From NCBI GenBank assembly GCA_009797885.1, contig WNKP01000017.1:1-64000 (forward strand): a stretch of 64,000 nt of DNA. The letters are read 5' to 3'. Numbering within the stretch: position 1 is the first letter of the stretch; each line of letters opens with the position of its first letter. Below, piece by piece: positions 1 through 64,000 of this stretch. The translations under genes were made by a program, and so were the position numbers. The notes below the pieces were generated by a model. It had not been told where the DNA came from. It saw only the letters and a list, made by a program, of their open reading frames with translations, and made no database searches. The stretch comes from Flavobacteriaceae bacterium GF1. GTDB lineage: Bacteria; Bacteroidota; Bacteroidia; Flavobacteriales; Flavobacteriaceae.

Positions 1-98
1 TTTCGAAAGGGCAAAGCGAGTCCTCATTCCTCATTTACTGCCTACTCAAAACTGCCAACTCAAAAACCAACTCCTAACTCCTTTATATTGGAGTATTG
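1..98. repeat. Fragment of intergenic repeat family
   Basis: The first ~95 bases (TTTCGAAAGGGCAAAGCGAG, then a CT/CA-rich string with 'ctgcctactcaaaactgcc') are the same text seen at about 28757 and 28977. The remaining stretch 99-451 holds no convincing gene; a short plus-strand frame there overlaps the 3' end of the next gene and was rejected. Confidence 0.7.
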
Positions 99-451
99 GT
101 CCGACCGTGGTTATATGATGTCGATATCATATCCCTTATTAGATGAATTTACAGCATTGAAATGCCCCTTTTGAAATTCTGAAGCCCTTAAATCAAGTAG
201 AAAAGATGGTTCTGAAGGTAGGATAAGACCTCATATTGGGGTTATGAGATCACTTAGGAAAAGGCTAAACAATGAATGTAGTTTGGACCGGTCAAACTGA
301 AGATTCAATACATAAGATTATAGATTGCCCTGAGCTTTTTAAAGTTTCTCAATATGATAATGAAAGCCGAGAAGCTATGATTACGAAATATACAATCCTA
401 TCGTGCGGACATGAACATTGCAACCGTTTTTTTGGACAGGGATTATATAGT

Positions 452-3400
452 CTATCTATCTGCGATTACTATTTTCTTTATGGATCTATCACCCGTCCTG
501 GTCACGATCTCAAATAGGTACATGCCCTTGGATAGATGGTCCGTGTCTATTTCGAGTCCGTTTTCCGAGTACAGATAGGCTCCGGCCATAGTGTGGATAT
601 TTACTTCTTTCAATTCTTGTCCTGGACCCAGATCAATATGGACCTTATCCCTTGCCGGGTTGGGGTAGATGGTAATGCTGTTCTTTTCGGGCCCACCATC
701 CGATATGGATTCAAATCCCGTCCAACCTGCTGCCAGATAAGCATCTATCTTGCCTATGGGCACTTTCAACTTTATTTGGTCACGATCTGCATTTTTAAAG
801 GTACCCTGAAGAAGTGCTGGCGGAACGGTGCCTTTTGCCTCCATTATGGCAAGGTCCGGGTTATTGGCAAAAGCGTTGGCTCCAATGCTGGTAACATTCT
901 GACCAATGGTCACAGTAGTCAGGGTGTTACCCTCAAAAGCACCATCCCCAATACCGGTAACAATATAGGTAGTTCCCTCATAGGAGACCGTTTCTGGTAT
1001 TGTTATGGCACCAGAGGAAGGTGTCACCGATAATCTGCCCGATATATTGGTTCCACTAAGACCCATTGCGGTCACCGTGTAGGGATTCATGGACGTAATT
1101 CCATAGTCCATCCCCGATACGGTGAACACATTATGTATTTGAGCAGAGTAAGCCTCCACGGTCACTATGGCCATTGCCGTATGCTGATTTCCATTGTTAT
1201 CGGTAACGGTCAAGCTTACTGTATTGGCACCAAGATCTGTGCGATCAAAACGTGAGGGATTGACCGTAACAGTCCCTATACCGCAATTGTCCCAGATTCC
1301 ATTGTGGACGTCACTTGCTTGAATACTGGCATTGCCACTGGCATCCAATCCTACGGTATGATCTTTGACAACGACTATGGGAGCCATATTGTCAACTATG
1401 GTCACCACAGCAGTCGCCGTGGCCGTTTTGGTACCCTGTGTAGCAGTCAGGGTAACCGTTGTTGGTGTGCCCACATCGTCACAGGTAAAAACTGTTCTGT
1501 CCAAACTTAAGGAGATAGGACCATTGTTACAGCTACCGTGGGAACCCTTGTCCACTTGTTCAGGGGAGATGGTCACTTGCCCCGCCCTGGAACCGGCATC
1601 TGGTTCTACGGTAATGTCCTGGGCAATAGCTGTTAATGGACCATCCTGATGAACGGCTACCGTAGCCGTTCCCGTTAGCGGTGCACTGCAGTTTCCATTG
1701 GTCACCCCTATTAGGCTCAAGGTTGTGTCCGAGCTTGCCCCTTTTACTGTTATCGCTACTGTTCCATCCGCTGCTATGGTTGCCGTTCCATTGGTTACCG
1801 TTCCATCTGAATCCTCGCTGTAGGTTACTATATCACCAGGAGTTCCCCCCGTGATGGAAAATATGGCATCTTGACCTGAACAGACAGGAGTGTTTGAATC
1901 TACCTCTGGGGCCATTGGCAGGGCATTGACCGTTATCATTGCGCTTGCTGCCAAATTGAGAAACTTTGGCGCATATTCCGCTACATTTTTAGGGACATTA
2001 ATGGTAATGGTGCCCTCACAGGATGCGGGTATCATTTCAATGGTATATATGGAACCATTGACCTTGGAAAAACTGCCATCGACCACAGTGGCATTGCCTA
2101 CATGAATATCCTCCTTGGTAAAACCAGTTACGTTTTCATTAAAGGTAATGTTGACTGTAAATGATGTTAAATTATCTATCTGTACCGGTGCGTCTATTGA
2201 AACCTGAATCCCTTCCGTGATGGATCTGAAGCCCGTCCACCCATTGTCCAAATACGCTTGTCTCGTGCCTTCGGGAACCAACACATCTATTTGGTCACGG
2301 TTTCGAAAGGTATTTTCTTCAATGGATGGAGGAGTAGTGGCCTCTACAAAAACTGCATGAATATTTGAGCCACTACCATTAAAAGCCCAAATATCAATAC
2401 GCTCCACATTGGCCGGTATAGTTATCGTGATGAATTTGTTTTGTGAAAAAGCACTGTTCCCTATACTGGTCACCCCATCGGGTATGGTCACACTGGTCAA
2501 TTCGTTGTTCTTGAAAACACCTTCCTCGAGTCTGGTCACCCCATCGGGTATGGTCACACTGGTCAATTTATTTCCTTGAAAGGCATCTGGGTCCATTCTG
2601 GTCACACTGCTGGGTATGGTTACCTCGGTCAATTTGTTATTCATAAAAGCCTTCTCCCCGATAACTTCTAAATTGCCCTGGTCAATGAAGGTCAACCTGG
2701 TCAATCCCTTCTCGGGGGAATCGTTGACCCAAAAAGCCTTCTCCCCAATAGCGGTCACACTACCCGGTATGGTCACCTCTTTTAAATCGTTTAGGGCAAA
2801 AGCAAAATTCCCAATACGGGCCACATTGCTTTGATCAGCGAAGGTCAACCCGGTCAATCCACTTTGCCTAAAGGCATTATTACCAATAGCGGTCACATTG
2901 CCCGGTATGGTCACCTCTTTTATATCGTTTAGGGCAAAAGCAAAATTCCCAATACGGGTCACATTGCTTTGATCAGCAAAGGTCAAGCTGGTCAATCCAC
3001 TATGCCAAAAGGCATCATTACCAATAGCGGTCACATCGTAATCGGTGCCCTGGTAGTTGACCGTTGGGGGGATGTTCACACTGGAACCTCCCGTAATGGC
3101 ATAGTCTTTTGCCTCAACTTCATAAGGTGCTAAAGAAGTAATCTCGTATGTTATATGATCGGCACTGAACGTGTCTCCGATTCCTATATCTTCCGTATCT
3201 TCCGTGATGGATTTGAAGCCCGTCCAGCCTGCATCTTTATAGGCTTGTGTCCTGCCTTTGGGTACTATCAGATCTATATCGCCCCGGTTTGCAAAGGCGT
3301 CAGGGATATAATAATTATAGTTGTCAAAGTATTCGATAACAATGTTTGGTATGATGGTAGAACCTTTTGCGGTTACTTTTTTGATTGGATTATAGACAAA

Positions 3401-4009
3401 AGACATCTCCCTAATATTGATCATACTGCTTGGTATGGTCACTTCGCTCAATAGATTATGGGAAAAAGCCCTGATCCCAATATCGTTTACACCATCGGGT
3501 AGGGTCACCTCGGTCAATTGGTTGTGGCGAAAAGCCCAACCTCCAATGCTGGTGACACTGTTGGGTAGGGTCACCTCGGTCAATCGGTTGTTACGAAAAG
3601 TACTATGTCCAATACTGGTCACACCATCGGGAATGGTCACCTCGCTCAATTCGTTTTCGGCAAAAGCATGACTCCCGATACTGGTTACCGTGATGGGAAT
3701 GTCCACACTGGTCAGCTTGTCCGTCCCAGCTTTGCCATAAGCATCAAAAGCACCGTCCCCAATAGCGGTAACGGTATAGCCTTGATTACCATACTGCATA
3801 GTTGCCGGGATGGCCAAATTGGGAAATCCAGGAGGCCTGTCATGGGCTCCGACCAGTCCCAAAAGTTTTACCGTATTGGGACCCTGGGAAGTAATTTCGT
3901 AGTTGATACCCTCAAAATTAAATTGGTCTCCCACATTTTGGGCATAAGTGCTAAGACCAAACCCTACCATAAAGATGGCAGATATTGTTAATTGTAGTAG
4001 TTTTTTCAT
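452..4009 (-). CDS. BspA-like leucine-rich repeat surface protein, T9SS type A
   Basis: A 1185-residue secreted protein. A signal peptide covers residues 1-23 (MKKLLQL...STYAQ). LRR_5/BspA-type repeats of about 23 residues, with cores like [14 protein letters not shown], form clusters at roughly 75-240 and 320-600. Each cluster opens with a 'Y-EITS' cap and closes with a 'DVLVPEGT...Y-NGWTGF-SITE' cap. Residues ~625-715 resemble a Big_12-type Ig domain, followed by Ig/HYR-like beta-sandwiches to ~1000, another short LRR module, and a T9SS type A sorting domain from about 1115 (ITIYPNPARDKVHIDLG; ends KKIVIADR). By family this should be exported through the outer membrane and anchored at the surface, perhaps as an adhesin; the ligand is unknown. 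A copy of the window-wide GTCCC-N18-CACT element lies 64 nt upstream. Part of the second LRR cluster is nearly identical at DNA level to the neighbour at 4608, suggesting gene conversion. Confidence 0.95.
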   Translation of the reverse strand: MKKLLQLTISAIFMVGFGLSTYAQNVGDQFNFEGINYEITSQGPNTVKLLGLVGAHDRPPGFPNLAIPATMQYGNQGYTVTAIGDGAFDAYGKAGTDKLTSVDIPITVTSIGSHAFAENELSEVTIPDGVTSIGHSTFRNNRLTEVTLPNSVTSIGGWAFRHNQLTEVTLPDGVNDIGIRAFSHNLLSEVTIPSSMINIREMSFVYNPIKKVTAKGSTIIPNIVIEYFDNYNYYIPDAFANRGDIDLIVPKGRTQAYKDAGWTGFKSITEDTEDIGIGDTFSADHITYEITSLAPYEVEAKDYAITGGSSVNIPPTVNYQGTDYDVTAIGNDAFWHSGLTSLTFADQSNVTRIGNFAFALNDIKEVTIPGNVTAIGNNAFRQSGLTGLTFADQSNVARIGNFAFALNDLKEVTIPGSVTAIGEKAFWVNDSPEKGLTRLTFIDQGNLEVIGEKAFMNNKLTEVTIPSSVTRMDPDAFQGNKLTSVTIPDGVTRLEEGVFKNNELTSVTIPDGVTSIGNSAFSQNKFITITIPANVERIDIWAFNGSGSNIHAVFVEATTPPSIEENTFRNRDQIDVLVPEGTRQAYLDNGWTGFRSITEGIQVSIDAPVQIDNLTSFTVNITFNENVTGFTKEDIHVGNATVVDGSFSKVNGSIYTIEMIPASCEGTITINVPKNVAEYAPKFLNLAASAMITVNALPMAPEVDSNTPVCSGQDAIFSITGGTPGDIVTYSEDSDGTVTNGTATIAADGTVAITVKGASSDTTLSLIGVTNGNCSAPLTGTATVAVHQDGPLTAIAQDITVEPDAGSRAGQVTISPEQVDKGSHGSCNNGPISLSLDRTVFTCDDVGTPTTVTLTATQGTKTATATAVVTIVDNMAPIVVVKDHTVGLDASGNASIQASDVHNGIWDNCGIGTVTVNPSRFDRTDLGANTVSLTVTDNNGNQHTAMAIVTVEAYSAQIHNVFTVSGMDYGITSMNPYTVTAMGLSGTNISGRLSVTPSSGAITIPETVSYEGTTYIVTGIGDGAFEGNTLTTVTIGQNVTSIGANAFANNPDLAIMEAKGTVPPALLQGTFKNADRDQIKLKVPIGKIDAYLAAGWTGFESISDGGPEKNSITIYPNPARDKVHIDLGPGQELKEVNIHTMAGAYLYSENGLEIDTDHLSKGMYLFEIVTRTGDRSIKKIVIADR

Positions 4010-4034
4010 GGATGGTCTTCTATAAATTTTTGAA

Positions 4035-4099
4035 TATTAATAACAATCATATGGGGGAACTATCCAAAAATCAGTGCTGAACCCTATTAAAATTGGGAT
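4035..4099 (-). promoter_or_regulatory. Direct-repeat operator plus promoter, copy A
   Basis: In gene sense GTCCC is represented by ATCCC, with CACT exactly 18 nt later (core 4073-4099), followed by TTTTTG as a -33-like box and an AT-rich -7-like region about 19 nt further. It is one of a set with identical spacing; it serves the LRR gene ending at 452. Confidence 0.6.
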
Positions 4100-4426
4100 A
4101 TAATAGGGTACTTTGGGGATTTTAAAAAAAGGAATCGAATGCGATAAAAGTGCCCACTTTTTTTAAAACAGGAATCAAAAACGGTCAGTGCCCAGACCAA
4201 GGGAAGACAAACGATGTCCAAAAAATATACCTTCCATGTCGAAACCCTTGAATGGCCCATCTGGGACAAGTGGGACATGCCGGTTCAATGGTACATTGGA
4301 TATGTTCGACCAATACCGAATCGGGCCAACGCAGCCCCCATAATCACTATGAATCTTTCATGGTCGTTATATTTATTTTGAATGATGTCCGCAAAGTGCA
4401 ATAAAATCCCTATCGTCGACCTGGAT

Positions 4427-4458
4427 ACTGGAACGGGTTCGGCACAGGCCCGTTCCAG
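4427..4458 (-). terminator. Strong hairpin downstream of LRR gene
   Basis: CTGGAACGGG pairs with CCCGTTCCAG around an 11-nt loop. There is no T-tract, so it may stop exonucleases or act with the hairpin at 4505 rather than terminate alone. It lies ~150 nt beyond the stop of the gene at 4608. Confidence 0.4.
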
Positions 4459-4504
4459 GTTCCCATCACAACTGTGTCCATGGGTACAATGGAATCCCGA
4501 AACG

Positions 4505-4536
4505 GACCTGCCCACCTGCGGTATCACGGGCAGGTC
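4505..4536 (-). terminator. 3' hairpin shared by two type A LRR genes
   Basis: A 9-bp stem GACCTGCCC/GGGCAGGTC with a 14-nt loop, ~70 nt after the stop at 4608. The same hairpin and flank recur after the LRR gene at 25970 (25861-25890), so the 3' untranslated region was copied together with the sorting domain. Confidence 0.5.
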
Positions 4537-4607
4537 AGGAATGGCGCAGAGCCATCAGTATCCTACACTACAAAGTGGACGATCACTGTTTGTCGTGGCG
4601 GTGCGGT

Positions 4608-7600
4608 CTATTTTACAAGTATCCGCTTGACCACCCTCTCCCCAGCCCTGGTCTCTATTTCCAATATATATGTACCGCTGGGCAAATGGCCTATATCCAC
4701 TTGCAGGGTGTTCGCCGAATGGACATGGACCCCCAGGGCATTATATATCTTCACTTGCCGTAACGCTTCACCATCAGGTAGTCCAATGTGGATGTCATCT
4801 TGTGCCGGGTTCGGGTAGACGCTGACATTGTTGCGCGCATTAGCTTTGGCACCATGGGCAGGTGCCACCGCACTTTCTACAGGGGATGCTTCAGCAGCAC
4901 TGGTACCCTGTACCACGGCACTCTTTCCGGCCATCGCGGCTTCCGTAATGGACTTAAAGCCCGTCCATCCTGCAGCCAAGTATGCATTTTTCCTGCCTAC
5001 GGGCACTATCAAGTCTATTTGGGAGCGGTCTGCATTGTAAAAGGCATCTACATGGAGCGATGGGGGATCGATGGCCTTTACCTCCACTGAGGTAAGGTCC
5101 GGGTTATATGCAAAAGCCCACACCCCAATACTTTCCACATTGCCCGGTATGGTCACACTGGTCAAGTCGTTATTCAGAAAAGCATGTTCCCCGATACTGG
5201 TCACAGTGTTTGGTATGGTCACCTCGGTCAATTGGTTAGCACTAAAAACCCCATGCCCAATACGGGTCAGACTGTTGGATATGGTCACCTCGGTCAATTG
5301 GTTACTACCAAAAGCCGAATCCCCAATACTGGTCACACTGTTCGGTATGGTAACCGCTGTTAAATAGGCTCTGGAAAAAGCACCCTCCCCGATACTGGTG
5401 ACACTGTTCGGTATGGTTACACTGGTCAATTGATTAGCATGAAAAGCCCAATTCCCAATACGGGTCACTGTGAAGCACCCTTTGACCATTTTGGGAATGT
5501 TTACAGTGTTGGATGTACCCGTATAGTCTATGGTCATTACCGTGTAGGGCTCCAATGATGTGATCTGGTATGTGATACCGCCATCGGTAAAGGTACCTCC
5601 TACTTTGGCCTCCGTAATGGATCTGAAGCCCGTCCACCCTGCGGCTAGATAAGCACCTGTCCTACCTTCAGGTACTATCAAGTCTATTTGGTCACGGTCT
5701 GCATTTTGAAAGGCACCTGCATGGAGCGCTGGGGGATCGGTGGCCTTTGTCGCCACTCCGGCAAGGTCCGGGTTATTTCCAAAAGCGCTGTCCCCAATAC
5801 TGTTGACACTGTTGGGTATGGTTACACAGGTCAATTGGTTGTTCATAAAAGCAAAATCCCCAATACTGGTGACATTGTTCCCTATAATCACCTCGGTTAA
5901 ATCGTTAGCCGAAAAAGTACTGTTCCCGATACTGGTCACACTATCGGGGATGGTCACACTGGTCAAGTCGTTTTCGCTAAAAACACTACTCTCAATACTA
6001 GTTATATTGCTCGGTAGGGTCACCTCGGTCAAATCGTTAAGGAAAAAAGCATATTCCCCTATACTGGTCACACTGTCGGGTAGGGTCACCTCGGTCAATT
6101 CGTTGTTCATAAAAGCATATTCCCCGATACTGGTGACACTGTTCCCTATGGTCACCTCGGTTAAATTGTTATATGTAAAAGCCCATTCCCCAATACTTCT
6201 CACACTGCCCGGTATGGTCGCACGGGTCAATTCGTTATGCGCAAAAGCCCTGCCTCCAATACTGATGACACCGTTCCCTATGGTCACCTCTGTTAAATTG
6301 TTGGAGAAAAAAGCATGTTCCCCGATACTGGTCACACTGCCCGGTATGGTCACCTCGGTCAATTCGTTGTTCCAAAAAGCATAATTCCCAATACTGATCA
6401 CCGTATTGGGGATGGTCACACCGGTCAATCCTTTTTCTTCAAAGGCTTCGTTACCAATAGCCGTCACCGTGTAGCACCCTTTGACCATTTCGGGAATGTT
6501 TACATTGGTGGCCGTACCCGTATAGTCTATGGCCGTTACCGTGGAGGGATCCAATGATGTAATTCGGTATATGATGCCACCATCGGCAAAGGTCTCCCCT
6601 TCTTCGGGTTCTGTAATGGATCTGAAGCCCGTCCACCCCGCGGCCAGATATGCGTCTTTGGTGCACGAGGGGACTATCAGGTCTATTTGGTGACGGCCTG
6701 GATATTGAAAGGCACCTGCATGGAGCGATGGGGGAACGGTGGCCTTTGTGATCACTGTGGCAAGGTCTGGATTATCTGCAAAAGCGATGTCCCCAATACT
6801 TTTGACACTGCCCGGTATGGTCACCTCGGTCAATTCGTTGGTCGAAAAAGCACCACTCCCAATACGGGTCACATTGTTTCCTATGGTTACACTGGTCAAT
6901 TGGTTACCGTAAAAAGCAGAACTCCCAATACTGGTTACACTGTTCGGTATGGTTACACTGGTCAAGTGGTTTTTTACAAAAGCATAATCACCAATAGTGG
7001 TCACCGTGTAGGTGTTTGGGCCATGGGCCACCGTTGGAGGGATGGTCACCACTGTTACCGGACTGATATAGTCCAATACCATTACTTCGGATGAAGAGAT
7101 AATTCCGTATTTGATGCCATCCACGGTAAAGATTCCGGAGCTGATGGATTTGAAGCCCGTCCACCCATTATCCAAATACCCTTGTCTCTTGTCCATGGGA
7201 ACGACCACAGCAGTTTGGTCACGGTCTCCAAAGGTATTTTCTTCAATGGATGGAGGCGTGGTCGCCTCTACAAAAATTGTATGAATACTTGAGCTACCGT
7301 TAAAAGCCCATTGATCAATACGCTCCACATTGGCCGATATGATTATCGTAATCAATTTGTTTTGTGAAAAAGCACTGTTCCCTATACTGGTCACCCCATC
7401 GGGTATGGTCACACTGGTCAATTCATTATTCTTGAAAACACCTTCCTCGAGTCTGGTCATATTGCCCAGTAGGGTCACCTCGGTCAATTTATTTCCTTGA
7501 AAGGCATCTCGGCCCATACTGGTCACAGTGTTTGGAATGGTCACCTGGGTCAATTGGTTCCCGAGAAAAGCCTGCACTCCAATACTGGTCAAACCATCGG

Positions 7601-8639
7601 GTATGATTACACTGCCCAATTGGTTCTTGCCAAATGCCCGTTGCCCAATACTGGTAACACTGCCGGGTATGGTCACCTCGGTCAATTTGTTGTTCCAAAA
7701 AGCTCTGTCTCCAATACTGGTCACGCCATCGGGTATGGTCACGCCGGTCAAGCTCTTGTCTTTAAAAGCCTCATTGCCAATAGCGGTCACCGTATAGGTG
7801 GTATTTGTGCTATTATCCATTACCGTTTCGGTGATGGTGACCTCCGTGGCCGTACCGGTATGGTCCATCACCATGATTTCGGTAGGAGACGTAATTCCAT
7901 ATTTGATGTCATCAACGGTAAAGATTCCGTAGCTGATACTCACAAAACCAAAGTACTCCTTCCAGCCAGCATCTTCATAAGCTTTTATAGCGGTAAAGGG
8001 CACCACAAGGTCCATTTTTCGGAAGTGCGGTCCGCTTGGAGTATCAAAGGCTGTTTCATGAATTTCTGGTGGTGGATTGCGCTCACACCTCACAATGGGA
8101 ATGTTTTCGAGTCCATAAAAGGCCTGGTACCCAATATATTCCACATTGGCCGGTATGGTCAGCTCTTTTAGAACGTTTTGGGCAAAGGTCCATTGCTCAA
8201 TTCTGGTGACACCATTCGGTATGGTCACTTCGGTCAACTTGTTACTTCCAAAAGCCCGTTGCCCGAGACTGGTCACACTTTCCGGAATGACAATACTGGT
8301 CAATTGGTTCTTATAAAATGCATCTTCCCCAATGCTGGTGACCTTGCTTGGCGTGCTCGGCGTATTGAAGAAAGTGACCTTGGTCAATTGTTTATTATGA
8401 AAAGCCCTATCACCAATGGCGGTCACATCGTAATCGGTGCCGTAGTGGCTGATTGTTGGGAGTATGGTCACCTCTGTGGACGTACCGGTATGGTCCATCA
8501 CCATGACATCGGTCTGAGAGGTGATTTCGTATTTGATGCCATCAACGGTAAATTGGCCTCCTATATTTTGGCCATAAGCGGTAAGGATTGCCAATACCAT
8601 AAAGATCGTAGACGTTATTAATTGTAATTTTTTTTTCAT
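4608..8639 (-). CDS. BspA-like leucine-rich repeat surface protein, T9SS type A
   Basis: A 1343-residue secreted protein. Its signal peptide is MKKKLQLITSTIFMVLAILTAYGQ. Five clusters hold about 30 LRR_5 repeats ([21 protein letters not shown]). Each cluster is preceded by a 'G(I/T)F-VDGIKYGITS...DYTGT' cap and closed by a 'DLIVP...AYLAAGWTGF-SI' cap, so the whole protein looks like repeated duplication of one cap-LRR-cap unit. A linker of alanine-rich sequence (~1235-1270) leads to a T9SS type A sorting domain ([16 protein letters not shown]; ends VVKRILVK). The sorting domain is nearly identical to that of the protein at 25970. A surface adhesin or matrix role is an inference from the family. 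The 69-nt periodicity of its DNA leaves long open antisense frames, which are shadows. Confidence 0.95.
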   Translation of the reverse strand: MKKKLQLITSTIFMVLAILTAYGQNIGGQFTVDGIKYEITSQTDVMVMDHTGTSTEVTILPTISHYGTDYDVTAIGDRAFHNKQLTKVTFFNTPSTPSKVTSIGEDAFYKNQLTSIVIPESVTSLGQRAFGSNKLTEVTIPNGVTRIEQWTFAQNVLKELTIPANVEYIGYQAFYGLENIPIVRCERNPPPEIHETAFDTPSGPHFRKMDLVVPFTAIKAYEDAGWKEYFGFVSISYGIFTVDDIKYGITSPTEIMVMDHTGTATEVTITETVMDNSTNTTYTVTAIGNEAFKDKSLTGVTIPDGVTSIGDRAFWNNKLTEVTIPGSVTSIGQRAFGKNQLGSVIIPDGLTSIGVQAFLGNQLTQVTIPNTVTSMGRDAFQGNKLTEVTLLGNMTRLEEGVFKNNELTSVTIPDGVTSIGNSAFSQNKLITIIISANVERIDQWAFNGSSSIHTIFVEATTPPSIEENTFGDRDQTAVVVPMDKRQGYLDNGWTGFKSISSGIFTVDGIKYGIISSSEVMVLDYISPVTVVTIPPTVAHGPNTYTVTTIGDYAFVKNHLTSVTIPNSVTSIGSSAFYGNQLTSVTIGNNVTRIGSGAFSTNELTEVTIPGSVKSIGDIAFADNPDLATVITKATVPPSLHAGAFQYPGRHQIDLIVPSCTKDAYLAAGWTGFRSITEPEEGETFADGGIIYRITSLDPSTVTAIDYTGTATNVNIPEMVKGCYTVTAIGNEAFEEKGLTGVTIPNTVISIGNYAFWNNELTEVTIPGSVTSIGEHAFFSNNLTEVTIGNGVISIGGRAFAHNELTRATIPGSVRSIGEWAFTYNNLTEVTIGNSVTSIGEYAFMNNELTEVTLPDSVTSIGEYAFFLNDLTEVTLPSNITSIESSVFSENDLTSVTIPDSVTSIGNSTFSANDLTEVIIGNNVTSIGDFAFMNNQLTCVTIPNSVNSIGDSAFGNNPDLAGVATKATDPPALHAGAFQNADRDQIDLIVPEGRTGAYLAAGWTGFRSITEAKVGGTFTDGGITYQITSLEPYTVMTIDYTGTSNTVNIPKMVKGCFTVTRIGNWAFHANQLTSVTIPNSVTSIGEGAFSRAYLTAVTIPNSVTSIGDSAFGSNQLTEVTISNSLTRIGHGVFSANQLTEVTIPNTVTSIGEHAFLNNDLTSVTIPGNVESIGVWAFAYNPDLTSVEVKAIDPPSLHVDAFYNADRSQIDLIVPVGRKNAYLAAGWTGFKSITEAAMAGKSAVVQGTSAAEASPVESAVAPAHGAKANARNNVSVYPNPAQDDIHIGLPDGEALRQVKIYNALGVHVHSANTLQVDIGHLPSGTYILEIETRAGERVVKRILVK

Positions 8640-8659
8640 TTTGATGGCTTTTTAGATTA

Positions 8660-8739
8660 ATAAATATTAATTCAAAGCAAAAAATACCATACGAGGGAAA
8701 TATCCAATAATTGGTGCTGAACCCTATTAAAATTGGGAT
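8660..8739 (-). promoter_or_regulatory. Direct-repeat operator plus promoter, copy B
   Basis: Core 8713-8739: ATCCC, 18 nt, CACC in gene sense, then TTATTG, 18 nt, TATTTTTTG, a good match to the Bacteroidota -33 TTG / -7 TAnnTTTG promoter. It drives the LRR gene starting at 8639. Confidence 0.6.
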
Positions 8740-8852
8740 ACCACAAGGTGTTTTAGGGATTTTAAAAAAAGGATCAAGAGAAGTCAAGGAAGGACCAATG
8801 CTGCCCAAAAAATATGTCTTTTTATGCCCCTATCACTTTTAATGACCTATCT

Positions 8853-8879
8853 GTCCCAGTTTTAACCCATATGGACACA
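8853..8879 (+). promoter_or_regulatory. Direct-repeat operator, plus-strand copy
   Basis: GTCCC, exactly 18 nt, CACA, read on the plus strand and pointing to the barrel gene at 9044. The following ~60 nt ('GGTCTTGTGCTAAAG', then CACTTTTG) resemble the sequence after the plus copy at 9969. Confidence 0.55.
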
Positions 8880-9043
8880 TTTTATAGTTTGGTCTTGTGC
8901 TAAAGCCCCACTTTTGCCCCCGATAAAAATTTATCCAACATAATCAAAGTTAGAATGATGGCGTGGTCTTAAATCCATGGCTATTTCCGGGGTATTGTTG
9001 GTCATTTACCAAATTTTATAAAATCAATATTTAAACCATTATT

Positions 9044-9619
9044 ATGAAAAAAAGTTTTTTTATCGTTGTGGCCATTATGGGTATGGCTCAATTTACACAG
9101 GCGCAGGAACAGCATAAATTTAGAGCGGGCCTTGACTTGGGATATGCCGTCCCTGACGGTGGTGGTGGGATTCTCGGTGCCATTGAGTTTAAGTACAATA
9201 TCATGGACAATATGAATATTGGAATTCTTTTTGAAAGTGCTGTATTGGCAAAAAATATTACGACTGATGCGGCTTCCCTGGAGCTGGAGACTGAGTTAGG
9301 TAGCAACGCATCATATGCGGCAACTTTTGATTATTATTTTAACAATGGTGGTTCTTCATTTGCTCCATTTATTGGGGGTGGTATGGGTTATAACGCCTTG
9401 GCCAATCTTGAATTGGATTTCTTGGGGGAAACTACTGAAGCAGAGGTTGATGGTAAATTTGGCGGACTTGTCCGTGCAGGTTTTGAGCTTGGAAAATTAC
9501 GATTGGCCGCAACTTACCATCTTATTGGGAAATCCGAAATTGGAGAATCAGAAGTAAATAACTCCTACTTTGGTCTCTCCTTAGGTTTCTATCTCGGCGG
9601 AGGTAAATGGAAAAAATAG
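9044..9619 (+). CDS. Small outer-membrane beta-barrel protein
   Basis: A 191-residue protein with a clear signal peptide (MKKSFFIVVAIMGMAQFTQAQ). The remainder alternates short amphipathic strands and turns typical of an 8-stranded barrel (OmpX/OMP_b-brl-like); it begins 'FRAGLDLGYAVPDGGGG' and closes with the aromatic strand 'NNSYFGLSLGFYLGGG'. It should lie in the outer membrane. No catalytic motif is visible, so its role is unknown. It is the only plus-strand gene within the left array, is preceded by its own plus-oriented operator copy (8853) and followed by a good terminator, so it is probably monocistronic. Confidence 0.85.
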   Translation: MKKSFFIVVAIMGMAQFTQAQEQHKFRAGLDLGYAVPDGGGGILGAIEFKYNIMDNMNIGILFESAVLAKNITTDAASLELETELGSNASYAATFDYYFNNGGSSFAPFIGGGMGYNALANLELDFLGETTEAEVDGKFGGLVRAGFELGKLRLAATYHLIGKSEIGESEVNNSYFGLSLGFYLGGGKWKK

Positions 9620-9654
9620 CCCTTTAAAACAACCTAACCTTAACAAAATCAATC

Positions 9655-9683
9655 GGGAGGATATGCATTATCCTCCCTTTTTT
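9655..9683 (+). terminator. Intrinsic terminator
   Basis: A perfect 9-bp stem GGGAGGATA/TATCCTCCC with a 5-nt loop, followed by six T. It lies 35 nt after the stop of the barrel gene. Confidence 0.9.
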
Positions 9684-9968
9684 GTTTCCTGAAAGTGGTG
9701 GCAACAAATCAATGGCAAACAGGATTTTGACCCCATAAATCCATCACGGTGGCTTCATCCTCTTTACTTCTTTAACATCGATTCTGTTAAGGGAAGAACC
9801 ATGCAATCCGCATTTATCGCTAAAAAAATCAACCCTGATCGTTTCCCATTGAAACCAATACTGATTCCATATTCCCATAAATTTCAGATTCATCCGTATC
9901 GAGTCTTACCAATACTCTACCCCAAAAACAATGCTTTGAGCGAACTAAACCCTTTTAATGCATTACTC

Positions 9969-10195
9969 GTCCCGGTTTTCACCGATATCGGCACATTTTA
10001 TCGTCCGGTCTTGTACTAAAACTTCACCTTTGTTTCCAATTAGAAGGACTAACCAACAAAATTTGGGCAATGGAATAATCGTGTGGGTTAAATCGACCAT
10101 TGACTTTATAGGGTAAAGCTTTTTAAGTTATTGCATGTTAAGTTAGTTCAGTGAGACGGCGGGGATTTGAAACAGTGTTCCCCGTCGTTTTTTTT
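9969..10195 (+). ncRNA. Candidate small transcript: operator, leader, terminator
   Basis: GTCCC, 18 nt, CACA at 9969-9995 matches the array operator on the plus strand. It is followed by GGTCTTGTACTAAA and a -7-like CACCTTTG (10025-10032). No reading frame of note follows. The unit ends at 10155-10195 in a stem ACGGCGGGGA/TCCCCGTCGT followed by eight T, a convincing intrinsic terminator. Thus a transcript of roughly 150 nt without coding potential is predicted. Its stem resembles the hairpin at the end of the repeats at 13.4, 18.75 and 21.1 kb. The rest of 9690-10359 shows no gene; a weak frame near 10217 was rejected. Confidence 0.45.
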
Positions 10196-10359
10196 GCAGC
10201 ACAATACCCGATACCAATGACGTCTACTTACCATACACGAATCAAGGCATTGGAAAACCCGGGGACTGACCATATGATTTATGGAAGCATTGGTTTGAAG
10301 GTGATACTATGTGGTTCAACAATTCTTGAAGAATCGCTCCTTTTGTTGCCAAAAAAGGC

Positions 10360-12321
10360 TTAGTTATGCTTTAATACAACGTGGCCCTTGAGCACATTTT
10401 GGCCAATTTCTATGCGGTACCAATAGCTTGAAGCGGGCAGTGGACGGTTATTGAAAACACCGTCCCAGGAAAAGTTTTTGTCAGTGGATTGGAACAAGGG
10501 CTTTGAGGTACGATCAAAGATGCTGATTTTAAAAGCATCGACAAACTCCACTCCTTCCAGACTGAAACTATCATTGATACCATCCCCGTTCGGAGTGAAA
10601 AAGCGCGGGACGACAATATGGACAAACTGCAATTGTACTAAGCCGCAACCACCTTTCCCTCTTACAAAAGCGTTATAAACACCCCCCTGCTGGTTTTCAA
10701 AGAGGGATGTTTCCTGATAAGCAAGACCATCCAGGGAATATTCAAAATCACCTGAATTGAGGGTAAGAATCGTCAAATCCCGATGATCCGACACTACCTT
10801 ATCCAGTATCGGATGGTCAATTTGTGAAAGTTGAATCGTTTTGGTGGTTGAACATCCATTTCCTTTGGTGACAGCAACAGTATAGGTACCAGGGGAAGTT
10901 ACCACGATTTCCTTGGTCGTTTCCCCGGTGCTCCACAAATAGGAAGCATTGGTCACATCATCTCCTGATAACGTAACAGACTGTCCTTCGCAGAATGTCA
11001 AACTTTCGTGCGAGGACAAATCAAGATAAACAATGGAAACTGCGGTTCGTGTATTGGAACTACAATTTGTTGTTTTGCTCACTGCCTCCGCATAATACGT
11101 TCCTGAAATTGTTGTGGCGTATAGCTCGGAATCCCCTGCCAACAGGTTGCCCCCAGTAGGTGCATCATACCAATTGACCAGGACATCATTCGGAACCGAA
11201 ACCTGAACGCCTCTGGGATTATCCACGCAGAGTTCTACATCTCCTTGGCTTACGGGCGCATCCGGAATAGCAACAATAGTTACATCAAAAACATTCGAAA
11301 AAACACTACATCTTAAATTTGCCAGATTAATGGCATCCTCGGCAACCTTTACCCTATAGAAAGTAGCGGTATTGAGTTGGGGTGTTGTGAAAATAGGAGT
11401 GGTTTCACCAACAAGATCGTTCCAAGTTGTTCCATCCGCACTTTCCTGCCATTGATAGGCATGGGTTTTGAACGTGGAAAAATCAGGATGGGCGGTCAAA
11501 GTCGGTGTAATCGGTGCTTGACTTTCACAAACCGTAATGGAAGTGCTGTTGGTGCTGTCCGTAAGTAAAACAGTATCACCGCAACTTTTGAATACGATGT
11601 CGTCAATGCCAACATCATTGCCACACCCCCCAACACCATTGTTTCGCATTTTTAAAATGACGGAGGTTTGACCCGGCAACGTCCGGAATACCAGGGCATA
11701 TTGCTCCCAAGTGGGGGAAGCCTTGGCAAAAATATCGCCGGTATCACCAGTCGCCAATAACTGCGTGTCCGTATTGTCCCATACTTCAAACTTTAAATTC
11801 ACCGGGATGCCTCCTTGTAGCCCACAGCCAGTGCTTGTGCCCGACACCAGGTTCATTATCCATGAGGAAAATTCATAAGAGGTGTTTTCACAAAGCCCGC
11901 TCACTGTACGTCGAAAAAATTCCCCAGGCGTAACGCTTGCATTTACGATAAGTAATTTTCCATTGGTGTCGCCTGTATGGTCCGTGGTATCGAACCACAC
12001 TTGGTAATAATCGGTTCGACTCGAAATCGTATAAGTCCCATCGGGCGGCGCACCGTCCACATAAGGATAAGTTGTAGTGCCGGGAGGTAGTGGAGGCCCA
12101 TTTTCGGTGCCCGTACCAAAGGTTTCCGTAAAAATGGCATCGCCATAATTACCGCTGCAAAAACCCAATTGCGCATTCGACCCTTGAAAAAAAAAGACCA
12201 AATAAAACCAGAAAAAAGAGTGGATTACGTTCGCGTTCTTTTGGGAAAATTTGCCTCGTATAGTACTATATTGGTATAAATTTAATATTGTTTCATTAAA
12301 TTTTAGACGAAACCTACCCAT
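10360..12321 (-). CDS. Secreted jellyroll/Ig-like protein, T9SS type B
   Basis: From the start at 12321 (MGRFRLKF) the protein has 653 residues; an upstream in-frame ATG at 12408 would read through the operator and is less likely. A hydrophobic segment ending 'FFFQGSNAQ' (~residues 38-50) serves as signal peptide. A jellyroll-like domain common in Flavobacteriia follows ('NGKLLIVNASVTPGEFFRRT', 'LCENTSYEFSSWI'). Next come Ig-like domains including 'LTFCEGQSVTLSGDD...YLWSTGETT', and a gliding-motility-associated type B sorting domain at the C-terminus ('RFFTPNGDGINDSF', end 'KGHVVLKHN'). Export by T9SS and surface attachment are expected. The operator core ends only 24 nt before the chosen start, so the transcript would be nearly leaderless or the true start may be a non-ATG codon further in. 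Confidence 0.85.
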   Translation of the reverse strand: MGRFRLKFNETILNLYQYSTIRGKFSQKNANVIHSFFWFYLVFFFQGSNAQLGFCSGNYGDAIFTETFGTGTENGPPLPPGTTTYPYVDGAPPDGTYTISSRTDYYQVWFDTTDHTGDTNGKLLIVNASVTPGEFFRRTVSGLCENTSYEFSSWIMNLVSGTSTGCGLQGGIPVNLKFEVWDNTDTQLLATGDTGDIFAKASPTWEQYALVFRTLPGQTSVILKMRNNGVGGCGNDVGIDDIVFKSCGDTVLLTDSTNSTSITVCESQAPITPTLTAHPDFSTFKTHAYQWQESADGTTWNDLVGETTPIFTTPQLNTATFYRVKVAEDAINLANLRCSVFSNVFDVTIVAIPDAPVSQGDVELCVDNPRGVQVSVPNDVLVNWYDAPTGGNLLAGDSELYATTISGTYYAEAVSKTTNCSSNTRTAVSIVYLDLSSHESLTFCEGQSVTLSGDDVTNASYLWSTGETTKEIVVTSPGTYTVAVTKGNGCSTTKTIQLSQIDHPILDKVVSDHRDLTILTLNSGDFEYSLDGLAYQETSLFENQQGGVYNAFVRGKGGCGLVQLQFVHIVVPRFFTPNGDGINDSFSLEGVEFVDAFKISIFDRTSKPLFQSTDKNFSWDGVFNNRPLPASSYWYRIEIGQNVLKGHVVLKHN

Positions 12322-12344
12322 TACGCGAAAAATATCCCATAAAA

Positions 12345-12371
12345 AGTGCTGAGATCCAGTAAAGCTGGGAC
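12345..12371 (-). promoter_or_regulatory. Direct-repeat operator, copy C
   Basis: Gene-sense GTCCC, 18 nt, CACT, followed by TTTTTATG. It lies immediately upstream of the gene at 10360-12321. Confidence 0.55.
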
Positions 12372-12473
12372 GTAAAAAGAGCGTATTGGGATTTTGGACG
12401 AACACCATTGCCCCAACCTTTTTGCTAGCCTTTGCTAATGAGCTTTACAGGTGGCACCTAGCGTAAAACGGTC

Positions 12474-13118
12474 TTAATCCTTTTCCATTTCCTCCATCAT
12501 CCGGTCAAAAGTGGTGATCCTGCTGTAAAGCTTTCCCCCCAAACTAATTATGGGGCTGGACAAAGCATCCATCTCTTGGGTAGATCTGGACAAAAATTGG
12601 CCCAACTGTTCCTTTACTTTGGGGTTCTCGTCCAGGGAAACGCTTCTAAAGATGAAATTTTGGGAATTGAGTTGATTTACAATGCTATCGCAGGCGTCAC
12701 AGCCCCTGGATGTGTAGATGGTAATCTGTTTCCTTGGCCTGATCTTGGGTGGTGGGATATCCAATACCTCGAATTCCTTTTTCAACGCCCGTTTGGATAA
12801 ACTGTCATTGGTCTTTAGTGTTTTGGTGTAGATCGGTCGTTTGTCCCGAAGTAAAACAATGGTCTTTAAATGGACCCTGGATGCTGCGGGAACCCTGATC
12901 CATCTAGGTTTTGCGGCACTCTGTCTAAAATTGGTACCCTTTACCTCAAATAGCACATCATAGTCCCTAAATGTCCTGTTCTCGGCAAAAAAAGCGATCC
13001 GGTTCTTGGATTTGGTCTCGGTCACCATGACCGTTCCCCTCTGGGTCCAAGCAAAGGTCGTCATAAAACAGAGCAAAAGGGTCAGCGCTGTACGCATGAA
13101 ATGTTGATCAGTTCCCAC
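12474..13118 (-). CDS. Exported glutaredoxin/thioredoxin-fold protein
   Basis: A 214-residue protein with an N-terminal hydrophobic signal (RTALTLLLCFMTTFAWTQ). Residues ~25-105 form an unrecognised beta-rich domain. From ~130 comes a glutaredoxin-like domain: 'KQITIYTSRGCDACDSI' contains the redox pair C-D-A-C, and 'SPIISLGGKLYS' supplies the cis-proline loop. It would act as a thiol oxidoreductase in the periplasm. It overlaps the 70-residue gene upstream by 11 nt. Both have paralogues at 16205 and 17551, so the pair was duplicated. An alternative start is M8 (13097). Confidence 0.75.
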   Translation of the reverse strand: MGTDQHFMRTALTLLLCFMTTFAWTQRGTVMVTETKSKNRIAFFAENRTFRDYDVLFEVKGTNFRQSAAKPRWIRVPAASRVHLKTIVLLRDKRPIYTKTLKTNDSLSKRALKKEFEVLDIPPPKIRPRKQITIYTSRGCDACDSIVNQLNSQNFIFRSVSLDENPKVKEQLGQFLSRSTQEMDALSSPIISLGGKLYSRITTFDRMMEEMEKD

Positions 13119-13320
13119 GATTTCTTCTCGGTTGGATTTCTTTCCATAATTTTTTGAAGGTTTCCTCCTTTTTAAAGTATTTCCGCCATTTTGACTTCAC
13201 AAATTCTTTATCGGGCGAAAAATTCTTTTTACTCAATATCCTGATATCGGCCATGAGCCCTTTGTTGACTTCTTCCAGTCTTTTGTTCTTTTCCAGGACT
13301 TTTTGGTATAATTTCCACAT
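13108..13320 (-). CDS. Small charged helical protein, paralogue of 17551
   Basis: A 70-residue, strongly basic protein predicted as coiled coil ('KVLEKNKRLEEVNKGLMADIRIL') with a C-terminal 'KSKWRKYFKKEETFKKLWKEIQP'. The 80-residue protein at 17551 matches it along its length (LMADIRIL, SKWRKHF, FKKLWKEIQP), which supports real coding. Family unknown. It overlaps the start of the exported glutaredoxin-like gene and is probably co-transcribed with it. Confidence 0.65.
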   Translation of the reverse strand: MWKLYQKVLEKNKRLEEVNKGLMADIRILSKKNFSPDKEFVKSKWRKYFKKEETFKKLWKEIQPRRNRGN

Positions 13321-13364
13321 GTCATTGTGCTGATGGGTACAGGTTGGCTGTTCAGATAACTTGG

Positions 13365-13680
13365 CGATGACACGGTCAACGCCCGTCGCCTTAAAATTGG
13401 TCGTCCCTCCAGGTCAGGGGAAGTTTCCATAACGACGGGGGACCTTGGAAACCAAGTCCCCGTCGTCTAACCTCAAATATGGAAAAACCAACTTCGAAAA
13501 TGAAAAAGGCCCTCGAAGGTTAACACGTTGCACAGCCAATCCTAATGAAAACCAATCCCATACTTAAGAAGTTGTATCAGGCAAATCTTAATTTTTAACC
13601 TCATACCATACCAAAAAAAGTGTTGGAACCCGTAAAATTGGGGACGAGGAAGACAGTTGGTGGGACAATGGAAATCTCCA
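13365..13680 (-). repeat. Structured ~250-nt repeat, copy D (operator, leader, hairpin)
   Basis: In gene sense the unit starts with an operator core (13619-13645; GTCCC, 18 nt, CACT), continues with a -33-like TTTTTTTGG and a -7-like AAGATTTG, and after about 150 nt reaches a hairpin (13432-13467; CGACGGGGAC pairing with GTCCCCGTCG) directly followed by 'TTATGGAAAC'. Copies lie at 18741-18990 and 21060-21360. A shorter relic of the part after the hairpin is at 13740-13820. The rest of 13321-13890 shows no gene. Confidence 0.65.
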
Positions 13681-13890
13681 TACGAGGATGGGTAGGCCCG
13701 ATATTTTCATCCGCACGAATCGCCTGGAACTTTTTGTGGGCCGGTTGCCGATGCCTTTGCCTAAAACCTGTCGTCCCTGACGAGTTCCCATCCTCCAGGG
13801 GAAGGTTTTCGTAACCATCGTTCAGTGCCATTATGGTACAGGGGTATTTCTTCAATGTTGCGTAAAAACCCCTTCCTTTAAGTGGGGGAG

Positions 13891-15747
13891 TCAAGGTTGG
13901 CGCTTCAGCGCAAAGTAACCTTTGAAAACTTTTCGGACACCATCCTTGGTATCATAGGTGAGACTGAACCAATAACTTGATGAAGGGGCTTCATTCCCTC
14001 GAACAGTGCCGTCCCATTCCCATCCCATTTCATCGTTGAATTGATGCTGAACTGCACCAAAACGATCAAAAATCGTTATCTCCGGATTTTCGATTTCAAA
14101 TAGGTTCACAATCTTCCAGGTATCGTTAACGCCATCACCGTTAGGTGTAAAAAATCGAGGGTAATCTACAATATAAAACCCCTTGGAAACAACACTGCAT
14201 TCATATTCATCTTGAACATAGGCAATGTAATCATCTCCCGGGGCCAAATTGGAAAAAACATTGTCCTCTTTAAATGTCAATCCATCCAAGCTGAACATAT
14301 ATTCATTTGGTCCTTCAACATTTATGGAAACGGAGTGACTGTTACTGAACATATCGCTCAAAATATCCACCTCAAAAAACGTGGGCGGTCCGGAAGTAGT
14401 TACAGTTGCGGACAAGGATAGGTAACAATTGTACAGCAGGTTTTCAACCACAACATGATAAATTCCCGGTTCGGTGGGAACAAGGGAAGGTTGATCTTCA
14501 TTTGCCATCAGGTTTCCGGTACTTACCGAGTTGCGGTACCAATCAAAGGAATACTCCGCCGAGGAAAGCTTTGTGTCCATTTGGGGAAGGGGCTCAAGAG
14601 GGTTTCCCTCACCATCCAAACATAAAATATATTCTTCTTGTAAGGTGGATGAAATATCCAATGGAAAAGGATCGATATACTCGATTTCCACACGACCTTC
14701 AGATATACAATTGGCGGAAAACTCCACTTCCACCTCATAGATTCCCTCCTCGTTCACCGATACTGTGGGCAGATCATCAAAAAGGTCCAATTGTACACCA
14801 TCTTTAAACCATCTGTAATGGGCTTCACCAGAAACGGTGGCGTCAATTTCAAAAATGTCTCCCTGGCATAGGGGATTGCCGTTTTGTACAGTTCTGTTTT
14901 CCCCTAGGGATACATCCACGGAAAAACTCCCTGCTTCCAAAAAAACGGCAGAATCATAACTAGAATCCCAGAAATCAGCTATGACGAGTTTTATGGTATA
15001 CGTTTCTCCGGGATTTACCGTGGATTGTGCCACCAAACTTGTTGTGTTTCCTGTCATCGATATTGCGGAATCATCCCCGTTGATACCCGCAAAATATGCT
15101 TCATTACTGGCTTCACATGAAGTGGAAAAACCGAGTGAATCAGGTACACCGGGCCTGATGCTGGTTGCTGAAACGAGGTCTTGCGACCCCGGAACCAGCG
15201 CAAGATTGGACGAGACACCATTGGAATCCGTTAAGATAAAAGCAAATACATCAGAATATCTGCACTGCCAATCATTGGCATACTCCTCGGAGGCAAAAAG
15301 GAAATTAAAACTCATGTTGTTTGCCCTGGGAGTAAAATCAAATTCTATATAGGAAGCATTATAAAGACTATCTAAAGCTACTCCTGTTATAGTGGACAAA
15401 TCGGAATCACCAATCCATCGTCGGTCACGGTCATCCCTATTAAATGTAAAATTCCAACCATTATTTGGCCCAACGGCATCAATGGCACTACCCGTGGAAA
15501 TCACAATACCTTCCCTATAAGGAAAGTTATCGCCATTGAACTCAAAATAGCCAATACCGTTTGCGTTATTTACGCTATAGTCAGTACCGGTGGAAGATCT
15601 GTAGTTGGAAGTCTCAGCGCAATTCCTGTCCACCAACACCTCGGTGACCAAACGCTCCACAGCATAGTTTGGGTCCACAACAATTTGTCCAAAACAGGAT
15701 GCGCAAATACAACTGAACATTAAATATTGTACTAATATTCCCTTCAA
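13891..15747 (-). CDS. Choice-of-anchor L protein, T9SS type B (copy 1)
   Basis: A 618-residue secreted protein; signal peptide MKGILVQYLMFSCICASCFGQ. Residues ~25-280 form a choice-of-anchor L domain (VDPNYAVERLVTEVLVD, 'GYFEFNGDNFPYREGIVISTG', 'MSFNFLFASEEY', 'VFAFILTDSNGVS'). Two Ig-like domains follow. The C-terminus is a gliding-motility-associated type B sorting domain ('RFFTPNGDGVNDTWKI', 'FKGYFALKRQP'). The domain is widespread in Bacteroidota surface proteins, but its binding partner is not established. The gene is nearly identical in DNA to that at 19009, including ~70 nt upstream of the start; most differences cluster at residues 50-150 of the protein, around the 'DDRDRRWIGDSDLSTITG' segment. 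Confidence 0.93.
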   Translation of the reverse strand: MKGILVQYLMFSCICASCFGQIVVDPNYAVERLVTEVLVDRNCAETSNYRSSTGTDYSVNNANGIGYFEFNGDNFPYREGIVISTGSAIDAVGPNNGWNFTFNRDDRDRRWIGDSDLSTITGVALDSLYNASYIEFDFTPRANNMSFNFLFASEEYANDWQCRYSDVFAFILTDSNGVSSNLALVPGSQDLVSATSIRPGVPDSLGFSTSCEASNEAYFAGINGDDSAISMTGNTTSLVAQSTVNPGETYTIKLVIADFWDSSYDSAVFLEAGSFSVDVSLGENRTVQNGNPLCQGDIFEIDATVSGEAHYRWFKDGVQLDLFDDLPTVSVNEEGIYEVEVEFSANCISEGRVEIEYIDPFPLDISSTLQEEYILCLDGEGNPLEPLPQMDTKLSSAEYSFDWYRNSVSTGNLMANEDQPSLVPTEPGIYHVVVENLLYNCYLSLSATVTTSGPPTFFEVDILSDMFSNSHSVSINVEGPNEYMFSLDGLTFKEDNVFSNLAPGDDYIAYVQDEYECSVVSKGFYIVDYPRFFTPNGDGVNDTWKIVNLFEIENPEITIFDRFGAVQHQFNDEMGWEWDGTVRGNEAPSSSYWFSLTYDTKDGVRKVFKGYFALKRQP

Positions 15748-15826
15748 AATACATTGGGTTAGCTATCAGATTACATGCTCAAATTGGAGCAAAATTGATG
15801 TAATCGGATATCGTTTAAATAGATTT

Positions 15827-16144
15827 TTACATTTTTGATTCAGCTTTTCTTAGGGCTTCACGGAATTCCTTTAATTTAGGTTCAACATCCCTTCTTGCCG
15901 ATGTAATCAAGGAATCAAAAACTACTAGAGCTTTATTTAGAACTCTTATTTCATCAGCTTTCGATTTTTCTTTTCGATAGATGACCGCTAATCTCCTATA
16001 TGGAAAGCTGCCTTCGAAGCCTTCGGAAATATTGGCTTCATAAAGCGCTTTGGCTTCCAATATTTTTCCTTTCTTTTCCAGGCGCTTCCCCATTGAATTT
16101 CTATTAACCTGTGCTTTGAAATTGCTCATACTTTGTTTCAACAA
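15827..16144 (-). CDS. Small TPR-like helical protein
   Basis: A 105-residue protein with no signal peptide. 'LEKKGKILEAKALYEANISEGFEGSFPYRRLAVIYRKEKSKADEIRVLNKAL' reads as one and a half tetratricopeptide-like helix pairs, suggesting a cytoplasmic protein-binding role. The start may instead be M6. It lies between the choice-of-anchor L gene and the second glutaredoxin-like gene on the same strand; a link to them is not evident. Confidence 0.6.
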   Translation of the reverse strand: MLKQSMSNFKAQVNRNSMGKRLEKKGKILEAKALYEANISEGFEGSFPYRRLAVIYRKEKSKADEIRVLNKALVVFDSLITSARRDVEPKLKEFREALRKAESKM

Positions 16145-16204
16145 TGTAAATTGATATACTTAGCATTTTTTGTTTTACAAGTAGCGCCACGGCGCAAAAC
16201 GGCC

Positions 16205-16945
16205 TTACTCCTTTTCCATTTCCTCCATCATCCGATCGAAAGTGGTGATCTTGCTGTAGAGCTTTCCCCCCAAACTGATTATGGGGCCGGACAGGGAATC
16301 CATCGCTTGGGCCGATTTGGACAAAATTTGGCCCAACTGTTCCTTCACTTCGGGGCTTTCATCCAGGGAAACACTTCTAAAGGTGAAATTTCCGGCATTG
16401 AGCTGGCCTATAATGCTATCACAGGCACCACAGCCCTTGAATGTGTAGATGGTGATCTGTTTCTTTTTCTTTGGCCTGACCTCGGGCGGTGGGATGTCCA
16501 CTACCTCGGATTTCTTTTTCCCTGCCCGTTTTGGTAAACTGTCGTTGGCCCTAAAACCAAAGGGTTCCGGTATAGGTTGAATCCGGTCCTTGATCCTCAT
16601 ATATTCTTTCCAGCGGTACGATTCCAGAACATACGCCATTTCCGAAGTTTCCTGACTTGATACGCGCCTTAGGACCTCGTATTTGCCTTTTGGGGATAAA
16701 CTATCGTCCCGTTCAACAGCACGTTTTTTGACCAGGAACCGGGCAACGGTGGATTGGAACTCCAAGGCTTGATCGGCCCCCATTACCAAATACGGTTGAT
16801 ACTTCGCAGTGATGTCCCTGGCCTCAAAACGGATGTTCCGGTCAATTTTCAATGCATAGAACGTCTGTGCCCGTAAGAAAGGGACCAATACTAGAAATAA
16901 GCCAAAAGCCAAGGCCGTGTGCATGAAATGTCGATTGGTCCCCAT
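16205..16945 (-). CDS. Exported glutaredoxin/thioredoxin-fold protein, second copy
   Basis: From MGTNRHFMHTALAFG (16945) the protein has 246 residues; a start 54 nt upstream would precede the signal sequence and is less likely. After the signal peptide comes a domain of ~115 residues unlike that of the first copy. The C-terminal ~85 residues match it closely: 'KQITIYTFKGCGACDSI' (redox pair C-G-A-C) and 'GPIISLGGKLYSKITTFDRMMEEMEKE'. The conserved redox end with different N-termini suggests a reusable module. It is followed by a TPR-like gene and preceded by a lipocalin-like gene. Confidence 0.75.
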   Translation of the reverse strand: MGTNRHFMHTALAFGLFLVLVPFLRAQTFYALKIDRNIRFEARDITAKYQPYLVMGADQALEFQSTVARFLVKKRAVERDDSLSPKGKYEVLRRVSSQETSEMAYVLESYRWKEYMRIKDRIQPIPEPFGFRANDSLPKRAGKKKSEVVDIPPPEVRPKKKKQITIYTFKGCGACDSIIGQLNAGNFTFRSVSLDESPEVKEQLGQILSKSAQAMDSLSGPIISLGGKLYSKITTFDRMMEEMEKE

Positions 16946-16995
16946 CTTCTTTACTAATGGAGCAGTGGGATATGTGCTGCTCTGATATATGCCCA

Positions 16996-17469
16996 TCACT
17001 GTCTATGGTAAGTCGTTAGTATAACCAATCGCTTTTGATTGCCATTTTCGGTAAATTCCTCTACATGCGCAATGCCAAGCTGTGTCCCGCTCAAAGTAAA
17101 TTCAACTGTTTGAGTACCCTCTCCGTCATAGGCAACAGAAAGTAGGTTTCCACTGACCGAATATGTTCCAACATCGGTTGATGTTTCAACAATAACATCT
17201 CCATTTTCAGTATAAGAGTACGATTTAAGGTCATCAAATGTCCCATCTGCATAGAAGGTAATCCTAATGAAGTTATTAGCATCAATGGTATCCGTTGCCA
17301 TACCGTCCGAAACATTGTTCGTAAACTCCTCTGTTGTGCCAGAAGCCTGTAACCAGGTGCCCACTATGGATGGACCTTGGTCATCGCTATTGCATGAAGT
17401 GGGCAATGTTGTCGCAAATGCCTCTACTGTCAACGGAATCATTGCTCTCTTTTTTCTTGATTGGTTCAT
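16996..17469 (-). CDS. Lipocalin-like lipoprotein, degenerate signal
   Basis: A 157-residue protein. Residues ~35-150 have the pattern of lipocalin-like small beta-barrels of Bacteroidota: 'IVGTWLQASG' near the start, 'ITFYADGTFDDLKSYSYTENGDV', 'GTYSVSGNLLSVAYDGEGTQTVEFTLSGTQL'. A possible lipobox cysteine lies in 'LPTSC' at ~26, but the segment before it is weakly hydrophobic for a lipoprotein signal, so export may be impaired. Function unknown. Confidence 0.65.
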   Translation of the reverse strand: MNQSRKKRAMIPLTVEAFATTLPTSCNSDDQGPSIVGTWLQASGTTEEFTNNVSDGMATDTIDANNFIRITFYADGTFDDLKSYSYTENGDVIVETSTDVGTYSVSGNLLSVAYDGEGTQTVEFTLSGTQLGIAHVEEFTENGNQKRLVILTTYHRQ

Positions 17470-17550
17470 TTTTTAAAAATTATGGCTGTTGATTTAATGA
17501 TATCGATATCTAAAATTGAGGGGGAATCTAAACCTGTGGGCAGTGATTCT

Positions 17551-17793
17551 TTATGTTGATTGGTTCCCACGGTCTTTTCCCGGTTGGATCTCTTTCCACA
17601 GTTTTTTGAAGGCCTCCTCCCTTTCAAAGTGTTTCCGCCATTTTGACCTCACAAATAGCTTGTCGGAGGAAAATTTATTTTGGACCAATATCCTGATATC
17701 GGCCATTAGGCTTTTCTTCTCTTCCTCCAGCCTTTCGTTTTCTTCGAGGATTTGTTTGTACAGCTTCCTTTTAATGTATTTATCCCTATCCAT
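17551..17793 (-). CDS. Small charged helical protein, paralogue of 13108
   Basis: An 80-residue basic, coiled-coil-like protein ('QILEENERLEEEKKSLMADIRIL', then 'RSKWRKHFEREEAFKKLWKEIQPGKDRGN'). It matches the 70-residue protein at 13108 end to end with a longer N-terminus. Family unknown. It lies 12 nt downstream of a two-helix membrane protein and probably shares its transcript. Confidence 0.65.
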   Translation of the reverse strand: MDRDKYIKRKLYKQILEENERLEEEKKSLMADIRILVQNKFSSDKLFVRSKWRKHFEREEAFKKLWKEIQPGKDRGNQST

Positions 17794-17805
17794 TTCAAGA
17801 TGTAT

Positions 17806-18036
17806 TCAGCCATCCAGATTTTCAATCTTTTTGTTGCATCTTCTCATAAACAGGATTGCGGCCACCATGATAAAATACCATCCCACAACTTCTATGTAGG
17901 GCAACCAATAATCCAGTTTTGAGGTCCATTCCTCCGTATTGGTGTCCGCTTTGCCCATCACCACAATCAGTACCCCGAATATTGCGTACAACAAAGGATT
18001 CTCCAGTAATCCCCAACTTTTCTTTTGTTTACTCAT
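17806..18036 (-). CDS. Small two-helix inner membrane protein
   Basis: From MSKQKKSWGLLEN (18036) the protein has 76 residues; a start 33 nt earlier is possible. Hydrophobic segments at ~12-27 ('LLYAIFGVLIVVMG') and ~50-67 ('VVGWYFIMVAAILFM') are separated by a polar loop, and a basic tail follows. Family not recognised. It sits between the barrel gene at 18118 and the helical protein at 17551. Confidence 0.6.
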   Translation of the reverse strand: MSKQKKSWGLLENPLLYAIFGVLIVVMGKADTNTEEWTSKLDYWLPYIEVVGWYFIMVAAILFMRRCNKKIENLDG

Positions 18037-18117
18037 CGTATTGTGTTTATTGGCTTTCGGTTTTTGCACCAGGTACTTTTTGTAATTGGCAAAACTGTAT
18101 TTTGGCCTTGCGCCATA

Positions 18118-18702
18118 TTAAAACCTCCATCCAAAATTCAAGCCGCCCCTTGGTTGTACCTCCCAACCAACATTGTCATCGCCCGGCAATCCCAGGTTCC
18201 TCCCGATTCCCACACCTAAATCCACAAGAAAACCGCTCTGACTTATCCATTTCCAACCAATTCCCACACCTATGGAGGTATCAAAATAATAACCTTCACC
18301 TGTTGACAAGAAATCATTTATAATAGCGGAAAACCACTCTTTAAAAATGAAGAATTTCAAGAATCCTTCCGCATAAAACCCCCTGGCCCCGTAATCCTGT
18401 TTGGAAAAGAAATATTGTCTGTAGTAAGGTGTGAAAGAGAATTGTTCAAAATCTGTATAACCATCCCAATCAAGGGAGACAAACAGGTCCGCGCCGATTC
18501 CAGAGTATCGCCCCAGGATATACTCGTACCTGGGACTTAGGGCCGGAATGGCTATTGCCGACATAACGTCGATACTTACCTCGTTTCTTTTGGCCACGGA
18601 AAACTTCGCAATCCTCTTTTCCGAATCTGTAGGTTCATCTTCCTGACAAAAGGCACAAATTGAAATCAGAAAAGCACCAGAAATAATCAAAAGGTCTTTC
18701 AT
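18118..18702 (-). CDS. Outer-membrane beta-barrel protein
   Basis: From MKDLLIISGAFLISICAFCQ (18702) the protein has 194 residues; an in-frame ATG at 18747 lies just after the hairpin of repeat E. The mature part shows alternating strands with aromatic belts ('PRYEYILGRYSGIGADLFVSLDW', 'YYRQYFFSKQDYGARGFYAEGFLKFFIF') and ends in a typical C-terminal F ('GGLNFGWRF') recognised by the barrel-assembly machinery. It resembles DUF3575-type outer membrane proteins, as does the protein at 37699. Ligand unknown. Confidence 0.8.
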   Translation of the reverse strand: MKDLLIISGAFLISICAFCQEDEPTDSEKRIAKFSVAKRNEVSIDVMSAIAIPALSPRYEYILGRYSGIGADLFVSLDWDGYTDFEQFSFTPYYRQYFFSKQDYGARGFYAEGFLKFFIFKEWFSAIINDFLSTGEGYYFDTSIGVGIGWKWISQSGFLVDLGVGIGRNLGLPGDDNVGWEVQPRGGLNFGWRF

Positions 18703-18740
18703 ATCACTGTATTTGTTATCCATTACGCTGTTAAGGATTG

Positions 18741-18990
18741 TTTTCATAACAACGGGGACCTTGGAAACCACGTCCCCGTCGTCTTAACCTCACATATGGA
18801 AAAACCAACTTAAAAAATGGAAAAGGCCTCCGAGGGTCAACCCTATGACACAGTCACTCCCACTGAAAACCAATCCCATTTAAGAAGATTACCTGAAGTA
18901 AAGCTCAATTTTAACACGATTCCATGCCAAAAAAAGTGTTGGAGTCCTTAAAATTCGGGACGAGAAAGGGAATTGGTGGGACAATGGAAA
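18741..18990 (-). repeat. Structured ~250-nt repeat, copy E (operator, leader, hairpin)
   Basis: Operator core at 18935-18961 (GTCCC, 18 nt, CACT). The hairpin at 18750-18783 keeps its stem although one base differs (G-U replaces a G-C pair of copy D). It is directly followed by 'TTATGAAAAC', an in-frame start for the barrel gene. Here the unit clearly forms the 5' untranslated region of a gene. Confidence 0.65.
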
Positions 18991-19008
18991 TCTCCGTACG
19001 AGGATGAG

Positions 19009-20868
19009 TCAAGGTTGACGCTTCAGCGCAAAGTAACCTTTAAATTCTTTTCGGACACCATCCTTGGTATCATAGGTGAGACTGAACCAATAACTTGATG
19101 AAGGGGCTTCATTCCCTCGAACAGTGCCGTCCCATTCCCATCCCATTTCATCGTTGAATTGATGCTGAACTGCACCAAAACGATCAAAAATCGTTATCTC
19201 CGGATTTTCGATTTCAAATAGGTTCACAATCTTCCAGGTATCGTTAACGCCATCACCGTTAGGTGTAAAAAATCGAGGGTAATCTACAATATAAAACCCC
19301 TTGGAAACAACACTGCATTCATATTCATCTTGAACATAGGCAATGTAATCATCTCCCGGGGCCAAATTGGAAAAAAAATTGTCCTCTTTAAATGTCAATC
19401 CATCCAAGCTGAACATATACTCATTTGGTCCTTCAACATTTATGGAAACGGAGTGACTGTTACTGAACATATCGCTCAAAATATCCACCTCAAAAAACGT
19501 GGGCGGTCCGGAAGTAGTTACAGTTGCGGACAAGGATAGGTAACAATTGTACAGCAGGTTTTCAACCACAACATGATAAATTCCCGGTTCGGTGGGAACA
19601 AGGGAAGGTTGATCTGCATTTGCCATCAGGTTTCCGGTGCTTACCGAGTCACGGTACCAATCAAAGGAATACTCCGCCGAGGAAAGCTTTGTGTCCATTT
19701 GGGGAAGGGGCTCAAAAGGGTTTCCCTCACCATCCAAACATAAAATATATTCTTCTTGTAAGGTGGATGAAATATCCAATGGAAAAGGATCGATATACTC
19801 GATTTCCACACGACCTTCAGATATACAATTGGCGGAAAACTCCACTTCCACCTCATAGACTCCCTCCTCGTTCACCGATACTATGGGCAGATCATCAAAA
19901 AGGTCCAATTGTACACCATCTTTAAACCATCTGTAATGGGCTTCACCAGAAACGGTGGCGTCAATTTCAAAAATGTCTCCCTGGCATAGGGGATTGCCGT
20001 TTTGCACAGTTCTGTTTTCCCCTAGGGATACATCCACGGAAAAACTCCCTGCTTCCAAAAAAACGGCAGAATCATACCAAGAATCCCGGAAATCAGCTAT
20101 GACGAGTTTTATGGTATACGTTTCTCCGGGATTTACCATGGATTGTGCCACCAAACTTGTTGTGTTTCCTGTCATCGATATTGCGGAATCATCCCCGTTG
20201 ATACCCGCAAAATACTCTTCATTACTGGCTTCACATGAAGTGGAAAAACCGAGTGAATCAGGTACACCGGGCCTGATGCTGGTTGCTGAAACGAGGTCTT
20301 GCGATCCCGGAACCAGCGCAAGATTGGACGAGACACCATTGGAATCCGTTAAGATAAAAGCAAATACATCAGAAAATGTGCACTGCCAATTCCCGGCATA
20401 CTCCTCGGAGGCAAAAAGGAAATTAAAACTCATGTTGTTTCCCCTGGGAACAAAATCAAATTCTATATAGGAAGCATTATGAAGAAGATTTGAAGGTAGT
20501 CCTGCTATAGTGGCCAAATCGGAATCACCGCTCCACCATCGTCGGCCAGGGTCATCCCTATTAAATTCAAAATTCCAACCATTATTTGGCCCAACGGCAT
20601 CAATGGCACTACCCGTGGAAATCACAATACCTTCCCTATAAGGAAAGTTATCGCCATTGAACTCAAAATAGCCAATACCGTTTGCGCCATTTACGACATA
20701 GTCGATACCGGTGGAAGATCTGTAGTTGGAAGTCTCAGCGCAATTCCTGTCCACCAACACCTCGGTGACCAAACGCTCCACAGCATAGTTTGGGTCCACA
20801 ACAATTTGCCCAAAACAGGATGCGCAAATACAACTGAACATTAAATATTGTATTAATATTCCCTTCAA
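19009..20868 (-). CDS. Choice-of-anchor L protein, T9SS type B (copy 2)
   Basis: A 619-residue paralogue of the protein at 13891 with the same layout: signal peptide, choice-of-anchor L domain, Ig-like domains, type B sorting domain ('RFFTPNGDGVNDTW', 'FKGYFALKRQP'). Apart from scattered changes, the differences cluster in the anchor L domain (for example 'DDPGRRWWSGDSDLATIAGLPSN'). Such local divergence in an otherwise near-identical pair suggests either diversifying selection or recombination with a third copy. Identity stops near 19006 on the left and near 20940 on the right, defining the duplicated block. Confidence 0.93.
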   Translation of the reverse strand: MKGILIQYLMFSCICASCFGQIVVDPNYAVERLVTEVLVDRNCAETSNYRSSTGIDYVVNGANGIGYFEFNGDNFPYREGIVISTGSAIDAVGPNNGWNFEFNRDDPGRRWWSGDSDLATIAGLPSNLLHNASYIEFDFVPRGNNMSFNFLFASEEYAGNWQCTFSDVFAFILTDSNGVSSNLALVPGSQDLVSATSIRPGVPDSLGFSTSCEASNEEYFAGINGDDSAISMTGNTTSLVAQSMVNPGETYTIKLVIADFRDSWYDSAVFLEAGSFSVDVSLGENRTVQNGNPLCQGDIFEIDATVSGEAHYRWFKDGVQLDLFDDLPIVSVNEEGVYEVEVEFSANCISEGRVEIEYIDPFPLDISSTLQEEYILCLDGEGNPFEPLPQMDTKLSSAEYSFDWYRDSVSTGNLMANADQPSLVPTEPGIYHVVVENLLYNCYLSLSATVTTSGPPTFFEVDILSDMFSNSHSVSINVEGPNEYMFSLDGLTFKEDNFFSNLAPGDDYIAYVQDEYECSVVSKGFYIVDYPRFFTPNGDGVNDTWKIVNLFEIENPEITIFDRFGAVQHQFNDEMGWEWDGTVRGNEAPSSSYWFSLTYDTKDGVRKEFKGYFALKRQP

Positions 20869-21059
20869 AACACGTTGGGTTAGCTATCAAATTACCGCCC
20901 AAATTGGAGCAAAATTGATGTAATCGGATATCGTTTAATTACACTTTAATAATTAATAATCGCAGGATTCAATACCTTCTGAAAACTTAAAAAATCCCGT
21001 ATCTAAAACGAGGTCCAAAAGTTGGCGTAAAAACACCTTTTTTGCCCCGATGCTCCCTT

Positions 21060-21360
21060 GCCATCATATCCCGGACAATGCCCTTTACGTAAAACCTGTC
21101 CCTACAGGTCAGTGGAAGTTTTCATAACGGCGGGGACTTTGCGGATCAAGTCCCCGTCGTCGTTTGAACCCCACATAAAAAAACAACCTGGAAAATGAAA
21201 AGTCTTCAAAGGGCAACCATTGGCACAGTCACTGCCGTGAAAACCGGTTCCATTACTAAAGATTGCTTCTGGCAAATCTTGATTTTTAACATGATACCAT
21301 ACCACAAAAAGTGTTGGAGCCCGTAAAATTGAGGATGAAAAAGTGAATTGGAGGGATAAT
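21060..21360 (-). repeat. Structured ~250-nt repeat, copy F (operator, leader, hairpin)
   Basis: Operator core 21310-21336 with a weaker first half, then a TTG box and -7-like AAGATTTG identical to copy D. The hairpin at 21128-21161 is followed by 'TTATGAAAAC' and a frame that stops after MKTSTDL. Unlike copy E, no intact gene follows within 200 nt. The stretch 21361-21878 contains no convincing gene. Confidence 0.6.
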
Positions 21361-21878
21361 GAAAATCCATTTTTGAACTTTTTGCCGATAGTAAAGACAT
21401 TTCATCAAAAATTACCCCACCCCCCTTGAGAAAGGTCCCATAGATGGTCAAGCCCTTTTTCAATATCGTTGAACTGGAAACAATTCGACCTGAGGAAGAG
21501 TTGTTCTATTTCAACAATGTCACGAAACCCTATGCAACACCTACTTACAGCTTCACTTCCTTTCTCTTTAAATCACTCCAATAAAAACAATAAGTTGATT
21601 TATATATCCGCATCTATTTTGCGCTCTACCCCTCCTGACATCAATTGCTGTAGCTGATAGCTTGATATGTCCTAAATAATTGTTTTTTTCCTGTCCATTA
21701 TCCATTTCATTTTTACCCTAAACATTTTTCGATTAAAAACAAGAGGTCTGCTGAAACATCACGCAGCTTGTTATCCTCTTGCCCCTTCCCTTTTTCCCGC
21801 CGGTCAAAATCCTGGATCCACGATTTTTGAAAGGACCTCTTTGTTTTCTCTTATTATCATATTGGAGAAGCATATAAA

Positions 21879-24800
21879 TCAATAATTCACATAGATCATT
21901 TTTGCCTCGTGGGCCAGCCCCGGTTCGTTGAAGTCTATGACACATACATAGGGGCCAACTGGCACCGTACCGCCTTCATAGGTGCCGTCCCAGGCATCGC
22001 CGGGCCCACCATAATGGGTACTGAACAACAAACGCTGGGTCAAATCGTATATCCTCACCACGTTGTTCCCATACCTTTCAAGGCCCTCGAGCACCAAAGT
22101 ATCGGCAATGCCATCACCGTTGGGGGAAAACCCCCTGTTGAAATCCGCAAGAAGTTCTTCTTCGGGTCTACAACGCTCTGAGATGGTATTCAAAGTACCT
22201 ACACTTACCTGTTGCGCTGCAAGATTGGACAAACTGTTCACACCCGTGGCCACATTGGCCGGCACATCGATGGTAATATTGCCATTACAGAGGGATGTGG
22301 GTACAATGGTAGCGGTATATGTCGACCCACTGCCCGTAAGGGCGCTTACCGTGGCATTGGAAACTTGAATATCGTCCGCCTCAAAACCGGTAATGTGACC
22401 ATCGAACCCAATTTTGACCGTAAAGGGTTCAAGATCATCAACACTTTGTGGCGCACCAATGGTGGGCAGGGGAGCGGTACTGCCATCCGATATGGTTCTG
22501 AATCCCGTCCAGCCTGAATCTTTATAATCTTGTGCCCTGCCCGTGGGCACTATAAGGTCTATTTGGTCGCGGTTTGGATTTTGAAAGGCACCTGCATCGA
22601 GCGCTGGGGGGTCGTTAGCCGCTACGGTCACGGTCTCCAGAGTTGTGTTATAGTGAAAAGCATTGGGCCCAATACTGTTGACACTATGGGGTATGGTCAC
22701 CTCGGTCAAGTTGTTCCTGCGAAAAGCTTCAGTCCCGATACTGGTCACATTGCTTGGGGTTATAAAGGTCACCCCGGTCAATTCGTTATGCTCAAAAGCT
22801 TCATTTCCAATAGCGGTCACCGTGTAGGTGTTCGGGCCATAATCCACCGTTGGGGGAAGGGTCACGGTACCTCCCGTAACGCTATAGCCTATAGCCGTTA
22901 CCTCTTTATTGGTTTCTATAGAAGTAACCCGGTAGGTTATATTATCGGCAATAAACGTGTCATTGATTTCCAAAAGTTCCGTGATGGATTTAAAGCCCGT
23001 CCAGCCTGCATCTTTATAAGCTTGTTCCTTGTCCTTGGGATGGACCACATCTATTTGGTTACGGTCTGTAAAGGTATGGGTGGTAACAATGGTGGGCACG
23101 GTAGCAATACCTTGTGCCGTTACTTTTGTGATTGGATTGTCGGCAAAGGCTTCCCCACGAATTTCCCCTACCTTCCCAGGAATCTCTACACTGGTCAATT
23201 GGTTGTTCCTAAAAGCTTTTAATCCAATACTTTCCACACCATCAGGAATCTCCACACTGGTCAGGGCGCTATCCTCAAAAGCACTAGTTCCAATACCGAT
23301 AACGTTAAAGTTGTTACCTCCATAGGTTACAGTTTGGGGTATGATCAGGTCTCCTCCCAAGCCCGTATACCCTATTGCCCTTACTGTATTTGGATTGCGA
23401 CCCGTAACTTCATATTCGATAGTATCGACCTCAAAAGTTATTGCTATCCCAGTGACGATCAAGGTATAATTTTGATTTCCACCTGTCAATGCTCCTTTAT
23501 GGGTTACTGTAATGGTATAGATACCCGATGCACCGGAGATATCAATTCTTTCAAATGGATCTACGGTGTTGTCCCCTTGATCATTGGTATCCACTTGAGT
23601 CAACCGATAAGGGAAGAAGGTATTGGAGGCCTGGGTCACTCTAATGTCCAGGTCATTGACCAGTGCCGGCGTGTTGATATTGGGCGTCCCACCGGTCGTC
23701 ACTGTTCCGGGAGGATCCGTCCATGAAATGGAAGCTATCAAATCATTGATTCCATCCGCCTCAACTGGCAAGGAGTATGATTGACCTGGGGTCAAGGTGA
23801 GCTCAGCGATGATAGAAGTTACGCCATTGTCCGTAATTTCCTGCGCTGCGGCTTTTGCGTTGAGCAGTCCCCACCCGAAGATGGCATCAGGTCCTGCCAT
23901 GCCGGCATCGTCCGCGGTATGCAAGGCCAGACCTTTCAGTGTGGCCGCTCGCATAAATGAACCATTCAGATTATTGTAGTGCTGCTGTAGCAGTAACAGG
24001 CTTCCTGTTACGTTTGGGGCTGCCATGGAAGTTCCCGTAGCAAAACGATAGCCCGTATCACTGGTGACATGCGTGGAGTATACACCCGTTCCATTCCCAG
24101 TAATATCGGGTTTAATCCTAAAATCATCCGTAGGCCCCTGACTGCTTCCGGGATTAATAGCGACATTTATCAATGCGCCATCGGGTGCAATGTTAGCGTC
24201 CTGTCCGTTGGCCACCACTAGATTGTTTTTGGCGATTTGCCACATGGCAAGCTTGTCAAAGGTCGGATTATCGTTCAAGGGAAAACCATTGCCGAGATAA
24301 GTTCCTTCATTTCCGGCGGCAAATACGGCCAGGTAATAAGGAGCATCGTAGAACAATTCATCCCAGGCCCTGGCGGTATTGTCATATGCTCCAAAGTGGT
24401 GACTCTGAAGGTATTCAACAGCGGGTCCATAGGAGTGGTTGGATAATAGCATGCCTGCTGCTGCTGCGTCTGTTGCTTCTCCCAGGTCATTGTTCCATTC
24501 ATAGGTAAACGCTCGTGCCAAGGGAGCCATGCCTTTGGCAATTGGCTGTACACCAGCTGCCAGGATGGTCCCGGTCACGTGTTGTGCATGCCAGCTATCG
24601 CTGTTTAGTGTGGTTACACCATCATTAATAATCACTCGACTAGGGTTAGCCTGGTCATTGAATTCCTGGTGGGTGGGTTGGGTAGGACCACCATCCCATA
24701 CATAAACGTTCATGCCTTGCCCGTTTAAATCAAGCTCCAGCGAGCCGCCTGTATTCAAGTGATTTGTACGTGTTGATCTGGCGGCATCTTCGTTATACAG

Positions 24801-25097
24801 TGTATAATAAATGGGGCTGCCATCATCCCTGACCCCCATGAGTTCATCGAAGGTGCCGTCGGCATTGTACTTAATTGGCTCCCATCCATATATTTTGGCC
24901 AGCGCTAGCGCTTTCTGTTTATTTGCACGGGCAGTAGCAGTAAATTCCTTAGCCATTGCCTGAAGCTTGCTATGATTGTAATCCCGGATAATCGCACTTC
25001 GCTGAATGGTTGTCTGAGCCTGCACTAAAGAATGGGAAAGAAGAACTACCAGTAGTGGTATTAACTTTTCGAAATTCAATATGTTATTTTGTTTCAT
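21879..25097 (-). CDS. Subtilisin-family (S8) protease fused to LRRs, T9SS type B
   Basis: A 1072-residue secreted protein; the signal peptide ends 'SHSLVQAQ'. Residues ~125-420 form a peptidase S8 domain with the catalytic triad visible: Asp135 (VYVWDGG), His173 (HAQHVTGTI), Ser357 (GTSMAAPNVTGS), plus the oxyanion Asn263 (AAGNEG). A proprotein-convertase-like jellyroll follows (~430-560). Two short LRR_5 clusters (~600-870), a Big_12-like Ig domain (~890-980) and a type B sorting domain ('RGFSPNGDGIADTLVL', ends 'KMIYVNY') complete it. It should be a cell-surface endopeptidase whose LRR part targets substrate or matrix. The pairing of S8 with the same LRR/cap units as the neighbouring adhesins indicates domain shuffling. 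The only operator copy upstream is inside a broken gene head at 25286-25423, ~240 nt away. Confidence 0.92.
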   Translation of the reverse strand: MKQNNILNFEKLIPLLVVLLSHSLVQAQTTIQRSAIIRDYNHSKLQAMAKEFTATARANKQKALALAKIYGWEPIKYNADGTFDELMGVRDDGSPIYYTLYNEDAARSTRTNHLNTGGSLELDLNGQGMNVYVWDGGPTQPTHQEFNDQANPSRVIINDGVTTLNSDSWHAQHVTGTILAAGVQPIAKGMAPLARAFTYEWNNDLGEATDAAAAGMLLSNHSYGPAVEYLQSHHFGAYDNTARAWDELFYDAPYYLAVFAAGNEGTYLGNGFPLNDNPTFDKLAMWQIAKNNLVVANGQDANIAPDGALINVAINPGSSQGPTDDFRIKPDITGNGTGVYSTHVTSDTGYRFATGTSMAAPNVTGSLLLLQQHYNNLNGSFMRAATLKGLALHTADDAGMAGPDAIFGWGLLNAKAAAQEITDNGVTSIIAELTLTPGQSYSLPVEADGINDLIASISWTDPPGTVTTGGTPNINTPALVNDLDIRVTQASNTFFPYRLTQVDTNDQGDNTVDPFERIDISGASGIYTITVTHKGALTGGNQNYTLIVTGIAITFEVDTIEYEVTGRNPNTVRAIGYTGLGGDLIIPQTVTYGGNNFNVIGIGTSAFEDSALTSVEIPDGVESIGLKAFRNNQLTSVEIPGKVGEIRGEAFADNPITKVTAQGIATVPTIVTTHTFTDRNQIDVVHPKDKEQAYKDAGWTGFKSITELLEINDTFIADNITYRVTSIETNKEVTAIGYSVTGGTVTLPPTVDYGPNTYTVTAIGNEAFEHNELTGVTFITPSNVTSIGTEAFRRNNLTEVTIPHSVNSIGPNAFHYNTTLETVTVAANDPPALDAGAFQNPNRDQIDLIVPTGRAQDYKDSGWTGFRTISDGSTAPLPTIGAPQSVDDLEPFTVKIGFDGHITGFEADDIQVSNATVSALTGSGSTYTATIVPTSLCNGNITIDVPANVATGVNSLSNLAAQQVSVGTLNTISERCRPEEELLADFNRGFSPNGDGIADTLVLEGLERYGNNVVRIYDLTQRLLFSTHYGGPGDAWDGTYEGGTVPVGPYVCVIDFNEPGLAHEAKMIYVNY

Positions 25098-25285
25098 CCC
25101 TTCTTTAAAAATTACACGTATCGTTTTTGAACGTTAATACCTTTATCCCCTAAAAGTGTCATGTTATTTTTATAATCATCACCCAGATGTTTTCACGATT
25201 CCCTACCCTCCAGAATGAATTCAGACATATTCCATTCTAAAGAGAGTGGGTTATTGACAAATTCGCTTCTTCTTTTAATTCCTTT

Positions 25286-25423
25286 AAAAATGGCGAATAC
25301 TAGCAGTTGTAATTGCCTCTTTATTTGAACGGTTTTTTTATTTTGAATATTAATAAGAGGTAAATAATAACCATACAAGGGCAGTATCCAACAATTAGTG
25401 CCCAACCCCTTTAAAATTGGGAT
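25286..25423 (-). pseudogene. Orphan head of a surface-protein gene: operator, promoter, mutated signal start
   Basis: In gene sense an operator core (25397-25423; ATCCC, 18 nt, CACT), a TTG box and a -7-like TATTATTT lead to a frame reading I-K-R-Q-L-Q-L-L-V-F-A-I-F (25321 down to 25286). Intact neighbours begin M-K-K-Q-L-Q-L-I-L-x-x-I-F, so the start ATG has become ATA and the signal peptide then breaks down. The promoter may now serve the protease gene at 21879. Confidence 0.6.
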
Positions 25424-25481
25424 GTAAAAGGGTGTTTTTGGGGACAAAGGGAATCCAGCGATTCCCTTTGGTAGTCCGTTT

Positions 25482-25508
25482 GTCCCGGTTCTGGCCGATA
25501 TGGGTATA
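25482..25508 (+). promoter_or_regulatory. Weak plus-strand operator relic
   Basis: GTCCC is followed at the usual spacing by TATA instead of CACA; the downstream 'TTTTATCGTTCGGTCTTG' matches the text after the plus copies at 8853 and 9969. No plus-strand gene follows, so it is probably a relic. Confidence 0.35.
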
Positions 25509-25544
25509 TTTTATCGTTCGGTCTTGGCCATTTCTTTGCACTAA

Positions 25545-25665
25545 TATATTCCCCCACTACTGAAACAAGTTCAGCACAGGCTCCACCCTCTCCCCAAAGA
25601 GGGCGACCCACGATTCACATCGAAGCTTCAAATCCCAACATTCAGTCCTAAGTATTCAGTCCCCA
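25545..25665. repeat. Intergenic repeat shared with 28488-28610
   Basis: About 115 nt ('ccactactgaaacaagttc' through 'cattcagtcctaagt') are almost identical in both places, including a small hairpin CCCTCT/AGAGGG. In both cases it lies close to a surface-gene 5' region. Confidence 0.75.
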
Positions 25666-25679
25666 CTCCTCAGTCCTCA

Positions 25680-25742
25680 GTATTCAGCCATCAACGATAA
25701 ACCATTAACCATTAACCATCAACCACCAACCATCAGCGATAA
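25680..25742. repeat. Heptamer tandem repeat ACCATYA
   Basis: Imperfect tandem copies of ACCATTA/ACCATCA end just beyond the stop of the T9SS tail at 25746; the same array is at 29277-29312, at the same distance from the stop of an intact type B gene. Confidence 0.7.
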
Positions 25743-25745
25743 ACA

Positions 25746-25848
25746 TCAATAATTCACATAGATCATTTTAGCCTCGTGGCCCAGCTCCGGTTCGTTGTAG
25801 TCGATCACACATACATAGGAGCCCACGGGCACCAGCCCGCGTTCATCG
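25746..25848 (-). pseudogene. Orphan tail of a T9SS type B sorting domain
   Basis: The last ~32 codons read 'ERGLVPVGSYVCVIDYNEPE' and end 'HEAKMIYVNY', matching the C-terminus of the protein at 29318 almost perfectly. Homology stops abruptly near 25848, where the 3' flank of the LRR gene at 25970 begins. It is the leftover end of a deleted surface-protein gene. Confidence 0.8.
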
Positions 25849-25860
25849 GTGCAATGGGAA

Positions 25861-25890
25861 ACCTGCCCACCTGCGGCATCGCGGGCAGGT
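25861..25890 (-). terminator. 3' hairpin of type A LRR gene
   Basis: Stem ACCTGCCC/GGGCAGGT, ~80 nt after the stop of the LRR gene at 25970; it matches the hairpin at 4505-4536. No T-tract. Confidence 0.45.
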
Positions 25891-25969
25891 CCGGAATGGT
25901 GCAGCGCCATATCATTATGATATAAAGCGGACAATCATTGTTTGTCCATTTATCCGTGGGCGGTGCGGT

Positions 25970-28303
25970 CTATTTTACAAGTATCCGCTTGACCACCCTC
26001 TCTCCAGCCCTGGTCTCTATTTCCAGCACATATGTACCGCTGGGCAAATGGCCTATATCCATTTGCAGGGTATTCGCCGAATGGATATGGACACCCAGGG
26101 TGTTGTAAATGTTCACTTGCCGCAAAGCTTCACCATCGGGTAATCCAATGTGGATGTCATCTTGTGCGGGGTTCGGATAGACGCTGACATCGTTGCGCGC
26201 ATTACCTTTGGCAACACGATGGGCAGGTGCCGCCGCACTTTCCACAGGGGATGCTTTAGGAGGGGATGCTTTAGGATCGGCACCCGGTACCACGGCACTC
26301 TTTCCGGTCTTCGGTGTAATGGATTTAAAACCTACTCCACTCCACACCGGAGCAGCTAGATATGCATCTATACTGCCTGCAGGTACGGTCAAGTCTATTA
26401 GATTGAAGTGATATTCTTGTATAGGGCCAAAGGTAACAGGCGTAATCGATGGCGGAACGGTGGCCTCTGTCACCACCGTGGCAAAGAACTGGTGGGTGGG
26501 CCAAAAAAAGACAAAAGCCCCGATACTGGCCACATTTTCACCGATGGTCACCTCAGTCAAGGGGTTATAGGCAAAAGCCTCATCCCCAATACTGATTACA
26601 CCATCGGGTATGATCACACTGGTCAATTGGTTATCATAAAAAGCACCATCCCCGATACTGGTCACACTGTTCGGTATAGTGACACTGGTCAATTGGTTGT
26701 CCCAAAAAGCACCATCCTCGATACTGGTCACACCATCAGGTATGGTCACACTGTCCAATTGGTTGTTTGCAAAAGCGTTATCGCCAATAGTGGTCACCTC
26801 GTAGTCGATGCCTTGGTATTTGACCGTTGGGGGGATGGTCACCGTTCCTCCCGTAATGCCATAGTCCACCACCTTAACTTGATAAGGGTTTAAGGAAGTA
26901 ATCTCGTATGTTATATTATCGACACTGAAGGTGTCGCCGAGCCCTGCTGGTTCCGTGACGGATTTGAAGCCCGTCCACCCTTGATCCAAATAATCTTGTC
27001 TCTTCCCTACGGGAACAAACACATCTATTTGATGACGAAAATCGATATTGTTTATTAAATCTTGAAAGGCATCTTCGTGGAGCGTTGGAGGATTGGAGGG
27101 CTCTACAATCACCGTAACAAGGTTTGGATTGACTGCAAAGGCCCATCTTCCAATACTGGTCACATTGCCCGGTACGGTAACCTCGGTCAATTGATTGCCG
27201 GCAAAAACTAAATCCTTAATACTGGTCACACTGTTGGGTATGGTCACACTGGTCAAGCTATTCTCGGCAAAAGCTCCATCTTCAATATGGGCCACACTAT
27301 TCGGTATGGTTACACTTGTCAATTGGTTACTGCTAAAAGCAGCCGGCCCAATAATAGCGACACCGTTGGGTATCGTCATACTCGTCAATTGGTTATTCTC
27401 AAAAGCCTGCTCCTGAATACTGGTTACACTGCTTGGTATGCTTATACTGGTCAATTGGTTATCACTAAAAGCCCTCTGTCCAATACTGGTTATGCCGCTA
27501 GGCACGGTTACACTTGTCAATTGATTTTTGCCAAAAGCACTGTCCCCAATACTACCGGTTACGTTGTTAGGTATGATTACACTACTCAATTGGTTATCGT
27601 AAAAAACGAAACTACTGATACTGGTTACACCATTAGGTATGGTCACACTTTCCAATTGGTTATTGCTAAAAGCAGCAACCCCGATACTGGTGACACCGTT
27701 GGGTATGGTTACACTCGTCAATTGATTACCCGAAAAAACATAATTCCCAATGCTGGTGATGCTATCAGGTATGGTCACACTTTCCAATTGGTTATCACTA
27801 AAAGCAGAATCCCCAATACTGGTGACACTGTTCGGTATGGTCACACTCGTCAACTGGTTAGACAAAAAAGCAGCATAACCAATACTGGTGACATAATTCG
27901 GTATGGTTACACTTGTCAATTGGTTACTGGTAAAAGCAAGCCCCCCAATACTAATTACACTGTTGGGTATCGTTACACTCGTCAATTGATTATCGCTAAA
28001 AGCCCAACCCTTAATACTGGTCACACTGTTGGGTATGGTAACCCCGGTCAATTGGTTGTTCCAAAAAGCACGTTCCCCGATACTGGTCACCGTGTAGGTG
28101 TTCGGGCCATGAACTACCATTGGGGGGATGGTCACTTCTGTGGTCGTACCGGTATAGTCCGCAACCTCGACGTTGGTAGCAGAAGTGATCTTGTATTCAA
28201 GGTTACCAACGGTAAATAGGTCTCCTGGATTTTGGCCATAACTACTAATGCCCACCAATACCATAAAGATAGTAGGCAATATTAATTGTAATTGTTTTTT
28301 CAT
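25970..28303 (-). CDS. BspA-like leucine-rich repeat surface protein, T9SS type A
   Basis: From [24 protein letters not shown] (28303) the protein has 777 residues; a start 57 nt upstream would precede the signal peptide and lies inside the promoter region. It has one long LRR_5 cluster (~45-400; regular units such as [20 protein letters not shown]) and a second (~460-640), each framed by the cap modules seen in its neighbours. The C-terminus is a T9SS type A sorting domain ('[16 protein letters not shown]', 'VVKRILVK') almost identical to that at 4608, as is the 3' flank. The near-perfect repeats of the first cluster suggest recent expansion by unequal crossing over. Surface display and an adhesive or binding role are inferred from the family. 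Confidence 0.95.
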
Positions 28304-28324
28304 TTTAATGGTTTTTAGGTTAAT

Positions 28325-28393
28325 GCATTCAAAAAATGTCCATACAAGGGAAATATTCAAAAATCAGTGCTGAAACCAATTAAAGAAGGGACA
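28325..28393 (-). promoter_or_regulatory. Direct-repeat operator plus promoter, copy H
   Basis: Core 28367-28393: GTCCC, 18 nt, CACT in gene sense, then TTTTTG, ~19 nt, CATTTTTTG. It drives the LRR gene starting at 28303. Confidence 0.65.
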
Positions 28394-28487
28394 TAACCAA
28401 GTGTTTTAGGGATTTTTAAAAAAAGGAATCAAATACGGTTTTGTGGGCTACTTTATATATGTATACAGACCTTCAGACCCATTTTTG

Positions 28488-28610
28488 CTCCAATATATTC
28501 CCTCACTACTGAAACAAGTTCAGCACAGGCTCCACCCTCTCCCCAAAGAGGGCGACCCACGATTCACATCGAAGCTTCAAATCCCAACATTCAGTCCTAA
28601 GTCTTCAGTC
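28488..28610. repeat. Intergenic repeat shared with 25545-25665
   Basis: Second copy of the ~115-nt repeat with the CCCTCT/AGAGGG hairpin; the two copies bracket the LRR gene at 25970. Confidence 0.75.
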
Positions 28611-28626
28611 CCTACTCCTGATTCCT

Positions 28627-29010
28627 CACTTCGGAGTAAATAAAGGAAAGCGATAAGTGCGAAGTCTTTTAGGCTTCGCACAGCTTTTTAAGGTATGTGG
28701 TTTTTTGTATTGGGATTTCTCACGTACGTTCGAAATGACCTTTACTTTGAAAGTATAATTTCGAAAGGGCAAAGCGAGTCCTCACTCCTTAACCCCTACT
28801 TACAGCCTACTAAAAAACCCACTCCTAAGTCTTCAGTCCTCACTTCGGAGTAAATAAAGGAAAGCGATAAGTGCGAAGTCTTTTAGGCTTCGCACAGCTT
28901 TTTAAGGTATGGTGGTTTTTTTGTTATTGGGATTTCTCACGTACGTTCGAAATGACCTTTATTTTAAAAGCATAATTTCGAAAGGGGGCAAAGCGAGTCC
29001 TCATTCCTCA
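28627..29010 (+). repeat. Two tandem ~210-nt units with terminator-like hairpins
   Basis: Each unit contains 'cttcggagtaaataaagg', then a stem GTGCGAAG/CTTCGCAC followed by 'agcttttt' (28657-28690 and 28871-28904; intrinsic-terminator-like on the plus strand), then 'GGATTTCTCACGTACGTTCG' and 'TTTCGAAAGGG'. The last element recurs at position 1 of the window. There is no gene in this ~960-nt gap. Confidence 0.75.
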
Positions 29011-29312
29011 TACCCCAATCCTCACTTACTGCCTACTAAAAACTGCCTACTCAAAAACCCTAATTCCTAAGTCTTCAGTTTTCAGTCCTCATACCCCAAT
29101 CCTCAACCCCCACCTACTGCTACTGCCTACTAAAAACTGCCAGCTCAAAAACCCACTCCTAAGTCTTCAGTTTTCAGTACTCATAACCCAAACCTTAACC
29201 CTCATTTACTGCCTACTCAAAGCTGCCAACTCAAAAACCACTCCTAACTCAGTCCTCAGTATTCAGCCATCAACGATTAACCATCAACCATCAACCACCA
29301 ACCATCAGCGAT
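29011..29312. repeat. Low-complexity C/T/A-rich repeats and ACCATYA array
   Basis: Degenerate copies of phrases such as 'ctgcctactaaaaactgcc' and 'cctaagtcttcagttttcag' alternate, ending in the ACCATYA heptamer array next to the stop at 29318. No coding signal was seen. Confidence 0.6.
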
Positions 29313-29317
29313 AAACA

Positions 29318-32200
29318 TCAATAATTCACATAGATCATTTTTGCCTCGTGGCCCAGCCCCGGTTCGTTATAGTCTATCACACATACGTAGGAACCCACGG
29401 GCACCAACCCGCGTTCATCGGTGCCGTCCCAACCATCGCTGGGTCCGCTATAATGCGCACTGAACAGCAACTGCTGGCTCAGGTCGTATATCCTCACCAC
29501 GTTGTTCCTATATTTTTCAAGGCCCTCGATCACAAAGGTATCGCCAACGCCATCGCCGTTGGGGGAAAACCCCCTGTTGAAATCCGCAAGGCGTGACCCA
29601 CAGTGCCCGGTCGCTTGCACGGTCACCAAGGCGGTCGCCGTGGCTATGTTGGTACCATGGGCAGCGGTAAGGGTGACCGTTACCGGGGCCCTCACATCGT
29701 CACAGGTAAAGGTATCCCTGTCCAAACTTAAGCTCGGGGACTTGTTACATCCACCATAGGTGGAACCGTTATCCACGTCCCCTGGAGAGATGGTCGCCTG
29801 ACCATTGGTGTCCAACCACACGGTGATGTCCTTTGCATTGGCCACCAGGTTGCCCAAATTTTCCGCAACGGTCACCACAGCGGTGGCCGTATCCGAATTA
29901 TCGCCTTGTGCAGCGGTAAGGGTCACTGTTACCGGGGTCCCCACATCACCACAGTCAAAGGTATCCCTGTCAAGGCTCAGTTCCGGGGTGTTGCCACAGC
30001 CATAATTGGAACCATTGTCCACCATATCGGGCGAGATGGTGGCCTGTCCGCTGGCATCCAACTGTACGGTGATGTCCTGCTGGACAATGGCCACCAGGTT
30101 GTCCAAATTTTCTTCCACGGTCACCGTGGCCGTTGCCGTGGCCGTTTGGTTTCCTTGTTCAACGGTAAGGGTCACGGTCACCTGGCCGACATCCTCACAG
30201 GTAAAAACGTTCTTGTCCAGGCTTAGGGAAATGGCGCCAGTGCCGTTACAGCCACTCCCGGAACCATTGTTCACTTGCCCGGGGCCGATGGAGGCCGTTC
30301 CATCAGCATCCAACGTAACGGTAATATCCTTGGAAACGGCCACAAGGCCATTGGTATAATCTTCCACGGTCACCACGGCGGTCGTTGAATCTGTCTGATT
30401 TCCAGAAGTAGCGGTAAGGGTCACCGTTACCGGGGTTCCCAAATCACCACAGTCAAAGGTATCCTTGTCCAAGCTCAACGTTACCGCATCTCCATCTTCG
30501 CAGTTATCGCCGGAACCATTGTCCACATCCCCTGGTGAGATGGTCACCAGCCCATTGGGGGCCAGCTGTACGGTAATGTCCTGGGCGACGGCCACGACCC
30601 CGGTGGTGCTGACAACGACTTCCTGTGCTGCCAGATTGGGCATGTTCGAGTCCCTATCGAATGCCGAGCTTGCGGGTACATTGATGGTGATATCGTCATC
30701 GTCCCCACAGATGGACATGGGGTTAACCTCAGCTGTATATTCGGATGCGTCGACGGCCTTAAAATTGCTGATCGTGGCATTGGCAACAACAATATCCCCT
30801 TCGTTGAAATCGGCGACCCCCCTGTCGAACTTGAAGGTAACTTCAAAGGGATCTGTGGTATTTATTGTTGCCGGTGCGCCCTCTATGGAAACACCACTTA
30901 CACCTATATGGTACATCTGCGCCCGACCAATATCCAGATTAATCTCAGTTTCAAAAATAAAACCATAGTCAGAAGCTCCCATGGCCAGGACCGACCCGTC
31001 CGAGGACAGACTGAGACTGTTCCTGCGGCCCCCCAATTCATAGTTGTTATGGTTACCATTAAAAGTAGTTACTACCTCCCAGGTATTATCGGGGCGATAT
31101 TTATAGATACGTACTCCACCTGCACTATGGAATATGCCAAATCCCTTCCTCTCCCCTACAGCTAAAATATTTGCATCATCGGACAATGCGATGGCATTTC
31201 CAAATGCTCCTTTTAATTCATTGCCTTTTAGCGTCCAATTATCATTGGCATCCCTTTGATACACACGTACAAATCCACCTGCATATCCGGTTGTAACCAA
31301 GGCATTACCATCTCCCGTCAACTCCACATTGCCCCCCTGCCAACGACGGTACAATGTTCCTTCATAACCCATAAAGTCGCCGCCCATCTGAACCCAGCTG
31401 CCGTTATCATTTCTATACACCCTTGTTATTAAACCTGCGGTTTCCCATACACCATGACTAATTTCATTTCCATGATTGGACGCTGTTATGGCCAGGGTAT
31501 TGCCGTCATCTGATAAAGACACGCTCATTCCCAATTGGTCATCTTTCTCGCCGCCTACAATATCGCTGCCCAGTTGGACCCAATTATCGCCGGCACCCCT
31601 TTTGAACACACGTACCTGGCCCGCACGGGAATGGCCGTCAACGTCAAAAAACCGGGCCCCTATGGCCACGGTAGTACCATCCCCGGACAGGCCCACGTCC
31701 CATCCCGATTCACTCCACGCTTGTGTACCATCAATATCACTGCCCACTTGTACCCAATTGTCATTGGCATCCCTTTCATACACACGTACATGGCCTGCAT
31801 TCGTACCTGATCCATCATTGCCCCTGGCCCCTATGGCCAGAACGGTACCATCATTCGACAGGCTTATGGTCCTTCCGGAGTCTTCTGCGTCATGAGTTTG
31901 ATGATTGGTCTCTGGTGCTATTGTCTCACCTATCTGTTCCCATTGCCCGGTGACCGCACTTTTTCCATAAACACGCACGGAACCATTGATCGCAACAATA
32001 CCATCATAGACATGATAATTTATACCCCAGCATCCTATGGCCACGGTATTGCCATCTTCAGACAAGCTTGTAGCTCTCCCTAGACCATGGTAGTAACCTT
32101 CCCCTTCGATGGTTTGTCCTATTTGTGCTTGGCCATAACCAGTATGGCCCACGAATGCCATAAAGATGGCGAGCAGTATTAATTGTAGTTTTCCTTTCAT
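29318..32200 (-). CDS. Beta-propeller and HYR/Ig-like surface protein, T9SS type B
   Basis: From MKGKLQLILLAIFMAFVGHTGYGQ (32200) the protein has 960 residues. Residues ~25-430 contain six to seven propeller-like blades with the pattern 'SLSDDGNTLAI-A...G-VRVY-R-A-DNWVQ-G-DI'. A Big_12-like Ig domain comes next (~440-540). Four or five beta-sandwich repeats of the type 'DITVQLDASGQATISPDMVDNGS...LSLDRDTFDCGDVGTPVTVTLTA' lead to a type B sorting domain ('RGFSPNGDGVGDTFVI', 'EAKMIYVNY'). Family knowledge suggests a surface-exposed binding protein; its ligand is not evident. The propeller is shared with the protein at 38666, and the beta-sandwich repeats with 452 and 32678, again showing module exchange. 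Confidence 0.93.
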   Translation of the reverse strand: MKGKLQLILLAIFMAFVGHTGYGQAQIGQTIEGEGYYHGLGRATSLSEDGNTVAIGCWGINYHVYDGIVAINGSVRVYGKSAVTGQWEQIGETIAPETNHQTHDAEDSGRTISLSNDGTVLAIGARGNDGSGTNAGHVRVYERDANDNWVQVGSDIDGTQAWSESGWDVGLSGDGTTVAIGARFFDVDGHSRAGQVRVFKRGAGDNWVQLGSDIVGGEKDDQLGMSVSLSDDGNTLAITASNHGNEISHGVWETAGLITRVYRNDNGSWVQMGGDFMGYEGTLYRRWQGGNVELTGDGNALVTTGYAGGFVRVYQRDANDNWTLKGNELKGAFGNAIALSDDANILAVGERKGFGIFHSAGGVRIYKYRPDNTWEVVTTFNGNHNNYELGGRRNSLSLSSDGSVLAMGASDYGFIFETEINLDIGRAQMYHIGVSGVSIEGAPATINTTDPFEVTFKFDRGVADFNEGDIVVANATISNFKAVDASEYTAEVNPMSICGDDDDITINVPASSAFDRDSNMPNLAAQEVVVSTTGVVAVAQDITVQLAPNGLVTISPGDVDNGSGDNCEDGDAVTLSLDKDTFDCGDLGTPVTVTLTATSGNQTDSTTAVVTVEDYTNGLVAVSKDITVTLDADGTASIGPGQVNNGSGSGCNGTGAISLSLDKNVFTCEDVGQVTVTLTVEQGNQTATATATVTVEENLDNLVAIVQQDITVQLDASGQATISPDMVDNGSNYGCGNTPELSLDRDTFDCGDVGTPVTVTLTAAQGDNSDTATAVVTVAENLGNLVANAKDITVWLDTNGQATISPGDVDNGSTYGGCNKSPSLSLDRDTFTCDDVRAPVTVTLTAAHGTNIATATALVTVQATGHCGSRLADFNRGFSPNGDGVGDTFVIEGLEKYRNNVVRIYDLSQQLLFSAHYSGPSDGWDGTDERGLVPVGSYVCVIDYNEPGLGHEAKMIYVNY

Positions 32201-32224
32201 TCTATTTATCTTTTTGAATATTGA

Positions 32225-32289
32225 TTCAAAAGAATAATAGACAAAGAGAGCATCCAACAATCAGTGTTAAAACCTGTTAAAAAAGGGAC
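32225..32289 (-). promoter_or_regulatory. Direct-repeat operator plus promoter, copy I
   Basis: Core 32263-32289: GTCCC, 18 nt, CACT in gene sense; TTGTTG follows as -33 and an AT-rich -7 region lies within the next 25 nt. It serves the gene starting at 32200. Confidence 0.65.
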
Positions 32290-32458
32290 GTAACAGGGTG
32301 TTTTTGGGATTTTAAAGGAAGGAATCGAATGCCGTTTTGTGGTGCTGCCTTTACCATATGACCACGTACACAGACCTTCAAACCTATCTTTACTTTACCC
32401 ATAAAAGTGCCCACATTTTTTAAAACAGGGGTCAAGAAAGACCAAGCAAGGACAAACG

Positions 32459-32660
32459 ATGTCCAAAAAATACACCTTCCCTATCCATACCGTTGAATGG
32501 ACCATCTCGAATACATCGAGGAATACCGGCCCAATGGTAAATTGAACATGTTCAATTTACCATTGGGCAACGGAACCCCTGCGATCACCATGGCATTCAC
32601 CCTCTACATCACCTCGATAGCCCCAAACATAGGTTCCAAGGAAAGTATGCCCTTATAGAG
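32459..32660 (+). pseudogene. Eroded coding fragment, relative of the one at 4213
   Basis: Starts MSKKYTFPIHTVEW; a one-base shift then gives a frame 'EYIEEYRPNGKLNMFNLPLG' and 'AITMAFTLYITSIAPNI' before a stop. Parts of both stretches align with 4213-4380. The split frame indicates a frameshifted remnant of an unidentified small gene. Confidence 0.4.
32529..32568. repeat. Perfect 40-bp palindrome
   Basis: GCCCAATGGTAAATTGAACA is followed at once by its exact reverse complement, with centre ACATGT and no spacer. It lies ~110 nt beyond the stop of the minus-strand gene at 32678. It could form a cruciform or a long RNA hairpin; no T-tract follows. Confidence 0.9.
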
Positions 32661-32677
32661 ACAATAAACCTGAAAAA

Positions 32678-35600
32678 TCAATAATTCACATAAATCATTT
32701 TTGCCTCGTGACCCCTATCCGGTTCGTTATAGTCTATGACACATACATAGGAGCCCACGGGTACCGTCCCGCCTTCATGAGTGCCGTCCCAGGCATCGCC
32801 TGGTCCACCATAATGGGCGCTGAACAACAAGCGTTGACTCAGGTCGTATATCTTCACCACGTTGTTCCCATATTTTTCAAGGTCTTCGATCACCAGGGTA
32901 TCGCCAATACCATCGCCGTTGGGGGAAAATCCCCTATTGAAATCGGCAAGGGCCGGGTTGGGCCCACAATTGCCGAACACGGTCACCATGGCGGTGGTTG
33001 AGGAGGCTGGGCCGCCCAGGGCAGCAGCGGTAAGGGTGACCATCACCGAAGTGCCCACATGGCTACAATCAAAAGTGTCCAGGTCCAGGCTCAATTCCGG
33101 GGTACTGCCACAGCCATAGGAGCCATTGTCGATATCCTCTGGCGAGATGGTGGCCCTTCCGTTGTCATCCAGCTGTACGGCAATGTCCCGGGCAATGGCC
33201 ACAAAGCTATTCGGATCCGCTTCCACGGCCACCCTTGCGCTTGCCGGCAGATTGGTGAAACCGGGCATATCCACTGCATTGGCAGGGAGATCAATGGTAA
33301 CGGCACCGTTACAGGATGTCGGGGTGATTTCCACGGTATATAGGGAACCGCTTCCCGTAAAATGGTCTGCTACGGCATTGCCCAGACCAATGTCGTCCAT
33401 CGTAAAACCTGTCACATCCAAATCGAACCGAAAGGTGACCGTAAAGGCCGATAAATCAATCGGTTCCGTCGGCGCTTCTATGGAAACCCCGATTCCTTCC
33501 CTGATGGACCTGAACCCTGTCCACCCGGCATCCTCGTAGTTGGCCCTGATCCTTCCGGCAGGGGTGGCCGAGGGAACGATCAAATCTATCTGGCCACGGT
33601 CCGCGTTCGTAAAGGTGTTTTCTTCAATCGATGGGGGGACGAAGGCCATTGCTATCACTGTAGCCAGGTCCGGATTGTCAGTAAAGGCGTTGGCACCGAT
33701 ACCGGTAACGTTCTCGGGAATGGTCACACTGGTCAACAGGTTGCCCTGAAAGGCGCCGTCCCCGATATCGGTCACGTTCCGACCGATCGCCACGCTGGTC
33801 AATTCGTTGTAACGAAAAGCACCATTGCCGATATCGGTAACGTTTTCAGGAACGGTCACACCGGTCAATCGATTGTCAGCAAAGGCACTGGCCCCGATAC
33901 GGGTAACGCTTTCGGGAATGGCAATATCCTCCAGGCTGTTATCCGCAAAGGCAAAGTCCCCGATACTTACCACACCGTCCGGTATGGTAAGGGCGCCGAT
34001 CAGATTTCGTCCAATAAAGGCGTCTTCACCAATCTTGGTGACCTTGAACTCGTGCCCCACATGTTCCACAGGGTCGAATAGTTCCAAAACAGTACGATCA
34101 TCGTCCCCATTGTTTATTACCGTAACGGTGTTGGTGGTGCCGAATGCGGTCACTTGGTACTTGACAACGGCAGTGGCGGCATCGCGCTCCACCGTAAAGG
34201 TATCGCCGATATTCACCTTTGCCTTGATGGACCTGAACCCAAAGCTGTTCCAGACCGGTACATAATTATCGAACGCACCATTGGGAACGATCACATCGAT
34301 AGTGCCACGATCGGTAAAGGCGTCGGTGCCAAGCTCTGGAGGGTCACTGCTCCCCAATTCCACCGTGGCAAGGCCCGGGTTGCCCGCAAAGGCACCATCC
34401 CCGATATGGGCCACGCCTTCGGGAATTTCCACACTGGTCAATTGGTTGTTCTGGAAAGCACCGGCCCCGATACCGGAGACCGTAAATCCAATCATAGCAT
34501 CACTTCCAGAGAGTCCCGCCACCTCCTCGGAGACTTCCACCTCCGTGGGTATGGTAAGGTCCCCCGTATTTTCATTATCGATTATGGTGACCGTGTTGGG
34601 GTTGAATTCCGTTATTTGATATGTGATGCCACCTACTTCAAAGGTCATGCCAACGTCCCCTACTTCCCTGATGGATTTAAAACCAACCCAATCACCATCA
34701 GTAGCGTGTATGTAGAGGAATCTGTTAATACCGCGATCGCCAATTGTGGGAACGACCACATCTATTTGATTCCGAATATCTATCTCTCCACCTATTAATC
34801 CCCCTGGGCCCGGAGCTGCAAAGGCTCCAATATTCAGATTTAGCCTTTGATCGCCCGTTTGTTCCACCACGACCCTGGTAAGGTCTTGGTTACCGCCAAA
34901 AGCACCATTGTTTATAAAGGTAATGTTGGCTGGAATGGTCACCTCGGTCAATTCGTTACGCTGAAAAATACCAATCCCAATCTCCGTAAGCCCCTGCCCA
35001 ATGGTCACACTGGTCAAAGCGTTACGGGCAAAAGCACCACCTATGATCTCGGTAACGCTGTCGGGAATGTCAAGGTGCCCCTCCAATCCGCTGTTCTCAA
35101 AAGCCCGCTCCGCAATACTGGTAACCCCTTCGGGAATGGTCACACTGGAAAAGGCGTTGTTCTCAAAGGCACCTCGCTCTATAGTGGTAATGGTTTCGGG
35201 AAGCTCAACACCGGTCAATCCGTGATTAAAAAAAGCATTTTCCCCAATACCGGTAACGGTATAGTGCATCCCATGGAACACCCTTTCGGGTATAACCACA
35301 TCGAGCGGGCCGCCGGCACTTCTTCCGATCACTTTCACTGTTCTATCCGAGTCCGAGGTTACCTCATATTGTATACCGTCACCCGCAAAGGTAAAGTTGC
35401 GGCCAACGGTCAGTTCTTCAAGAATGTTATACCGCCCCCAATCGTCGACTTCCCCTGCATAATTACCCCTGGCGCCCCTGGGAACGATTATAGTTACTTG
35501 GCCAAAGTGTTTGTCATTCTCCTGTTCAAAGACACGATGACCAACCTCGAGAAGGGTTGGGGGATTGGAGTTCTCTATCCCCACAGTCACCAAACCATTA

Positions 35601-36763
35601 TTGTTCGCAAAAGCGGTTTGCCCAATACTGGTCACACTACTTGGTATGGTTATGCTGACCAAGAAGTTACGATTAAAAGCACTTCGGCCTATTACTTCAA
35701 GGTTTTCGTGAAAGAAAACCTCGTTCAATGCATTGCTACTAAAAACAGCTGTCTCAAGGGTTGTCACCTTGGGCGGTATGGTCACAGTTTTCAAACTTTG
35801 GCCTCCAAAAGCCGTTGACCCAATAGTTTCCAAACTCTCCGGTAGGGTCAGACTGGTCAATTTGGGGGATAGCGCGGCGTCGAAGAAGCTGAAGTTGGGG
35901 TCGGGGTGATTGTTTGCGTCCCTATTATTAAAAGCGCCATTCCCGATTTCGGTCACACCTTCGGGAATTTCAAGATGTCCAGTTAATCCGGCGAATATAA
36001 AAGCGCCCTCCCCGATATGGGTCAGATGCTCCGGTAGGGTTATACCGGCTAAGTCGTTGTCCCGAAAAGCGAAATCCCCGATGTGGGTCACACTGTTTGG
36101 TAGGGTCACACTGGTCAATTCTTTGCTTTGAAAAGCCCCTTCCCCAATATGGGTAACCGTAAGGCCATTTATGGTTTCAGGGATGTTTATACTGGTGGCC
36201 GTACCAATATACCCCGTAATTGTACCCGTTGCAGGGTCAAACTCGAAATCACCGGGATCGGTCACGTCGCTTTCCTCTTCCGTAATGGATTTAAAGCCCT
36301 GCCACCCATTGATGGCGAACGGGTTTTGATAGGCATTTGTAGTTCCTACAGGCACTATCAGGTCTATTTCGTCCCTGTCATCAAATGCATCCGGGGCAAG
36401 GGATGGAGGAACGATGGCCTTTACCACCACTGTGGCAAGGCTTGGGTTGCCCGTAAACGCATTGGCACCGATACTGCCACCACCGGTAACGCTTTCGGGA
36501 ATGGTAACACTGGTCAATCCACTGTTCTCAAAAGCATTGGTCCAAATAACGGTGACACCGAAGTTGGTGCTCCCATTGGTCACGGTTTCGGGGATGATAA
36601 AGTCCCCTAAATTTGTATTTGTATTGCTCCTTATGGCAACCGTTTCGGTATCGGGGATCACTTCATATGTGATGTCTGATACTGTAAATGTCTGCCCATA
36701 GCCCGTAAGGCCCAGTACCACCACAAAAATGGTAGATAGTATAAATTGTAATTGTTTTTTCAT
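32678..36763 (-). CDS. BspA-like leucine-rich repeat surface protein, T9SS type B
   Basis: A 1361-residue protein; signal peptide MKKQLQFILSTIFVVVLGLTGYGQ. Several LRR_5 clusters, more divergent than in the neighbouring proteins (for example 'LTSVTIPENVTGIGANAFTDNPDLA'), occupy ~40-1090 and are framed by the same cap modules. A Big_12-like Ig domain (~1095-1185), one beta-sandwich repeat ('DIAVQLDDNGRATISPEDIDNGS') and a type B sorting domain ('RGFSPNGDGIGDTLVI', 'EAKMIYVNY') follow. Here the BspA-type ectodomain carries a type B signal, whereas 452, 4608 and 25970 carry type A, so sorting signal and ectodomain are exchanged independently. Surface display is expected. Confidence 0.94.
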   Translation of the reverse strand: MKKQLQFILSTIFVVVLGLTGYGQTFTVSDITYEVIPDTETVAIRSNTNTNLGDFIIPETVTNGSTNFGVTVIWTNAFENSGLTSVTIPESVTGGGSIGANAFTGNPSLATVVVKAIVPPSLAPDAFDDRDEIDLIVPVGTTNAYQNPFAINGWQGFKSITEEESDVTDPGDFEFDPATGTITGYIGTATSINIPETINGLTVTHIGEGAFQSKELTSVTLPNSVTHIGDFAFRDNDLAGITLPEHLTHIGEGAFIFAGLTGHLEIPEGVTEIGNGAFNNRDANNHPDPNFSFFDAALSPKLTSLTLPESLETIGSTAFGGQSLKTVTIPPKVTTLETAVFSSNALNEVFFHENLEVIGRSAFNRNFLVSITIPSSVTSIGQTAFANNNGLVTVGIENSNPPTLLEVGHRVFEQENDKHFGQVTIIVPRGARGNYAGEVDDWGRYNILEELTVGRNFTFAGDGIQYEVTSDSDRTVKVIGRSAGGPLDVVIPERVFHGMHYTVTGIGENAFFNHGLTGVELPETITTIERGAFENNAFSSVTIPEGVTSIAERAFENSGLEGHLDIPDSVTEIIGGAFARNALTSVTIGQGLTEIGIGIFQRNELTEVTIPANITFINNGAFGGNQDLTRVVVEQTGDQRLNLNIGAFAAPGPGGLIGGEIDIRNQIDVVVPTIGDRGINRFLYIHATDGDWVGFKSIREVGDVGMTFEVGGITYQITEFNPNTVTIIDNENTGDLTIPTEVEVSEEVAGLSGSDAMIGFTVSGIGAGAFQNNQLTSVEIPEGVAHIGDGAFAGNPGLATVELGSSDPPELGTDAFTDRGTIDVIVPNGAFDNYVPVWNSFGFRSIKAKVNIGDTFTVERDAATAVVKYQVTAFGTTNTVTVINNGDDDRTVLELFDPVEHVGHEFKVTKIGEDAFIGRNLIGALTIPDGVVSIGDFAFADNSLEDIAIPESVTRIGASAFADNRLTGVTVPENVTDIGNGAFRYNELTSVAIGRNVTDIGDGAFQGNLLTSVTIPENVTGIGANAFTDNPDLATVIAMAFVPPSIEENTFTNADRGQIDLIVPSATPAGRIRANYEDAGWTGFRSIREGIGVSIEAPTEPIDLSAFTVTFRFDLDVTGFTMDDIGLGNAVADHFTGSGSLYTVEITPTSCNGAVTIDLPANAVDMPGFTNLPASARVAVEADPNSFVAIARDIAVQLDDNGRATISPEDIDNGSYGCGSTPELSLDLDTFDCSHVGTSVMVTLTAAALGGPASSTTAMVTVFGNCGPNPALADFNRGFSPNGDGIGDTLVIEDLEKYGNNVVKIYDLSQRLLFSAHYGGPGDAWDGTHEGGTVPVGSYVCVIDYNEPDRGHEAKMIYVNY

Positions 36764-36787
36764 TTTATATGCACTTTTGAATATTAT

Positions 36788-36856
36788 TTAGAACAAATAA
36801 TGACCGAACAGAGAAAGCATCCAATAATTAGTGCCGAACCTTATTAAAAAAGGGAT
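36788..36856 (-). promoter_or_regulatory. Direct-repeat operator plus promoter, copy J
   Basis: Core 36830-36856: ATCCC, 18 nt, CACT in gene sense; TTATTG, ~19 nt, CATTATTTG follow. It drives the LRR gene starting at 36763. Confidence 0.65.
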
Positions 36857-37024
36857 AAAATAGGGGGCTTCTGGGGATAAGAGGAATCCAGTACTTGACC
36901 TATTCATTGGAAAACGGTTCAACAATACTGGAGGAAAACGACTTGAAAACCAATAAATTGGGAAGGGAGCTTGACATCCAAGCCCTTAATTTGGAATAAA
37001 GCAATTTTTGGAACAACAACGGAA

Positions 37025-37048
37025 AGGCCCCTTGTCATTTGTAAGGGC
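37025..37048 (-). terminator. Weak hairpin after lipoprotein gene
   Basis: In gene sense GCCCTT pairs with AAGGGGC around a 9-nt loop, followed by CTTTCC. It lies directly after the stop at 37051. The pairing has a bulge and the T-tract is poor. Confidence 0.35.
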
Positions 37049-37050
37049 TT

Positions 37051-37602
37051 TTATTCCCCTACTCTAAAATAATGGGTTTCTGGGGTGTCTTTAGAAAAAT
37101 TAGTGATATTGACCTCTATGTGTTCTGAATAATAAGGCGTATTGGAGTTAAAATTGACAGCATCAAAACTTAAGGAATATTCACCTTCTTCAACCAGGAT
37201 AATCCCCATCCGGGATTCATAGGTATTTGTACCTGTATTTAACCTCGCAACATTGACAGTTTCATTTGGCGAGTAGAAAAGTTCTTCTTTAACGAAAACC
37301 CCTTCATACGAATTGGAAAAAATCGATAATTTTCGAAAATCAGGAGAATAAAAAAACGCTTTGGAGTTTGAGGTTTCGTATATATCAAGTTTATTATCGT
37401 AACCATCTTCATCCAGATACCTACTAAAGCTTAAAGTAAAGATTATGGTATCCCCTACTTGATAGTTTTTCTCATTTTCAAATGTAAAGGCATCAGCAAT
37501 GGTTATCCAAGGATAATGATAATAATCATCATCATAGCCCGAAAAACACGCTATAACGGTCAAACCCATTAAACCTAGAATACATACAACTGATTTTTTC
37601 AT
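37051..37602 (-). CDS. Predicted lipoprotein of unknown function
   Basis: A 183-residue protein with a lipoprotein signal: basic start, hydrophobic core and lipobox LTVIAC with Cys19. The mature part is beta-rich and acidic ('YQVGDTIIFTLSFSRYLDEDGYDNKLDIYE', 'ESRMGIILVEEGEYSLSFD'), resembling a single Ig-like sandwich. It is likely anchored in the outer membrane. Family not recognised. It is followed on the same strand by nothing within 280 nt and preceded by a barrel gene ~97 nt away, with which it may be expressed. Confidence 0.7.
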   Translation of the reverse strand: MKKSVVCILGLMGLTVIACFSGYDDDYYHYPWITIADAFTFENEKNYQVGDTIIFTLSFSRYLDEDGYDNKLDIYETSNSKAFFYSPDFRKLSIFSNSYEGVFVKEELFYSPNETVNVARLNTGTNTYESRMGIILVEEGEYSLSFDAVNFNSNTPYYSEHIEVNITNFSKDTPETHYFRVGE

Positions 37603-37698
37603 CCGTATAAAATCTTAAGACACTCCGTAATTCGCAAAAACCTTATTCATTTCGATGGTTAAATTTCCCGATGAAAAGATTTATGCGTATTTCATATA

Positions 37699-38280
37699 CT
37701 AAAATCTAAATCCTAAATTGATACCGGATTGGGCAACGGAAACACCAAAATCTTCATAATATTCAGCAATAATATCTCCGCCCAACCCTAACATTAATTC
37801 CAGGGAAATACGTTTTTTGAACAATAAAAACTTTTGACCCATTCCCATACCCAATGCAAGATTGGTGTAGTTTTCGGTTTCCCTACGGTATACTCCATAG
37901 CCTTCAGTGGTGGTTCTTCGCCGAACTTCATTTGACCTTCCCCCATAAAGGCTTGTAAAGATCTGAAGAAAGAAACTGTTTCGTTGATTGCCCCTCACAT
38001 ACCATCGCCCATAGGGGGTTATCCCATAATCCCTGGTGTATTTGCCATATCCGTCATTAAAATTCCTGCTATTGAGTCCGTATCTTCCGTACCATACACC
38101 TATACCAGCGGAAAAATTCTTCGAAAAAGCATTTTCATATATCAAATAAGCGGACTGATCTACCATTAAATGGCTAGCATTCATAGCGATATCATTTCCA
38201 TAGGTAGGGTTTATAGTACTTTCCTGACCTGAAGAGCAAAAGATGCCAAGAAAAAAACCAATCAATGGAAGTCTTTTCAT
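37699..38280 (-). CDS. Outer-membrane beta-barrel protein
   Basis: A 193-residue protein; signal peptide MKRLPLIGFFLGIFCSSGQ. Alternating strands ('FSAGIGVWYGRYGLNSRNF', 'YGRWYVRGNQRNSFFLQIFTSLYGG', 'LGMGMGQKFLLFKKRISLELMLGLGGDI') and the terminal 'GINLGFRF' with C-terminal Phe mark a small barrel of DUF3575-type. Its end resembles the protein at 18118 ('GLNFGWRF'). Cargo or partner unknown. Confidence 0.8.
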   Translation of the reverse strand: MKRLPLIGFFLGIFCSSGQESTINPTYGNDIAMNASHLMVDQSAYLIYENAFSKNFSAGIGVWYGRYGLNSRNFNDGYGKYTRDYGITPYGRWYVRGNQRNSFFLQIFTSLYGGRSNEVRRRTTTEGYGVYRRETENYTNLALGMGMGQKFLLFKKRISLELMLGLGGDIIAEYYEDFGVSVAQSGINLGFRF

Positions 38281-38316
38281 TTTTACGATTAATGGTTTTT
38301 TGGTGGTGGTGCCTTA

Positions 38317-38448
38317 CTACGATAATAAAGTAGTCCTAACCAGTATGATTACACCGAACAGAATGGTACTTATCTGTGCAAGCACTATAGCATACAAGAC
38401 GAAATGCACTACTTTTAGCTTCATCTGTTTTTGCAAAACTTTGAACAT
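38317..38448 (-). CDS. 43-residue single-span membrane protein
   Basis: The frame MFKVLQKQMKLKVVHFVLYA continues with a hydrophobic stretch to 'FGVIILVRTTLLS'. A basic N-terminus followed by one membrane span fits a small inner-membrane protein. It lies 36 nt upstream of the barrel gene at 37699 on the same strand. No family is recognised; confidence rests on length, composition and position only. The remaining gap to 38665 shows nothing else. Confidence 0.4.
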   Translation of the reverse strand: MFKVLQKQMKLKVVHFVLYAIVLAQISTILFGVIILVRTTLLS

Positions 38449-38665
38449 GTTTATTGGGATGTGATTTTTTTCACTGCTCCTGTGTATTGGCTTTTGTTCG
38501 GCCCTTAAATATTAGATGGTATATAGGCTGCCCATTAACTAAAATCAGCCCTGAACTTTTTCAAATCCATCCGTCAAGAACGATTTGACAAGAACATTTT
38601 GTTAAACAGGGCAGCCCTATACGCTAACTAAACAAAAAACTAACTACAAACCTTTAAAACTCTCT

Positions 38666-39745
38666 TTATATCTGGGTCCATTTATTGGAGCTCTTTTTAA
38701 ATCGGTACATGCGCAGGAAGTTTATGGTCGGTACGTTCATGCCTCTTTTCGCAAAGGCTCCCATAAGGGTAAGGGTACCATCATTGCCCAAACTCATATT
38801 GTTGAACCCTGATAGATCGGCCCCCATTGTCCTGCCATCGATATCCGCTCCCAGTCGTATCCATGTGTTGGCCCTATTTTGATAGGTTCGGACATACGCG
38901 TACCTTTTTCCTTTATCACTGTTATATGCTGCTATGGCCACAGAATTACCGTTATTGGACAGGCTTATGTTCCATCCTGCGAAATTTCCCGTCGGTTCCC
39001 CAACAATATCCTTCCCTATTTGCACCCAACGTCCCGATACATTTTTATAGACACTTACATAGCCAGATGATGCCCCTCCCTGATGTGCCCCTATTGCCAA
39101 AGTTTTGCCGTTACCGGATAAACTGACGCTTGCCCCGAAATAGTCTTTTGCCGCTTTACCATTGATATCAGCACCTATCTGAATCCATTTTCCTGAATCG
39201 TTTTTGTATACACGTACATGCCCTGAATGTTTGCCATTGCCACTGTTGAGCACAGCTCCAATAGCCACCGTGGTGCCATCGCCGGACAGGTCCACACTAT
39301 AGCCCGAACCATCTCCCTGCGCCTCGCCATCGATATCCCCACCTATTTGCTCCCAAACGCCGGCATTATTTTTATACACCCGTACATGCCCCGAATTTAT
39401 GCCGTTTCGCCCATGGTTGCGCCTGGCTCCAACAGCCACTGTGGTACCATCACCCGACAGGCCCACACTATAGCCCGACCAATCCCTTGCTGCTTCCCCA
39501 TGGATAACATCCCCTATTTGGTTCCAAATGCCGGAGCTGTTTTTGTATACGCCTACGCAACCTGATTTAATACCATCATTATCGCCCTGGTGGTTTCCTA
39601 TGGCCAAGGTCATAACATCATCTGATAAACTCACGCTATAGGCTGACAAGTCAACGAACGGTTTGTTGGCGGTCTCAGCTATTTGGGCCTGGGCATAAAT
39701 GACAGCACTCAATATGAAGGCCATGGACATATATCGCGTGGGCAT
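38666..39745 (-). CDS. Secreted beta-propeller protein lacking a sorting domain
   Basis: A 359-residue protein; signal peptide MPTRYMSMAFILSAVIYAQAQ. Six to seven blades repeat 'SVSLSGDGTTVAIGA...SGHVRVYKN-SG-W-QIG-DI-GEA'. It matches the N-terminal propeller of 29318 but stops after the last blade ('NKWTQI') without any type A or B sorting domain; no such domain is found in the other frames just downstream. It is therefore either periplasmic or a truncated former T9SS cargo. It has an operator copy ~60 nt upstream. Confidence 0.85.
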   Translation of the reverse strand: MPTRYMSMAFILSAVIYAQAQIAETANKPFVDLSAYSVSLSDDVMTLAIGNHQGDNDGIKSGCVGVYKNSSGIWNQIGDVIHGEAARDWSGYSVGLSGDGTTVAVGARRNHGRNGINSGHVRVYKNNAGVWEQIGGDIDGEAQGDGSGYSVDLSGDGTTVAIGAVLNSGNGKHSGHVRVYKNDSGKWIQIGADINGKAAKDYFGASVSLSGNGKTLAIGAHQGGASSGYVSVYKNVSGRWVQIGKDIVGEPTGNFAGWNISLSNNGNSVAIAAYNSDKGKRYAYVRTYQNRANTWIRLGADIDGRTMGADLSGFNNMSLGNDGTLTLMGAFAKRGMNVPTINFLRMYRFKKSSNKWTQI

Positions 39746-39807
39746 TTTTGATTAGGTTTTTATTTCACGGACGAATATTGAACCTATTCCATGCGCAGCC
39801 ATAAAAA

Positions 39808-39834
39808 TGTGTCGAAATCGCTTGAATTGGGGAC
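39808..39834 (-). promoter_or_regulatory. Direct-repeat operator, copy K
   Basis: GTCCC, 18 nt, CACA in gene sense, then TTTTTATGG; 63 nt upstream of the propeller gene start at 39745. Confidence 0.55.
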
Positions 39835-40147
39835 TAAACATTGATTATTGGGGACCAATCTAAATGGGGGTTTTTGAATAACTTATGAAAATTCGTCGGG
39901 TCATCATAGAACGGCCACCCGAACCGTAAAGGGACTAAAAATGCCTTCGCCCGTTGTGGAAAAAGAAAGTTCGGCATATCAAAATTGGAATGACGGCACA
40001 ATATCTACTATTATGGAAGATAAATTGAACAATCGGTGCGTTGCCGCTATAACCATATAAAAAAAGGAAAGGGTAATCACGGCATGGGTACGGTTTCAGA
40101 ATAAAAACCACGCAAGGCATCATATACCGATTCTTGTGTTGATGCCA

Positions 40148-40756
40148 TCAGTTCCACGATGATGAATAATCGCCATCTTTGAACATCTCCCCAAGCCCTT
40201 TGAACTGCTTTAAGCGCAGCACTTCATCTGCATCCATTCCCAACGCATCCATTATTTTCGAAGGGGACCATCCGTTTGTGGACAAAATCTTTACCACCTC
40301 GCTTATTTCCCCGATTTGATGCCGCCCCCGGGCCCTATTGTGCCTAATAGTGGCCACTATACGATCATTATTGGGCAGGTCCAATACGACTACCGGGACT
40401 TTACGTCCCAATCTTTTCAGCAATTCCTTGTTTTTTTTGATAAGTCTCCAGCGATGATAACCGTCTATCAGGGTATAATGCTGTTCCTTCTCCGCACAGA
40501 CCAGTAGGGGCATGGTAATTCCGTGATCGATCAGGGAACGAAGCAACAACCGCTTTTCCGGAGCGGCCATTTTATTGGGATTGTACGAATTGGGCAACAG
40601 GGTATTTATAGGTACCCATAGCACTTGGGAAACCGGTTCTTTGTATTGGCCAAATACGGCTATAATGCTATTTACCAGTTCCATTTTCTTTTCTTCGGGA
40701 ATACCACGGGTTTCCTTTAAAATATCCAAGATGTCCTGTTTTATACTTTTTTTCAT
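40148..40756 (-). CDS. ibrB: ParB-fold protein, IbrB-like
   Basis: From MKKSIKQDILDILKE (40756) the protein has 202 residues; a longer frame to 40954 only overlaps the upstream gene. A ParB/sulfiredoxin-type domain is visible at ~45-135: 'VPINTLLPNSYNPNKM', 'GITMPLLV', and the box 'LIDGYHRWR' (G-x-x-R). A helical DNA-binding-like region follows (~150-200). Its ATG overlaps the stop of the PAPS-reductase-family gene (ATGA), so the two are translationally coupled. This pair matches the IbrA/IbrB arrangement described in E. coli and in mobile elements, where IbrAB affects expression of surface immunoglobulin-binding proteins. It is not a chromosome-partition ParB, as no parA is adjacent. Confidence 0.8.
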   Translation of the reverse strand: MKKSIKQDILDILKETRGIPEEKKMELVNSIIAVFGQYKEPVSQVLWVPINTLLPNSYNPNKMAAPEKRLLLRSLIDHGITMPLLVCAEKEQHYTLIDGYHRWRLIKKNKELLKRLGRKVPVVVLDLPNNDRIVATIRHNRARGRHQIGEISEVVKILSTNGWSPSKIMDALGMDADEVLRLKQFKGLGEMFKDGDYSSSWN

Positions 40757-41934
40757 GATGCGGTCTTTTCCTTGACATATAAGGTTTCGTAGGTTTTCTT
40801 GGTTCTGGTAAAGCCCAGGCTGCGACACCACCAATCGTTTTTGATGATACATTTGCATATCCTTCTCCAGGAGGGGAGTTTCCCTGCATTTTCCAACTTT
40901 AAATTGCCTTGGTCCGGAATGAGGTCGGAAGGAAAGCCGTTGTTTTCCCACCACTTGAGAAAGGTCTCTATTTTACTGGTATAATGAGTCCTCGTAATTT
41001 CCGGCATGGAACGCAATAGGATATACGTATATTTTTTCCATGTGAGTCCCTCTGGCAAGACTACCTTGATCCTACCAAGAACGGCGGTCTTACTGTAAAC
41101 GGCCCCAAAATTGACCCCATGGACCCGGGCCACTACCTTGCTCCAGGTTTCGGGTTCGATTTCGTGAAAATAAGCCAAGCTTTGGCGTTGGTCCTCCCCA
41201 TAGGGTTGACAGATACGCATTTTATGAATGGAGATTCCGCATAGATAAAAATAATCGTACAGTTTATTGTACCGTATTTTTTGCTTGCCCACATACCGCC
41301 ATATATCTTCAGTACGCCAATCATAAATGGGATAGGAAAACACCAAATCTTCCGAAGCTTTGCTCATCCAGTTTTCCCCGCCCCAACCGTTGGCGGTTAC
41401 CGAAAAGAACCGGTTCAGGCTCTCATCGGATCGAATGCCCAACATGCAGGAGCATAGCTCACCATCGGAAAACCAATTGCCCCACTGGTATACAAAATCC
41501 TCGAACTCCATTCCATAGTGGAAAAAGGGGTAATACTCAATATCGGATATTACCTGTGGGTGTTTGGGCATGGGGCGAATCCATCTTTCGGATTCTTGAG
41601 GGTCCCAGCAGCGCCAATGGGGCTGGAACACACTGACCGAATTTCGGAGGTTCAGGGGAAGGCAAATCCAGTGCAGGTTTATTTTTTCCGTGCGGAGTGC
41701 AACCTCCTCAATGTGCCTTATCGTGGTATCGTATTGTCCCTCCAGATCAACGAACAATACATCGAGTGGCAGCCTGTTCTCCAATTCCGCCACCTGTAGG
41801 GCCAAATGCAACATGACCGTACTATCCTTACCTCCACTAAAAGCCAAATACACCTTTGGGAAAATATCAAATATGTCCTGCATACGGTTTAAGGCGGCGT
41901 TAAGCACATCTTCATCCAAATAATTTTTGGGCAT
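40753..41934 (-). CDS. ibrA: PAPS-reductase-family protein with DUF3440, IbrA-like
   Basis: A 393-residue cytoplasmic protein. The N-terminal PP-loop 'VYLAFSGGKDSTVML' (SGGxDS) marks an ATP pyrophosphatase of the PAPS reductase family. 'LFVDLEGQYDTTIRHIE' and a Cys-containing 'GELCSCMLGIRSDES' follow, and the C-terminal half with 'MRICQPYGEDQRQSL' corresponds to DUF3440. The length is close to that of E. coli IbrA. The exact reaction is unknown for the family; adenylation or thiolation of a substrate is inferred from the fold. It is the first gene of the pair with the ParB-fold gene. A long hairpin lies ~200 nt upstream. It stands between the surface-protein array and the metabolic island. 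Confidence 0.85.
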   Translation of the reverse strand: MPKNYLDEDVLNAALNRMQDIFDIFPKVYLAFSGGKDSTVMLHLALQVAELENRLPLDVLFVDLEGQYDTTIRHIEEVALRTEKINLHWICLPLNLRNSVSVFQPHWRCWDPQESERWIRPMPKHPQVISDIEYYPFFHYGMEFEDFVYQWGNWFSDGELCSCMLGIRSDESLNRFFSVTANGWGGENWMSKASEDLVFSYPIYDWRTEDIWRYVGKQKIRYNKLYDYFYLCGISIHKMRICQPYGEDQRQSLAYFHEIEPETWSKVVARVHGVNFGAVYSKTAVLGRIKVVLPEGLTWKKYTYILLRSMPEITRTHYTSKIETFLKWWENNGFPSDLIPDQGNLKLENAGKLPSWRRICKCIIKNDWWCRSLGFTRTKKTYETLYVKEKTAS

Positions 41935-42130
41935 TTTTAAAATTTATTGGTTTATTGAAAAAACGGTGATGCATTTTTTTGTGTCCAAAAACATAGCATG
42001 ACCTTTGGATATTAAAGTCACTTTACTCAGCACTAGATATACCCATAAAAATTGAATAACTACTTCTTAAAGCTTCTTTTGATTTTTGCCATTTAAATCT
42101 TTAATTGTGATACAGCCTTTTTTATGGGAC

Positions 42131-42195
42131 GCTACCCTGCCCTTAGGGACGATGATCGATGAACACTACTAATGCTAACCTAAGGCAGGGTACGG
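42131..42195 (-). other. Long hairpin upstream of ibrA-like gene
   Basis: TACCCTGCCCTTAGG pairs with CCTAAGGCAGGGTA (one bulge) around a ~31-nt loop. It separates the 41-residue protein gene from the ibrA-like gene and could terminate the first or regulate the second. Confidence 0.5.
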
Positions 42196-42335
42196 CCCAA
42201 AAGACTTACTACTATCGACTTTTTTCTTTACCATATGCTCCACCCATAGTCAAGGTCAGGGGTTCTTGCTGCGCTGACAAAGTGGTGCGGCCTCGACCGT
42301 ATATTTGGAAAACCTGAAAAGATAATACCCGCGTA

Positions 42336-42461
42336 TTACATATCTTCAAAAATCCTTATGCCCAGTTTTATCAAAAAGTAAGCTGTAACCGCCAAAAGAA
42401 TCAGGTAAAAAACTATCGCTCTCTGTAAATTCCCCTTGGTATTTTTATTGTCTGCATTCAT
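42336..42461 (-). CDS. 41-residue single-span membrane protein
   Basis: The frame reads MNADNKNTKGNLQRAIVFYL, continues hydrophobic to 'AYFLIKLGIRIFEDM' and stops. A polar N-terminus, one clear membrane span and a short charged tail are visible. An operator-type sequence (copy L) lies ~110 nt upstream in the correct orientation, supporting a real gene. Family unknown. Confidence 0.55.
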   Translation of the reverse strand: MNADNKNTKGNLQRAIVFYLILLAVTAYFLIKLGIRIFEDM

Positions 42462-42569
42462 GAACTAGATATTCTAATTTAAAATCGTATTTGTACCGTA
42501 GCCCAATCCATTTTTTAAAGCTAATCCTGCATCGAAGAAAGGTAATTCGTACATAGGTTTTAAGTAAAA

Positions 42570-42596
42570 AGTGTTGAAACCGATAAAAAATGGGAC
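42570..42596 (-). promoter_or_regulatory. Direct-repeat operator, copy L
   Basis: GTCCC, 18 nt, CACT in gene sense, then TTTTTAC. This is the only copy outside the surface-protein array; the next gene in its direction is the 41-residue membrane protein. Confidence 0.5.
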
Positions 42597-42747
42597 GGAA
42601 AACGAAGGAGCAGGGATATTGCAGAAACGACTTCAATCAAATAAGTGCTTGTTGGGTCTTTTGGAATCATGGCATAAACCTATACACTTTGGAAAACTAT
42701 CCATGCCATTGGCCCAAATATCCATTCCAAGGTCTTTTGATCTGCCC

Positions 42748-42764
42748 AAAATTTGCACTGTAAC
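42748..42764 (+). promoter_or_regulatory. TTTGYAYTGYAAY promoter box, copy 1
   Basis: AAAATTTGCACTGTAAC; the first part resembles TAnnTTTG, and the ATG of the ABM gene lies 16 nt after the box. The same box precedes positions 45494 and 48290. Confidence 0.5.
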
Positions 42765-42779
42765 GAAAAATTAAAAAAT

Positions 42780-43412
42780 ATGAAGAACACACAAAAGGAA
42801 ACCCTCGGGTTATTGGTGACCATGAAAGCGAAACCAGGCAAGGAGCAAGAAGTTAAAGACTTTTTATTGGGCGGTCGCACATTGGTGGACCAAGAGCCCC
42901 AAACAGTATCTTGGTTCGCATTTCAAATAGATGAAAGAACTTTCGGAATATACGACACCTTCGAAGTTGAGGAAGGCAGACAGGCACATTTAACGGGTCC
43001 AGTTGCAAAAGCACTGCTTGCAAATGCCGATGACCTATTGGAAAGATTTGATGCCAAAAAGGATATACGACCAATACATGTGGTCGCCTCAAACCATAAA
43101 CAAGGTATTCATAACAAAGGCCTATTGGTCATTATGAAGGCCAAAGTAGGAAAATCCAAGGCTGTGGAGACCTTTCTTGATAGCGGGAGGCAATTGGTTG
43201 CGGATGAACCTGGAACATTGTCCTGGTACGCCCTTAAATTGGATGACAGCACCTATGCCATATTCGATACTTTTGCAGCAAACACGGGGAGGGATGCGCA
43301 CTTAAAGGGCAAAATAGCCCAATCCCTTATGGAAAAGGCATCTGTTAATTTGGAAAACTTTAAGACATCGGACATACAAAAAATAGATATTTTAGCTGTT
43401 AAACAGCCCTGA
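42780..43412 (+). CDS. Tandem ABM-domain protein (putative monooxygenase)
   Basis: From MKNTQKETLGLLVTMKAKPG the protein has 210 residues; an upstream ATG at 42753 falls in the promoter box. Two copies of an antibiotic-biosynthesis-monooxygenase fold lie end to end: residues ~9-100 ('LLVTMKAKPGKEQEVKDFLL...VSWFAFQIDERTFGIYDTF') and ~115-208 ('LLVIMKAKVGKSKAVETFLD...LSWYALKLDDSTYAIFDTF'). ABM proteins are cofactor-less dimeric oxygenases or quinone/haem-handling enzymes; here both halves could form a pseudo-dimer. A strong hairpin follows, then an AraC regulator. Confidence 0.8.
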   Translation: MKNTQKETLGLLVTMKAKPGKEQEVKDFLLGGRTLVDQEPQTVSWFAFQIDERTFGIYDTFEVEEGRQAHLTGPVAKALLANADDLLERFDAKKDIRPIHVVASNHKQGIHNKGLLVIMKAKVGKSKAVETFLDSGRQLVADEPGTLSWYALKLDDSTYAIFDTFAANTGRDAHLKGKIAQSLMEKASVNLENFKTSDIQKIDILAVKQP

Positions 43413-43418
43413 ACAATA

Positions 43419-43447
43419 GGAAAGGAGCGATTCATTCGCTCCTTTCC
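43419..43447 (+). terminator. Perfect 12-bp hairpin after ABM gene
   Basis: GGAAAGGAGCGA/TCGCTCCTTTCC around TTCAT. No T-tract follows, and the next ATG is 11 nt away, so it may attenuate transcription or translation of the AraC gene rather than fully terminate. Confidence 0.7.
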
Positions 43448-43457
43448 AAACATACTT

Positions 43458-44318
43458 ATGTCCCAAATTATTGATAAACAAAATGGTGGATTAGCCTTTA
43501 GGCTTGAGCAGTTCAATACGCTGAGCCAGTTTGATCAGCTGCAACGAAAAAATTACTACTCCATTATCCTATTATGTGGTAACCGTGTTGAACTATCGGT
43601 GGATTTCTCGGAATACCATCTTGAAGAAAACCAAATGATATGTCTATCGCCCTATCAACCTTTTATGATGACCTCGCAAGAAGAGTGCTCAGGGTATGTA
43701 TTGAATTTCCACCCAGATTTTTTTTGTACCTACAGGCATCAAAATGAAATTGAAACAGAAGGTATTCTTTTTGGGAACTTTCATGCCCTGCCTTTTTTTA
43801 AACTGGTTGAGGAAACCTTGTTTTTTGACCTTATTGGTCTGATGTCCAATGAAATGGATCGAAACTCCATTGCCCAACATGAGGTTTTGGTCGCTTTTTT
43901 GAAGATTTTTCTCATCGGTGCCGTTCGGCAAAAAAGGCAATTTGATAAGGATACGAAATTGAATTATACCAACAGGCAATCGGAGGTTTTACAAAATTTT
44001 ACGGATGCCATAAACAATAATTACACTACAATGCACTCGCCGCATGAATATGCGGACATGCTTTGTATAAGTTCCAAAACTTTGGCCGGAATCGTAAAAA
44101 AATTCTTGAACCAGACCCCTACTTCCTTGATTACCAATAGAATTGTTATAGCGGCCAAGCGTGAACTTTATTTGACCTCAAAGCCCGTAAAACAGATAGC
44201 TGCTTCTTTGGGCTATGATGATGAATTCTATTTCAGCCGTTTTTTTAAAAGGAAAGTTGGCGTCTCACCCGATATATACAGAAAGACCGTTGGTTTTGCC
44301 AAACTGGAAACACTATAG
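43458..44318 (+). CDS. AraC-family transcriptional regulator
   Basis: A 286-residue protein. The N-terminal ~150 residues form a cupin-like sensor ('YYSIILLCGNRVELSVDFSEYHLEENQMICLSPYQPF'). The C-terminal ~100 residues are two helix-turn-helix motifs typical of AraC/XylS ('SPHEYADMLCISSKTLAGIVKKFLNQTPTSLI' and 'KPVKQIAASLGYDDEFYFSRFFKRKVGVSPDIYRK'). It probably controls the ABM gene or the terpenoid genes that follow. The effector is unknown. Confidence 0.92.
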   Translation: MSQIIDKQNGGLAFRLEQFNTLSQFDQLQRKNYYSIILLCGNRVELSVDFSEYHLEENQMICLSPYQPFMMTSQEECSGYVLNFHPDFFCTYRHQNEIETEGILFGNFHALPFFKLVEETLFFDLIGLMSNEMDRNSIAQHEVLVAFLKIFLIGAVRQKRQFDKDTKLNYTNRQSEVLQNFTDAINNNYTTMHSPHEYADMLCISSKTLAGIVKKFLNQTPTSLITNRIVIAAKRELYLTSKPVKQIAASLGYDDEFYFSRFFKRKVGVSPDIYRKTVGFAKLETL

Positions 44319-44508
44319 TCCACTTACCTATGTATTGACATTTCCTTAAGGGGTGTCAACCCGCTATTTTTTTTTGAGCTACATAGTTTAACCTATGTTT
44401 AACAAAGTTTATGAAAATTGACTTTTGTTTACTACTAATTTTAAGCTGTAGAATGATTTCATGCCCCTGAATAGTTCTATACAACCCTAAGCAACTTAAC
44501 CTATAAAA

Positions 44509-45378
44509 ATGGAACAACTTGGAGATACCCTGGCCCGGTCCAAGGCCAAAGTGGATGCGCTATTTAAAAGCGTCCGATTTCCCGACAGCAATAGCCTTGA
44601 ATCCACCAATGAAGCAATGTATTATATGTTGAATCTGGGAGATGGTGGAAAAAGGGTGAGACCTGCCATCGTTTATGCAATTTCCGAAGGATTCAATGGG
44701 AATGAAAAACAAGCCGACGAATTTGCCAAGGCAGTCGAATTCATTCACACCTATACCCTCATCATTGATGATATCCAAGATAATGGAACCATTCGAAGAA
44801 ACGAGCCCACCTGTCATATCAAATACGGATGCGATACTGCAATCTTAGCGGCCTCAAGACTCTTTGAAGAGGGGTTGTACCCGTTTCACCGGTATTGCAG
44901 GAACATAGCCCTTTTTCGAAGATTAAACGATCGGCTGCACAAAGGCCAATGTGCAGATTTGAATTCTGAATCATGGGATAAAAAAATGTACTCTTTACGG
45001 AATTTACAATTTATCCATTCCGGTAAAACAAGCGCCCTCATCCAGATGGCCATTTTAGGTGGGTGCATTTCCAGTCAATTATCCGAACAACAAACCAATA
45101 GATTATTGGCATACGGGAATTATTTAGGTCTTGCCTTTCAGGCGAAAGACGATATCCTAAGCAAAACCTCAAGTGCCGAAATATTGGGCAAGCCTGTGGG
45201 AGAACACGCAGATGAAAACAAGTTGACCTACCCATCCCTTTTTGGCTCTGTTCAAAATGCCCAGATTGAAGCCAATAGGCTATCCGAAGCCGCCATATCC
45301 TGTTTAAAGGAATTTGAAAAAGAAAGTGTTATCGTTTTAGAGCAACTTGCAAAATTTGCCGTCCAGCGAAAACGATAA
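44509..45378 (+). CDS. Polyprenyl synthetase (isoprenyl diphosphate synthase)
   Basis: A 289-residue all-alpha enzyme that condenses isopentenyl diphosphate with an allylic diphosphate. 'GGKRVRP' (46-52) and the first Asp-rich motif DDIQD (87-91) followed by RR and 'PTCH' are intact. The second motif reads KDDILS (213-218), where DDxxD is usual, so the last Asp is replaced by Ser. 'GKPVGEHADENKLTYPSLFG' is normal for short-chain enzymes. A Tyr stands five residues before the first motif, a position that limits chain length, so a C15 or C20 product is plausible. It directly precedes the terpene cyclase fusion and likely supplies its farnesyl diphosphate. Confidence 0.87.
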   Translation: MEQLGDTLARSKAKVDALFKSVRFPDSNSLESTNEAMYYMLNLGDGGKRVRPAIVYAISEGFNGNEKQADEFAKAVEFIHTYTLIIDDIQDNGTIRRNEPTCHIKYGCDTAILAASRLFEEGLYPFHRYCRNIALFRRLNDRLHKGQCADLNSESWDKKMYSLRNLQFIHSGKTSALIQMAILGGCISSQLSEQQTNRLLAYGNYLGLAFQAKDDILSKTSSAEILGKPVGEHADENKLTYPSLFGSVQNAQIEANRLSEAAISCLKEFEKESVIVLEQLAKFAVQRKR

Positions 45379-45461
45379 TAAGACCCTAAAATGACCTGTC
45401 CCATGGAAAATCGTCCATGATTAAGTAAGATATGTCCATTCCGAGGTATTTCGGTTTAACA

Positions 45462-45535
45462 CAGATTTGTATTGCAATGAAAAAATAAGAAAAGATGAAG
45501 ACCAAAAGCATCATTTGTATGAATGATATGCGCTG
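45462..45535 (+). promoter_or_regulatory. TTTGYAYTGYAAY box, copy 2, with 13-codon leader frame
   Basis: TTTGTATTGCAAT at 45466-45478. At the spacing where copies 1 and 3 have a gene start, an ATG (45494) opens a 13-codon frame MKTKSIICMNDMR ending in TGA at 45535. The terpene cyclase starts 71 nt later. The frame may be a leader peptide or a relic of a former gene start. Confidence 0.45.
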
Positions 45536-45606
45536 ACGGACCGATATGTGAATATTGGCCGCTTTTTATCCACCTAAAATCAAGTAAATTTTTTAGCCCC
45601 AAAAAA

Positions 45607-47181
45607 ATGAACATGAGAGATTTTTCGAAGCCAGAAATGGCCATCAATTCCCGAGAACTACTAGCCGTATTGGATACCTATGAAACCATTATTTTCGACA
45701 TAGGTGACGTAATTTTAAATTGGGACTCCGTACATCCAACATCAGAACCCAAAGGGATAGATGATGTTAGGAAAATGGTCAAACATCCCATTTGGCAAGA
45801 TTTGGAGCAAGGTTTCATCAATAGGGAACTTGCACTTACCCTGTTAAGTAGTGAATTACATACGCCCTTTAAAAAGCTAGGAGAACTTCTTGACCTGAGT
45901 ATTGCAAGTTTAAAGGTCAACCAACCAATGTTGGACGTTCTGGTAACGTTACATGAAAGAAATAAAAATATTCTTTGCCTATCAAATATAGATTTGGAAT
46001 CCTTTGCTCACCTATATTCAAATTTCGATTTTTGGAAGTTCTTTGATCGTATTTATGTGTCTGCTTTGTTATATCAGAGAAAACCAGACCCGGCTATTTT
46101 TCAGTACCTGATTTTGAGTTCCTCCTTAAATCCCAAAACCACTGTTTTTATTGATGACAAGTCAGAAAATTTACATCAGGCCGAAGGTTTTGGGATCAGT
46201 ACCCTAAAGTATTCAAAAAATGGCGTTACTTATCGACCAATGTTATACGGGGGGCATATAGAACTCAAAGGTTTTTGCCCTGACCTGACCAAGAAGAAAG
46301 AATTGGGCAAAGCCTATTTACATGGTCGTTTGCGCAATTTCCCTTTTTGCAAAAGTTTTGTAGGCGATGGTGTGGAGCTAACGGCAGGGACCGATTTTTC
46401 AAAAGAGATATTTTCTACCGCGGTAATTTTACATTCCTATTCATCACTGCCCAGTGATATCATGGAATCCATGGCGCAAGAAATCCTGAAACATGATGGA
46501 CAGCACAAATTGCGCTGGTGTTTTTATAAGAATGAAGCAAGACCTGAGCATTTTCCGGACGATCTGGATACAACGTCAATGATATTATCCTTTCTCTTGA
46601 ACAACAACAAGCTCATTGAAGAAGATATCGTTTCCGTTGCAGAACAAATGTTGGACAACCGGAATGAAGATGGTATCATTCAAGTATATTTTGAGGAAAA
46701 TAGACCTAGAATAGACGCCATTGTGGCAATAAATGTCCTGTATTTTATGCATCAGGTGGGTTATGGGGGCAAAAAGGAATTGAAAGATAGCGAGGAGTTT
46801 GTCCACCGGTTTTTGACCAGCGGGAAATATCTGGATGGCACCAGGTATTATCCAGCACCGGATGTCTTTCTTTTTTTCCTCTCAAGATTGGTGGTCGATT
46901 TTCCCAATCGGTTCAATAAATTCCGCCAACCACTTAGTGAAGCCCTTATATCACGGGTAAATTGTACTTCTTTTCCATTGGAACGTGCGCTGAGGGTCAT
47001 CGCAATGAAGAAGTTGGGAATTGTCAACAGGATAGATTTTATAAAGTTGCTGGACCATCAATTGGAAGATGGGGGCTGGCCAATGTATGGTCTTTTTATA
47101 GCGCCAAGATCCAATACCTATTTTGGAAGTAGGGAACTTAGTGCCGCCTTTGCCCTAGAGGCCATGGATTTAATGGGTTAG
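45607..47181 (+). CDS. HAD phosphatase-terpene cyclase fusion, drimenol-synthase-like
   Basis: From MNMRDFSKPEM (45607) the protein has 524 residues; the frame is open to 45523 but the added residues look non-native. Residues ~25-215 are a HAD-like hydrolase: nucleophile region 'IIFDIGDVILNWD' (Asp31), 'LCLSNI', 'QRKPDPAIF', 'VFIDDKSEN' (motif IV Asp pair). Residues ~235-524 resemble a terpene cyclase beta-domain with the class II motif D319-L-D-T-T (DxDTT) and a QW-like 'LEDGGWPMYGLF'. HAD plus DxDTT beta-domain is the architecture known from bifunctional drimenol synthases of marine Flavobacteriaceae: class II cyclisation of farnesyl diphosphate to drimenyl diphosphate, then dephosphorylation to the alcohol. 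The neighbouring polyprenyl synthetase fits. Product assignment is inferred. Confidence 0.85.
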   Translation: MNMRDFSKPEMAINSRELLAVLDTYETIIFDIGDVILNWDSVHPTSEPKGIDDVRKMVKHPIWQDLEQGFINRELALTLLSSELHTPFKKLGELLDLSIASLKVNQPMLDVLVTLHERNKNILCLSNIDLESFAHLYSNFDFWKFFDRIYVSALLYQRKPDPAIFQYLILSSSLNPKTTVFIDDKSENLHQAEGFGISTLKYSKNGVTYRPMLYGGHIELKGFCPDLTKKKELGKAYLHGRLRNFPFCKSFVGDGVELTAGTDFSKEIFSTAVILHSYSSLPSDIMESMAQEILKHDGQHKLRWCFYKNEARPEHFPDDLDTTSMILSFLLNNNKLIEEDIVSVAEQMLDNRNEDGIIQVYFEENRPRIDAIVAINVLYFMHQVGYGGKKELKDSEEFVHRFLTSGKYLDGTRYYPAPDVFLFFLSRLVVDFPNRFNKFRQPLSEALISRVNCTSFPLERALRVIAMKKLGIVNRIDFIKLLDHQLEDGGWPMYGLFIAPRSNTYFGSRELSAAFALEAMDLMG

Positions 47182-47467
47182 TGTACTTAATTTACCGGGA
47201 GGTGGCTTTAAGGGCCTTTCACCTAGACTGGGTAAGTATTTTAAGAGAAGAATTTGGGGTGTTAAATACTATTTCATGCCAAACTTCTGATAGAACTGGA
47301 ATTTGGGCAAATAAAACCAGATTTTAAGGTCCTGATTTTGGCTACCCAAGAACCCGATAGGCCTTTAAAAAAAACATAACTGTTTTCATCGTGTACACTG
47401 CCCAATTTAGATTCTTTTGAACTCATTTATTTTCATGATGAAAACAAAGAATTGGCAGGGCATTGCT

Positions 47468-47475
47468 TAACTTTG
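47468..47475 (+). promoter_or_regulatory. -7 promoter box
   Basis: TAACTTTG is an exact match to TAnnTTTG, ~95 nt upstream of the Crp/Fnr gene. No good -33 box was seen. The rest of the gap 47182-47568 holds no gene. Confidence 0.35.
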
Positions 47476-47568
47476 ATTCTACCAGTTTTGACGCTCCTTA
47501 CATCATATTAGGGTACGTTTTAGTCCAGAATATGGAAGTAAGAACCGTGCTTAAAAACCAAGTTTGTT

Positions 47569-48165
47569 GTGAAAAGCGAAATTGATCATTCCCTTGTCCT
47601 GAAAAATGTAAGGAACTACATTAACATTACCGATGAAGAAGCTGATTTTTTTGTTTCCCTTCTTACCTATAGAAGGTTAAAGAAAAAACAGTTCTTATTG
47701 CAAGCCTATGATGTTTGCAAATATGAGACTTTTATAGTCAAGGGTTGTCTCAAAGAATACTTCACGGATTATGAAAATGACAAAGACCACATCATACGCT
47801 TTGTCACGGAAGGTACATGGACCTCGGACGTGGAAAGCTTTGCGAAGGAGACCCCTTCGTCATTGAACATAGAAGCAATGGAGGATTGCGAACTGTTACA
47901 GCTAGATTATTCCTCTTTGGAACTATTGTTCCAGACCTATCCCAAATTTGAAAGATGGTGTCGACTTATTTTTGAAAAGAACTATATCGAATTCCAAAGC
48001 AGGATCATCAAAAACCTTTCCTTGTCCGGCAAAGAAAAATACCTTGATTTTTTAAGTGAATATCCCGGCCTGTCCAATCGAATCCCACAGCATCAAATCG
48101 CGGCCTACCTCGGTATCACCCCGGAATTTCTCAGCAAAATAAGACAACAATTGGCCAGGGAATGA
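47569..48165 (+). CDS. Crp/Fnr-family transcriptional regulator
   Basis: A 198-residue protein with a GTG start. Residues ~1-120 form a cyclic-nucleotide-binding-type beta-roll ('YRRLKKKQFLLQAYDVCKYETFIVKGCLKEYF', 'IIRFVTEGTWTSDVESF'), and the C-terminus a winged helix ('NRIPQHQIAAYLGITPEFLSKIRQQLARE'). The phosphate-binding cassette of true cAMP receptors is not evident, so it is of the Bacteroidota type with unknown ligand. It lies 124 nt upstream of the SnoaL-DoxX-flavoprotein run in the same direction and probably controls it. Confidence 0.88.
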   Translation: MKSEIDHSLVLKNVRNYINITDEEADFFVSLLTYRRLKKKQFLLQAYDVCKYETFIVKGCLKEYFTDYENDKDHIIRFVTEGTWTSDVESFAKETPSSLNIEAMEDCELLQLDYSSLELLFQTYPKFERWCRLIFEKNYIEFQSRIIKNLSLSGKEKYLDFLSEYPGLSNRIPQHQIAAYLGITPEFLSKIRQQLARE

Positions 48166-48256
48166 CCCTCCCATTGAATTTCATCAATGGTTTTCATTGA
48201 ACTAGTTCAATCGTTTTTCCTAAACTTCTTCATCGATTAAAATACTGTTGCACAGA

Positions 48257-48273
48257 TAGTTTTGCATTGTAAC
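48257..48273 (+). promoter_or_regulatory. TTTGYAYTGYAAY promoter box, copy 3
   Basis: TAGTTTTG (exact TAnnTTTG) runs into TTTGCATTGTAAC, 16 nt before the ATG at 48290. It probably starts the six-gene transcript. Confidence 0.6.
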
Positions 48274-48289
48274 TAAAAAATTAGAGACA

Positions 48290-48685
48290 ATGTCAGAACA
48301 AAATCAAATTTTACAATCGACCCGACAAGAGGAACTCTTGTACCAGGTCTCCGAACTCAATCAAATGCTCGTCAATGGTCAACCCTTGGAAGCATTTGAG
48401 AAATTCTATCATGGGGATGTCATCATGCAGGAAAACCACAATCCCCCAACCTTGGGAAAGGATGCCAATCGCGAACGCGAAACAAAATTCTATGGCAATA
48501 TCACCGAACTAAGAAGGAATACCCCATTAAAGGTCGCCACTGGCAAAGATACCACAATGGTAGAGTGGTTAATGGATTTTACCCACAGGGAATGGGGAGC
48601 TGTAGTACTTCATCAGGTTGCGGTCCAGGTATGGGAAGACGATAAGATCATTAAGGAAAACTTTTTTTACTCACTTAAACCATAG
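48290..48685 (+). CDS. SnoaL-like (NTF2-fold) protein
   Basis: A 131-residue cytoplasmic protein with the NTF2/SnoaL cone-fold pattern: an N-terminal helix pair ('LLYQVSELNQMLVNGQPLEAFEKFYHGDVIMQE'), then 'TLGKDANRERETKFYGNI' and a curved sheet ('TTMVEWLMDFTHREW', 'VLHQVAVQVWEDDKIIKENFFY'). Such proteins are small-molecule isomerases or cyclases, or binding proteins. It is the first gene of a run whose members overlap or are separated by a few bases. Confidence 0.8.
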   Translation: MSEQNQILQSTRQEELLYQVSELNQMLVNGQPLEAFEKFYHGDVIMQENHNPPTLGKDANRERETKFYGNITELRRNTPLKVATGKDTTMVEWLMDFTHREWGAVVLHQVAVQVWEDDKIIKENFFYSLKP

Positions 48686-48689
48686 GAAA

Positions 48690-49139
48690 ATGACAAAGCA
48701 ACTCTTTACTACGGATAACAATTATGCCCCTCTTATCTTAAGGGTGGTCCTGGGAACCATTATCATCGTTCATGGATGGGACAAACTCGGAGAAGGCTTT
48801 CAACCCTTTATGCAATACTTTACCGAGGTGCTGGATATGCCCGCTTTTTTGGGTTGGTTGACCGTTTTTATTGAAACAGCGGCCTGTACATTGCTTGTCC
48901 TAGGTTTTGCGACAAGGCTCAATGCCATGCTGGTCTTTGGACTTTTCTTGGGAATGATATTCTTTGTCCACTGGCAGGACGGTTTCCTGATGAACTGGTT
49001 CGGTCAGATGGATGCAGGGGAAGAAGGCTTTGAATACCATTTATTGGTACTGGCCATGTCTGCTGCGCTCTTTGTTATGGGTAGTGGCGCTTTTTCGATT
49101 GACAGATACCTGATCAAGACCAAAACACTGGCGCTATGA
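48690..49139 (+). CDS. DoxX-family membrane protein
   Basis: From MTKQLFTTDNNYAP (48690) the protein has 149 residues; the longer frame to 48618 overlaps the SnoaL gene. Four membrane segments are visible: 'LILRVVLGTIIIVHGWDKLG', 'FLGWLTVFIETAACTLLVLGF', 'LNAMLVFGLFLGMIFFVHW', 'YHLLVLAMSAALFVMGSG'. The 'R...HGxxKL' pattern at the first helix is characteristic of DoxX/DoxD proteins linked to quinone or thiol redox at the membrane. Its stop overlaps the next start (ATGA). Confidence 0.85.
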   Translation: MTKQLFTTDNNYAPLILRVVLGTIIIVHGWDKLGEGFQPFMQYFTEVLDMPAFLGWLTVFIETAACTLLVLGFATRLNAMLVFGLFLGMIFFVHWQDGFLMNWFGQMDAGEEGFEYHLLVLAMSAALFVMGSGAFSIDRYLIKTKTLAL

Positions 49140-49798
49140 GAAAGGTATTGGTGGTAAACGGTAGCCCAAGGGGAGACCGTTCACATTCACGAAGATTGGT
49201 ACAACTGTTCATTGATCAATGGACCGCATTCAATCCAAAGGACATCGTCCACTATCGTGAAGTCGGCAAAGGCAATCTTCCCCATATTTCGGAAGATTGG
49301 ATAGCAGCAGCCTTCACACCCCCAGAGGACAGAACAGCGGAGATGAAGGAAACACTGGGGTTAAGTGACCGGTTGGTGGACGAACTTCTTTGGGCCGACA
49401 CAATCATAGCCGGGGTACCCATGTACAATTGGAGTGTTCCCAGCAGTTTTAAGGCCTATATGGATCAGGTGATGCGCATTGGCAGAACCTGGAAGTTCGA
49501 GAGCGGCAAACCGGATGGGGTCTATGTTGGGCTTCTTGAAAACAAGGAGATGTACCTTGTTTCGGCGAGAGGGGATTACGGTTACGAACCCAATGGCCAT
49601 AATGCCCATATGAACTTCCAATCCAACTATGTAAAACTGGTCTTCGGTATTATGGGAGTTGAGGACATTCGGGAAGTTGTACTGGAAAATGAGGAGTATG
49701 GCGGCGAACAATTCTCCCATTCCATCAAAAAGGCCGAGGGCCGAATCCAACAGCTTTTATCCAAAAGATTCAAAACATTGAAAGAACCCCTAAGATGA
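49136..49798 (+). CDS. FMN-dependent NADH-azoreductase-like flavoprotein
   Basis: A 220-residue flavodoxin-fold protein. 'VLVVNGSPRGDRSHSRRL' is the FMN phosphate-binding loop. 'PMYNWSVPSSFKAYMDQVMRIGRTWKF' matches the AzoR/quinone reductase signature. 'LVSARGDYGYEPNGHN' follows. It should reduce quinones or azo compounds with NAD(P)H. It overlaps the DoxX stop and the SMR start by 4 nt each, so translation is coupled. Its link to DoxX and an efflux pump suggests a quinone-stress or xenobiotic response. Confidence 0.85.
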   Translation: MRKVLVVNGSPRGDRSHSRRLVQLFIDQWTAFNPKDIVHYREVGKGNLPHISEDWIAAAFTPPEDRTAEMKETLGLSDRLVDELLWADTIIAGVPMYNWSVPSSFKAYMDQVMRIGRTWKFESGKPDGVYVGLLENKEMYLVSARGDYGYEPNGHNAHMNFQSNYVKLVFGIMGVEDIREVVLENEEYGGEQFSHSIKKAEGRIQQLLSKRFKTLKEPLR

Positions 49799-50127
49799 AA
49801 GCGTATATGTTTCTGATACTGGCCATAGCGGGTGAACTGTTCGCTACGGCCTCTTTGAAGAAAGCCAATGGGTTTTCAGAATTGATTCCAAGTATTTGTG
49901 CTGTTTTGGGATATGCCGTTTCCGCATTTTTTTTATCCTCTGCACTAAGGGAAATTCCAATTGGAGTGGCCTATGCCATATGGGCAGGCCTGGGTATCGT
50001 TTTTACCGCTGCTCTCGGATGGTTCGTGCACCAACAAAAACTGGACATATCGGGAATTGTAGGTATAGCCCTGATACTGGGCGGTGTACTGGTGTTGAAC
50101 CTAATGTCCAAATCCACGGTCCATTAA
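49795..50127 (+). CDS. SMR-family multidrug efflux protein
   Basis: A 110-residue membrane protein with four helices, of the EmrE type. The essential membrane glutamate lies in the first helix (Glu14 in 'LAIAGELFATASLK'), and 'REIPIGVAYAIWAGLGIVFTA' is the conserved second/third helix signature. It should export cationic or hydrophobic compounds as a dimer with proton antiport. It overlaps the flavoprotein gene by 4 nt. Confidence 0.9.
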   Translation: MKAYMFLILAIAGELFATASLKKANGFSELIPSICAVLGYAVSAFFLSSALREIPIGVAYAIWAGLGIVFTAALGWFVHQQKLDISGIVGIALILGGVLVLNLMSKSTVH

Positions 50128-50138
50128 AGACTCCAAAA

Positions 50139-50780
50139 ATGAAAAAAGTCATCTTCATCTTTATTTTGTTGATCAATTGTATACCCGTCAAGGGTCAAAA
50201 CATTGCTGAGGTCTTTGCTAACAACCAAAATGTGTCACACGAGATTTGGTTGGGTGGCGCACTGACGGATAGCACCCAACTGGGCTTTTTTAACTATACC
50301 CGTTTTAGGTTGGATTATGAAAGTAGTGAAGCCAACGAGTTTTTGAGCTATTCAACAATCAACTATGAACTTATGAACGGTTTTGGGCTGTTCGGTGGCG
50401 CATATGTCTTGGACAACGAATTCTATCCCGTAGTAGGGATGAGCTACTTTGTACAAACGGAGAATTGGTTGGTCAATGCCTTTCCAAGTCTTGAGTTCAG
50501 GGATGACCCCAATGTGGAACTCTTCCTGTTCTTTCAGTTTCACCCAAAGATTTCGAAAGAATTGCGACTGTTTTCCCAACTCATCATAAACAGCAACTTC
50601 GATTTTGATCAACATAATTTCAGTGAACAAAACCTTAGGGTAGGTCTCGATTACAGATCGTTTCAGTTCGGAATAGGATTGGATTCCTCACAGGTCGAGG
50701 TGCAGAATGGCGCAGTGCCAAATACCACAACTACGGATTTCAATATCAACCTCGGAGTCTTTCTGAGAAAAGAATTCTAA
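50139..50780 (+). CDS. Outer-membrane protein of unknown function
   Basis: From MKKVIFIFILLINCIPVKGQ (50139) the protein has 213 residues; the longer frame to 49896 overlaps the SMR gene and lacks a signal. Alternating strands ('TQLGFFNYTRFRLDYES', 'WLVNAFPSLEFRDDPNVELFLFFQFHPKI', 'LRVGLDYRSFQFGIGLDSS') and the terminal 'NINLGVFLRKEF' indicate a barrel. It may provide the outer-membrane exit for the pump, which is inference from context. Confidence 0.75.
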   Translation: MKKVIFIFILLINCIPVKGQNIAEVFANNQNVSHEIWLGGALTDSTQLGFFNYTRFRLDYESSEANEFLSYSTINYELMNGFGLFGGAYVLDNEFYPVVGMSYFVQTENWLVNAFPSLEFRDDPNVELFLFFQFHPKISKELRLFSQLIINSNFDFDQHNFSEQNLRVGLDYRSFQFGIGLDSSQVEVQNGAVPNTTTTDFNINLGVFLRKEF

Positions 50781-51709
50781 TGCGCCACAAAAACAATGGT
50801 ATGAAAACTACAACCCAAAGTATTCCCTGTCCAGAAATAGGCCGTCAAACCGCTGGAAAAGTATTAAAGGGCATTTTAAGGACCTATCCTAAAAAATTGA
50901 CCCTCACCGGAAGTTTAGTATTGATGGAAAATGCCCTGGACCTTTTCTATCCCGTGATTGCGGGAATTGCCCTGGACGCCGTACTGGAAGGGAACCTACC
51001 GACGGCATTTATGATGGTGGTTGCCATTTTTACCTTTTGGTTGATCGGCGCAATTCGACGCGCTGTGGACACAAGGGTATATGCCAGTATTTACAAGGAT
51101 TTGGTGAGCAAAGTAATCGTTAACGAGCGTAAACAAGGATTACCCGCTTCTTCTACTATCGTACATTCAGGACTTGCACGACAGTTTGTCGACTTTTTTG
51201 AAATCCAGGTTCCCGCCCTCGTTACCGCCATTATCTCTGTAGGCGGAGCTGTAGTCATGCTTCTTTTTCTTGAACCTTTAATTGGTATGCTCACTGGATT
51301 GGCATTGTTGGTTTCAATGGCCGGCGGATTTCGGTTTATGGGCAGATCTGAGAAAATCGCCGAATGTCTCCACGAAAGGCAGGAATCGGAGCCACTGGTA
51401 GTTACTACTGGTTCCCCGCTCTTGATAAAAAGGCACTTTCATGTATTGGGGGGGAGAAGGGTACAATTGTCCGATCTGGAAGCTAAGGCCTATGTTGGAA
51501 TAGGAATAATTGCCGCAATACTTTTTGGGGCGTTGTTCATTCATCTTGGCACAAAAGGGGATGCAACCGCAGGTCACTTATATATGCTTATGAACTATGT
51601 ATGGACCTTTGTGTTCAGTTTGGATGAAATGCCCCAACAGATCCAACAAATAGGAAAGGTCAGGGAACTGGGCAGACGCATTGCCCATGGCGATTCAGAT
51701 GATACTTGA
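50780..51709 (+). CDS. ABC-transporter-type membrane domain protein without ATPase
   Basis: A 309-residue protein; its ATG overlaps the preceding stop (TAATG), and an alternative start is M8. Hydrophobic segments at ~45-85, ~150-175 and ~245-285, with 'RAVDTRVYASIYKDLVSKVIVNERKQG' between them, follow the six-helix exporter fold. No Walker A, signature or Walker B motif is present, and no ATPase gene is adjacent. It thus resembles stand-alone ABC six-helix proteins found in Bacteroidota; whether it transports by itself or with a distant ATPase is unknown. Confidence 0.75.
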   Translation: MRHKNNGMKTTTQSIPCPEIGRQTAGKVLKGILRTYPKKLTLTGSLVLMENALDLFYPVIAGIALDAVLEGNLPTAFMMVVAIFTFWLIGAIRRAVDTRVYASIYKDLVSKVIVNERKQGLPASSTIVHSGLARQFVDFFEIQVPALVTAIISVGGAVVMLLFLEPLIGMLTGLALLVSMAGGFRFMGRSEKIAECLHERQESEPLVVTTGSPLLIKRHFHVLGGRRVQLSDLEAKAYVGIGIIAAILFGALFIHLGTKGDATAGHLYMLMNYVWTFVFSLDEMPQQIQQIGKVRELGRRIAHGDSDDT

Positions 51710-51716
51710 AACAGCA

Positions 51717-51774
51717 AAAACCACAAGGTTTCGTTTATCCAAACCGATGGCGGCTGTGGTCCTGTTTTTTGGCA
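51717..51774 (+). terminator. Nested hairpin with T-tract after the six-gene run
   Basis: ACCACA/TGTGGT encloses GGTTT/AAACC; CCTGTTTTTT follows. A plausible terminator for the run ending at 51709, although the loop is long. Confidence 0.4.
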
Positions 51775-51809
51775 TATCTGCACTCATATATAATTAAATA
51801 TAATAGAAG

Positions 51810-53051
51810 TTATTCTTTTATCAAGTATTTCTTACAAAGCTCCAAATTATAGCGAGGAGAAAGCATATGAAATGTTGTAGAGCTAAAGCATACAAAGAAT
51901 AGAACTTCAATATAGAGATCATATATTTTTTTATCCAATTCCGAAGAGATAGATATATTTTGTAGCAAATTTAAAAGTTTCGAGAAAGAAGCTCGTGCAA
52001 TATCAATGGACATATTAATTCCGGCATACAATTGTTCTTCCTTAGACTTATCTGGATATTCTTGCTTACTGAGAAATATGACTGGATTAGAAACTTCATG
52101 TTTTGAATCGCTAAGAATAGAAAATATATCATTTATTAAACAACAATATTCTGCTGCAAACCGCACTGAAGATTTTGTCCTCTCCGACTTTAGAAACTCA
52201 GTTATCTGTGATTGGTTATTAATACTACGTTCTTGACCAAGAATATGCATATGGTTTACAATAACCCATTGAAATCCCGATGAAAGAACTCGAGTATTCA
52301 TATATTCCTCAAGAATAGGTGAATCATTTGAATGTGTATAATTTTCTATTTCATTATGGAAGTATACGATTTGTCGTCGATATTCATCAAATACAATTTT
52401 AAGGGTTTCGGATGTAAGTACCTTATATCCTTCTATATAACAAAGATCAAATAGAATGCAAAATTCATAAAATAATTTCTGGATTTGTTTGTTTTCCGTA
52501 ATATGGGAAACATCTGGAGGTGTTCTAATTTCATGTACATTTTTATCTTTAATTCCATCAAAATGATTTAAAACTTGATTCACAATTCCAAGAATTGATT
52601 TCCCATTAGCGTACAATTTACGCACATCATCAAATAACATATCAAGGAGCCATATCGATGCTGTTGCCAACACCAAATATGTGTGTGCTTTTGAAAACAC
52701 GCTAATACGTTTCTGATTACTGGCATCTTGAGGTTTAATACCATGGGGATAAGTATAGAAACAGTATAATAAACCAAGATCGGTAGCTTTTTGGGAAAAT
52801 TTACCTAAGTTATATTGTTTCAACAAATTATGAACATATTCAGTTCTTTGTTTTTGGTACTCGCAATTTGATTTTGGGGAAAGCTCTGACTTCTTACCAA
52901 TATCAATCCATTTTGATAACCAATCGTCACATAAATACATGGCTTTAAGAACTTCTTTCCATTCGTCATCATCATAGGTTATTTGAGAACCAAACACTTC
53001 ATGAAAACGCTCAAGTAATACTTGATATCCAAGATTCATATTTGCATCCAT
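51810..53051 (-). CDS. Class I terpene-synthase-like protein, divergent
   Basis: A 413-residue cytoplasmic all-alpha protein. Motifs in the order expected for bacterial terpene synthases are visible: 'WLLDMLFDD' (137-142), where DMLFD replaces the usual DDLFD; a possible diphosphate-sensor Arg254 ('NTRVLSSG'); an NSE-type 'NDIFSILSD' (307-315) with Asp in place of the final Glu; and a C-terminal 'SPRY' (398-401) as the RY pair. Together they support metal-dependent ionisation of a prenyl diphosphate, but the substitutions leave activity open. The DNA is much richer in A+T than its neighbours and the gene points against the adjacent island, suggesting separate acquisition. Product unknown. Confidence 0.7.
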   Translation of the reverse strand: MDANMNLGYQVLLERFHEVFGSQITYDDDEWKEVLKAMYLCDDWLSKWIDIGKKSELSPKSNCEYQKQRTEYVHNLLKQYNLGKFSQKATDLGLLYCFYTYPHGIKPQDASNQKRISVFSKAHTYLVLATASIWLLDMLFDDVRKLYANGKSILGIVNQVLNHFDGIKDKNVHEIRTPPDVSHITENKQIQKLFYEFCILFDLCYIEGYKVLTSETLKIVFDEYRRQIVYFHNEIENYTHSNDSPILEEYMNTRVLSSGFQWVIVNHMHILGQERSINNQSQITEFLKSERTKSSVRFAAEYCCLINDIFSILSDSKHEVSNPVIFLSKQEYPDKSKEEQLYAGINMSIDIARASFSKLLNLLQNISISSELDKKIYDLYIEVLFFVCFSSTTFHMLSPRYNLELCKKYLIKE

Positions 53052-53274
53052 AGTAGTAGAGGTTAAGTATATTTCTGTAAATAATTACTTACATTTTATG
53101 TAATTTTAGTTTACAATTAAATTACATGTCTTAGATATTCCAAACCATGGACAATTTCCCATTTAACATGAATGATGGCGTTTTTTGGGTAATTTTTAAG
53201 AGGCCCTGAGGACTTACCCATTTTGAAGGCTTCCCCATTTTTTGGACAGTTTAAGAATCAATTATTTTTAAATC

Positions 53275-53457
53275 ATGAAGAAGAGCAGATTTACCGAGAC
53301 ACAAATCGTCGCGATGTTGCAACAGTACGATTCAGGCATGAAAGTGACCGACATCCGTCGGGACAAGGGCATCACCACGGCCACTTTCTATAGGGTGGAG
53401 AAAATAATGGCGAAAGTACTTTTGCTTTCATTTTCAATAACTTTGGTTCAACGATAA
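53275..53457 (+). pseudogene. Truncated IS3-family OrfA transposase
   Basis: Residues 1-40 ('MKKSRFTETQIVAMLQQYDS', 'VTDIRRDKGITTATFYR') are the typical N-terminal helix-turn-helix of IS3-family OrfA. After 'TFYR' the sequence diverges and stops at 60 residues. No OrfB or inverted repeats were recognised. It is a remnant adjacent to the prophage attachment site. Confidence 0.85.
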
Positions 53458-53656
53458 TTTGCAAGGACGAAAGTCAAATCATGCCTCAAAGCTCCATACA
53501 GTTAGTGCAATTCCAGTGAAACATTGCACACCTGATTGCACACCTTTTTATTGGTTTTAGATGGTTTTGTTTGGCATCAAAAAAATGGATAAAAACAAAA
53601 AACACTGATAATCATACGATTAACAGTGTTTTTGTTGTAACCTATTTCTAGGTTCG

Positions 53657-53703
53657 TCGGGATGACTGGATTCGAACCAGCGACCACACGCACCCCATGC
53701 GCA
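53657..53703 (-). tRNA. 3' half of tRNA-Pro(GGG): prophage attachment site
   Basis: Read on the minus strand: anticodon arm TGCGC-ATGGGGT-GCGTG (anticodon GGG), variable loop TGGTC, T-arm GCTGG-TTCGAAT-CCAGT, acceptor strand CATCCCG and discriminator A. The D-arm and 5' acceptor strand are absent; unrelated AT-rich sequence replaces them beyond 53703. This is what remains at one junction after an element integrates into a tRNA 3' end. The orientation places the element at higher coordinates, where phage genes are indeed found. Confidence 0.8.
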
Positions 53704-53838
53704 TTGTTTGTTATTGTATTTATTGACCTTATATGATATTCAAAGCTAAAATCGCAATATCTTAGCAATATAAATTTCATTTTTAACCCCATTTTCATTA
53801 AAATGGAAAGATGAACGGAAGCGACGAAATAGTCTAAA

Positions 53839-53919
53839 ATGACCAAACAACAAAAAAGGGACTTTTGGATATTGGTACTGTTAATGTTGGTCTGCGGTTT
53901 GTTTCTTTCCTCCGTCTGA
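53839..53919 (+). CDS. Possible 26-residue membrane peptide
   Basis: MTKQQKRDFWILVLLMLVCG continues 'LFLSSV' and stops. A basic start and one hydrophobic span fit a tiny membrane protein, but only composition supports it. Confidence 0.3.
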   Translation: MTKQQKRDFWILVLLMLVCGLFLSSV

Positions 53920-53922
53920 ATT

Positions 53923-54672
53923 TTAGGTAGGCTCCAATTCCTTGGATTCCAGAAGTTCATTGGGGGGTGGGGGCGGTGCTTCGATCATAAGTACTTTTCC
54001 GATTACCGATAGGGTAATAAGATCATTGTTCCGAGCACCAACGGATTTCAATGTTTGGGACTCGTCATCGATTATAAGGTTGTTCAGGTGGATGTTCCAT
54101 ATGATCATTGGGGATAGGGCGTTTTCTTCCTCCACTAGTTCCAAACTACCCTTTAGGTCAAAATGACCTATCAATTTTTGCTTGAGATCGAAAAGGCTCA
54201 AACTGTCATCGACCTTGAACTTACAATCTATTTCCCATTCCTTCGATTTGAACCTCAGTTCAATTCCCTCCTTGGCCGAATTATCTGTTTCCAGTGCATT
54301 GACCTTTTCATCAAGTCCCTCAATGGGGAGGAACTTGAATAATTTTTCTTCTTGGGCCAACGCCTTTTCCATTAGGCTCTCTTTCAGTTTTTCAATACCC
54401 TGCGTTTTGTTTTCATCCTCGGCCACTTTTTTTTCCCGCTCCCCATCAATCTTTATATACTCCAATAGGAACCCCAGTACTATCAGCAGGATGATGACCA
54501 GGGTAATATAGTTCAATAACCGAAATATGAACTTCTCACCGGCATCACGGCGCAATTTCTGTATCTGGTTCTTAATGAAGGATCGGAACAGAAGGAGAAA
54601 TATCAATAGGCCAAATCCTATCAGGACCAAAGGGTTGGAGAGGTACTTGGCAATTTCGGCGAAGTAGTTCAT
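53923..54672 (-). CDS. Membrane protein with C-terminal ubiquitin-like domain
   Basis: From MNYFAEIAKYLSNPLVLIG (54672) the protein has 249 residues; the longer frame to 54747 adds an unlikely leader. Two membrane spans (~15-32 and ~55-75) are followed by a charged helix (~80-125). Residues ~135-230 have the strand order and turns of a ubiquitin-like beta-grasp: 'IELRFKSKEWEIDCKFKVDD', 'LFDLKQKLIGHFDL', 'IDDESQTLKSVGARNNDLIT'. A proline-rich tail ends 'PPPPPNELLESKELEPT', with no terminal GG, so conjugation is unlikely without processing. Family not recognised. Its site next to the att suggests an accessory gene of the prophage, perhaps for exclusion or defence (inference). Confidence 0.65.
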   Translation of the reverse strand: MNYFAEIAKYLSNPLVLIGFGLLIFLLLFRSFIKNQIQKLRRDAGEKFIFRLLNYITLVIILLIVLGFLLEYIKIDGEREKKVAEDENKTQGIEKLKESLMEKALAQEEKLFKFLPIEGLDEKVNALETDNSAKEGIELRFKSKEWEIDCKFKVDDSLSLFDLKQKLIGHFDLKGSLELVEEENALSPMIIWNIHLNNLIIDDESQTLKSVGARNNDLITLSVIGKVLMIEAPPPPPNELLESKELEPT

Positions 54673-54750
54673 GGTTGGTTTTTTAGTGTTATTAATATTT
54701 GCCCTGTAAATTAGGAATATTGCGCCTAACCACAAACTGGATGCCACGGG

Positions 54751-55011
54751 TCAATTCCCAATCCCAATATCAAAATCAAGGGTGTACTTTTCCAGCCTAT
54801 CGCCTTGTTTGAAGACCGCCTTTCCTTTGACCTTGTCGTTTTCAAGTTCCACTTCGACAAAGAAACCGTCAATGGCATAAAGGGAAAATTTAACTACTGG
54901 GGTAACATAATGTTCTAGGAACACGCCCCTGTCCCAAAGGATGTCCCATTGTTCCTCTTCTGTCAGCGCAAGGTATTCGTAGATGCCCATTTTTACAAAA
55001 GCAGATTTCAT
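54751..55011 (-). CDS. Small protein, paralogue of 55252
   Basis: An 86-residue cytoplasmic protein. 'YEYLALTEEEQWDILWDRGVFLEHY' and 'SLYAIDGFFVEVELENDKVKG' correspond to 'TEFTALSEYQKWDTFWEEAELLEER' and 'RLYRVFGFFVEVKSPELP' in the 64-residue protein at 55252, so both belong to one unnamed family. Such proteins are common in phage and mobile elements; function unknown. Confidence 0.65.
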   Translation of the reverse strand: MKSAFVKMGIYEYLALTEEEQWDILWDRGVFLEHYVTPVVKFSLYAIDGFFVEVELENDKVKGKAVFKQGDRLEKYTLDFDIGIGN

Positions 55012-55022
55012 AAATTTACAAT

Positions 55023-55259
55023 ATGGAAGTGAACATGCAACACCTTTTTAGCGTTGGTGACACGGTTTATGGGTTCTGTGATGGTTTTTTCGGTAGTTCC
55101 GACTATGAAACCAAAAAATGCGTGTACGTTACCCCCATTTATGCCGTTTTCGAGTATGTCGAAGGTGAATTCGAGGGAGGCGGCGTAATATTGGGATATG
55201 AACCAAAGATGGTAAACCTTGTGGACAAATGGAAATTCCCTACCAATTCCATTATCTAG
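55023..55259 (+). CDS. Small hypothetical protein
   Basis: A 78-residue protein ('LFSVGDTVYGFCDGFFGSSD', 'IYAVFEYVEGEFEGGGVILGY', 'MVNLVDKWKFPTNSII'), beta-rich with a 'VGDxVYG' opening typical of small SH3-like folds. It is divergently arranged between the two paralogues. The opposite strand is also open here, but its translation looks unnatural. Confidence 0.5.
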   Translation: MEVNMQHLFSVGDTVYGFCDGFFGSSDYETKKCVYVTPIYAVFEYVEGEFEGGGVILGYEPKMVNLVDKWKFPTNSII

Positions 55260-55446
55260 GGTCCACCTCAAAAACGTTCATCACATTTTCCGAAAAATCG
55301 GGCAGTTCCGGGGATTTGACTTCAACAAAGAAACCGAAGACCCTGTACAATCTGGTCTCGCCCCTTTCCTCTAGGAGTTCTGCTTCCTCCCAAAAGGTGT
55401 CCCACTTTTGATACTCCGATAATGCAGTAAATTCAGTTAGTTCCAT
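55252..55446 (-). CDS. Small protein, paralogue of 54751
   Basis: A 64-residue protein of the same unnamed family as 54751. Its start overlaps the stop of the SRAP gene by 10 nt, indicating co-translation. Confidence 0.6.
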   Translation of the reverse strand: MELTEFTALSEYQKWDTFWEEAELLEERGETRLYRVFGFFVEVKSPELPDFSENVMNVFEVDPR

Positions 55447-56216
55447 TTTATTGAGATTTCATCGTAATCCACCCTATCAATAATATCCTCCCTGTTGGAG
55501 TTTACCTTACGGCTATATAAATCCTTGCTAATGGGATGGGCGGTCAATTGCTGCTGCCTAAGGTCGTTATGTATCATATTCTGGACCCCTTGCCTGTCTA
55601 GCCCGTTCTTGAGCCATTGCCAAATTTCGTATTGGTCAAAGACTACGGGCCTCCTGCGGTCATCCTCCTTGTCCTTGTTATGGATATTGAAGAACATGGA
55701 GTCTTTTTCCCTGTCCGCTTTTCTGGTCCATATTGAAAATGTGGCCCCATTTCCATTGATCTCATAAAGCCCTGCCAGATACAGCGGCTCGCCGTCTCTA
55801 TGCGTAAAATAGAACGGGACCCTAAAATCCTTGCCCTTGACCTTTACGTGCGTGTTGTGGGGCTCAAAAAATCCATCGACCGGGATGATGCACCTATGCT
55901 GCATTGGGGCAAAATTATATGAGTAGTACCCGAATATCTTTTCCGATTGACTGTTAAGACTGTAGGCTACGTTCCTATTCTTAAAATACTCCTTATGCCC
56001 CTCAATACCAATATTACTTGGCATAATTCCCCATTTGGCAGGAAGTAGGATGTTGGGGTCATGTTGCGGTACTATCCACATTACTGGATTATCAAATCCA
56101 TTGGCGTGGTAGTAGGTCAGTTCCAAATGGTACTGGGGATCGAGCAAGGCGGCCGTTACCTCAAGTCTGTTCTCAAGCTCTTCCTTTTTTCTTATCTGTC
56201 TGGTGGAATAGCACAT
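55437..56216 (-). CDS. SRAP/HMCES-family protein (YedK-like)
   Basis: A 259-residue protein of the SOS-response-associated peptidase family, which crosslinks to abasic sites in single-stranded DNA via Cys2 (present: MCYSTRQ). 'LPAKWGIMPS', 'NFAPMQHRCIIPVDGFFEPH' (active-site Glu) and 'SMFFNIHNKDKEDDRRRPVV' (His region) match the fold, although the usual 'NARSET' and 'HxRMP' boxes are altered to 'NRNVAYSLNSQSE' and 'HNKDKEDDRRRP'. It probably protects phage or host DNA. The start overlaps the stop of the 69-residue gene upstream by one base. Confidence 0.88.
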   Translation of the reverse strand: MCYSTRQIRKKEELENRLEVTAALLDPQYHLELTYYHANGFDNPVMWIVPQHDPNILLPAKWGIMPSNIGIEGHKEYFKNRNVAYSLNSQSEKIFGYYSYNFAPMQHRCIIPVDGFFEPHNTHVKVKGKDFRVPFYFTHRDGEPLYLAGLYEINGNGATFSIWTRKADREKDSMFFNIHNKDKEDDRRRPVVFDQYEIWQWLKNGLDRQGVQNMIHNDLRQQQLTAHPISKDLYSRKVNSNREDIIDRVDYDEISIKWN

Positions 56217-56425
56217 TAAGATTCAATTATAGTTTCATAAAGGGCTGGCATTTTCGTTTTCAGTTCGAAAAGCCAGTCCATTGGTCCAATCTCGCCTTTG
56301 TCCACTTTTTTTGCAAGCCCCAAAAGGCCCATATCATCGGCCCCCTCGATCTTGCTAGAGGAAATGGCTTCAATGGCGCGCTTATAACGTTGTAAGGTTT
56401 TTACTTCAAAGGTGTTCAGACCCAA
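56216..56425 (-). CDS. Small helical hypothetical protein
   Basis: A 69-residue protein ('TFEVKTLQRYKRAIEAISSSKIEGADDMGLLGLAKKVDKG') that appears helical. It is the first gene of the SRAP unit; function unknown. Confidence 0.5.
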   Translation of the reverse strand: MGLNTFEVKTLQRYKRAIEAISSSKIEGADDMGLLGLAKKVDKGEIGPMDWLFELKTKMPALYETIIES

Positions 56426-56532
56426 TTCTTTGCGTTCAAGGTACTAAAATTTTAACATGGGACAAGATATGCAAATATTGGAATATTACCATATATTTGG
56501 AATATTTCCCAGTTATTTACAAATAAGCCCAT

Positions 56533-56808
56533 ATGTCCAAGTTGGTTTTCCGTAACCGAAACACAAAGGCCATCAAAAAGATCTTGATGGAAATAGGCCA
56601 TAAAGCCTATGCGGAGGCATTGGAGGAACAGGGATTGAATAGACAACCGCCCATCTCAATGCGCGGGTTTTACATCGAGTACAACGTCAAAACAAAGGAA
56701 GAGGATATTTGGTACACTTATCCAAGTGGGGTTTCCTTTAAGATCATTTCATTGCTTGGCTATTTTACGCCAAAAGAGGGATGGGAAAAGGTCTGGGATC
56801 AGGAGTAG
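56533..56808 (+). CDS. Small hypothetical protein
   Basis: A 91-residue protein without signal ('NRNTKAIKKILMEIGHKAYAEALEEQGLN', 'GFYIEYNVKTKEEDIWYTYPSGVSFKIIS'). It is transcribed away from the SRAP unit and toward the trypsin-like gene ~100 nt downstream. Family unknown. Confidence 0.5.
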   Translation: MSKLVFRNRNTKAIKKILMEIGHKAYAEALEEQGLNRQPPISMRGFYIEYNVKTKEEDIWYTYPSGVSFKIISLLGYFTPKEGWEKVWDQE

Positions 56809-56906
56809 GATACCCGTATCAATTTCAATTCAATGTAAATCTTCGTTTCCGAATATTTTGCCCAGTATTTCTTATTAATTTAATAGTCAACCTTAAAAAC
56901 AAGATT

Positions 56907-57827
56907 ATGAGGTCGATATTGGCATCTGTTCTACTAATCATCTATTACCATAATGGTATTGGTCAAGAAGATTTTATGACCAGCAAGATGATTTCACAAT
57001 TCAATATTTTTAAAGTAAAATTGGATAGTATTCAAGTTGGAACTGCCTTTAGGGTAGATTCACTGGGAAATGTGATGACCAATTTTCATGTTATAGAAAA
57101 AGGGTTCCAATTCCGAGGGGATACAATAGAGTTCAACAATAATATATCACTTGAATCCACTGGAAATTTAGGGCCCTTCACAAGAAGTCATAAATATAAG
57201 ATTCATCCAGGAATCATTTCGGACAAAAGAATGTATACACTGGCCAAAGTGTTGGATTTAATGGTTCTTGTCCCGGATTACCCAAACAAACGGAAAAATG
57301 GTTATCACAAATCAGAATACTTTTCATTTTCTGACGGTTTTATATCAAACATGGAAGGTTATGAGGCTTGGTGCGCCGGTTATCCTTTTGGGATGAAAAG
57401 TGTTGTGTATACCAAAGGGGTGGTGTCTGGGTCTGAAACCGATATATTGTACCTCGCAAATAATGATGGAGGACATGAAAAGGTAAGAATATATAATGTT
57501 ATTGCTGACTTCACTGCCAATCAAGGGAATTCGGGAGGTCCGGTATTGCATTATAAAAAGGATAAAAAGAAACTTGAACTTCTGGGTGTCCTTAAGGCTT
57601 CAAAAGGCCCTTTTTACGATTATCTAAGAGTGTTTAACGAGAAGTACTCTAAAGAATACGAAAAACACATCAAGGAGGGCACATTGAGCACGGAGGAAGG
57701 GACAGAAGCTTTGGAAAAGGCCATAATCTTTTCAATTCTACAGTCCCACAATTATGGTTTAAACATATTCGTGTCGGTTCAAAACGTAGAATTCTTTTTG
57801 GATAGGCTTTATAAAGATTCACATTAA
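56907..57827 (+). CDS. Exported trypsin-like serine protease
   Basis: From MRSILASVLLIIYYHNGIGQ (56907) the protein has 306 residues with a signal peptide. A chymotrypsin-type triad is visible: His61 ('VMTNFHVIEKG'), Asp117 ('LDLMVLVPD'), Ser209 ('NQGNSGGPVLH'). No PDZ domain follows; ~70 helical residues form the C-terminus. It resembles the protease part of HtrA/Deg proteins acting in the periplasm. It is the only plus-strand gene with an export signal in the prophage and meets the last lysis gene tail to tail with 4-nt overlap, so it is likely an accessory gene with its own promoter. Confidence 0.8.
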   Translation: MRSILASVLLIIYYHNGIGQEDFMTSKMISQFNIFKVKLDSIQVGTAFRVDSLGNVMTNFHVIEKGFQFRGDTIEFNNNISLESTGNLGPFTRSHKYKIHPGIISDKRMYTLAKVLDLMVLVPDYPNKRKNGYHKSEYFSFSDGFISNMEGYEAWCAGYPFGMKSVVYTKGVVSGSETDILYLANNDGGHEKVRIYNVIADFTANQGNSGGPVLHYKKDKKKLELLGVLKASKGPFYDYLRVFNEKYSKEYEKHIKEGTLSTEEGTEALEKAIIFSILQSHNYGLNIFVSVQNVEFFLDRLYKDSH

Positions 57828-58162
57828 AACAAAACCTTTATGGTTTTATGCCTTTCCTCAATAAGTCCCGTTAAAATACATAACCTCCGCTGAACACATA
57901 ATTGGTCTTCAAGTGAATAAAATCCCAACTCCATTAGTATTATCTGTCTTTTTTCCACCTGCCATTTGGATTCGACCCAACTTCTTTTGTTGGAATTTGT
58001 TTCCATGCCATTTACCTCGTCCAATTTTCGCCAGGCAGAAACCTTGGTTTCTATTGTGGCAAGTGGCCAAGACAACTCATCTAGGGGCCGTGGTTCCAGC
58101 TGACCAAAGACGAATCTTGGTGAAAATGCAATTAATATGATAATTAAGGTCTTCATTGTCAA
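57824..58162 (-). CDS. Small exported protein of lysis region
   Basis: A 112-residue protein; signal peptide MTMKTLIIILIAFSPRFVFG. The mature part is helical and charged ('DELSWPLATIETKVSAWRKL', 'WQVEKRQIILMELGFYSLEDQL'). It is the last gene of the late operon, 2 nt after the one-span gene. A spanin-like outer partner is possible from position, but no lipobox is present. Confidence 0.5.
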   Translation of the reverse strand: MTMKTLIIILIAFSPRFVFGQLEPRPLDELSWPLATIETKVSAWRKLDEVNGMETNSNKRSWVESKWQVEKRQIILMELGFYSLEDQLCVQRRLCILTGLIEERHKTIKVLF

Positions 58163-58164
58163 GG

Positions 58165-58494
58165 CTATTCGCTATTAATTCTTTTTTGCTTACGAAACTC
58201 CCTTACACTTGTGGTATCAATGAACACTTGCAATAGACTATCGCAATAGCTTTGTTCTGTGGTCGGGGCAAAGACAAGGTTTCCCTTGTTCTTTTTAAGC
58301 TCCACTTTGTTGTTGGTGGTCACGGCGGTGGTGGGTTTGTTCACGGCATCTGAAACAGTTTTGCTGTTCAAGGTCTTTTCAGTGGTCAACCAAGTAATAT
58401 TATGGCCCGATTTCGCCCCCAGTACAAAACCAATGCCCATAAACACAACCGCAATGGACAGAGCTTTCCAAGGTATTCTATTTATAATCCTCAT
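58165..58494 (-). CDS. One-span, Rz-like inner membrane protein
   Basis: A 109-residue protein with one N-terminal membrane span ('WKALSIAVVFMGIGFVLGAKSG') and a ~75-residue periplasmic part with charged helix ('QSYCDSLLQVFIDTTSVREFRKQKRI'). Topology and location right after the endolysin, with an ATGA overlap, fit an i-spanin-like role. The assignment is from context. Confidence 0.55.
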   Translation of the reverse strand: MRIINRIPWKALSIAVVFMGIGFVLGAKSGHNITWLTTEKTLNSKTVSDAVNKPTTAVTTNNKVELKKNKGNLVFAPTTEQSYCDSLLQVFIDTTSVREFRKQKRINSE

Positions 58495-58904
58495 CCTTTC
58501 CTCATTTCAAAATGTGGGACATCCACAAATCCATTTTTAATATCGTCCTGGTTAAAATCACCGCCCCATCTATTGTCCGGATGCAAAGTTTCCCAGTAAT
58601 CCCCCAGGGGCTTTATCTTGTCAAAATCGTAGGTCAATTGCCCATCAATAAAAAAATTGAAATCCACGGCCAAACGGTCCTGATGGAGGCTCCTTAAGGT
58701 CCTGCTCAACCTTCGTGACTTTACAAGCTTTATGCCCAATAGTCCCCCTTTTTCGATTTTATAACCAAAGTAATTGAGCAACACTTGGGACCATGTACGG
58801 TGGACCTCCCCAAATGTCAATTTGATGTTGCACGAGTCGAAGGCATAATGGATAAGGCACGCTACGTTATAGGTGAATATGTGTTGTCGCTCTCTAAGCC
58901 TCAT
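58491..58904 (-). CDS. M15-family peptidoglycan endopeptidase (endolysin)
   Basis: A 137-residue protein without signal peptide. The zinc-binding motifs of M15 peptidases are visible: 'SLHQDRLAVDFNF' (His74 and Asp81) and 'FVDVPHFEM' (His131); 'YWETLHPDNRWGGDF' carries the conserved WGGDF. It should cleave peptide crosslinks of the cell wall for host lysis. It lies between the holin-like and spanin-like genes with 4-nt overlaps on both sides. Confidence 0.9.
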   Translation of the reverse strand: MRLRERQHIFTYNVACLIHYAFDSCNIKLTFGEVHRTWSQVLLNYFGYKIEKGGLLGIKLVKSRRLSRTLRSLHQDRLAVDFNFFIDGQLTYDFDKIKPLGDYWETLHPDNRWGGDFNQDDIKNGFVDVPHFEMRKG

Positions 58905-59083
58905 TTCTTCTTTAACTTATCCACCCACCTATTGATATCCTCCCTGAAATAGCGGTACACTATCCTACTGACAAAATATGCCGCTATCGCTACAAGGAAC
59001 TTCAAACCTATTTCAGGCCATGGAATCGGCAATGTACTGGCAATCGTTATCAATGCAAACACAAGTTCTCCCCTCCAACTCAT
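58901..59083 (-). CDS. Holin-like membrane protein
   Basis: A 60-residue protein with two probable spans ('GELVFALITIASTLPI', 'LKFLVAIAAYFVSRIVYRY') and a basic C-terminus ('WVDKLKKK'), as in small holins. Four-nt overlaps link it to the endolysin and to the upstream membrane protein. Confidence 0.6.
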   Translation of the reverse strand: MSWRGELVFALITIASTLPIPWPEIGLKFLVAIAAYFVSRIVYRYFREDINRWVDKLKKK

Positions 59084-59364
59084 TGTTTCTTCGTTTTATC
59101 GCTATTGGTAAATTTTCCGAGGAAACCAGTGCCTATATTGAACAGTTTGTCAATCCTGGAAAGCCGTAAGCTCAATCCAATGGCTATGGTCCCGAACAGA
59201 AGGAAAAAGTAATAGGCCGTTGGCCATGATGCCTCCTGCCCTTTGGCCATCCCCTTGGTTTCGAACCAAAACGGGATGACCCATAGGGCGCAACCTAAAA
59301 GCCCAAAAAACGTAGCAAGCAAAACCTGTTGCCACTTCCCTAATTTGTCCATCCACTTTGTCAT
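59080..59364 (-). CDS. Small membrane protein, possible second holin or antiholin
   Basis: A 94-residue protein with two spans ('VLLATFFGLLGCALWVIPFWF', 'AYYFFLLFGTIAIGLSLRL') and a polar C-terminus. It overlaps the holin-like gene by 4 nt and follows the depolymerase gene by one base. Confidence 0.55.
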   Translation of the reverse strand: MTKWMDKLGKWQQVLLATFFGLLGCALWVIPFWFETKGMAKGQEASWPTAYYFFLLFGTIAIGLSLRLSRIDKLFNIGTGFLGKFTNSDKTKKQ

Positions 59365-59365
59365 A

Positions 59366-60925
59366 TCAATTCTCTTTAATTTTCACTTTGCCACCGTTTA
59401 TCGTTGGCCTTTTTATTACCCTTCCCGTAGTAGCTTGTAAGTCAAAATCGCCCGCATAGAACGCCGCTGCCATTTCCAAGTTTGTATAACCCGCGTTATT
59501 GGTCACATTGTACGCATTTATGTACCAATTTCCCTGCCCTTGTGAGTTGGTAACTGTATATGCTGAAAATGTCCAATTTACATGGACCGTATCCCTATCA
59601 GCCGAACTGTTTGGGTCAAGATGGGCGTGCTGGTTCTCGAACCAATCCGGCATAAAATCCCCGTCAGTGTCGGCATAACTCACCGATGCCGGGGCCGTAG
59701 CTGCATCCCAAGATGCTGCATCCCTATAGCTGGATTCAGATGTACTAGTTAAAGATTTGTCGATATACTCTTGGTCCTTGTTGTCCCGGTAATATCCGGG
59801 GGAACCATCGGCATTGATACCGCGAATGTTTCCGGAATACTTGGTGATCTCGGCTTTTACCTCTGAAAAATTCAATACTCCGTTCAATGGTTCTGAAAAT
59901 GAATGCTGTTTGGACGATACATAATACGAAGCATCAACGGGCGCATTGTCGAGTTCGGCCCCATTGTTGTTATAATAGACCACTATTCCCGTTTGGTTGT
60001 CGGTCGGGGCCTCATCCACGCCCCCAACGAAATTGAACCCTGCATAAACCCTTGCATTGGTCCGTGGATTTCCCAATTTATGCACAGGTATGCTTGATGT
60101 TTGTGTTATGTTCCCCAACTCTGAGTAATTATGGTAAACATCGATTAGCACACCTCCATTGGAGCGTATCAACCTACTGGACCAGTTGGTTTGATAGTTG
60201 TTAAAGTTTTGATGATCATGGATCGAACCTGATACGTTGGGAAACCTATGGCTAACGTTATAAGCAAAATTCCTTGCATAGGTGGACTCTCCCGTGTCTG
60301 CTGCAGCACTTCCAGAGTCGCCTATAATTCCACCGGTTGCGGATTCCGCGAATATGGAATTGGATATAGTCACTTTATCGGTGGAGTGCCTTGTTATGGC
60401 ATCGGTCACTTGGTCCTCACTGTACCTTGCCGAAATATGGTCCAAATATATGGCGTGGTTATCTTCCCCCACGGGATGGCTCCAAGCGTCAGCTTCCTCT
60501 ATTCGTAAAGGGGCAATCCCAGTACTTCCAAATTCAGTTGTCAAATACCTTATTATTAAATTGGTGCAATCTTGAAACCTTACGCTCTCGCCCGAAACCC
60601 TCAGACCGCCAATTGGCGCAAACTGGCCCCAGTAGGTAAAATTTTCAATACCCGAGCTACTTAAAATTGAAGATGGGGAGATTACTCCGTTAACCGTTGG
60701 GATCAATACGGTATTGTCAGATATGCTTCCCCTTAGTGATCCCGTGCCGGAATTGTTTGTATTCGTGACACCAACATAGTTGGGGGTGTTTTCATGGCCA
60801 CCTGTTGCAACTTCGGCCGGACCAAAAGCACCGGGAAACGCCTTTTTTGTGGAAAGAACAATGGTCGTTTGGGCCTTTGCAAGACATAGGAAAAACAGCA
60901 TTATGATAGGTAGAATATTTCTCAT
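59366..60925 (-). CDS. Pectate-lyase-like depolymerase, probable tail spike
   Basis: A 519-residue protein; signal-like N-terminus MRNILPIIMLFFLCLAKAQ. 'KAFPGAFGPAEVATGGH', 'TNNSGTGSLRGSI' and the beta-helix stretch 'YLDHISARYSEDQVTDAITRHSTDKVTISNSIFAESA' match the PL1 right-handed beta-helix found in Bacteroidota pectate lyases. 'SPGYYRDNKDQEYIDKSLTS' and 'DTDGDFMPDWFENQHAH' are C-terminal hallmarks of that family. In this location it may degrade host capsule or algal polysaccharide as a virion-associated or exported enzyme. A secretion signal is unusual for a tail spike, so secretion by the lysogen is also possible. Confidence 0.8.
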   Translation of the reverse strand: MRNILPIIMLFFLCLAKAQTTIVLSTKKAFPGAFGPAEVATGGHENTPNYVGVTNTNNSGTGSLRGSISDNTVLIPTVNGVISPSSILSSSGIENFTYWGQFAPIGGLRVSGESVRFQDCTNLIIRYLTTEFGSTGIAPLRIEEADAWSHPVGEDNHAIYLDHISARYSEDQVTDAITRHSTDKVTISNSIFAESATGGIIGDSGSAAADTGESTYARNFAYNVSHRFPNVSGSIHDHQNFNNYQTNWSSRLIRSNGGVLIDVYHNYSELGNITQTSSIPVHKLGNPRTNARVYAGFNFVGGVDEAPTDNQTGIVVYYNNNGAELDNAPVDASYYVSSKQHSFSEPLNGVLNFSEVKAEITKYSGNIRGINADGSPGYYRDNKDQEYIDKSLTSTSESSYRDAASWDAATAPASVSYADTDGDFMPDWFENQHAHLDPNSSADRDTVHVNWTFSAYTVTNSQGQGNWYINAYNVTNNAGYTNLEMAAAFYAGDFDLQATTGRVIKRPTINGGKVKIKEN

Positions 60926-61461
60926 TGCTCTTTGATACTAAGTCCATCAACATAAACTTCTGAGCCCGAAATCTGGACATACCATCTCATTAACTGGGTC
61001 GTTCCGCTTGCCGTCAAAATGTGTTCATAGTATGTTGGTGTGGTTGTATAAAATTGGTTTGGTGAAGATGTAAACCCCGTCCACAACTGGCTTCTACCTC
61101 CGTTTGCTGTGTCGCTCCATGCCCAATAGCCGATTATATAGGTAACGCCATCAGTGAGGTTGACCGTTTCCTCCATCCTGTCGGGTGCTGAAGTTTCGGT
61201 TATGACCAAAACAAAAGAACCATCTTGAGGTGTCGGAGTTATTGCAGAAGCCAATCCCGCTCCACTTGCCGGGGATAATCCAAACGTGTCATCGGCCTCG
61301 TTCGCGCCTGTTGCCAATGCGTTGTTTACCGTGTAAAGCTCGGGGCTGCCCTGGCCTGCCTGTTGTCGTGAATTTTCGACGGCCCGTCGCCATGTGTTTC
61401 CCGTGTTTTGTGGAAAACAGGACCAAGGCAAAAAAACCAGCAAGTAGAAAATCCATTTCAT
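60922..61461 (-). CDS. Exported beta-sandwich protein of tail region
   Basis: A 179-residue protein; signal peptide MKWIFYLLVFLPWSCFPQ. The rest looks like a jellyroll of carbohydrate-binding type ('GSFVLVITETSAPDRMEETVNLTDGVTYIIGYWAWSDT', 'YYEHILTASGTTQLMRWYVQISGSEVYVDGLSI'). It is overlapped by the depolymerase gene (4 nt) and touches the tail fibre stop by one base. A carbohydrate-binding partner of the depolymerase is inferred. Confidence 0.65.
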   Translation of the reverse strand: MKWIFYLLVFLPWSCFPQNTGNTWRRAVENSRQQAGQGSPELYTVNNALATGANEADDTFGLSPASGAGLASAITPTPQDGSFVLVITETSAPDRMEETVNLTDGVTYIIGYWAWSDTANGGRSQLWTGFTSSPNQFYTTTPTYYEHILTASGTTQLMRWYVQISGSEVYVDGLSIKEQ

Positions 61462-64000
61462 CAGTTACCCTTTTCGTAAGACTTTTTATAGGTTCCCCTA
61501 CCGTTATAATAGACATAAAGGGTGACATCCGTGTTGGCCAGGTTGTCCGTGGTCCAATCCAAAGTACCGTCCACTTCATTGGCGATCGCCGGTGTAAAGG
61601 TTGGCTCGGTCGCCTGGTTCAGGTAGATCTCCAATAGATAACCCGCCTTCATGTCCACCAAACTGAATGATGTAAAATCGTTGATGGTGTTGTCATAATA
61701 TTGGTGGGAGACCGCATAACCATCGCTGTTTACGAAATCAATTGAGGTAGAACCCGCACTTTCCATTGCCGCGGGATCTTTAATGATATATTCCGTTCCG
61801 GCTACCGGGGTGCCCGCATCGTAATTGGACTGTGAGATTTTTACCATGTTGGTGATCGCTTCCGCTCCGGTGGGCTGGCCCGTAAGGTCGGATTGGATGC
61901 CACTTTCACCATCGGCCGTTGTGGTTATTCTTTCCCAAGCACCGCCCACTCCAAGAAAAGTATCACCTGAATTATTACTGTACAGTTTACCGTTTTCGGG
62001 AAAGGGCGCTGTGGTCTGTGGGTTGAGTTTCAATTGCTGCGCAACCACCGCCTGTGATGTTTCGATATTGTTCGAAGATGCTATTGCACCGACCGTAAGT
62101 TGGTTTGTTCCGATGTTCACCTGTCCGTTATAGGAAAGCTGCCCGTTTATCTCAAGTCGTAGCTCCTTGTTGGAAACCAGGTTTTGGAGGTACAGCCCCT
62201 TTGCATCGTCGGACCATGCCAAGGCACCGTCCGTAACTGTCGTAGCTTCGTTTTGAAAGATGAGTGCCTGCGTATTGTTGGTGTCCGTCTTCTTTTTTAA
62301 AGTAACCGGCTCTTGGTAAACGTGGTTCCCCGTCCAAGTGTAATTGGCCGTTTGGTCCACTGAACCTACCAAAGTTGAGGGATCGATCAAATCAAACCTA
62401 TCCGAGGTGGTTGAAACCGCCAGTAAATGGCCCGCAGTCTCGGTGCCGTTCTGGATAAACAGGTTATCTATCAATATCCGGTTTGGTCTCACCAACCAAT
62501 CGTTTTCCGACACCACTTCTATATCCCCCTTGATGCCCGTTGTGACACCCGAATTCGCATTAAACCATCCACGTGTCAGTAATACTTGGTCACTGGCTGA
62601 ACTGGTTATAAGTGCATTTGTCAAAGACGGGGCGGTTATAAGGCCAGACTTGAGTATGGTAAGTGCATCGCTCCTATTGGCCGTACTTGCTCCATTGCCC
62701 ACATTGAACACCCTATCCGCGGCATCAAAAAAAGAACTACTATTTTGGCTATAAAGCGTTGAGTAAGTACCTACTACAACCTCCCCGAATGATGGAGCGG
62801 TGTTGCCGAAGCCCCCACCAACAAAAGAACTTCTTCCACTTGCGGTGTTTTGCAAGCCCCCAGCCACAAAAGAATAGGTGTTACTGGCAGTGTTTTGAAA
62901 GCCACCGCCTACAAAAGAATCTAATCCATTTGCGGTGTTTTGAAAGCCCCCCGCCAGAAAAGAATTGGATCCACTTGCGGTTTGGTTTTCGCCCGATGCA
63001 AATGAATTCCAACCAGTGGCACCATATGTTTCAGAGGTCGATAAACTTACCGAGAAATCGACCGCATCTTGCCCTATATTACCGTAGTTTGCTGCGTTAC
63101 GGCCTACAGGCCGCCATCCGGGTCCCGCGCCTTCGTCCAGGGCTTCCAAACCCGTGCTTGGTCCGACTGGAATATTAATAGTCTTGATTGCTCCCGTCCC
63201 GCTTGCGGTAACCCCTCCTCCCGTAAAATTTAAGGTTGTTGTACCAGTGGCCAATCCTATTCCTTCGTCTTGTACGGTCAATGAACCGCCGCCTCCTGAC
63301 GCATATAAGTCAACCTCATTAAATACAACGTCCTGCACGCCAAGTGCGTTTGGAGTGGCGAAATTGGTTTGAAAGAACTTGTTTGCATTGGCACTCCCAA
63401 AAAGCACGTAGACCAAGGTCCTTGACACTTCTTGTGTTGTGTTCGCATCCTCCGCACGTGTCCAAGCCCCGGTCGAAGCAACGTAAATGCCATTTTCACT
63501 GGCATTTGTCTGGTCCTTGACCAAGACCCTGACCCCACTACTGGCATTTACCCCATCAATGGCCTGCGTTCCCGATAGCGTAATATTGGCTGTGGTAGCA
63601 ACGCTGACGTTTTCTTTTAAGAAAAGTTCGGGAGAGGACGCCCCACCCCCGGAAATCCCATCCACTTCGTCCTTCAGTTCTTGTAGTGCCGCTTGTGTAT
63701 TGGTTGAAGTGATTGTTAGGTATGGGGTAAAATCGATTTCCGAAGCCTGAAAACTTAACCAGTTTTTCAATGTTGAAATACCGTAAGGCTGAATACTTCC
63801 CGCTGCGCCTATCCTGCCCAAAAGTACATCAGGACCAATGTCCTGTAACTTATTGATACCTATACCCGCATCCAAAGCAACTTGGTCATTGCCCAAGGAT
63901 CCATCCAAATCACTAAAATTCAGGCGGTCGCTGGTGAACTGCGTTCCGTTGGCCCTAAGTATGTTTCCCGCCGTCGGTGTTGCCAAGTTAACATCGGTTA
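61461..64000 (-). CDS. Phage tail fibre protein (5' end outside window)
   Basis: At least 845 residues; the frame is open to the window edge (T-D-V-N-L-A-T-P-T-A-G before the first candidate start, a TTG at 63986), so the true start lies beyond. The N-terminal visible part has fibre motifs ('NILRANGTQFTSDRLNFSDL', 'LPNV/DEGAGPGWRPVGRN'-type spacers). Residues ~340-430 contain YadA-head-like 14-residue repeats ('ASGSNSFLAGGFQNTANGLD', 'ASNTYSFVAGGLQNTASGRS'). Further trimeric-fibre repeats and a beta-rich tip ('PTFTPAIANEVDGTLDWTTD', 'VTLYVYYNGRGTYKKSYEKGN') follow. It should mediate host recognition. Confidence 0.85.
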   Translation of the reverse strand, partial: TDVNLATPTAGNILRANGTQFTSDRLNFSDLDGSLGNDQVALDAGIGINKLQDIGPDVLLGRIGAAGSIQPYGISTLKNWLSFQASEIDFTPYLTITSTNTQAALQELKDEVDGISGGGASSPELFLKENVSVATTANITLSGTQAIDGVNASSGVRVLVKDQTNASENGIYVASTGAWTRAEDANTTQEVSRTLVYVLFGSANANKFFQTNFATPNALGVQDVVFNEVDLYASGGGGSLTVQDEGIGLATGTTTLNFTGGGVTASGTGAIKTINIPVGPSTGLEALDEGAGPGWRPVGRNAANYGNIGQDAVDFSVSLSTSETYGATGWNSFASGENQTASGSNSFLAGGFQNTANGLDSFVGGGFQNTASNTYSFVAGGLQNTASGRSSFVGGGFGNTAPSFGEVVVGTYSTLYSQNSSSFFDAADRVFNVGNGASTANRSDALTILKSGLITAPSLTNALITSSASDQVLLTRGWFNANSGVTTGIKGDIEVVSENDWLVRPNRILIDNLFIQNGTETAGHLLAVSTTSDRFDLIDPSTLVGSVDQTANYTWTGNHVYQEPVTLKKKTDTNNTQALIFQNEATTVTDGALAWSDDAKGLYLQNLVSNKELRLEINGQLSYNGQVNIGTNQLTVGAIASSNNIETSQAVVAQQLKLNPQTTAPFPENGKLYSNNSGDTFLGVGGAWERITTTADGESGIQSDLTGQPTGAEAITNMVKISQSNYDAGTPVAGTEYIIKDPAAMESAGSTSIDFVNSDGYAVSHQYYDNTINDFTSFSLVDMKAGYLLEIYLNQATEPTFTPAIANEVDGTLDWTTDNLANTDVTLYVYYNGRGTYKKSYEKGN

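Follow-up and report, generated by a model that had tools for sequence, protein, structure and literature searches.

How marine Flavobacteriaceae turn on their T9SS-exported surface proteins is, to our knowledge, poorly understood. The window (the whole stretch of DNA that was analyzed, 64 kb) contains a cluster of genes for large exported proteins, many of which are preceded by the same short element. This raises the questions of how the element is built, whether it is an operator, and which protein reads it.

Structure of the element

All 14 sites of the original prediction are present in the window at their predicted places, and the predicted core, RTCCC followed after 18 nt by CAC, is exact in 13 of them, while the site at 21310 reads ATCCT. 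Altogether, RTCCC-N18-CAC has 20 matches in the window, whereas 100 shuffles gave 4.53 on average and 10 at most, and the seven matches outside of the predicted set are about as many as expected by chance. A profile built from the 14 sites (R1) gave them scores of 47.9 to 66.5 bits, whereas the next match in the window reached 11.7 bits.

The core had been described as two halves that are 22 bp apart, and both the number and the distance have to be revised. The element consists of three tandem repeats, TCCC / TCCC / RCAC, which are 21 bp apart and end against a −33-like TTG. In 13 of the 14 window sites the additional upstream copy has CCC at −19 to −17 relative to the core. In 10 sites this copy reads exactly TCCC at the expected register, and the others read TCCCC (25423 and 36856), ATCAC (8853), or AACCC (9969). 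After removal of near-identical sites, the self-match of 41 non-redundant sites had a z value of 11.6 at a lag of 21, versus 5.2 at a lag of 22. For 56 non-redundant sites of other genomes the respective values were 13.3 and 6.5; these were drawn from a set of 79, that is, 81 matches minus two L144 duplicates, L170:7662, and L173:11433, plus two weak matches. Two sites with a replaced third copy (4312888 and 4313552) were left out of the logo, of the model R2, and of the 41-site analyses of the period and the −7 box.

The expectation that a −33-like TTG and a −7-like box follow was borne out for the former, with T32 in 92% and G34 in 93% of 59 sites. The −7 box, TAnnTTTG, turned out to be weak: at least five of its six letters were matched in 20 of 41 sites versus 27% of shuffles, and all six in none of the 41 versus 2% of shuffles. 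In 16 orthologous site pairs, 114 of the 1,520 other letters between −45 and +65 were changed but none of the 256 repeat letters, a zero that is partly a product of the site-recognition procedure.

The likeness of the sites might reflect mere duplication of promoter DNA that is carried along with paralogous genes, without any special regulator. Some promoters are indeed near copies of one another, i.e., a 104-nt family with six members in the window and an RHS group shared by this genome (G000) and two congeners (G002 and G007). However, identical letters and spacing also occur before unrelated genes and, with different flanks, in other genera, the 21-bp period persists in both non-redundant sets, and the letters that stay unchanged between orthologs are those of the repeats. 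We regard this explanation as extremely improbable.

Features of the gene cluster (window positions, except for the last line)
Feature	Position	Strand	Context
Element	4039..4130	-	upstream of LRR/T9SS gene 452-4009
Element	8679..8770	-	upstream of LRR/T9SS gene 4608-8639; divergent from element 8823..8912
Element	8823..8912	+	upstream of 191-aa exported-looking protein 9044-9619; weak third copy (ATCAC)
Element	9945..10025	+	upstream of putative small RNA; weak third copy (AACCC)
Putative small RNA	10030..10195	+	ends in hairpin with T run; start inferred
Element	12316..12401	-	upstream of CHU_C (T9SS) gene 10360-12321
Element	13588..13675	-	then structured leader and glutaredoxin-like exported protein 12474-13118
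Element	18902..18991	-	then structured leader and 18118-18771 (209-aa protein)
Element	21279..21366	-	then structured leader and CHU_C (T9SS) gene 19009-20868; middle copy ATCCT
Element	25363..25453	-	upstream of subtilase/LRR/CHU_C gene 21879-25097; 326 nt leader
Element	28332..28415	-	upstream of LRR/T9SS gene 25970-28303
Element	32232..32320	-	upstream of CHU_C gene 29318-32200
Element	36796..36886	-	upstream of LRR/CHU_C gene 32678-36763
Element	39774..39864	-	upstream of FG-GAP exported protein 38666-39745
DUF3440/PAPS reductase and ParB_N protein (IbrAB-like pair)	40148..41934	-	
Element	42539..42627	-	upstream of 41-aa membrane peptide (read by eye); DUF3440/PAPS-reductase gene 662 nt on, ParB gene
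AraC-family regulator	43458..44318	+	right end of cluster
LytTR-domain regulator gene	C7:106841-107593 (own genome)		outside the window, at the opposite end of the cluster

Distribution of the sites and the candidate reader

Profile searches found 23 sites in the own genome, 41 in G002, and one in G007. In a second genus (g20), six of 12 genomes carry sites, and the eight wholly searched genomes with more than one site contain 4 to 41 of them. The named carriers include Flavivirga jejuensis, Algibacter lectus, and Aquimarina spongiae.

The distribution of the sites is shared by the LytTR-domain regulator encoded in the cluster. In a scan of the family, in which six LytTR candidates and 10 site candidates were scored per genome, two of 397 genomes had sites; the LytTR ortholog was present in the same two and in none of the other 395. 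Within the genus, it was found only in G000 and G002, the genomes with 23 and 41 sites, while G007, with its single site, has no ortholog. All five further genomes that were chosen by their sites encode the ortholog (59–61% identical). Conversely, a contig scan with a single LytTR query found nothing, but two aligned LytTR sequences retrieved five loci, and all five contained sites (20 matches at E ≤ 1e-4). In each of the 12 distinct genomes the LytTR gene has a site upstream of it, and in seven of them it is the first gene after the site; five of these 12 loci, including that of G432, were found via LytTR itself. The idea that a LytTR-type regulator reads the direct repeat is supported by these co-occurrences, by the sites upstream of the LytTR gene, and by the 21-bp geometry. 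Published LytTR operators have repeats of about 9 nt with 10–13 nt between them, and a period of 21 bp falls within the resulting range of about 19–23.

The candidate contains the LytTR DNA-binding domain PF04397 (E = 3.7e-13, above the cut-off) and is one of 34 LytTR proteins of the genome. The Pfam search of this protein found no receiver domain; its full-length alignment with a receiver-LytTR protein had a probability of 93%. In the receiver-like N-terminal domain the acidic pair is absent in all seven sequences, whereas Asp54 is kept in all seven. Because the acidic pair is absent, the protein is possibly not a response regulator of the usual, phosphorylated type. AlphaFold models of the seven LytTR sequences were unusable (mean pLDDT 33.7), and a profile search of solved structures gave no hit at E ≤ 0.01. 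By eye, the letters of the repeats differ from the published LytTR consensus. This mismatch was not treated as defining because LytTR sites are described as sharing no common consensus (PMC4227749, PMC4847170).

The LytTR protein is not the sole co-traveller of the sites, as the DUF3440/PAPS reductase and ParB_N pair, which we take to be IbrAB-like, and two small HTH proteins are also present in all five site-chosen genomes. The HTH proteins (HTH1 and HTH2, one of which has a weak LuxR-type match below the cut-off) were rejected as general readers: these five genomes all belong to g20, and the fetched G000 and G002 stretches gave no tblastn match. The IbrAB-like pair itself might be the reader or an essential co-activator. 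It is located near sites in G000, G002, G280, G430, G431, G432, G435 (in pieces), G436, L147, and L148, with a fragment in L146, it is preceded by a site in several genomes, and it adjoins surface-protein genes; IbrAB of E. coli activates genes for immunoglobulin-binding surface proteins. However, the pair did not turn up in the 20 kb of the Algibacter locus L145, and ParB-type sites are usually palindromes, so that we consider this role very unlikely.

A reader could also be sought in the co-located AraC-family protein. In G000, G002, G280, Flavivirga, Algibacter, and one Aquimarina locus, its gene closes the cluster on the right. AraC proteins, too, bind direct repeats about 21 bp apart that adjoin −35 boxes, a geometry that would fit the element. 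However, close orthologs (E ≤ 1e-150) are present in 10 of the 397 family genomes, and in the eight that are neither G000 nor G280 none of the 150 site candidates scored per genome was better than E = 0.004. The AraC gene was not found in the fetched stretches of G431, which has 12 sites, and in the window no site lies directly upstream of it. That the AraC protein reads the element is therefore very unlikely indeed.

Putative target genes and proposed mode of control

The sites are tied to gene starts and not scattered, as had been anticipated. In G000, G002, and G007, 37 of 64 sites are intergenic and at most 350 nt upstream of an ORF on the same strand, versus 5.7% of 5,000 random positions; for the window sites alone, the number is nine of 14. 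The expectation of an element before nearly all secreted-protein genes is justified within the cluster, where the first long gene encodes a T9SS sorting domain for eight of 14 sites; the other six (8853, 9969, 13645, 18961, 39834, and 42596) precede the remaining features given in the table. Regulation of T9SS cargo as such does not seem to describe the whole set: of 125 first genes, 45 at most have sorting domains (at most 23 of 56 plus at most 22 of 69). No 100-aa ORF was present within 800 nt for six of the 64 sites, and two genes crossed the edge of the locus. T9SS cargo is common among the putative targets but probably is not what defines the target set.

One first feature is a putative small RNA. 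No Rfam family reached its gathering score in the window, and a match of sroD to this RNA (16.6 bits, cut-off 50) was taken as chance. There was no sign of a recombination site of the attC-like or tRNA-linked kind, as the window contains no tRNA or tmRNA gene and the region 1–43500 no inverted repeat of at least 60 nt.

Judging from sequence comparison, we consider it likely that the element serves as operator-promoter in a self-contained regulon, in which the cluster-encoded LytTR protein binds the three repeats and switches the promoters on together. LytTR copies would bind the three direct repeats and, since these are 21 bp or two helical turns apart, would be placed on one face of the DNA. 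As the RCAC copy ends against the −33 box, the protein could contact RNA polymerase there and turn the promoters on, presumably in response to a signal. The targets would include its own gene or operon, implying autoregulation, large exported LRR/Ig/RHS proteins, of which many have a T9SS sorting domain, and furthermore a PorP/SprF protein, the IbrAB-like pair, and the small RNA.

The LytTR protein, or another one, might instead bind the repeats to repress the promoters until some signal releases them. The RCAC copy ends at or over the −33 box, and CoxC, whose three-repeat operator lies over the −35 box, is a repressor (PMC11347149), which makes activation uncertain. However, the weak −7 box fits activator-dependent promoters, and RcoM-1 and most LytTR proteins are described as activators in the same publication (PMC11347149). 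Repression is, in our opinion, unlikely, and control by the LytTR protein is probably activation.

With one short, searchable operator and one candidate regulator, the regulon is testable, and it would link surface-protein control with a small RNA and with IbrAB-like genes. More tentatively, it might be a transferable surface-remodelling programme of Flavobacteriaceae, one regulon that spread between species. Its parts would be the LytTR protein with the atypical receiver, the triple-repeat operator, the IbrAB-like pair, SprF, the small RNA, and interchangeable giant exported LRR/RHS/Ig proteins. New genes could join by picking up the complete promoter unit of about 93 bp, and promoters could be exchanged between genes through recombination within the repeats.

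Comparison with known systems

A literature search, with sparse coverage of subscription journals, found no description of the triple-repeat element. In E. coli, the IbrAB genes adjoin a surface-protein gene set, as the IbrAB-like genes do here, and we know of no LytTR protein or triple-repeat operator in that system. LytTR response regulators of the AgrA/YpdB type have a receiver with a full active site, unlike the candidate described here, in which the acidic pair is missing. AgrA, YpdB, and other LytTR response regulators use direct repeats of 9–11 nt with 11–13 nt between them upstream of the promoter, but these operators have two repeats instead of three (PMC4227749, PMC4847170). T9SS-linked transcriptional control is also exerted by PorXY-SigP of Porphyromonas gingivalis; however, PorX-SigP is described as governing the secretion machinery via an ECF sigma factor (PMC4800418), whereas the putative targets here are mostly cargo plus one SprF, and the candidate regulator is a LytTR protein.

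A similar design is offered by RcoM-1 and CoxC, which combine a LytTR domain with three short direct repeats about two turns apart, and the CoxC operator reaches the −35 box, as the element does at −33 (PMC11347149). There are clear differences: RcoM-1 carries a heme sensor domain that binds CO, and CoxC has a membrane MHYT domain, compared with a degenerate receiver-like domain here; both control CO oxidation genes, compared with a proposed surface-protein regulon of up to about 41 sites per genome; and the repeat letters are TTCNNGCA, compared with TCCC/TCCC/RCAC (PMC11347149). Triple LytTR operators are thus already known, and the element would add another one that is quite unlike them.

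A repeat element with three copies

The original prediction had listed 14 sites of one operator element in the window, and it was borne out more strongly than it had been claimed. The pattern RTCCC-N18-CAC was matched 20 times in the 64 kb, compared to 4.53 matches expected, and none of 100 shuffles reached 20. These matches include 13 of the 14 sites, the remaining one, site 21310, having ATCCT instead. R1, a profile built from the sequences of the 14 sites alone, set them clearly apart, with scores of 47.9–66.5 bits versus 11.7 bits for the next match in the window.

The element had been described as two half-repeats with a period of 22 bp. The repetition itself held, but a third copy had been overlooked and the period did not stand: among 41 non-redundant sites, self-matching peaked at a lag of 21 (z = 11.6), versus z = 5.2 at a lag of 22, with smaller peaks at 10–11. 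In the ungapped site alignment, numbered from the first letter of the middle repeat, the copies are TCCC at −20 to −17, TCCC at 1 to 4 and RCAC at 22 to 25, and the TT pairs at 8–9 and 29–30, also conserved, share the 21-bp step. In the window, the first copy reads CCC at 13 of the 14 sites and is an exact, in-register TCCC at 10. The lag of 21 recurred in other genomes (z = 13.3, 56 non-redundant sites), where CAC at 23, TCCC at 1 and TCCC at −20 were present in 54, 46 and 36 sites, respectively, counts that are biased upward because the recognition score itself rewards those letters.

On the 3′ side of the third copy, T29 and T30 (both 100%), T32 (92%), G34 (93%) and T60 (98%) are conserved across 59 sites, and the conservation of T32 and G34 fits a −33 TTG. 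The flavobacterial sigma-A −7 box, given as TAnnTTTG in PMC9723704, is weak: at least five of its six letters occur in 20 of 41 sites, versus 27% of shuffles, and all six in none of the 41. Comparison of 16 orthologous site pairs between the source genome (G000) and its relative G002 revealed changes at 0 of 256 repeat letters, owing partly to the site-recognition procedure, at 41 of 656 other letters within the element, and at 37 of 384 and 36 of 480 letters of the upstream and downstream flanks.

Some promoters appear mosaic. The upstream flank of G002:418896 is that of window site 36856, and from the first repeats on the sequence matches that of G002:383072 (loci L085 and L087); these look like hybrid promoters, as if genes had been swapped by recombination at the repeats. 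At G002:4312888 and 4313552 (L091), the left parts differ and one common new right part replaces the third copy. Divergent element pairs, 115–230 bp apart, are also frequent, with an LRR gene driven by one element and an RNA-type transcript by its partner.

Probable target genes and RNA-like stretches

Sites were indeed related to gene starts, as had been expected. The comparison covered 64 sites from G000, G002 and a further relative, G007: 51 of them are intergenic, against 20% of 5000 positions drawn at random from those stretches, and 37 of the intergenic ones also lie no more than 350 nt ahead of an ORF of at least 100 aa on the same strand, against 5.7% of the random positions. The ORF caller was crude; among the 27 non-qualifying sites, several either lie just within over-extended ORFs (site 12371 and, at 188 nt, those of the RHS genes) or have leaders of 475–662 nt.

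The first genes behind these 64 sites encode 56 proteins (six sites had no gene, and two genes ran across a locus edge), with the domains CHU_C (17), LRR_5 (16), Por_Secre_tail (6), RHS (6), DUF285 (4), FG-GAP (4), DUF3440 (2) and SprF (1). For the other genomes, 79 sites, six of them without a gene, yielded 69 distinct proteins, with Por_Secre_tail (17), FG-GAP (10), LRR_5, DUF285 and LytTR (7 each), CHU_C (5), SprF (2) and DUF3440 (2). T9SS sorting domains are found on 8 of the 14 first genes in the window, but on at most 23 of the 56 and 22 of the 69, upper bounds because CHU_C and Por_Secre_tail may overlap. Of the proposed control of T9SS cargo, only part is retained: the target set consists predominantly of exported proteins, yet is not defined by T9SS cargo. 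A recurrent member of the regulon is the IbrAB-like pair, a DUF3440/PAPS reductase with a ParB_N protein, which in many cases has its own site upstream.

Downstream of plus-strand site 9969 and its relatives, there is a conserved stretch whose end is formed by a hairpin rich in G+C and a T run, at +208 to +219. Hairpin and T run were found at 8 of 143 sites, the eighth being L187, at +141. A matching stretch lies 3′ of a weak site in G280, a genome of another genus (g20). The stretch had no Rfam match at the gathering score, and covariation is modest, with double changes at 3 of 23 pairs in eight sequences. We regard it as a putative small RNA with an inferred start. In a group of leaders (sites 13645, 18961, 21336 and five G002 relatives), a comparable hairpin is present near +175, but there is no T run after it and a gene comes next; perhaps these leaders are the putative small RNA read through into the gene.

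Coordinates of features associated with the element
Feature	Location	Strand	Remark
Divergent pair	window 8739/8853	−/+	
Divergent pair	G000 C33:166027/166177	−/+	
Divergent pair	G002:394249/394363	−/+	
Divergent pair	L148:15828/16094	−/+	
Sites with hairpin and T run	G000 9969, C33:166027; G002 395453, 4301413; L147:9209; L148:9234, 16121		
RNA-like stretch	window 10030–10195	+	
RNA-like stretch	L060:9296–9473	−	
RNA-like stretch	L142:424–601; L147:9264–9441; L148:9289–9466, 16176–16353		
Structured leaders	window 13413–13590, 18729–18906, 21104–21281	−	ahead of genes
IbrAB-like pair	window 40148–41934		homologues G280:5324872–5326658, L147, L148
Candidate LytTR gene	C7:106841–107593		behind SprF gene bearing a site (C7:109068; G002:373789)
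Transposase-like gene, read by eye	G002:368037–369239 (L143)		near the cluster's LytTR end
Single-domain receiver + PAS protein	L063:3922–4832	−	after LytTR gene, source genome

Distribution of the sites and the LytTR protein

A later profile of 48 sites (R2) had 23 matches in the source genome at E ≤ 0.01, 14 of them in this cluster and the others on contigs C7, C33, C59, C61, C22 and C62. In a separate scan, three of 60 relatives, including the source genome, were positive at E ≤ 0.001 (G000 22, G002 40, G007 1). Among 397 family genomes, with 10 candidates scored per genome, R2 matches occurred in G000 and G280 only. Scoring of 13 genomes at 150 candidates each gave 23, 41, 1 and 5 sites for G000, G002, G007 and G280, one weak match each (E near 0.006) for G001 and G005, and none for the other seven. 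Within the genus to which G280 belongs, sites at E ≤ 1e-4 were present in 6 of 12 genomes, numbering 4, 6, 12, 20, 5 and 15.

The source genome encodes 34 LytTR-domain proteins, so that the mere presence of one is uninformative. The candidate LytTR gene forms the left end of the cluster on the single contig of G002, and an AraC gene the right end; in G000 these ends lie on C7 and C8, which are taken to adjoin from the G002 gene order. The LytTR protein is 100% identical between G000 and G002, and nine other genus members gave partial matches of at most 37% or none. A profile of seven LytTR sequences (E ≤ 1e-35, six candidates scored per genome) detected it in 2 of the 397 family genomes, precisely those with sites. 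Five genomes picked by sites alone (G430, G431, G432, G435 and G436) all had an orthologue, 59–61% identical to that of the source genome, within the fetched stretches around sites that were searched; the small HTH proteins HTH1 and HTH2 and IbrA (in pieces in G435) were likewise present in all five. Five loci picked by LytTR alone (Flavivirga jejuensis, Algibacter lectus and three Aquimarina) all had sites; of the 20 matches that passed E ≤ 1e-4, 18 also passed E ≤ 1e-10. Counting G432 and F. jejuensis as one, 12 distinct genomes then have both; in seven (G280, G430, G435, G436, L146, L147 and L148) the first gene behind a site is LytTR, and in five LytTR lies behind a site-bearing gene (SprF in G000 and G002; FG-GAP in F. 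jejuensis, A. lectus and G431). The exception is G007, which has one site before an RHS gene and no LytTR orthologue. The sequence of that site is close to those of the RHS promoters in G000 and G002, suggesting a newly acquired gene with an orphan promoter. G029 has neither sites nor LytTR.

The AraC protein (window 43458–44318) is an unlikely reader of the element: orthologues (E ≤ 1e-150) occur in 10 of the 397 genomes, and apart from G000 and G280 these genomes, eight in number, gave no site with an E value below 0.004 when 150 candidates were scored for each. AraC was also not seen in the G431 stretches fetched around sites.

LytTR is the sole Pfam domain of the candidate regulator at E ≤ 0.001 (residues 153–239). 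In a profile comparison, residues 4–218 align to 2–216 of a LytTR response regulator that the same genome encodes, with 21% identity (probability 93%, E 3e-7). Asp54 is invariant in seven orthologues, and none of the seven has an acidic residue at the acidic-pair positions of that response regulator. Judged by the receiver consensus, the aligned positions are presumably the receiver active site. Because the acidic pair is missing, phosphorylation is perhaps not the switch of LytTR. The single-domain receiver and the PAS protein encoded behind LytTR are a possible signal input.

Comparison with known LytTR operators

That LytTR reads the element, as originally proposed for a LytTR-like activator, is well supported by its distribution and gene position, and binding to the operator is predicted. 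The usual targets of LytTR domains are described as paired short direct repeats with 10–13 nt between them and no common consensus (PMC11347149, PMC4847170). Operators with three repeats have been reported for RcoM-1 and CoxC, and CoxC needs all three for efficient binding; CoxC is a repressor, whereas RcoM-1 and most other LytTR proteins are activators (PMC11347149). The weak −7 box favors activation here, and the closeness of the last copy to the −33 box makes repression possible as well. The element shares its triple-repeat architecture with the RcoM-1 and CoxC operators, its last copy abutting the −33 box, and represents a new regulon with an operator of known kind, in which the regulator and the target set are unusual.
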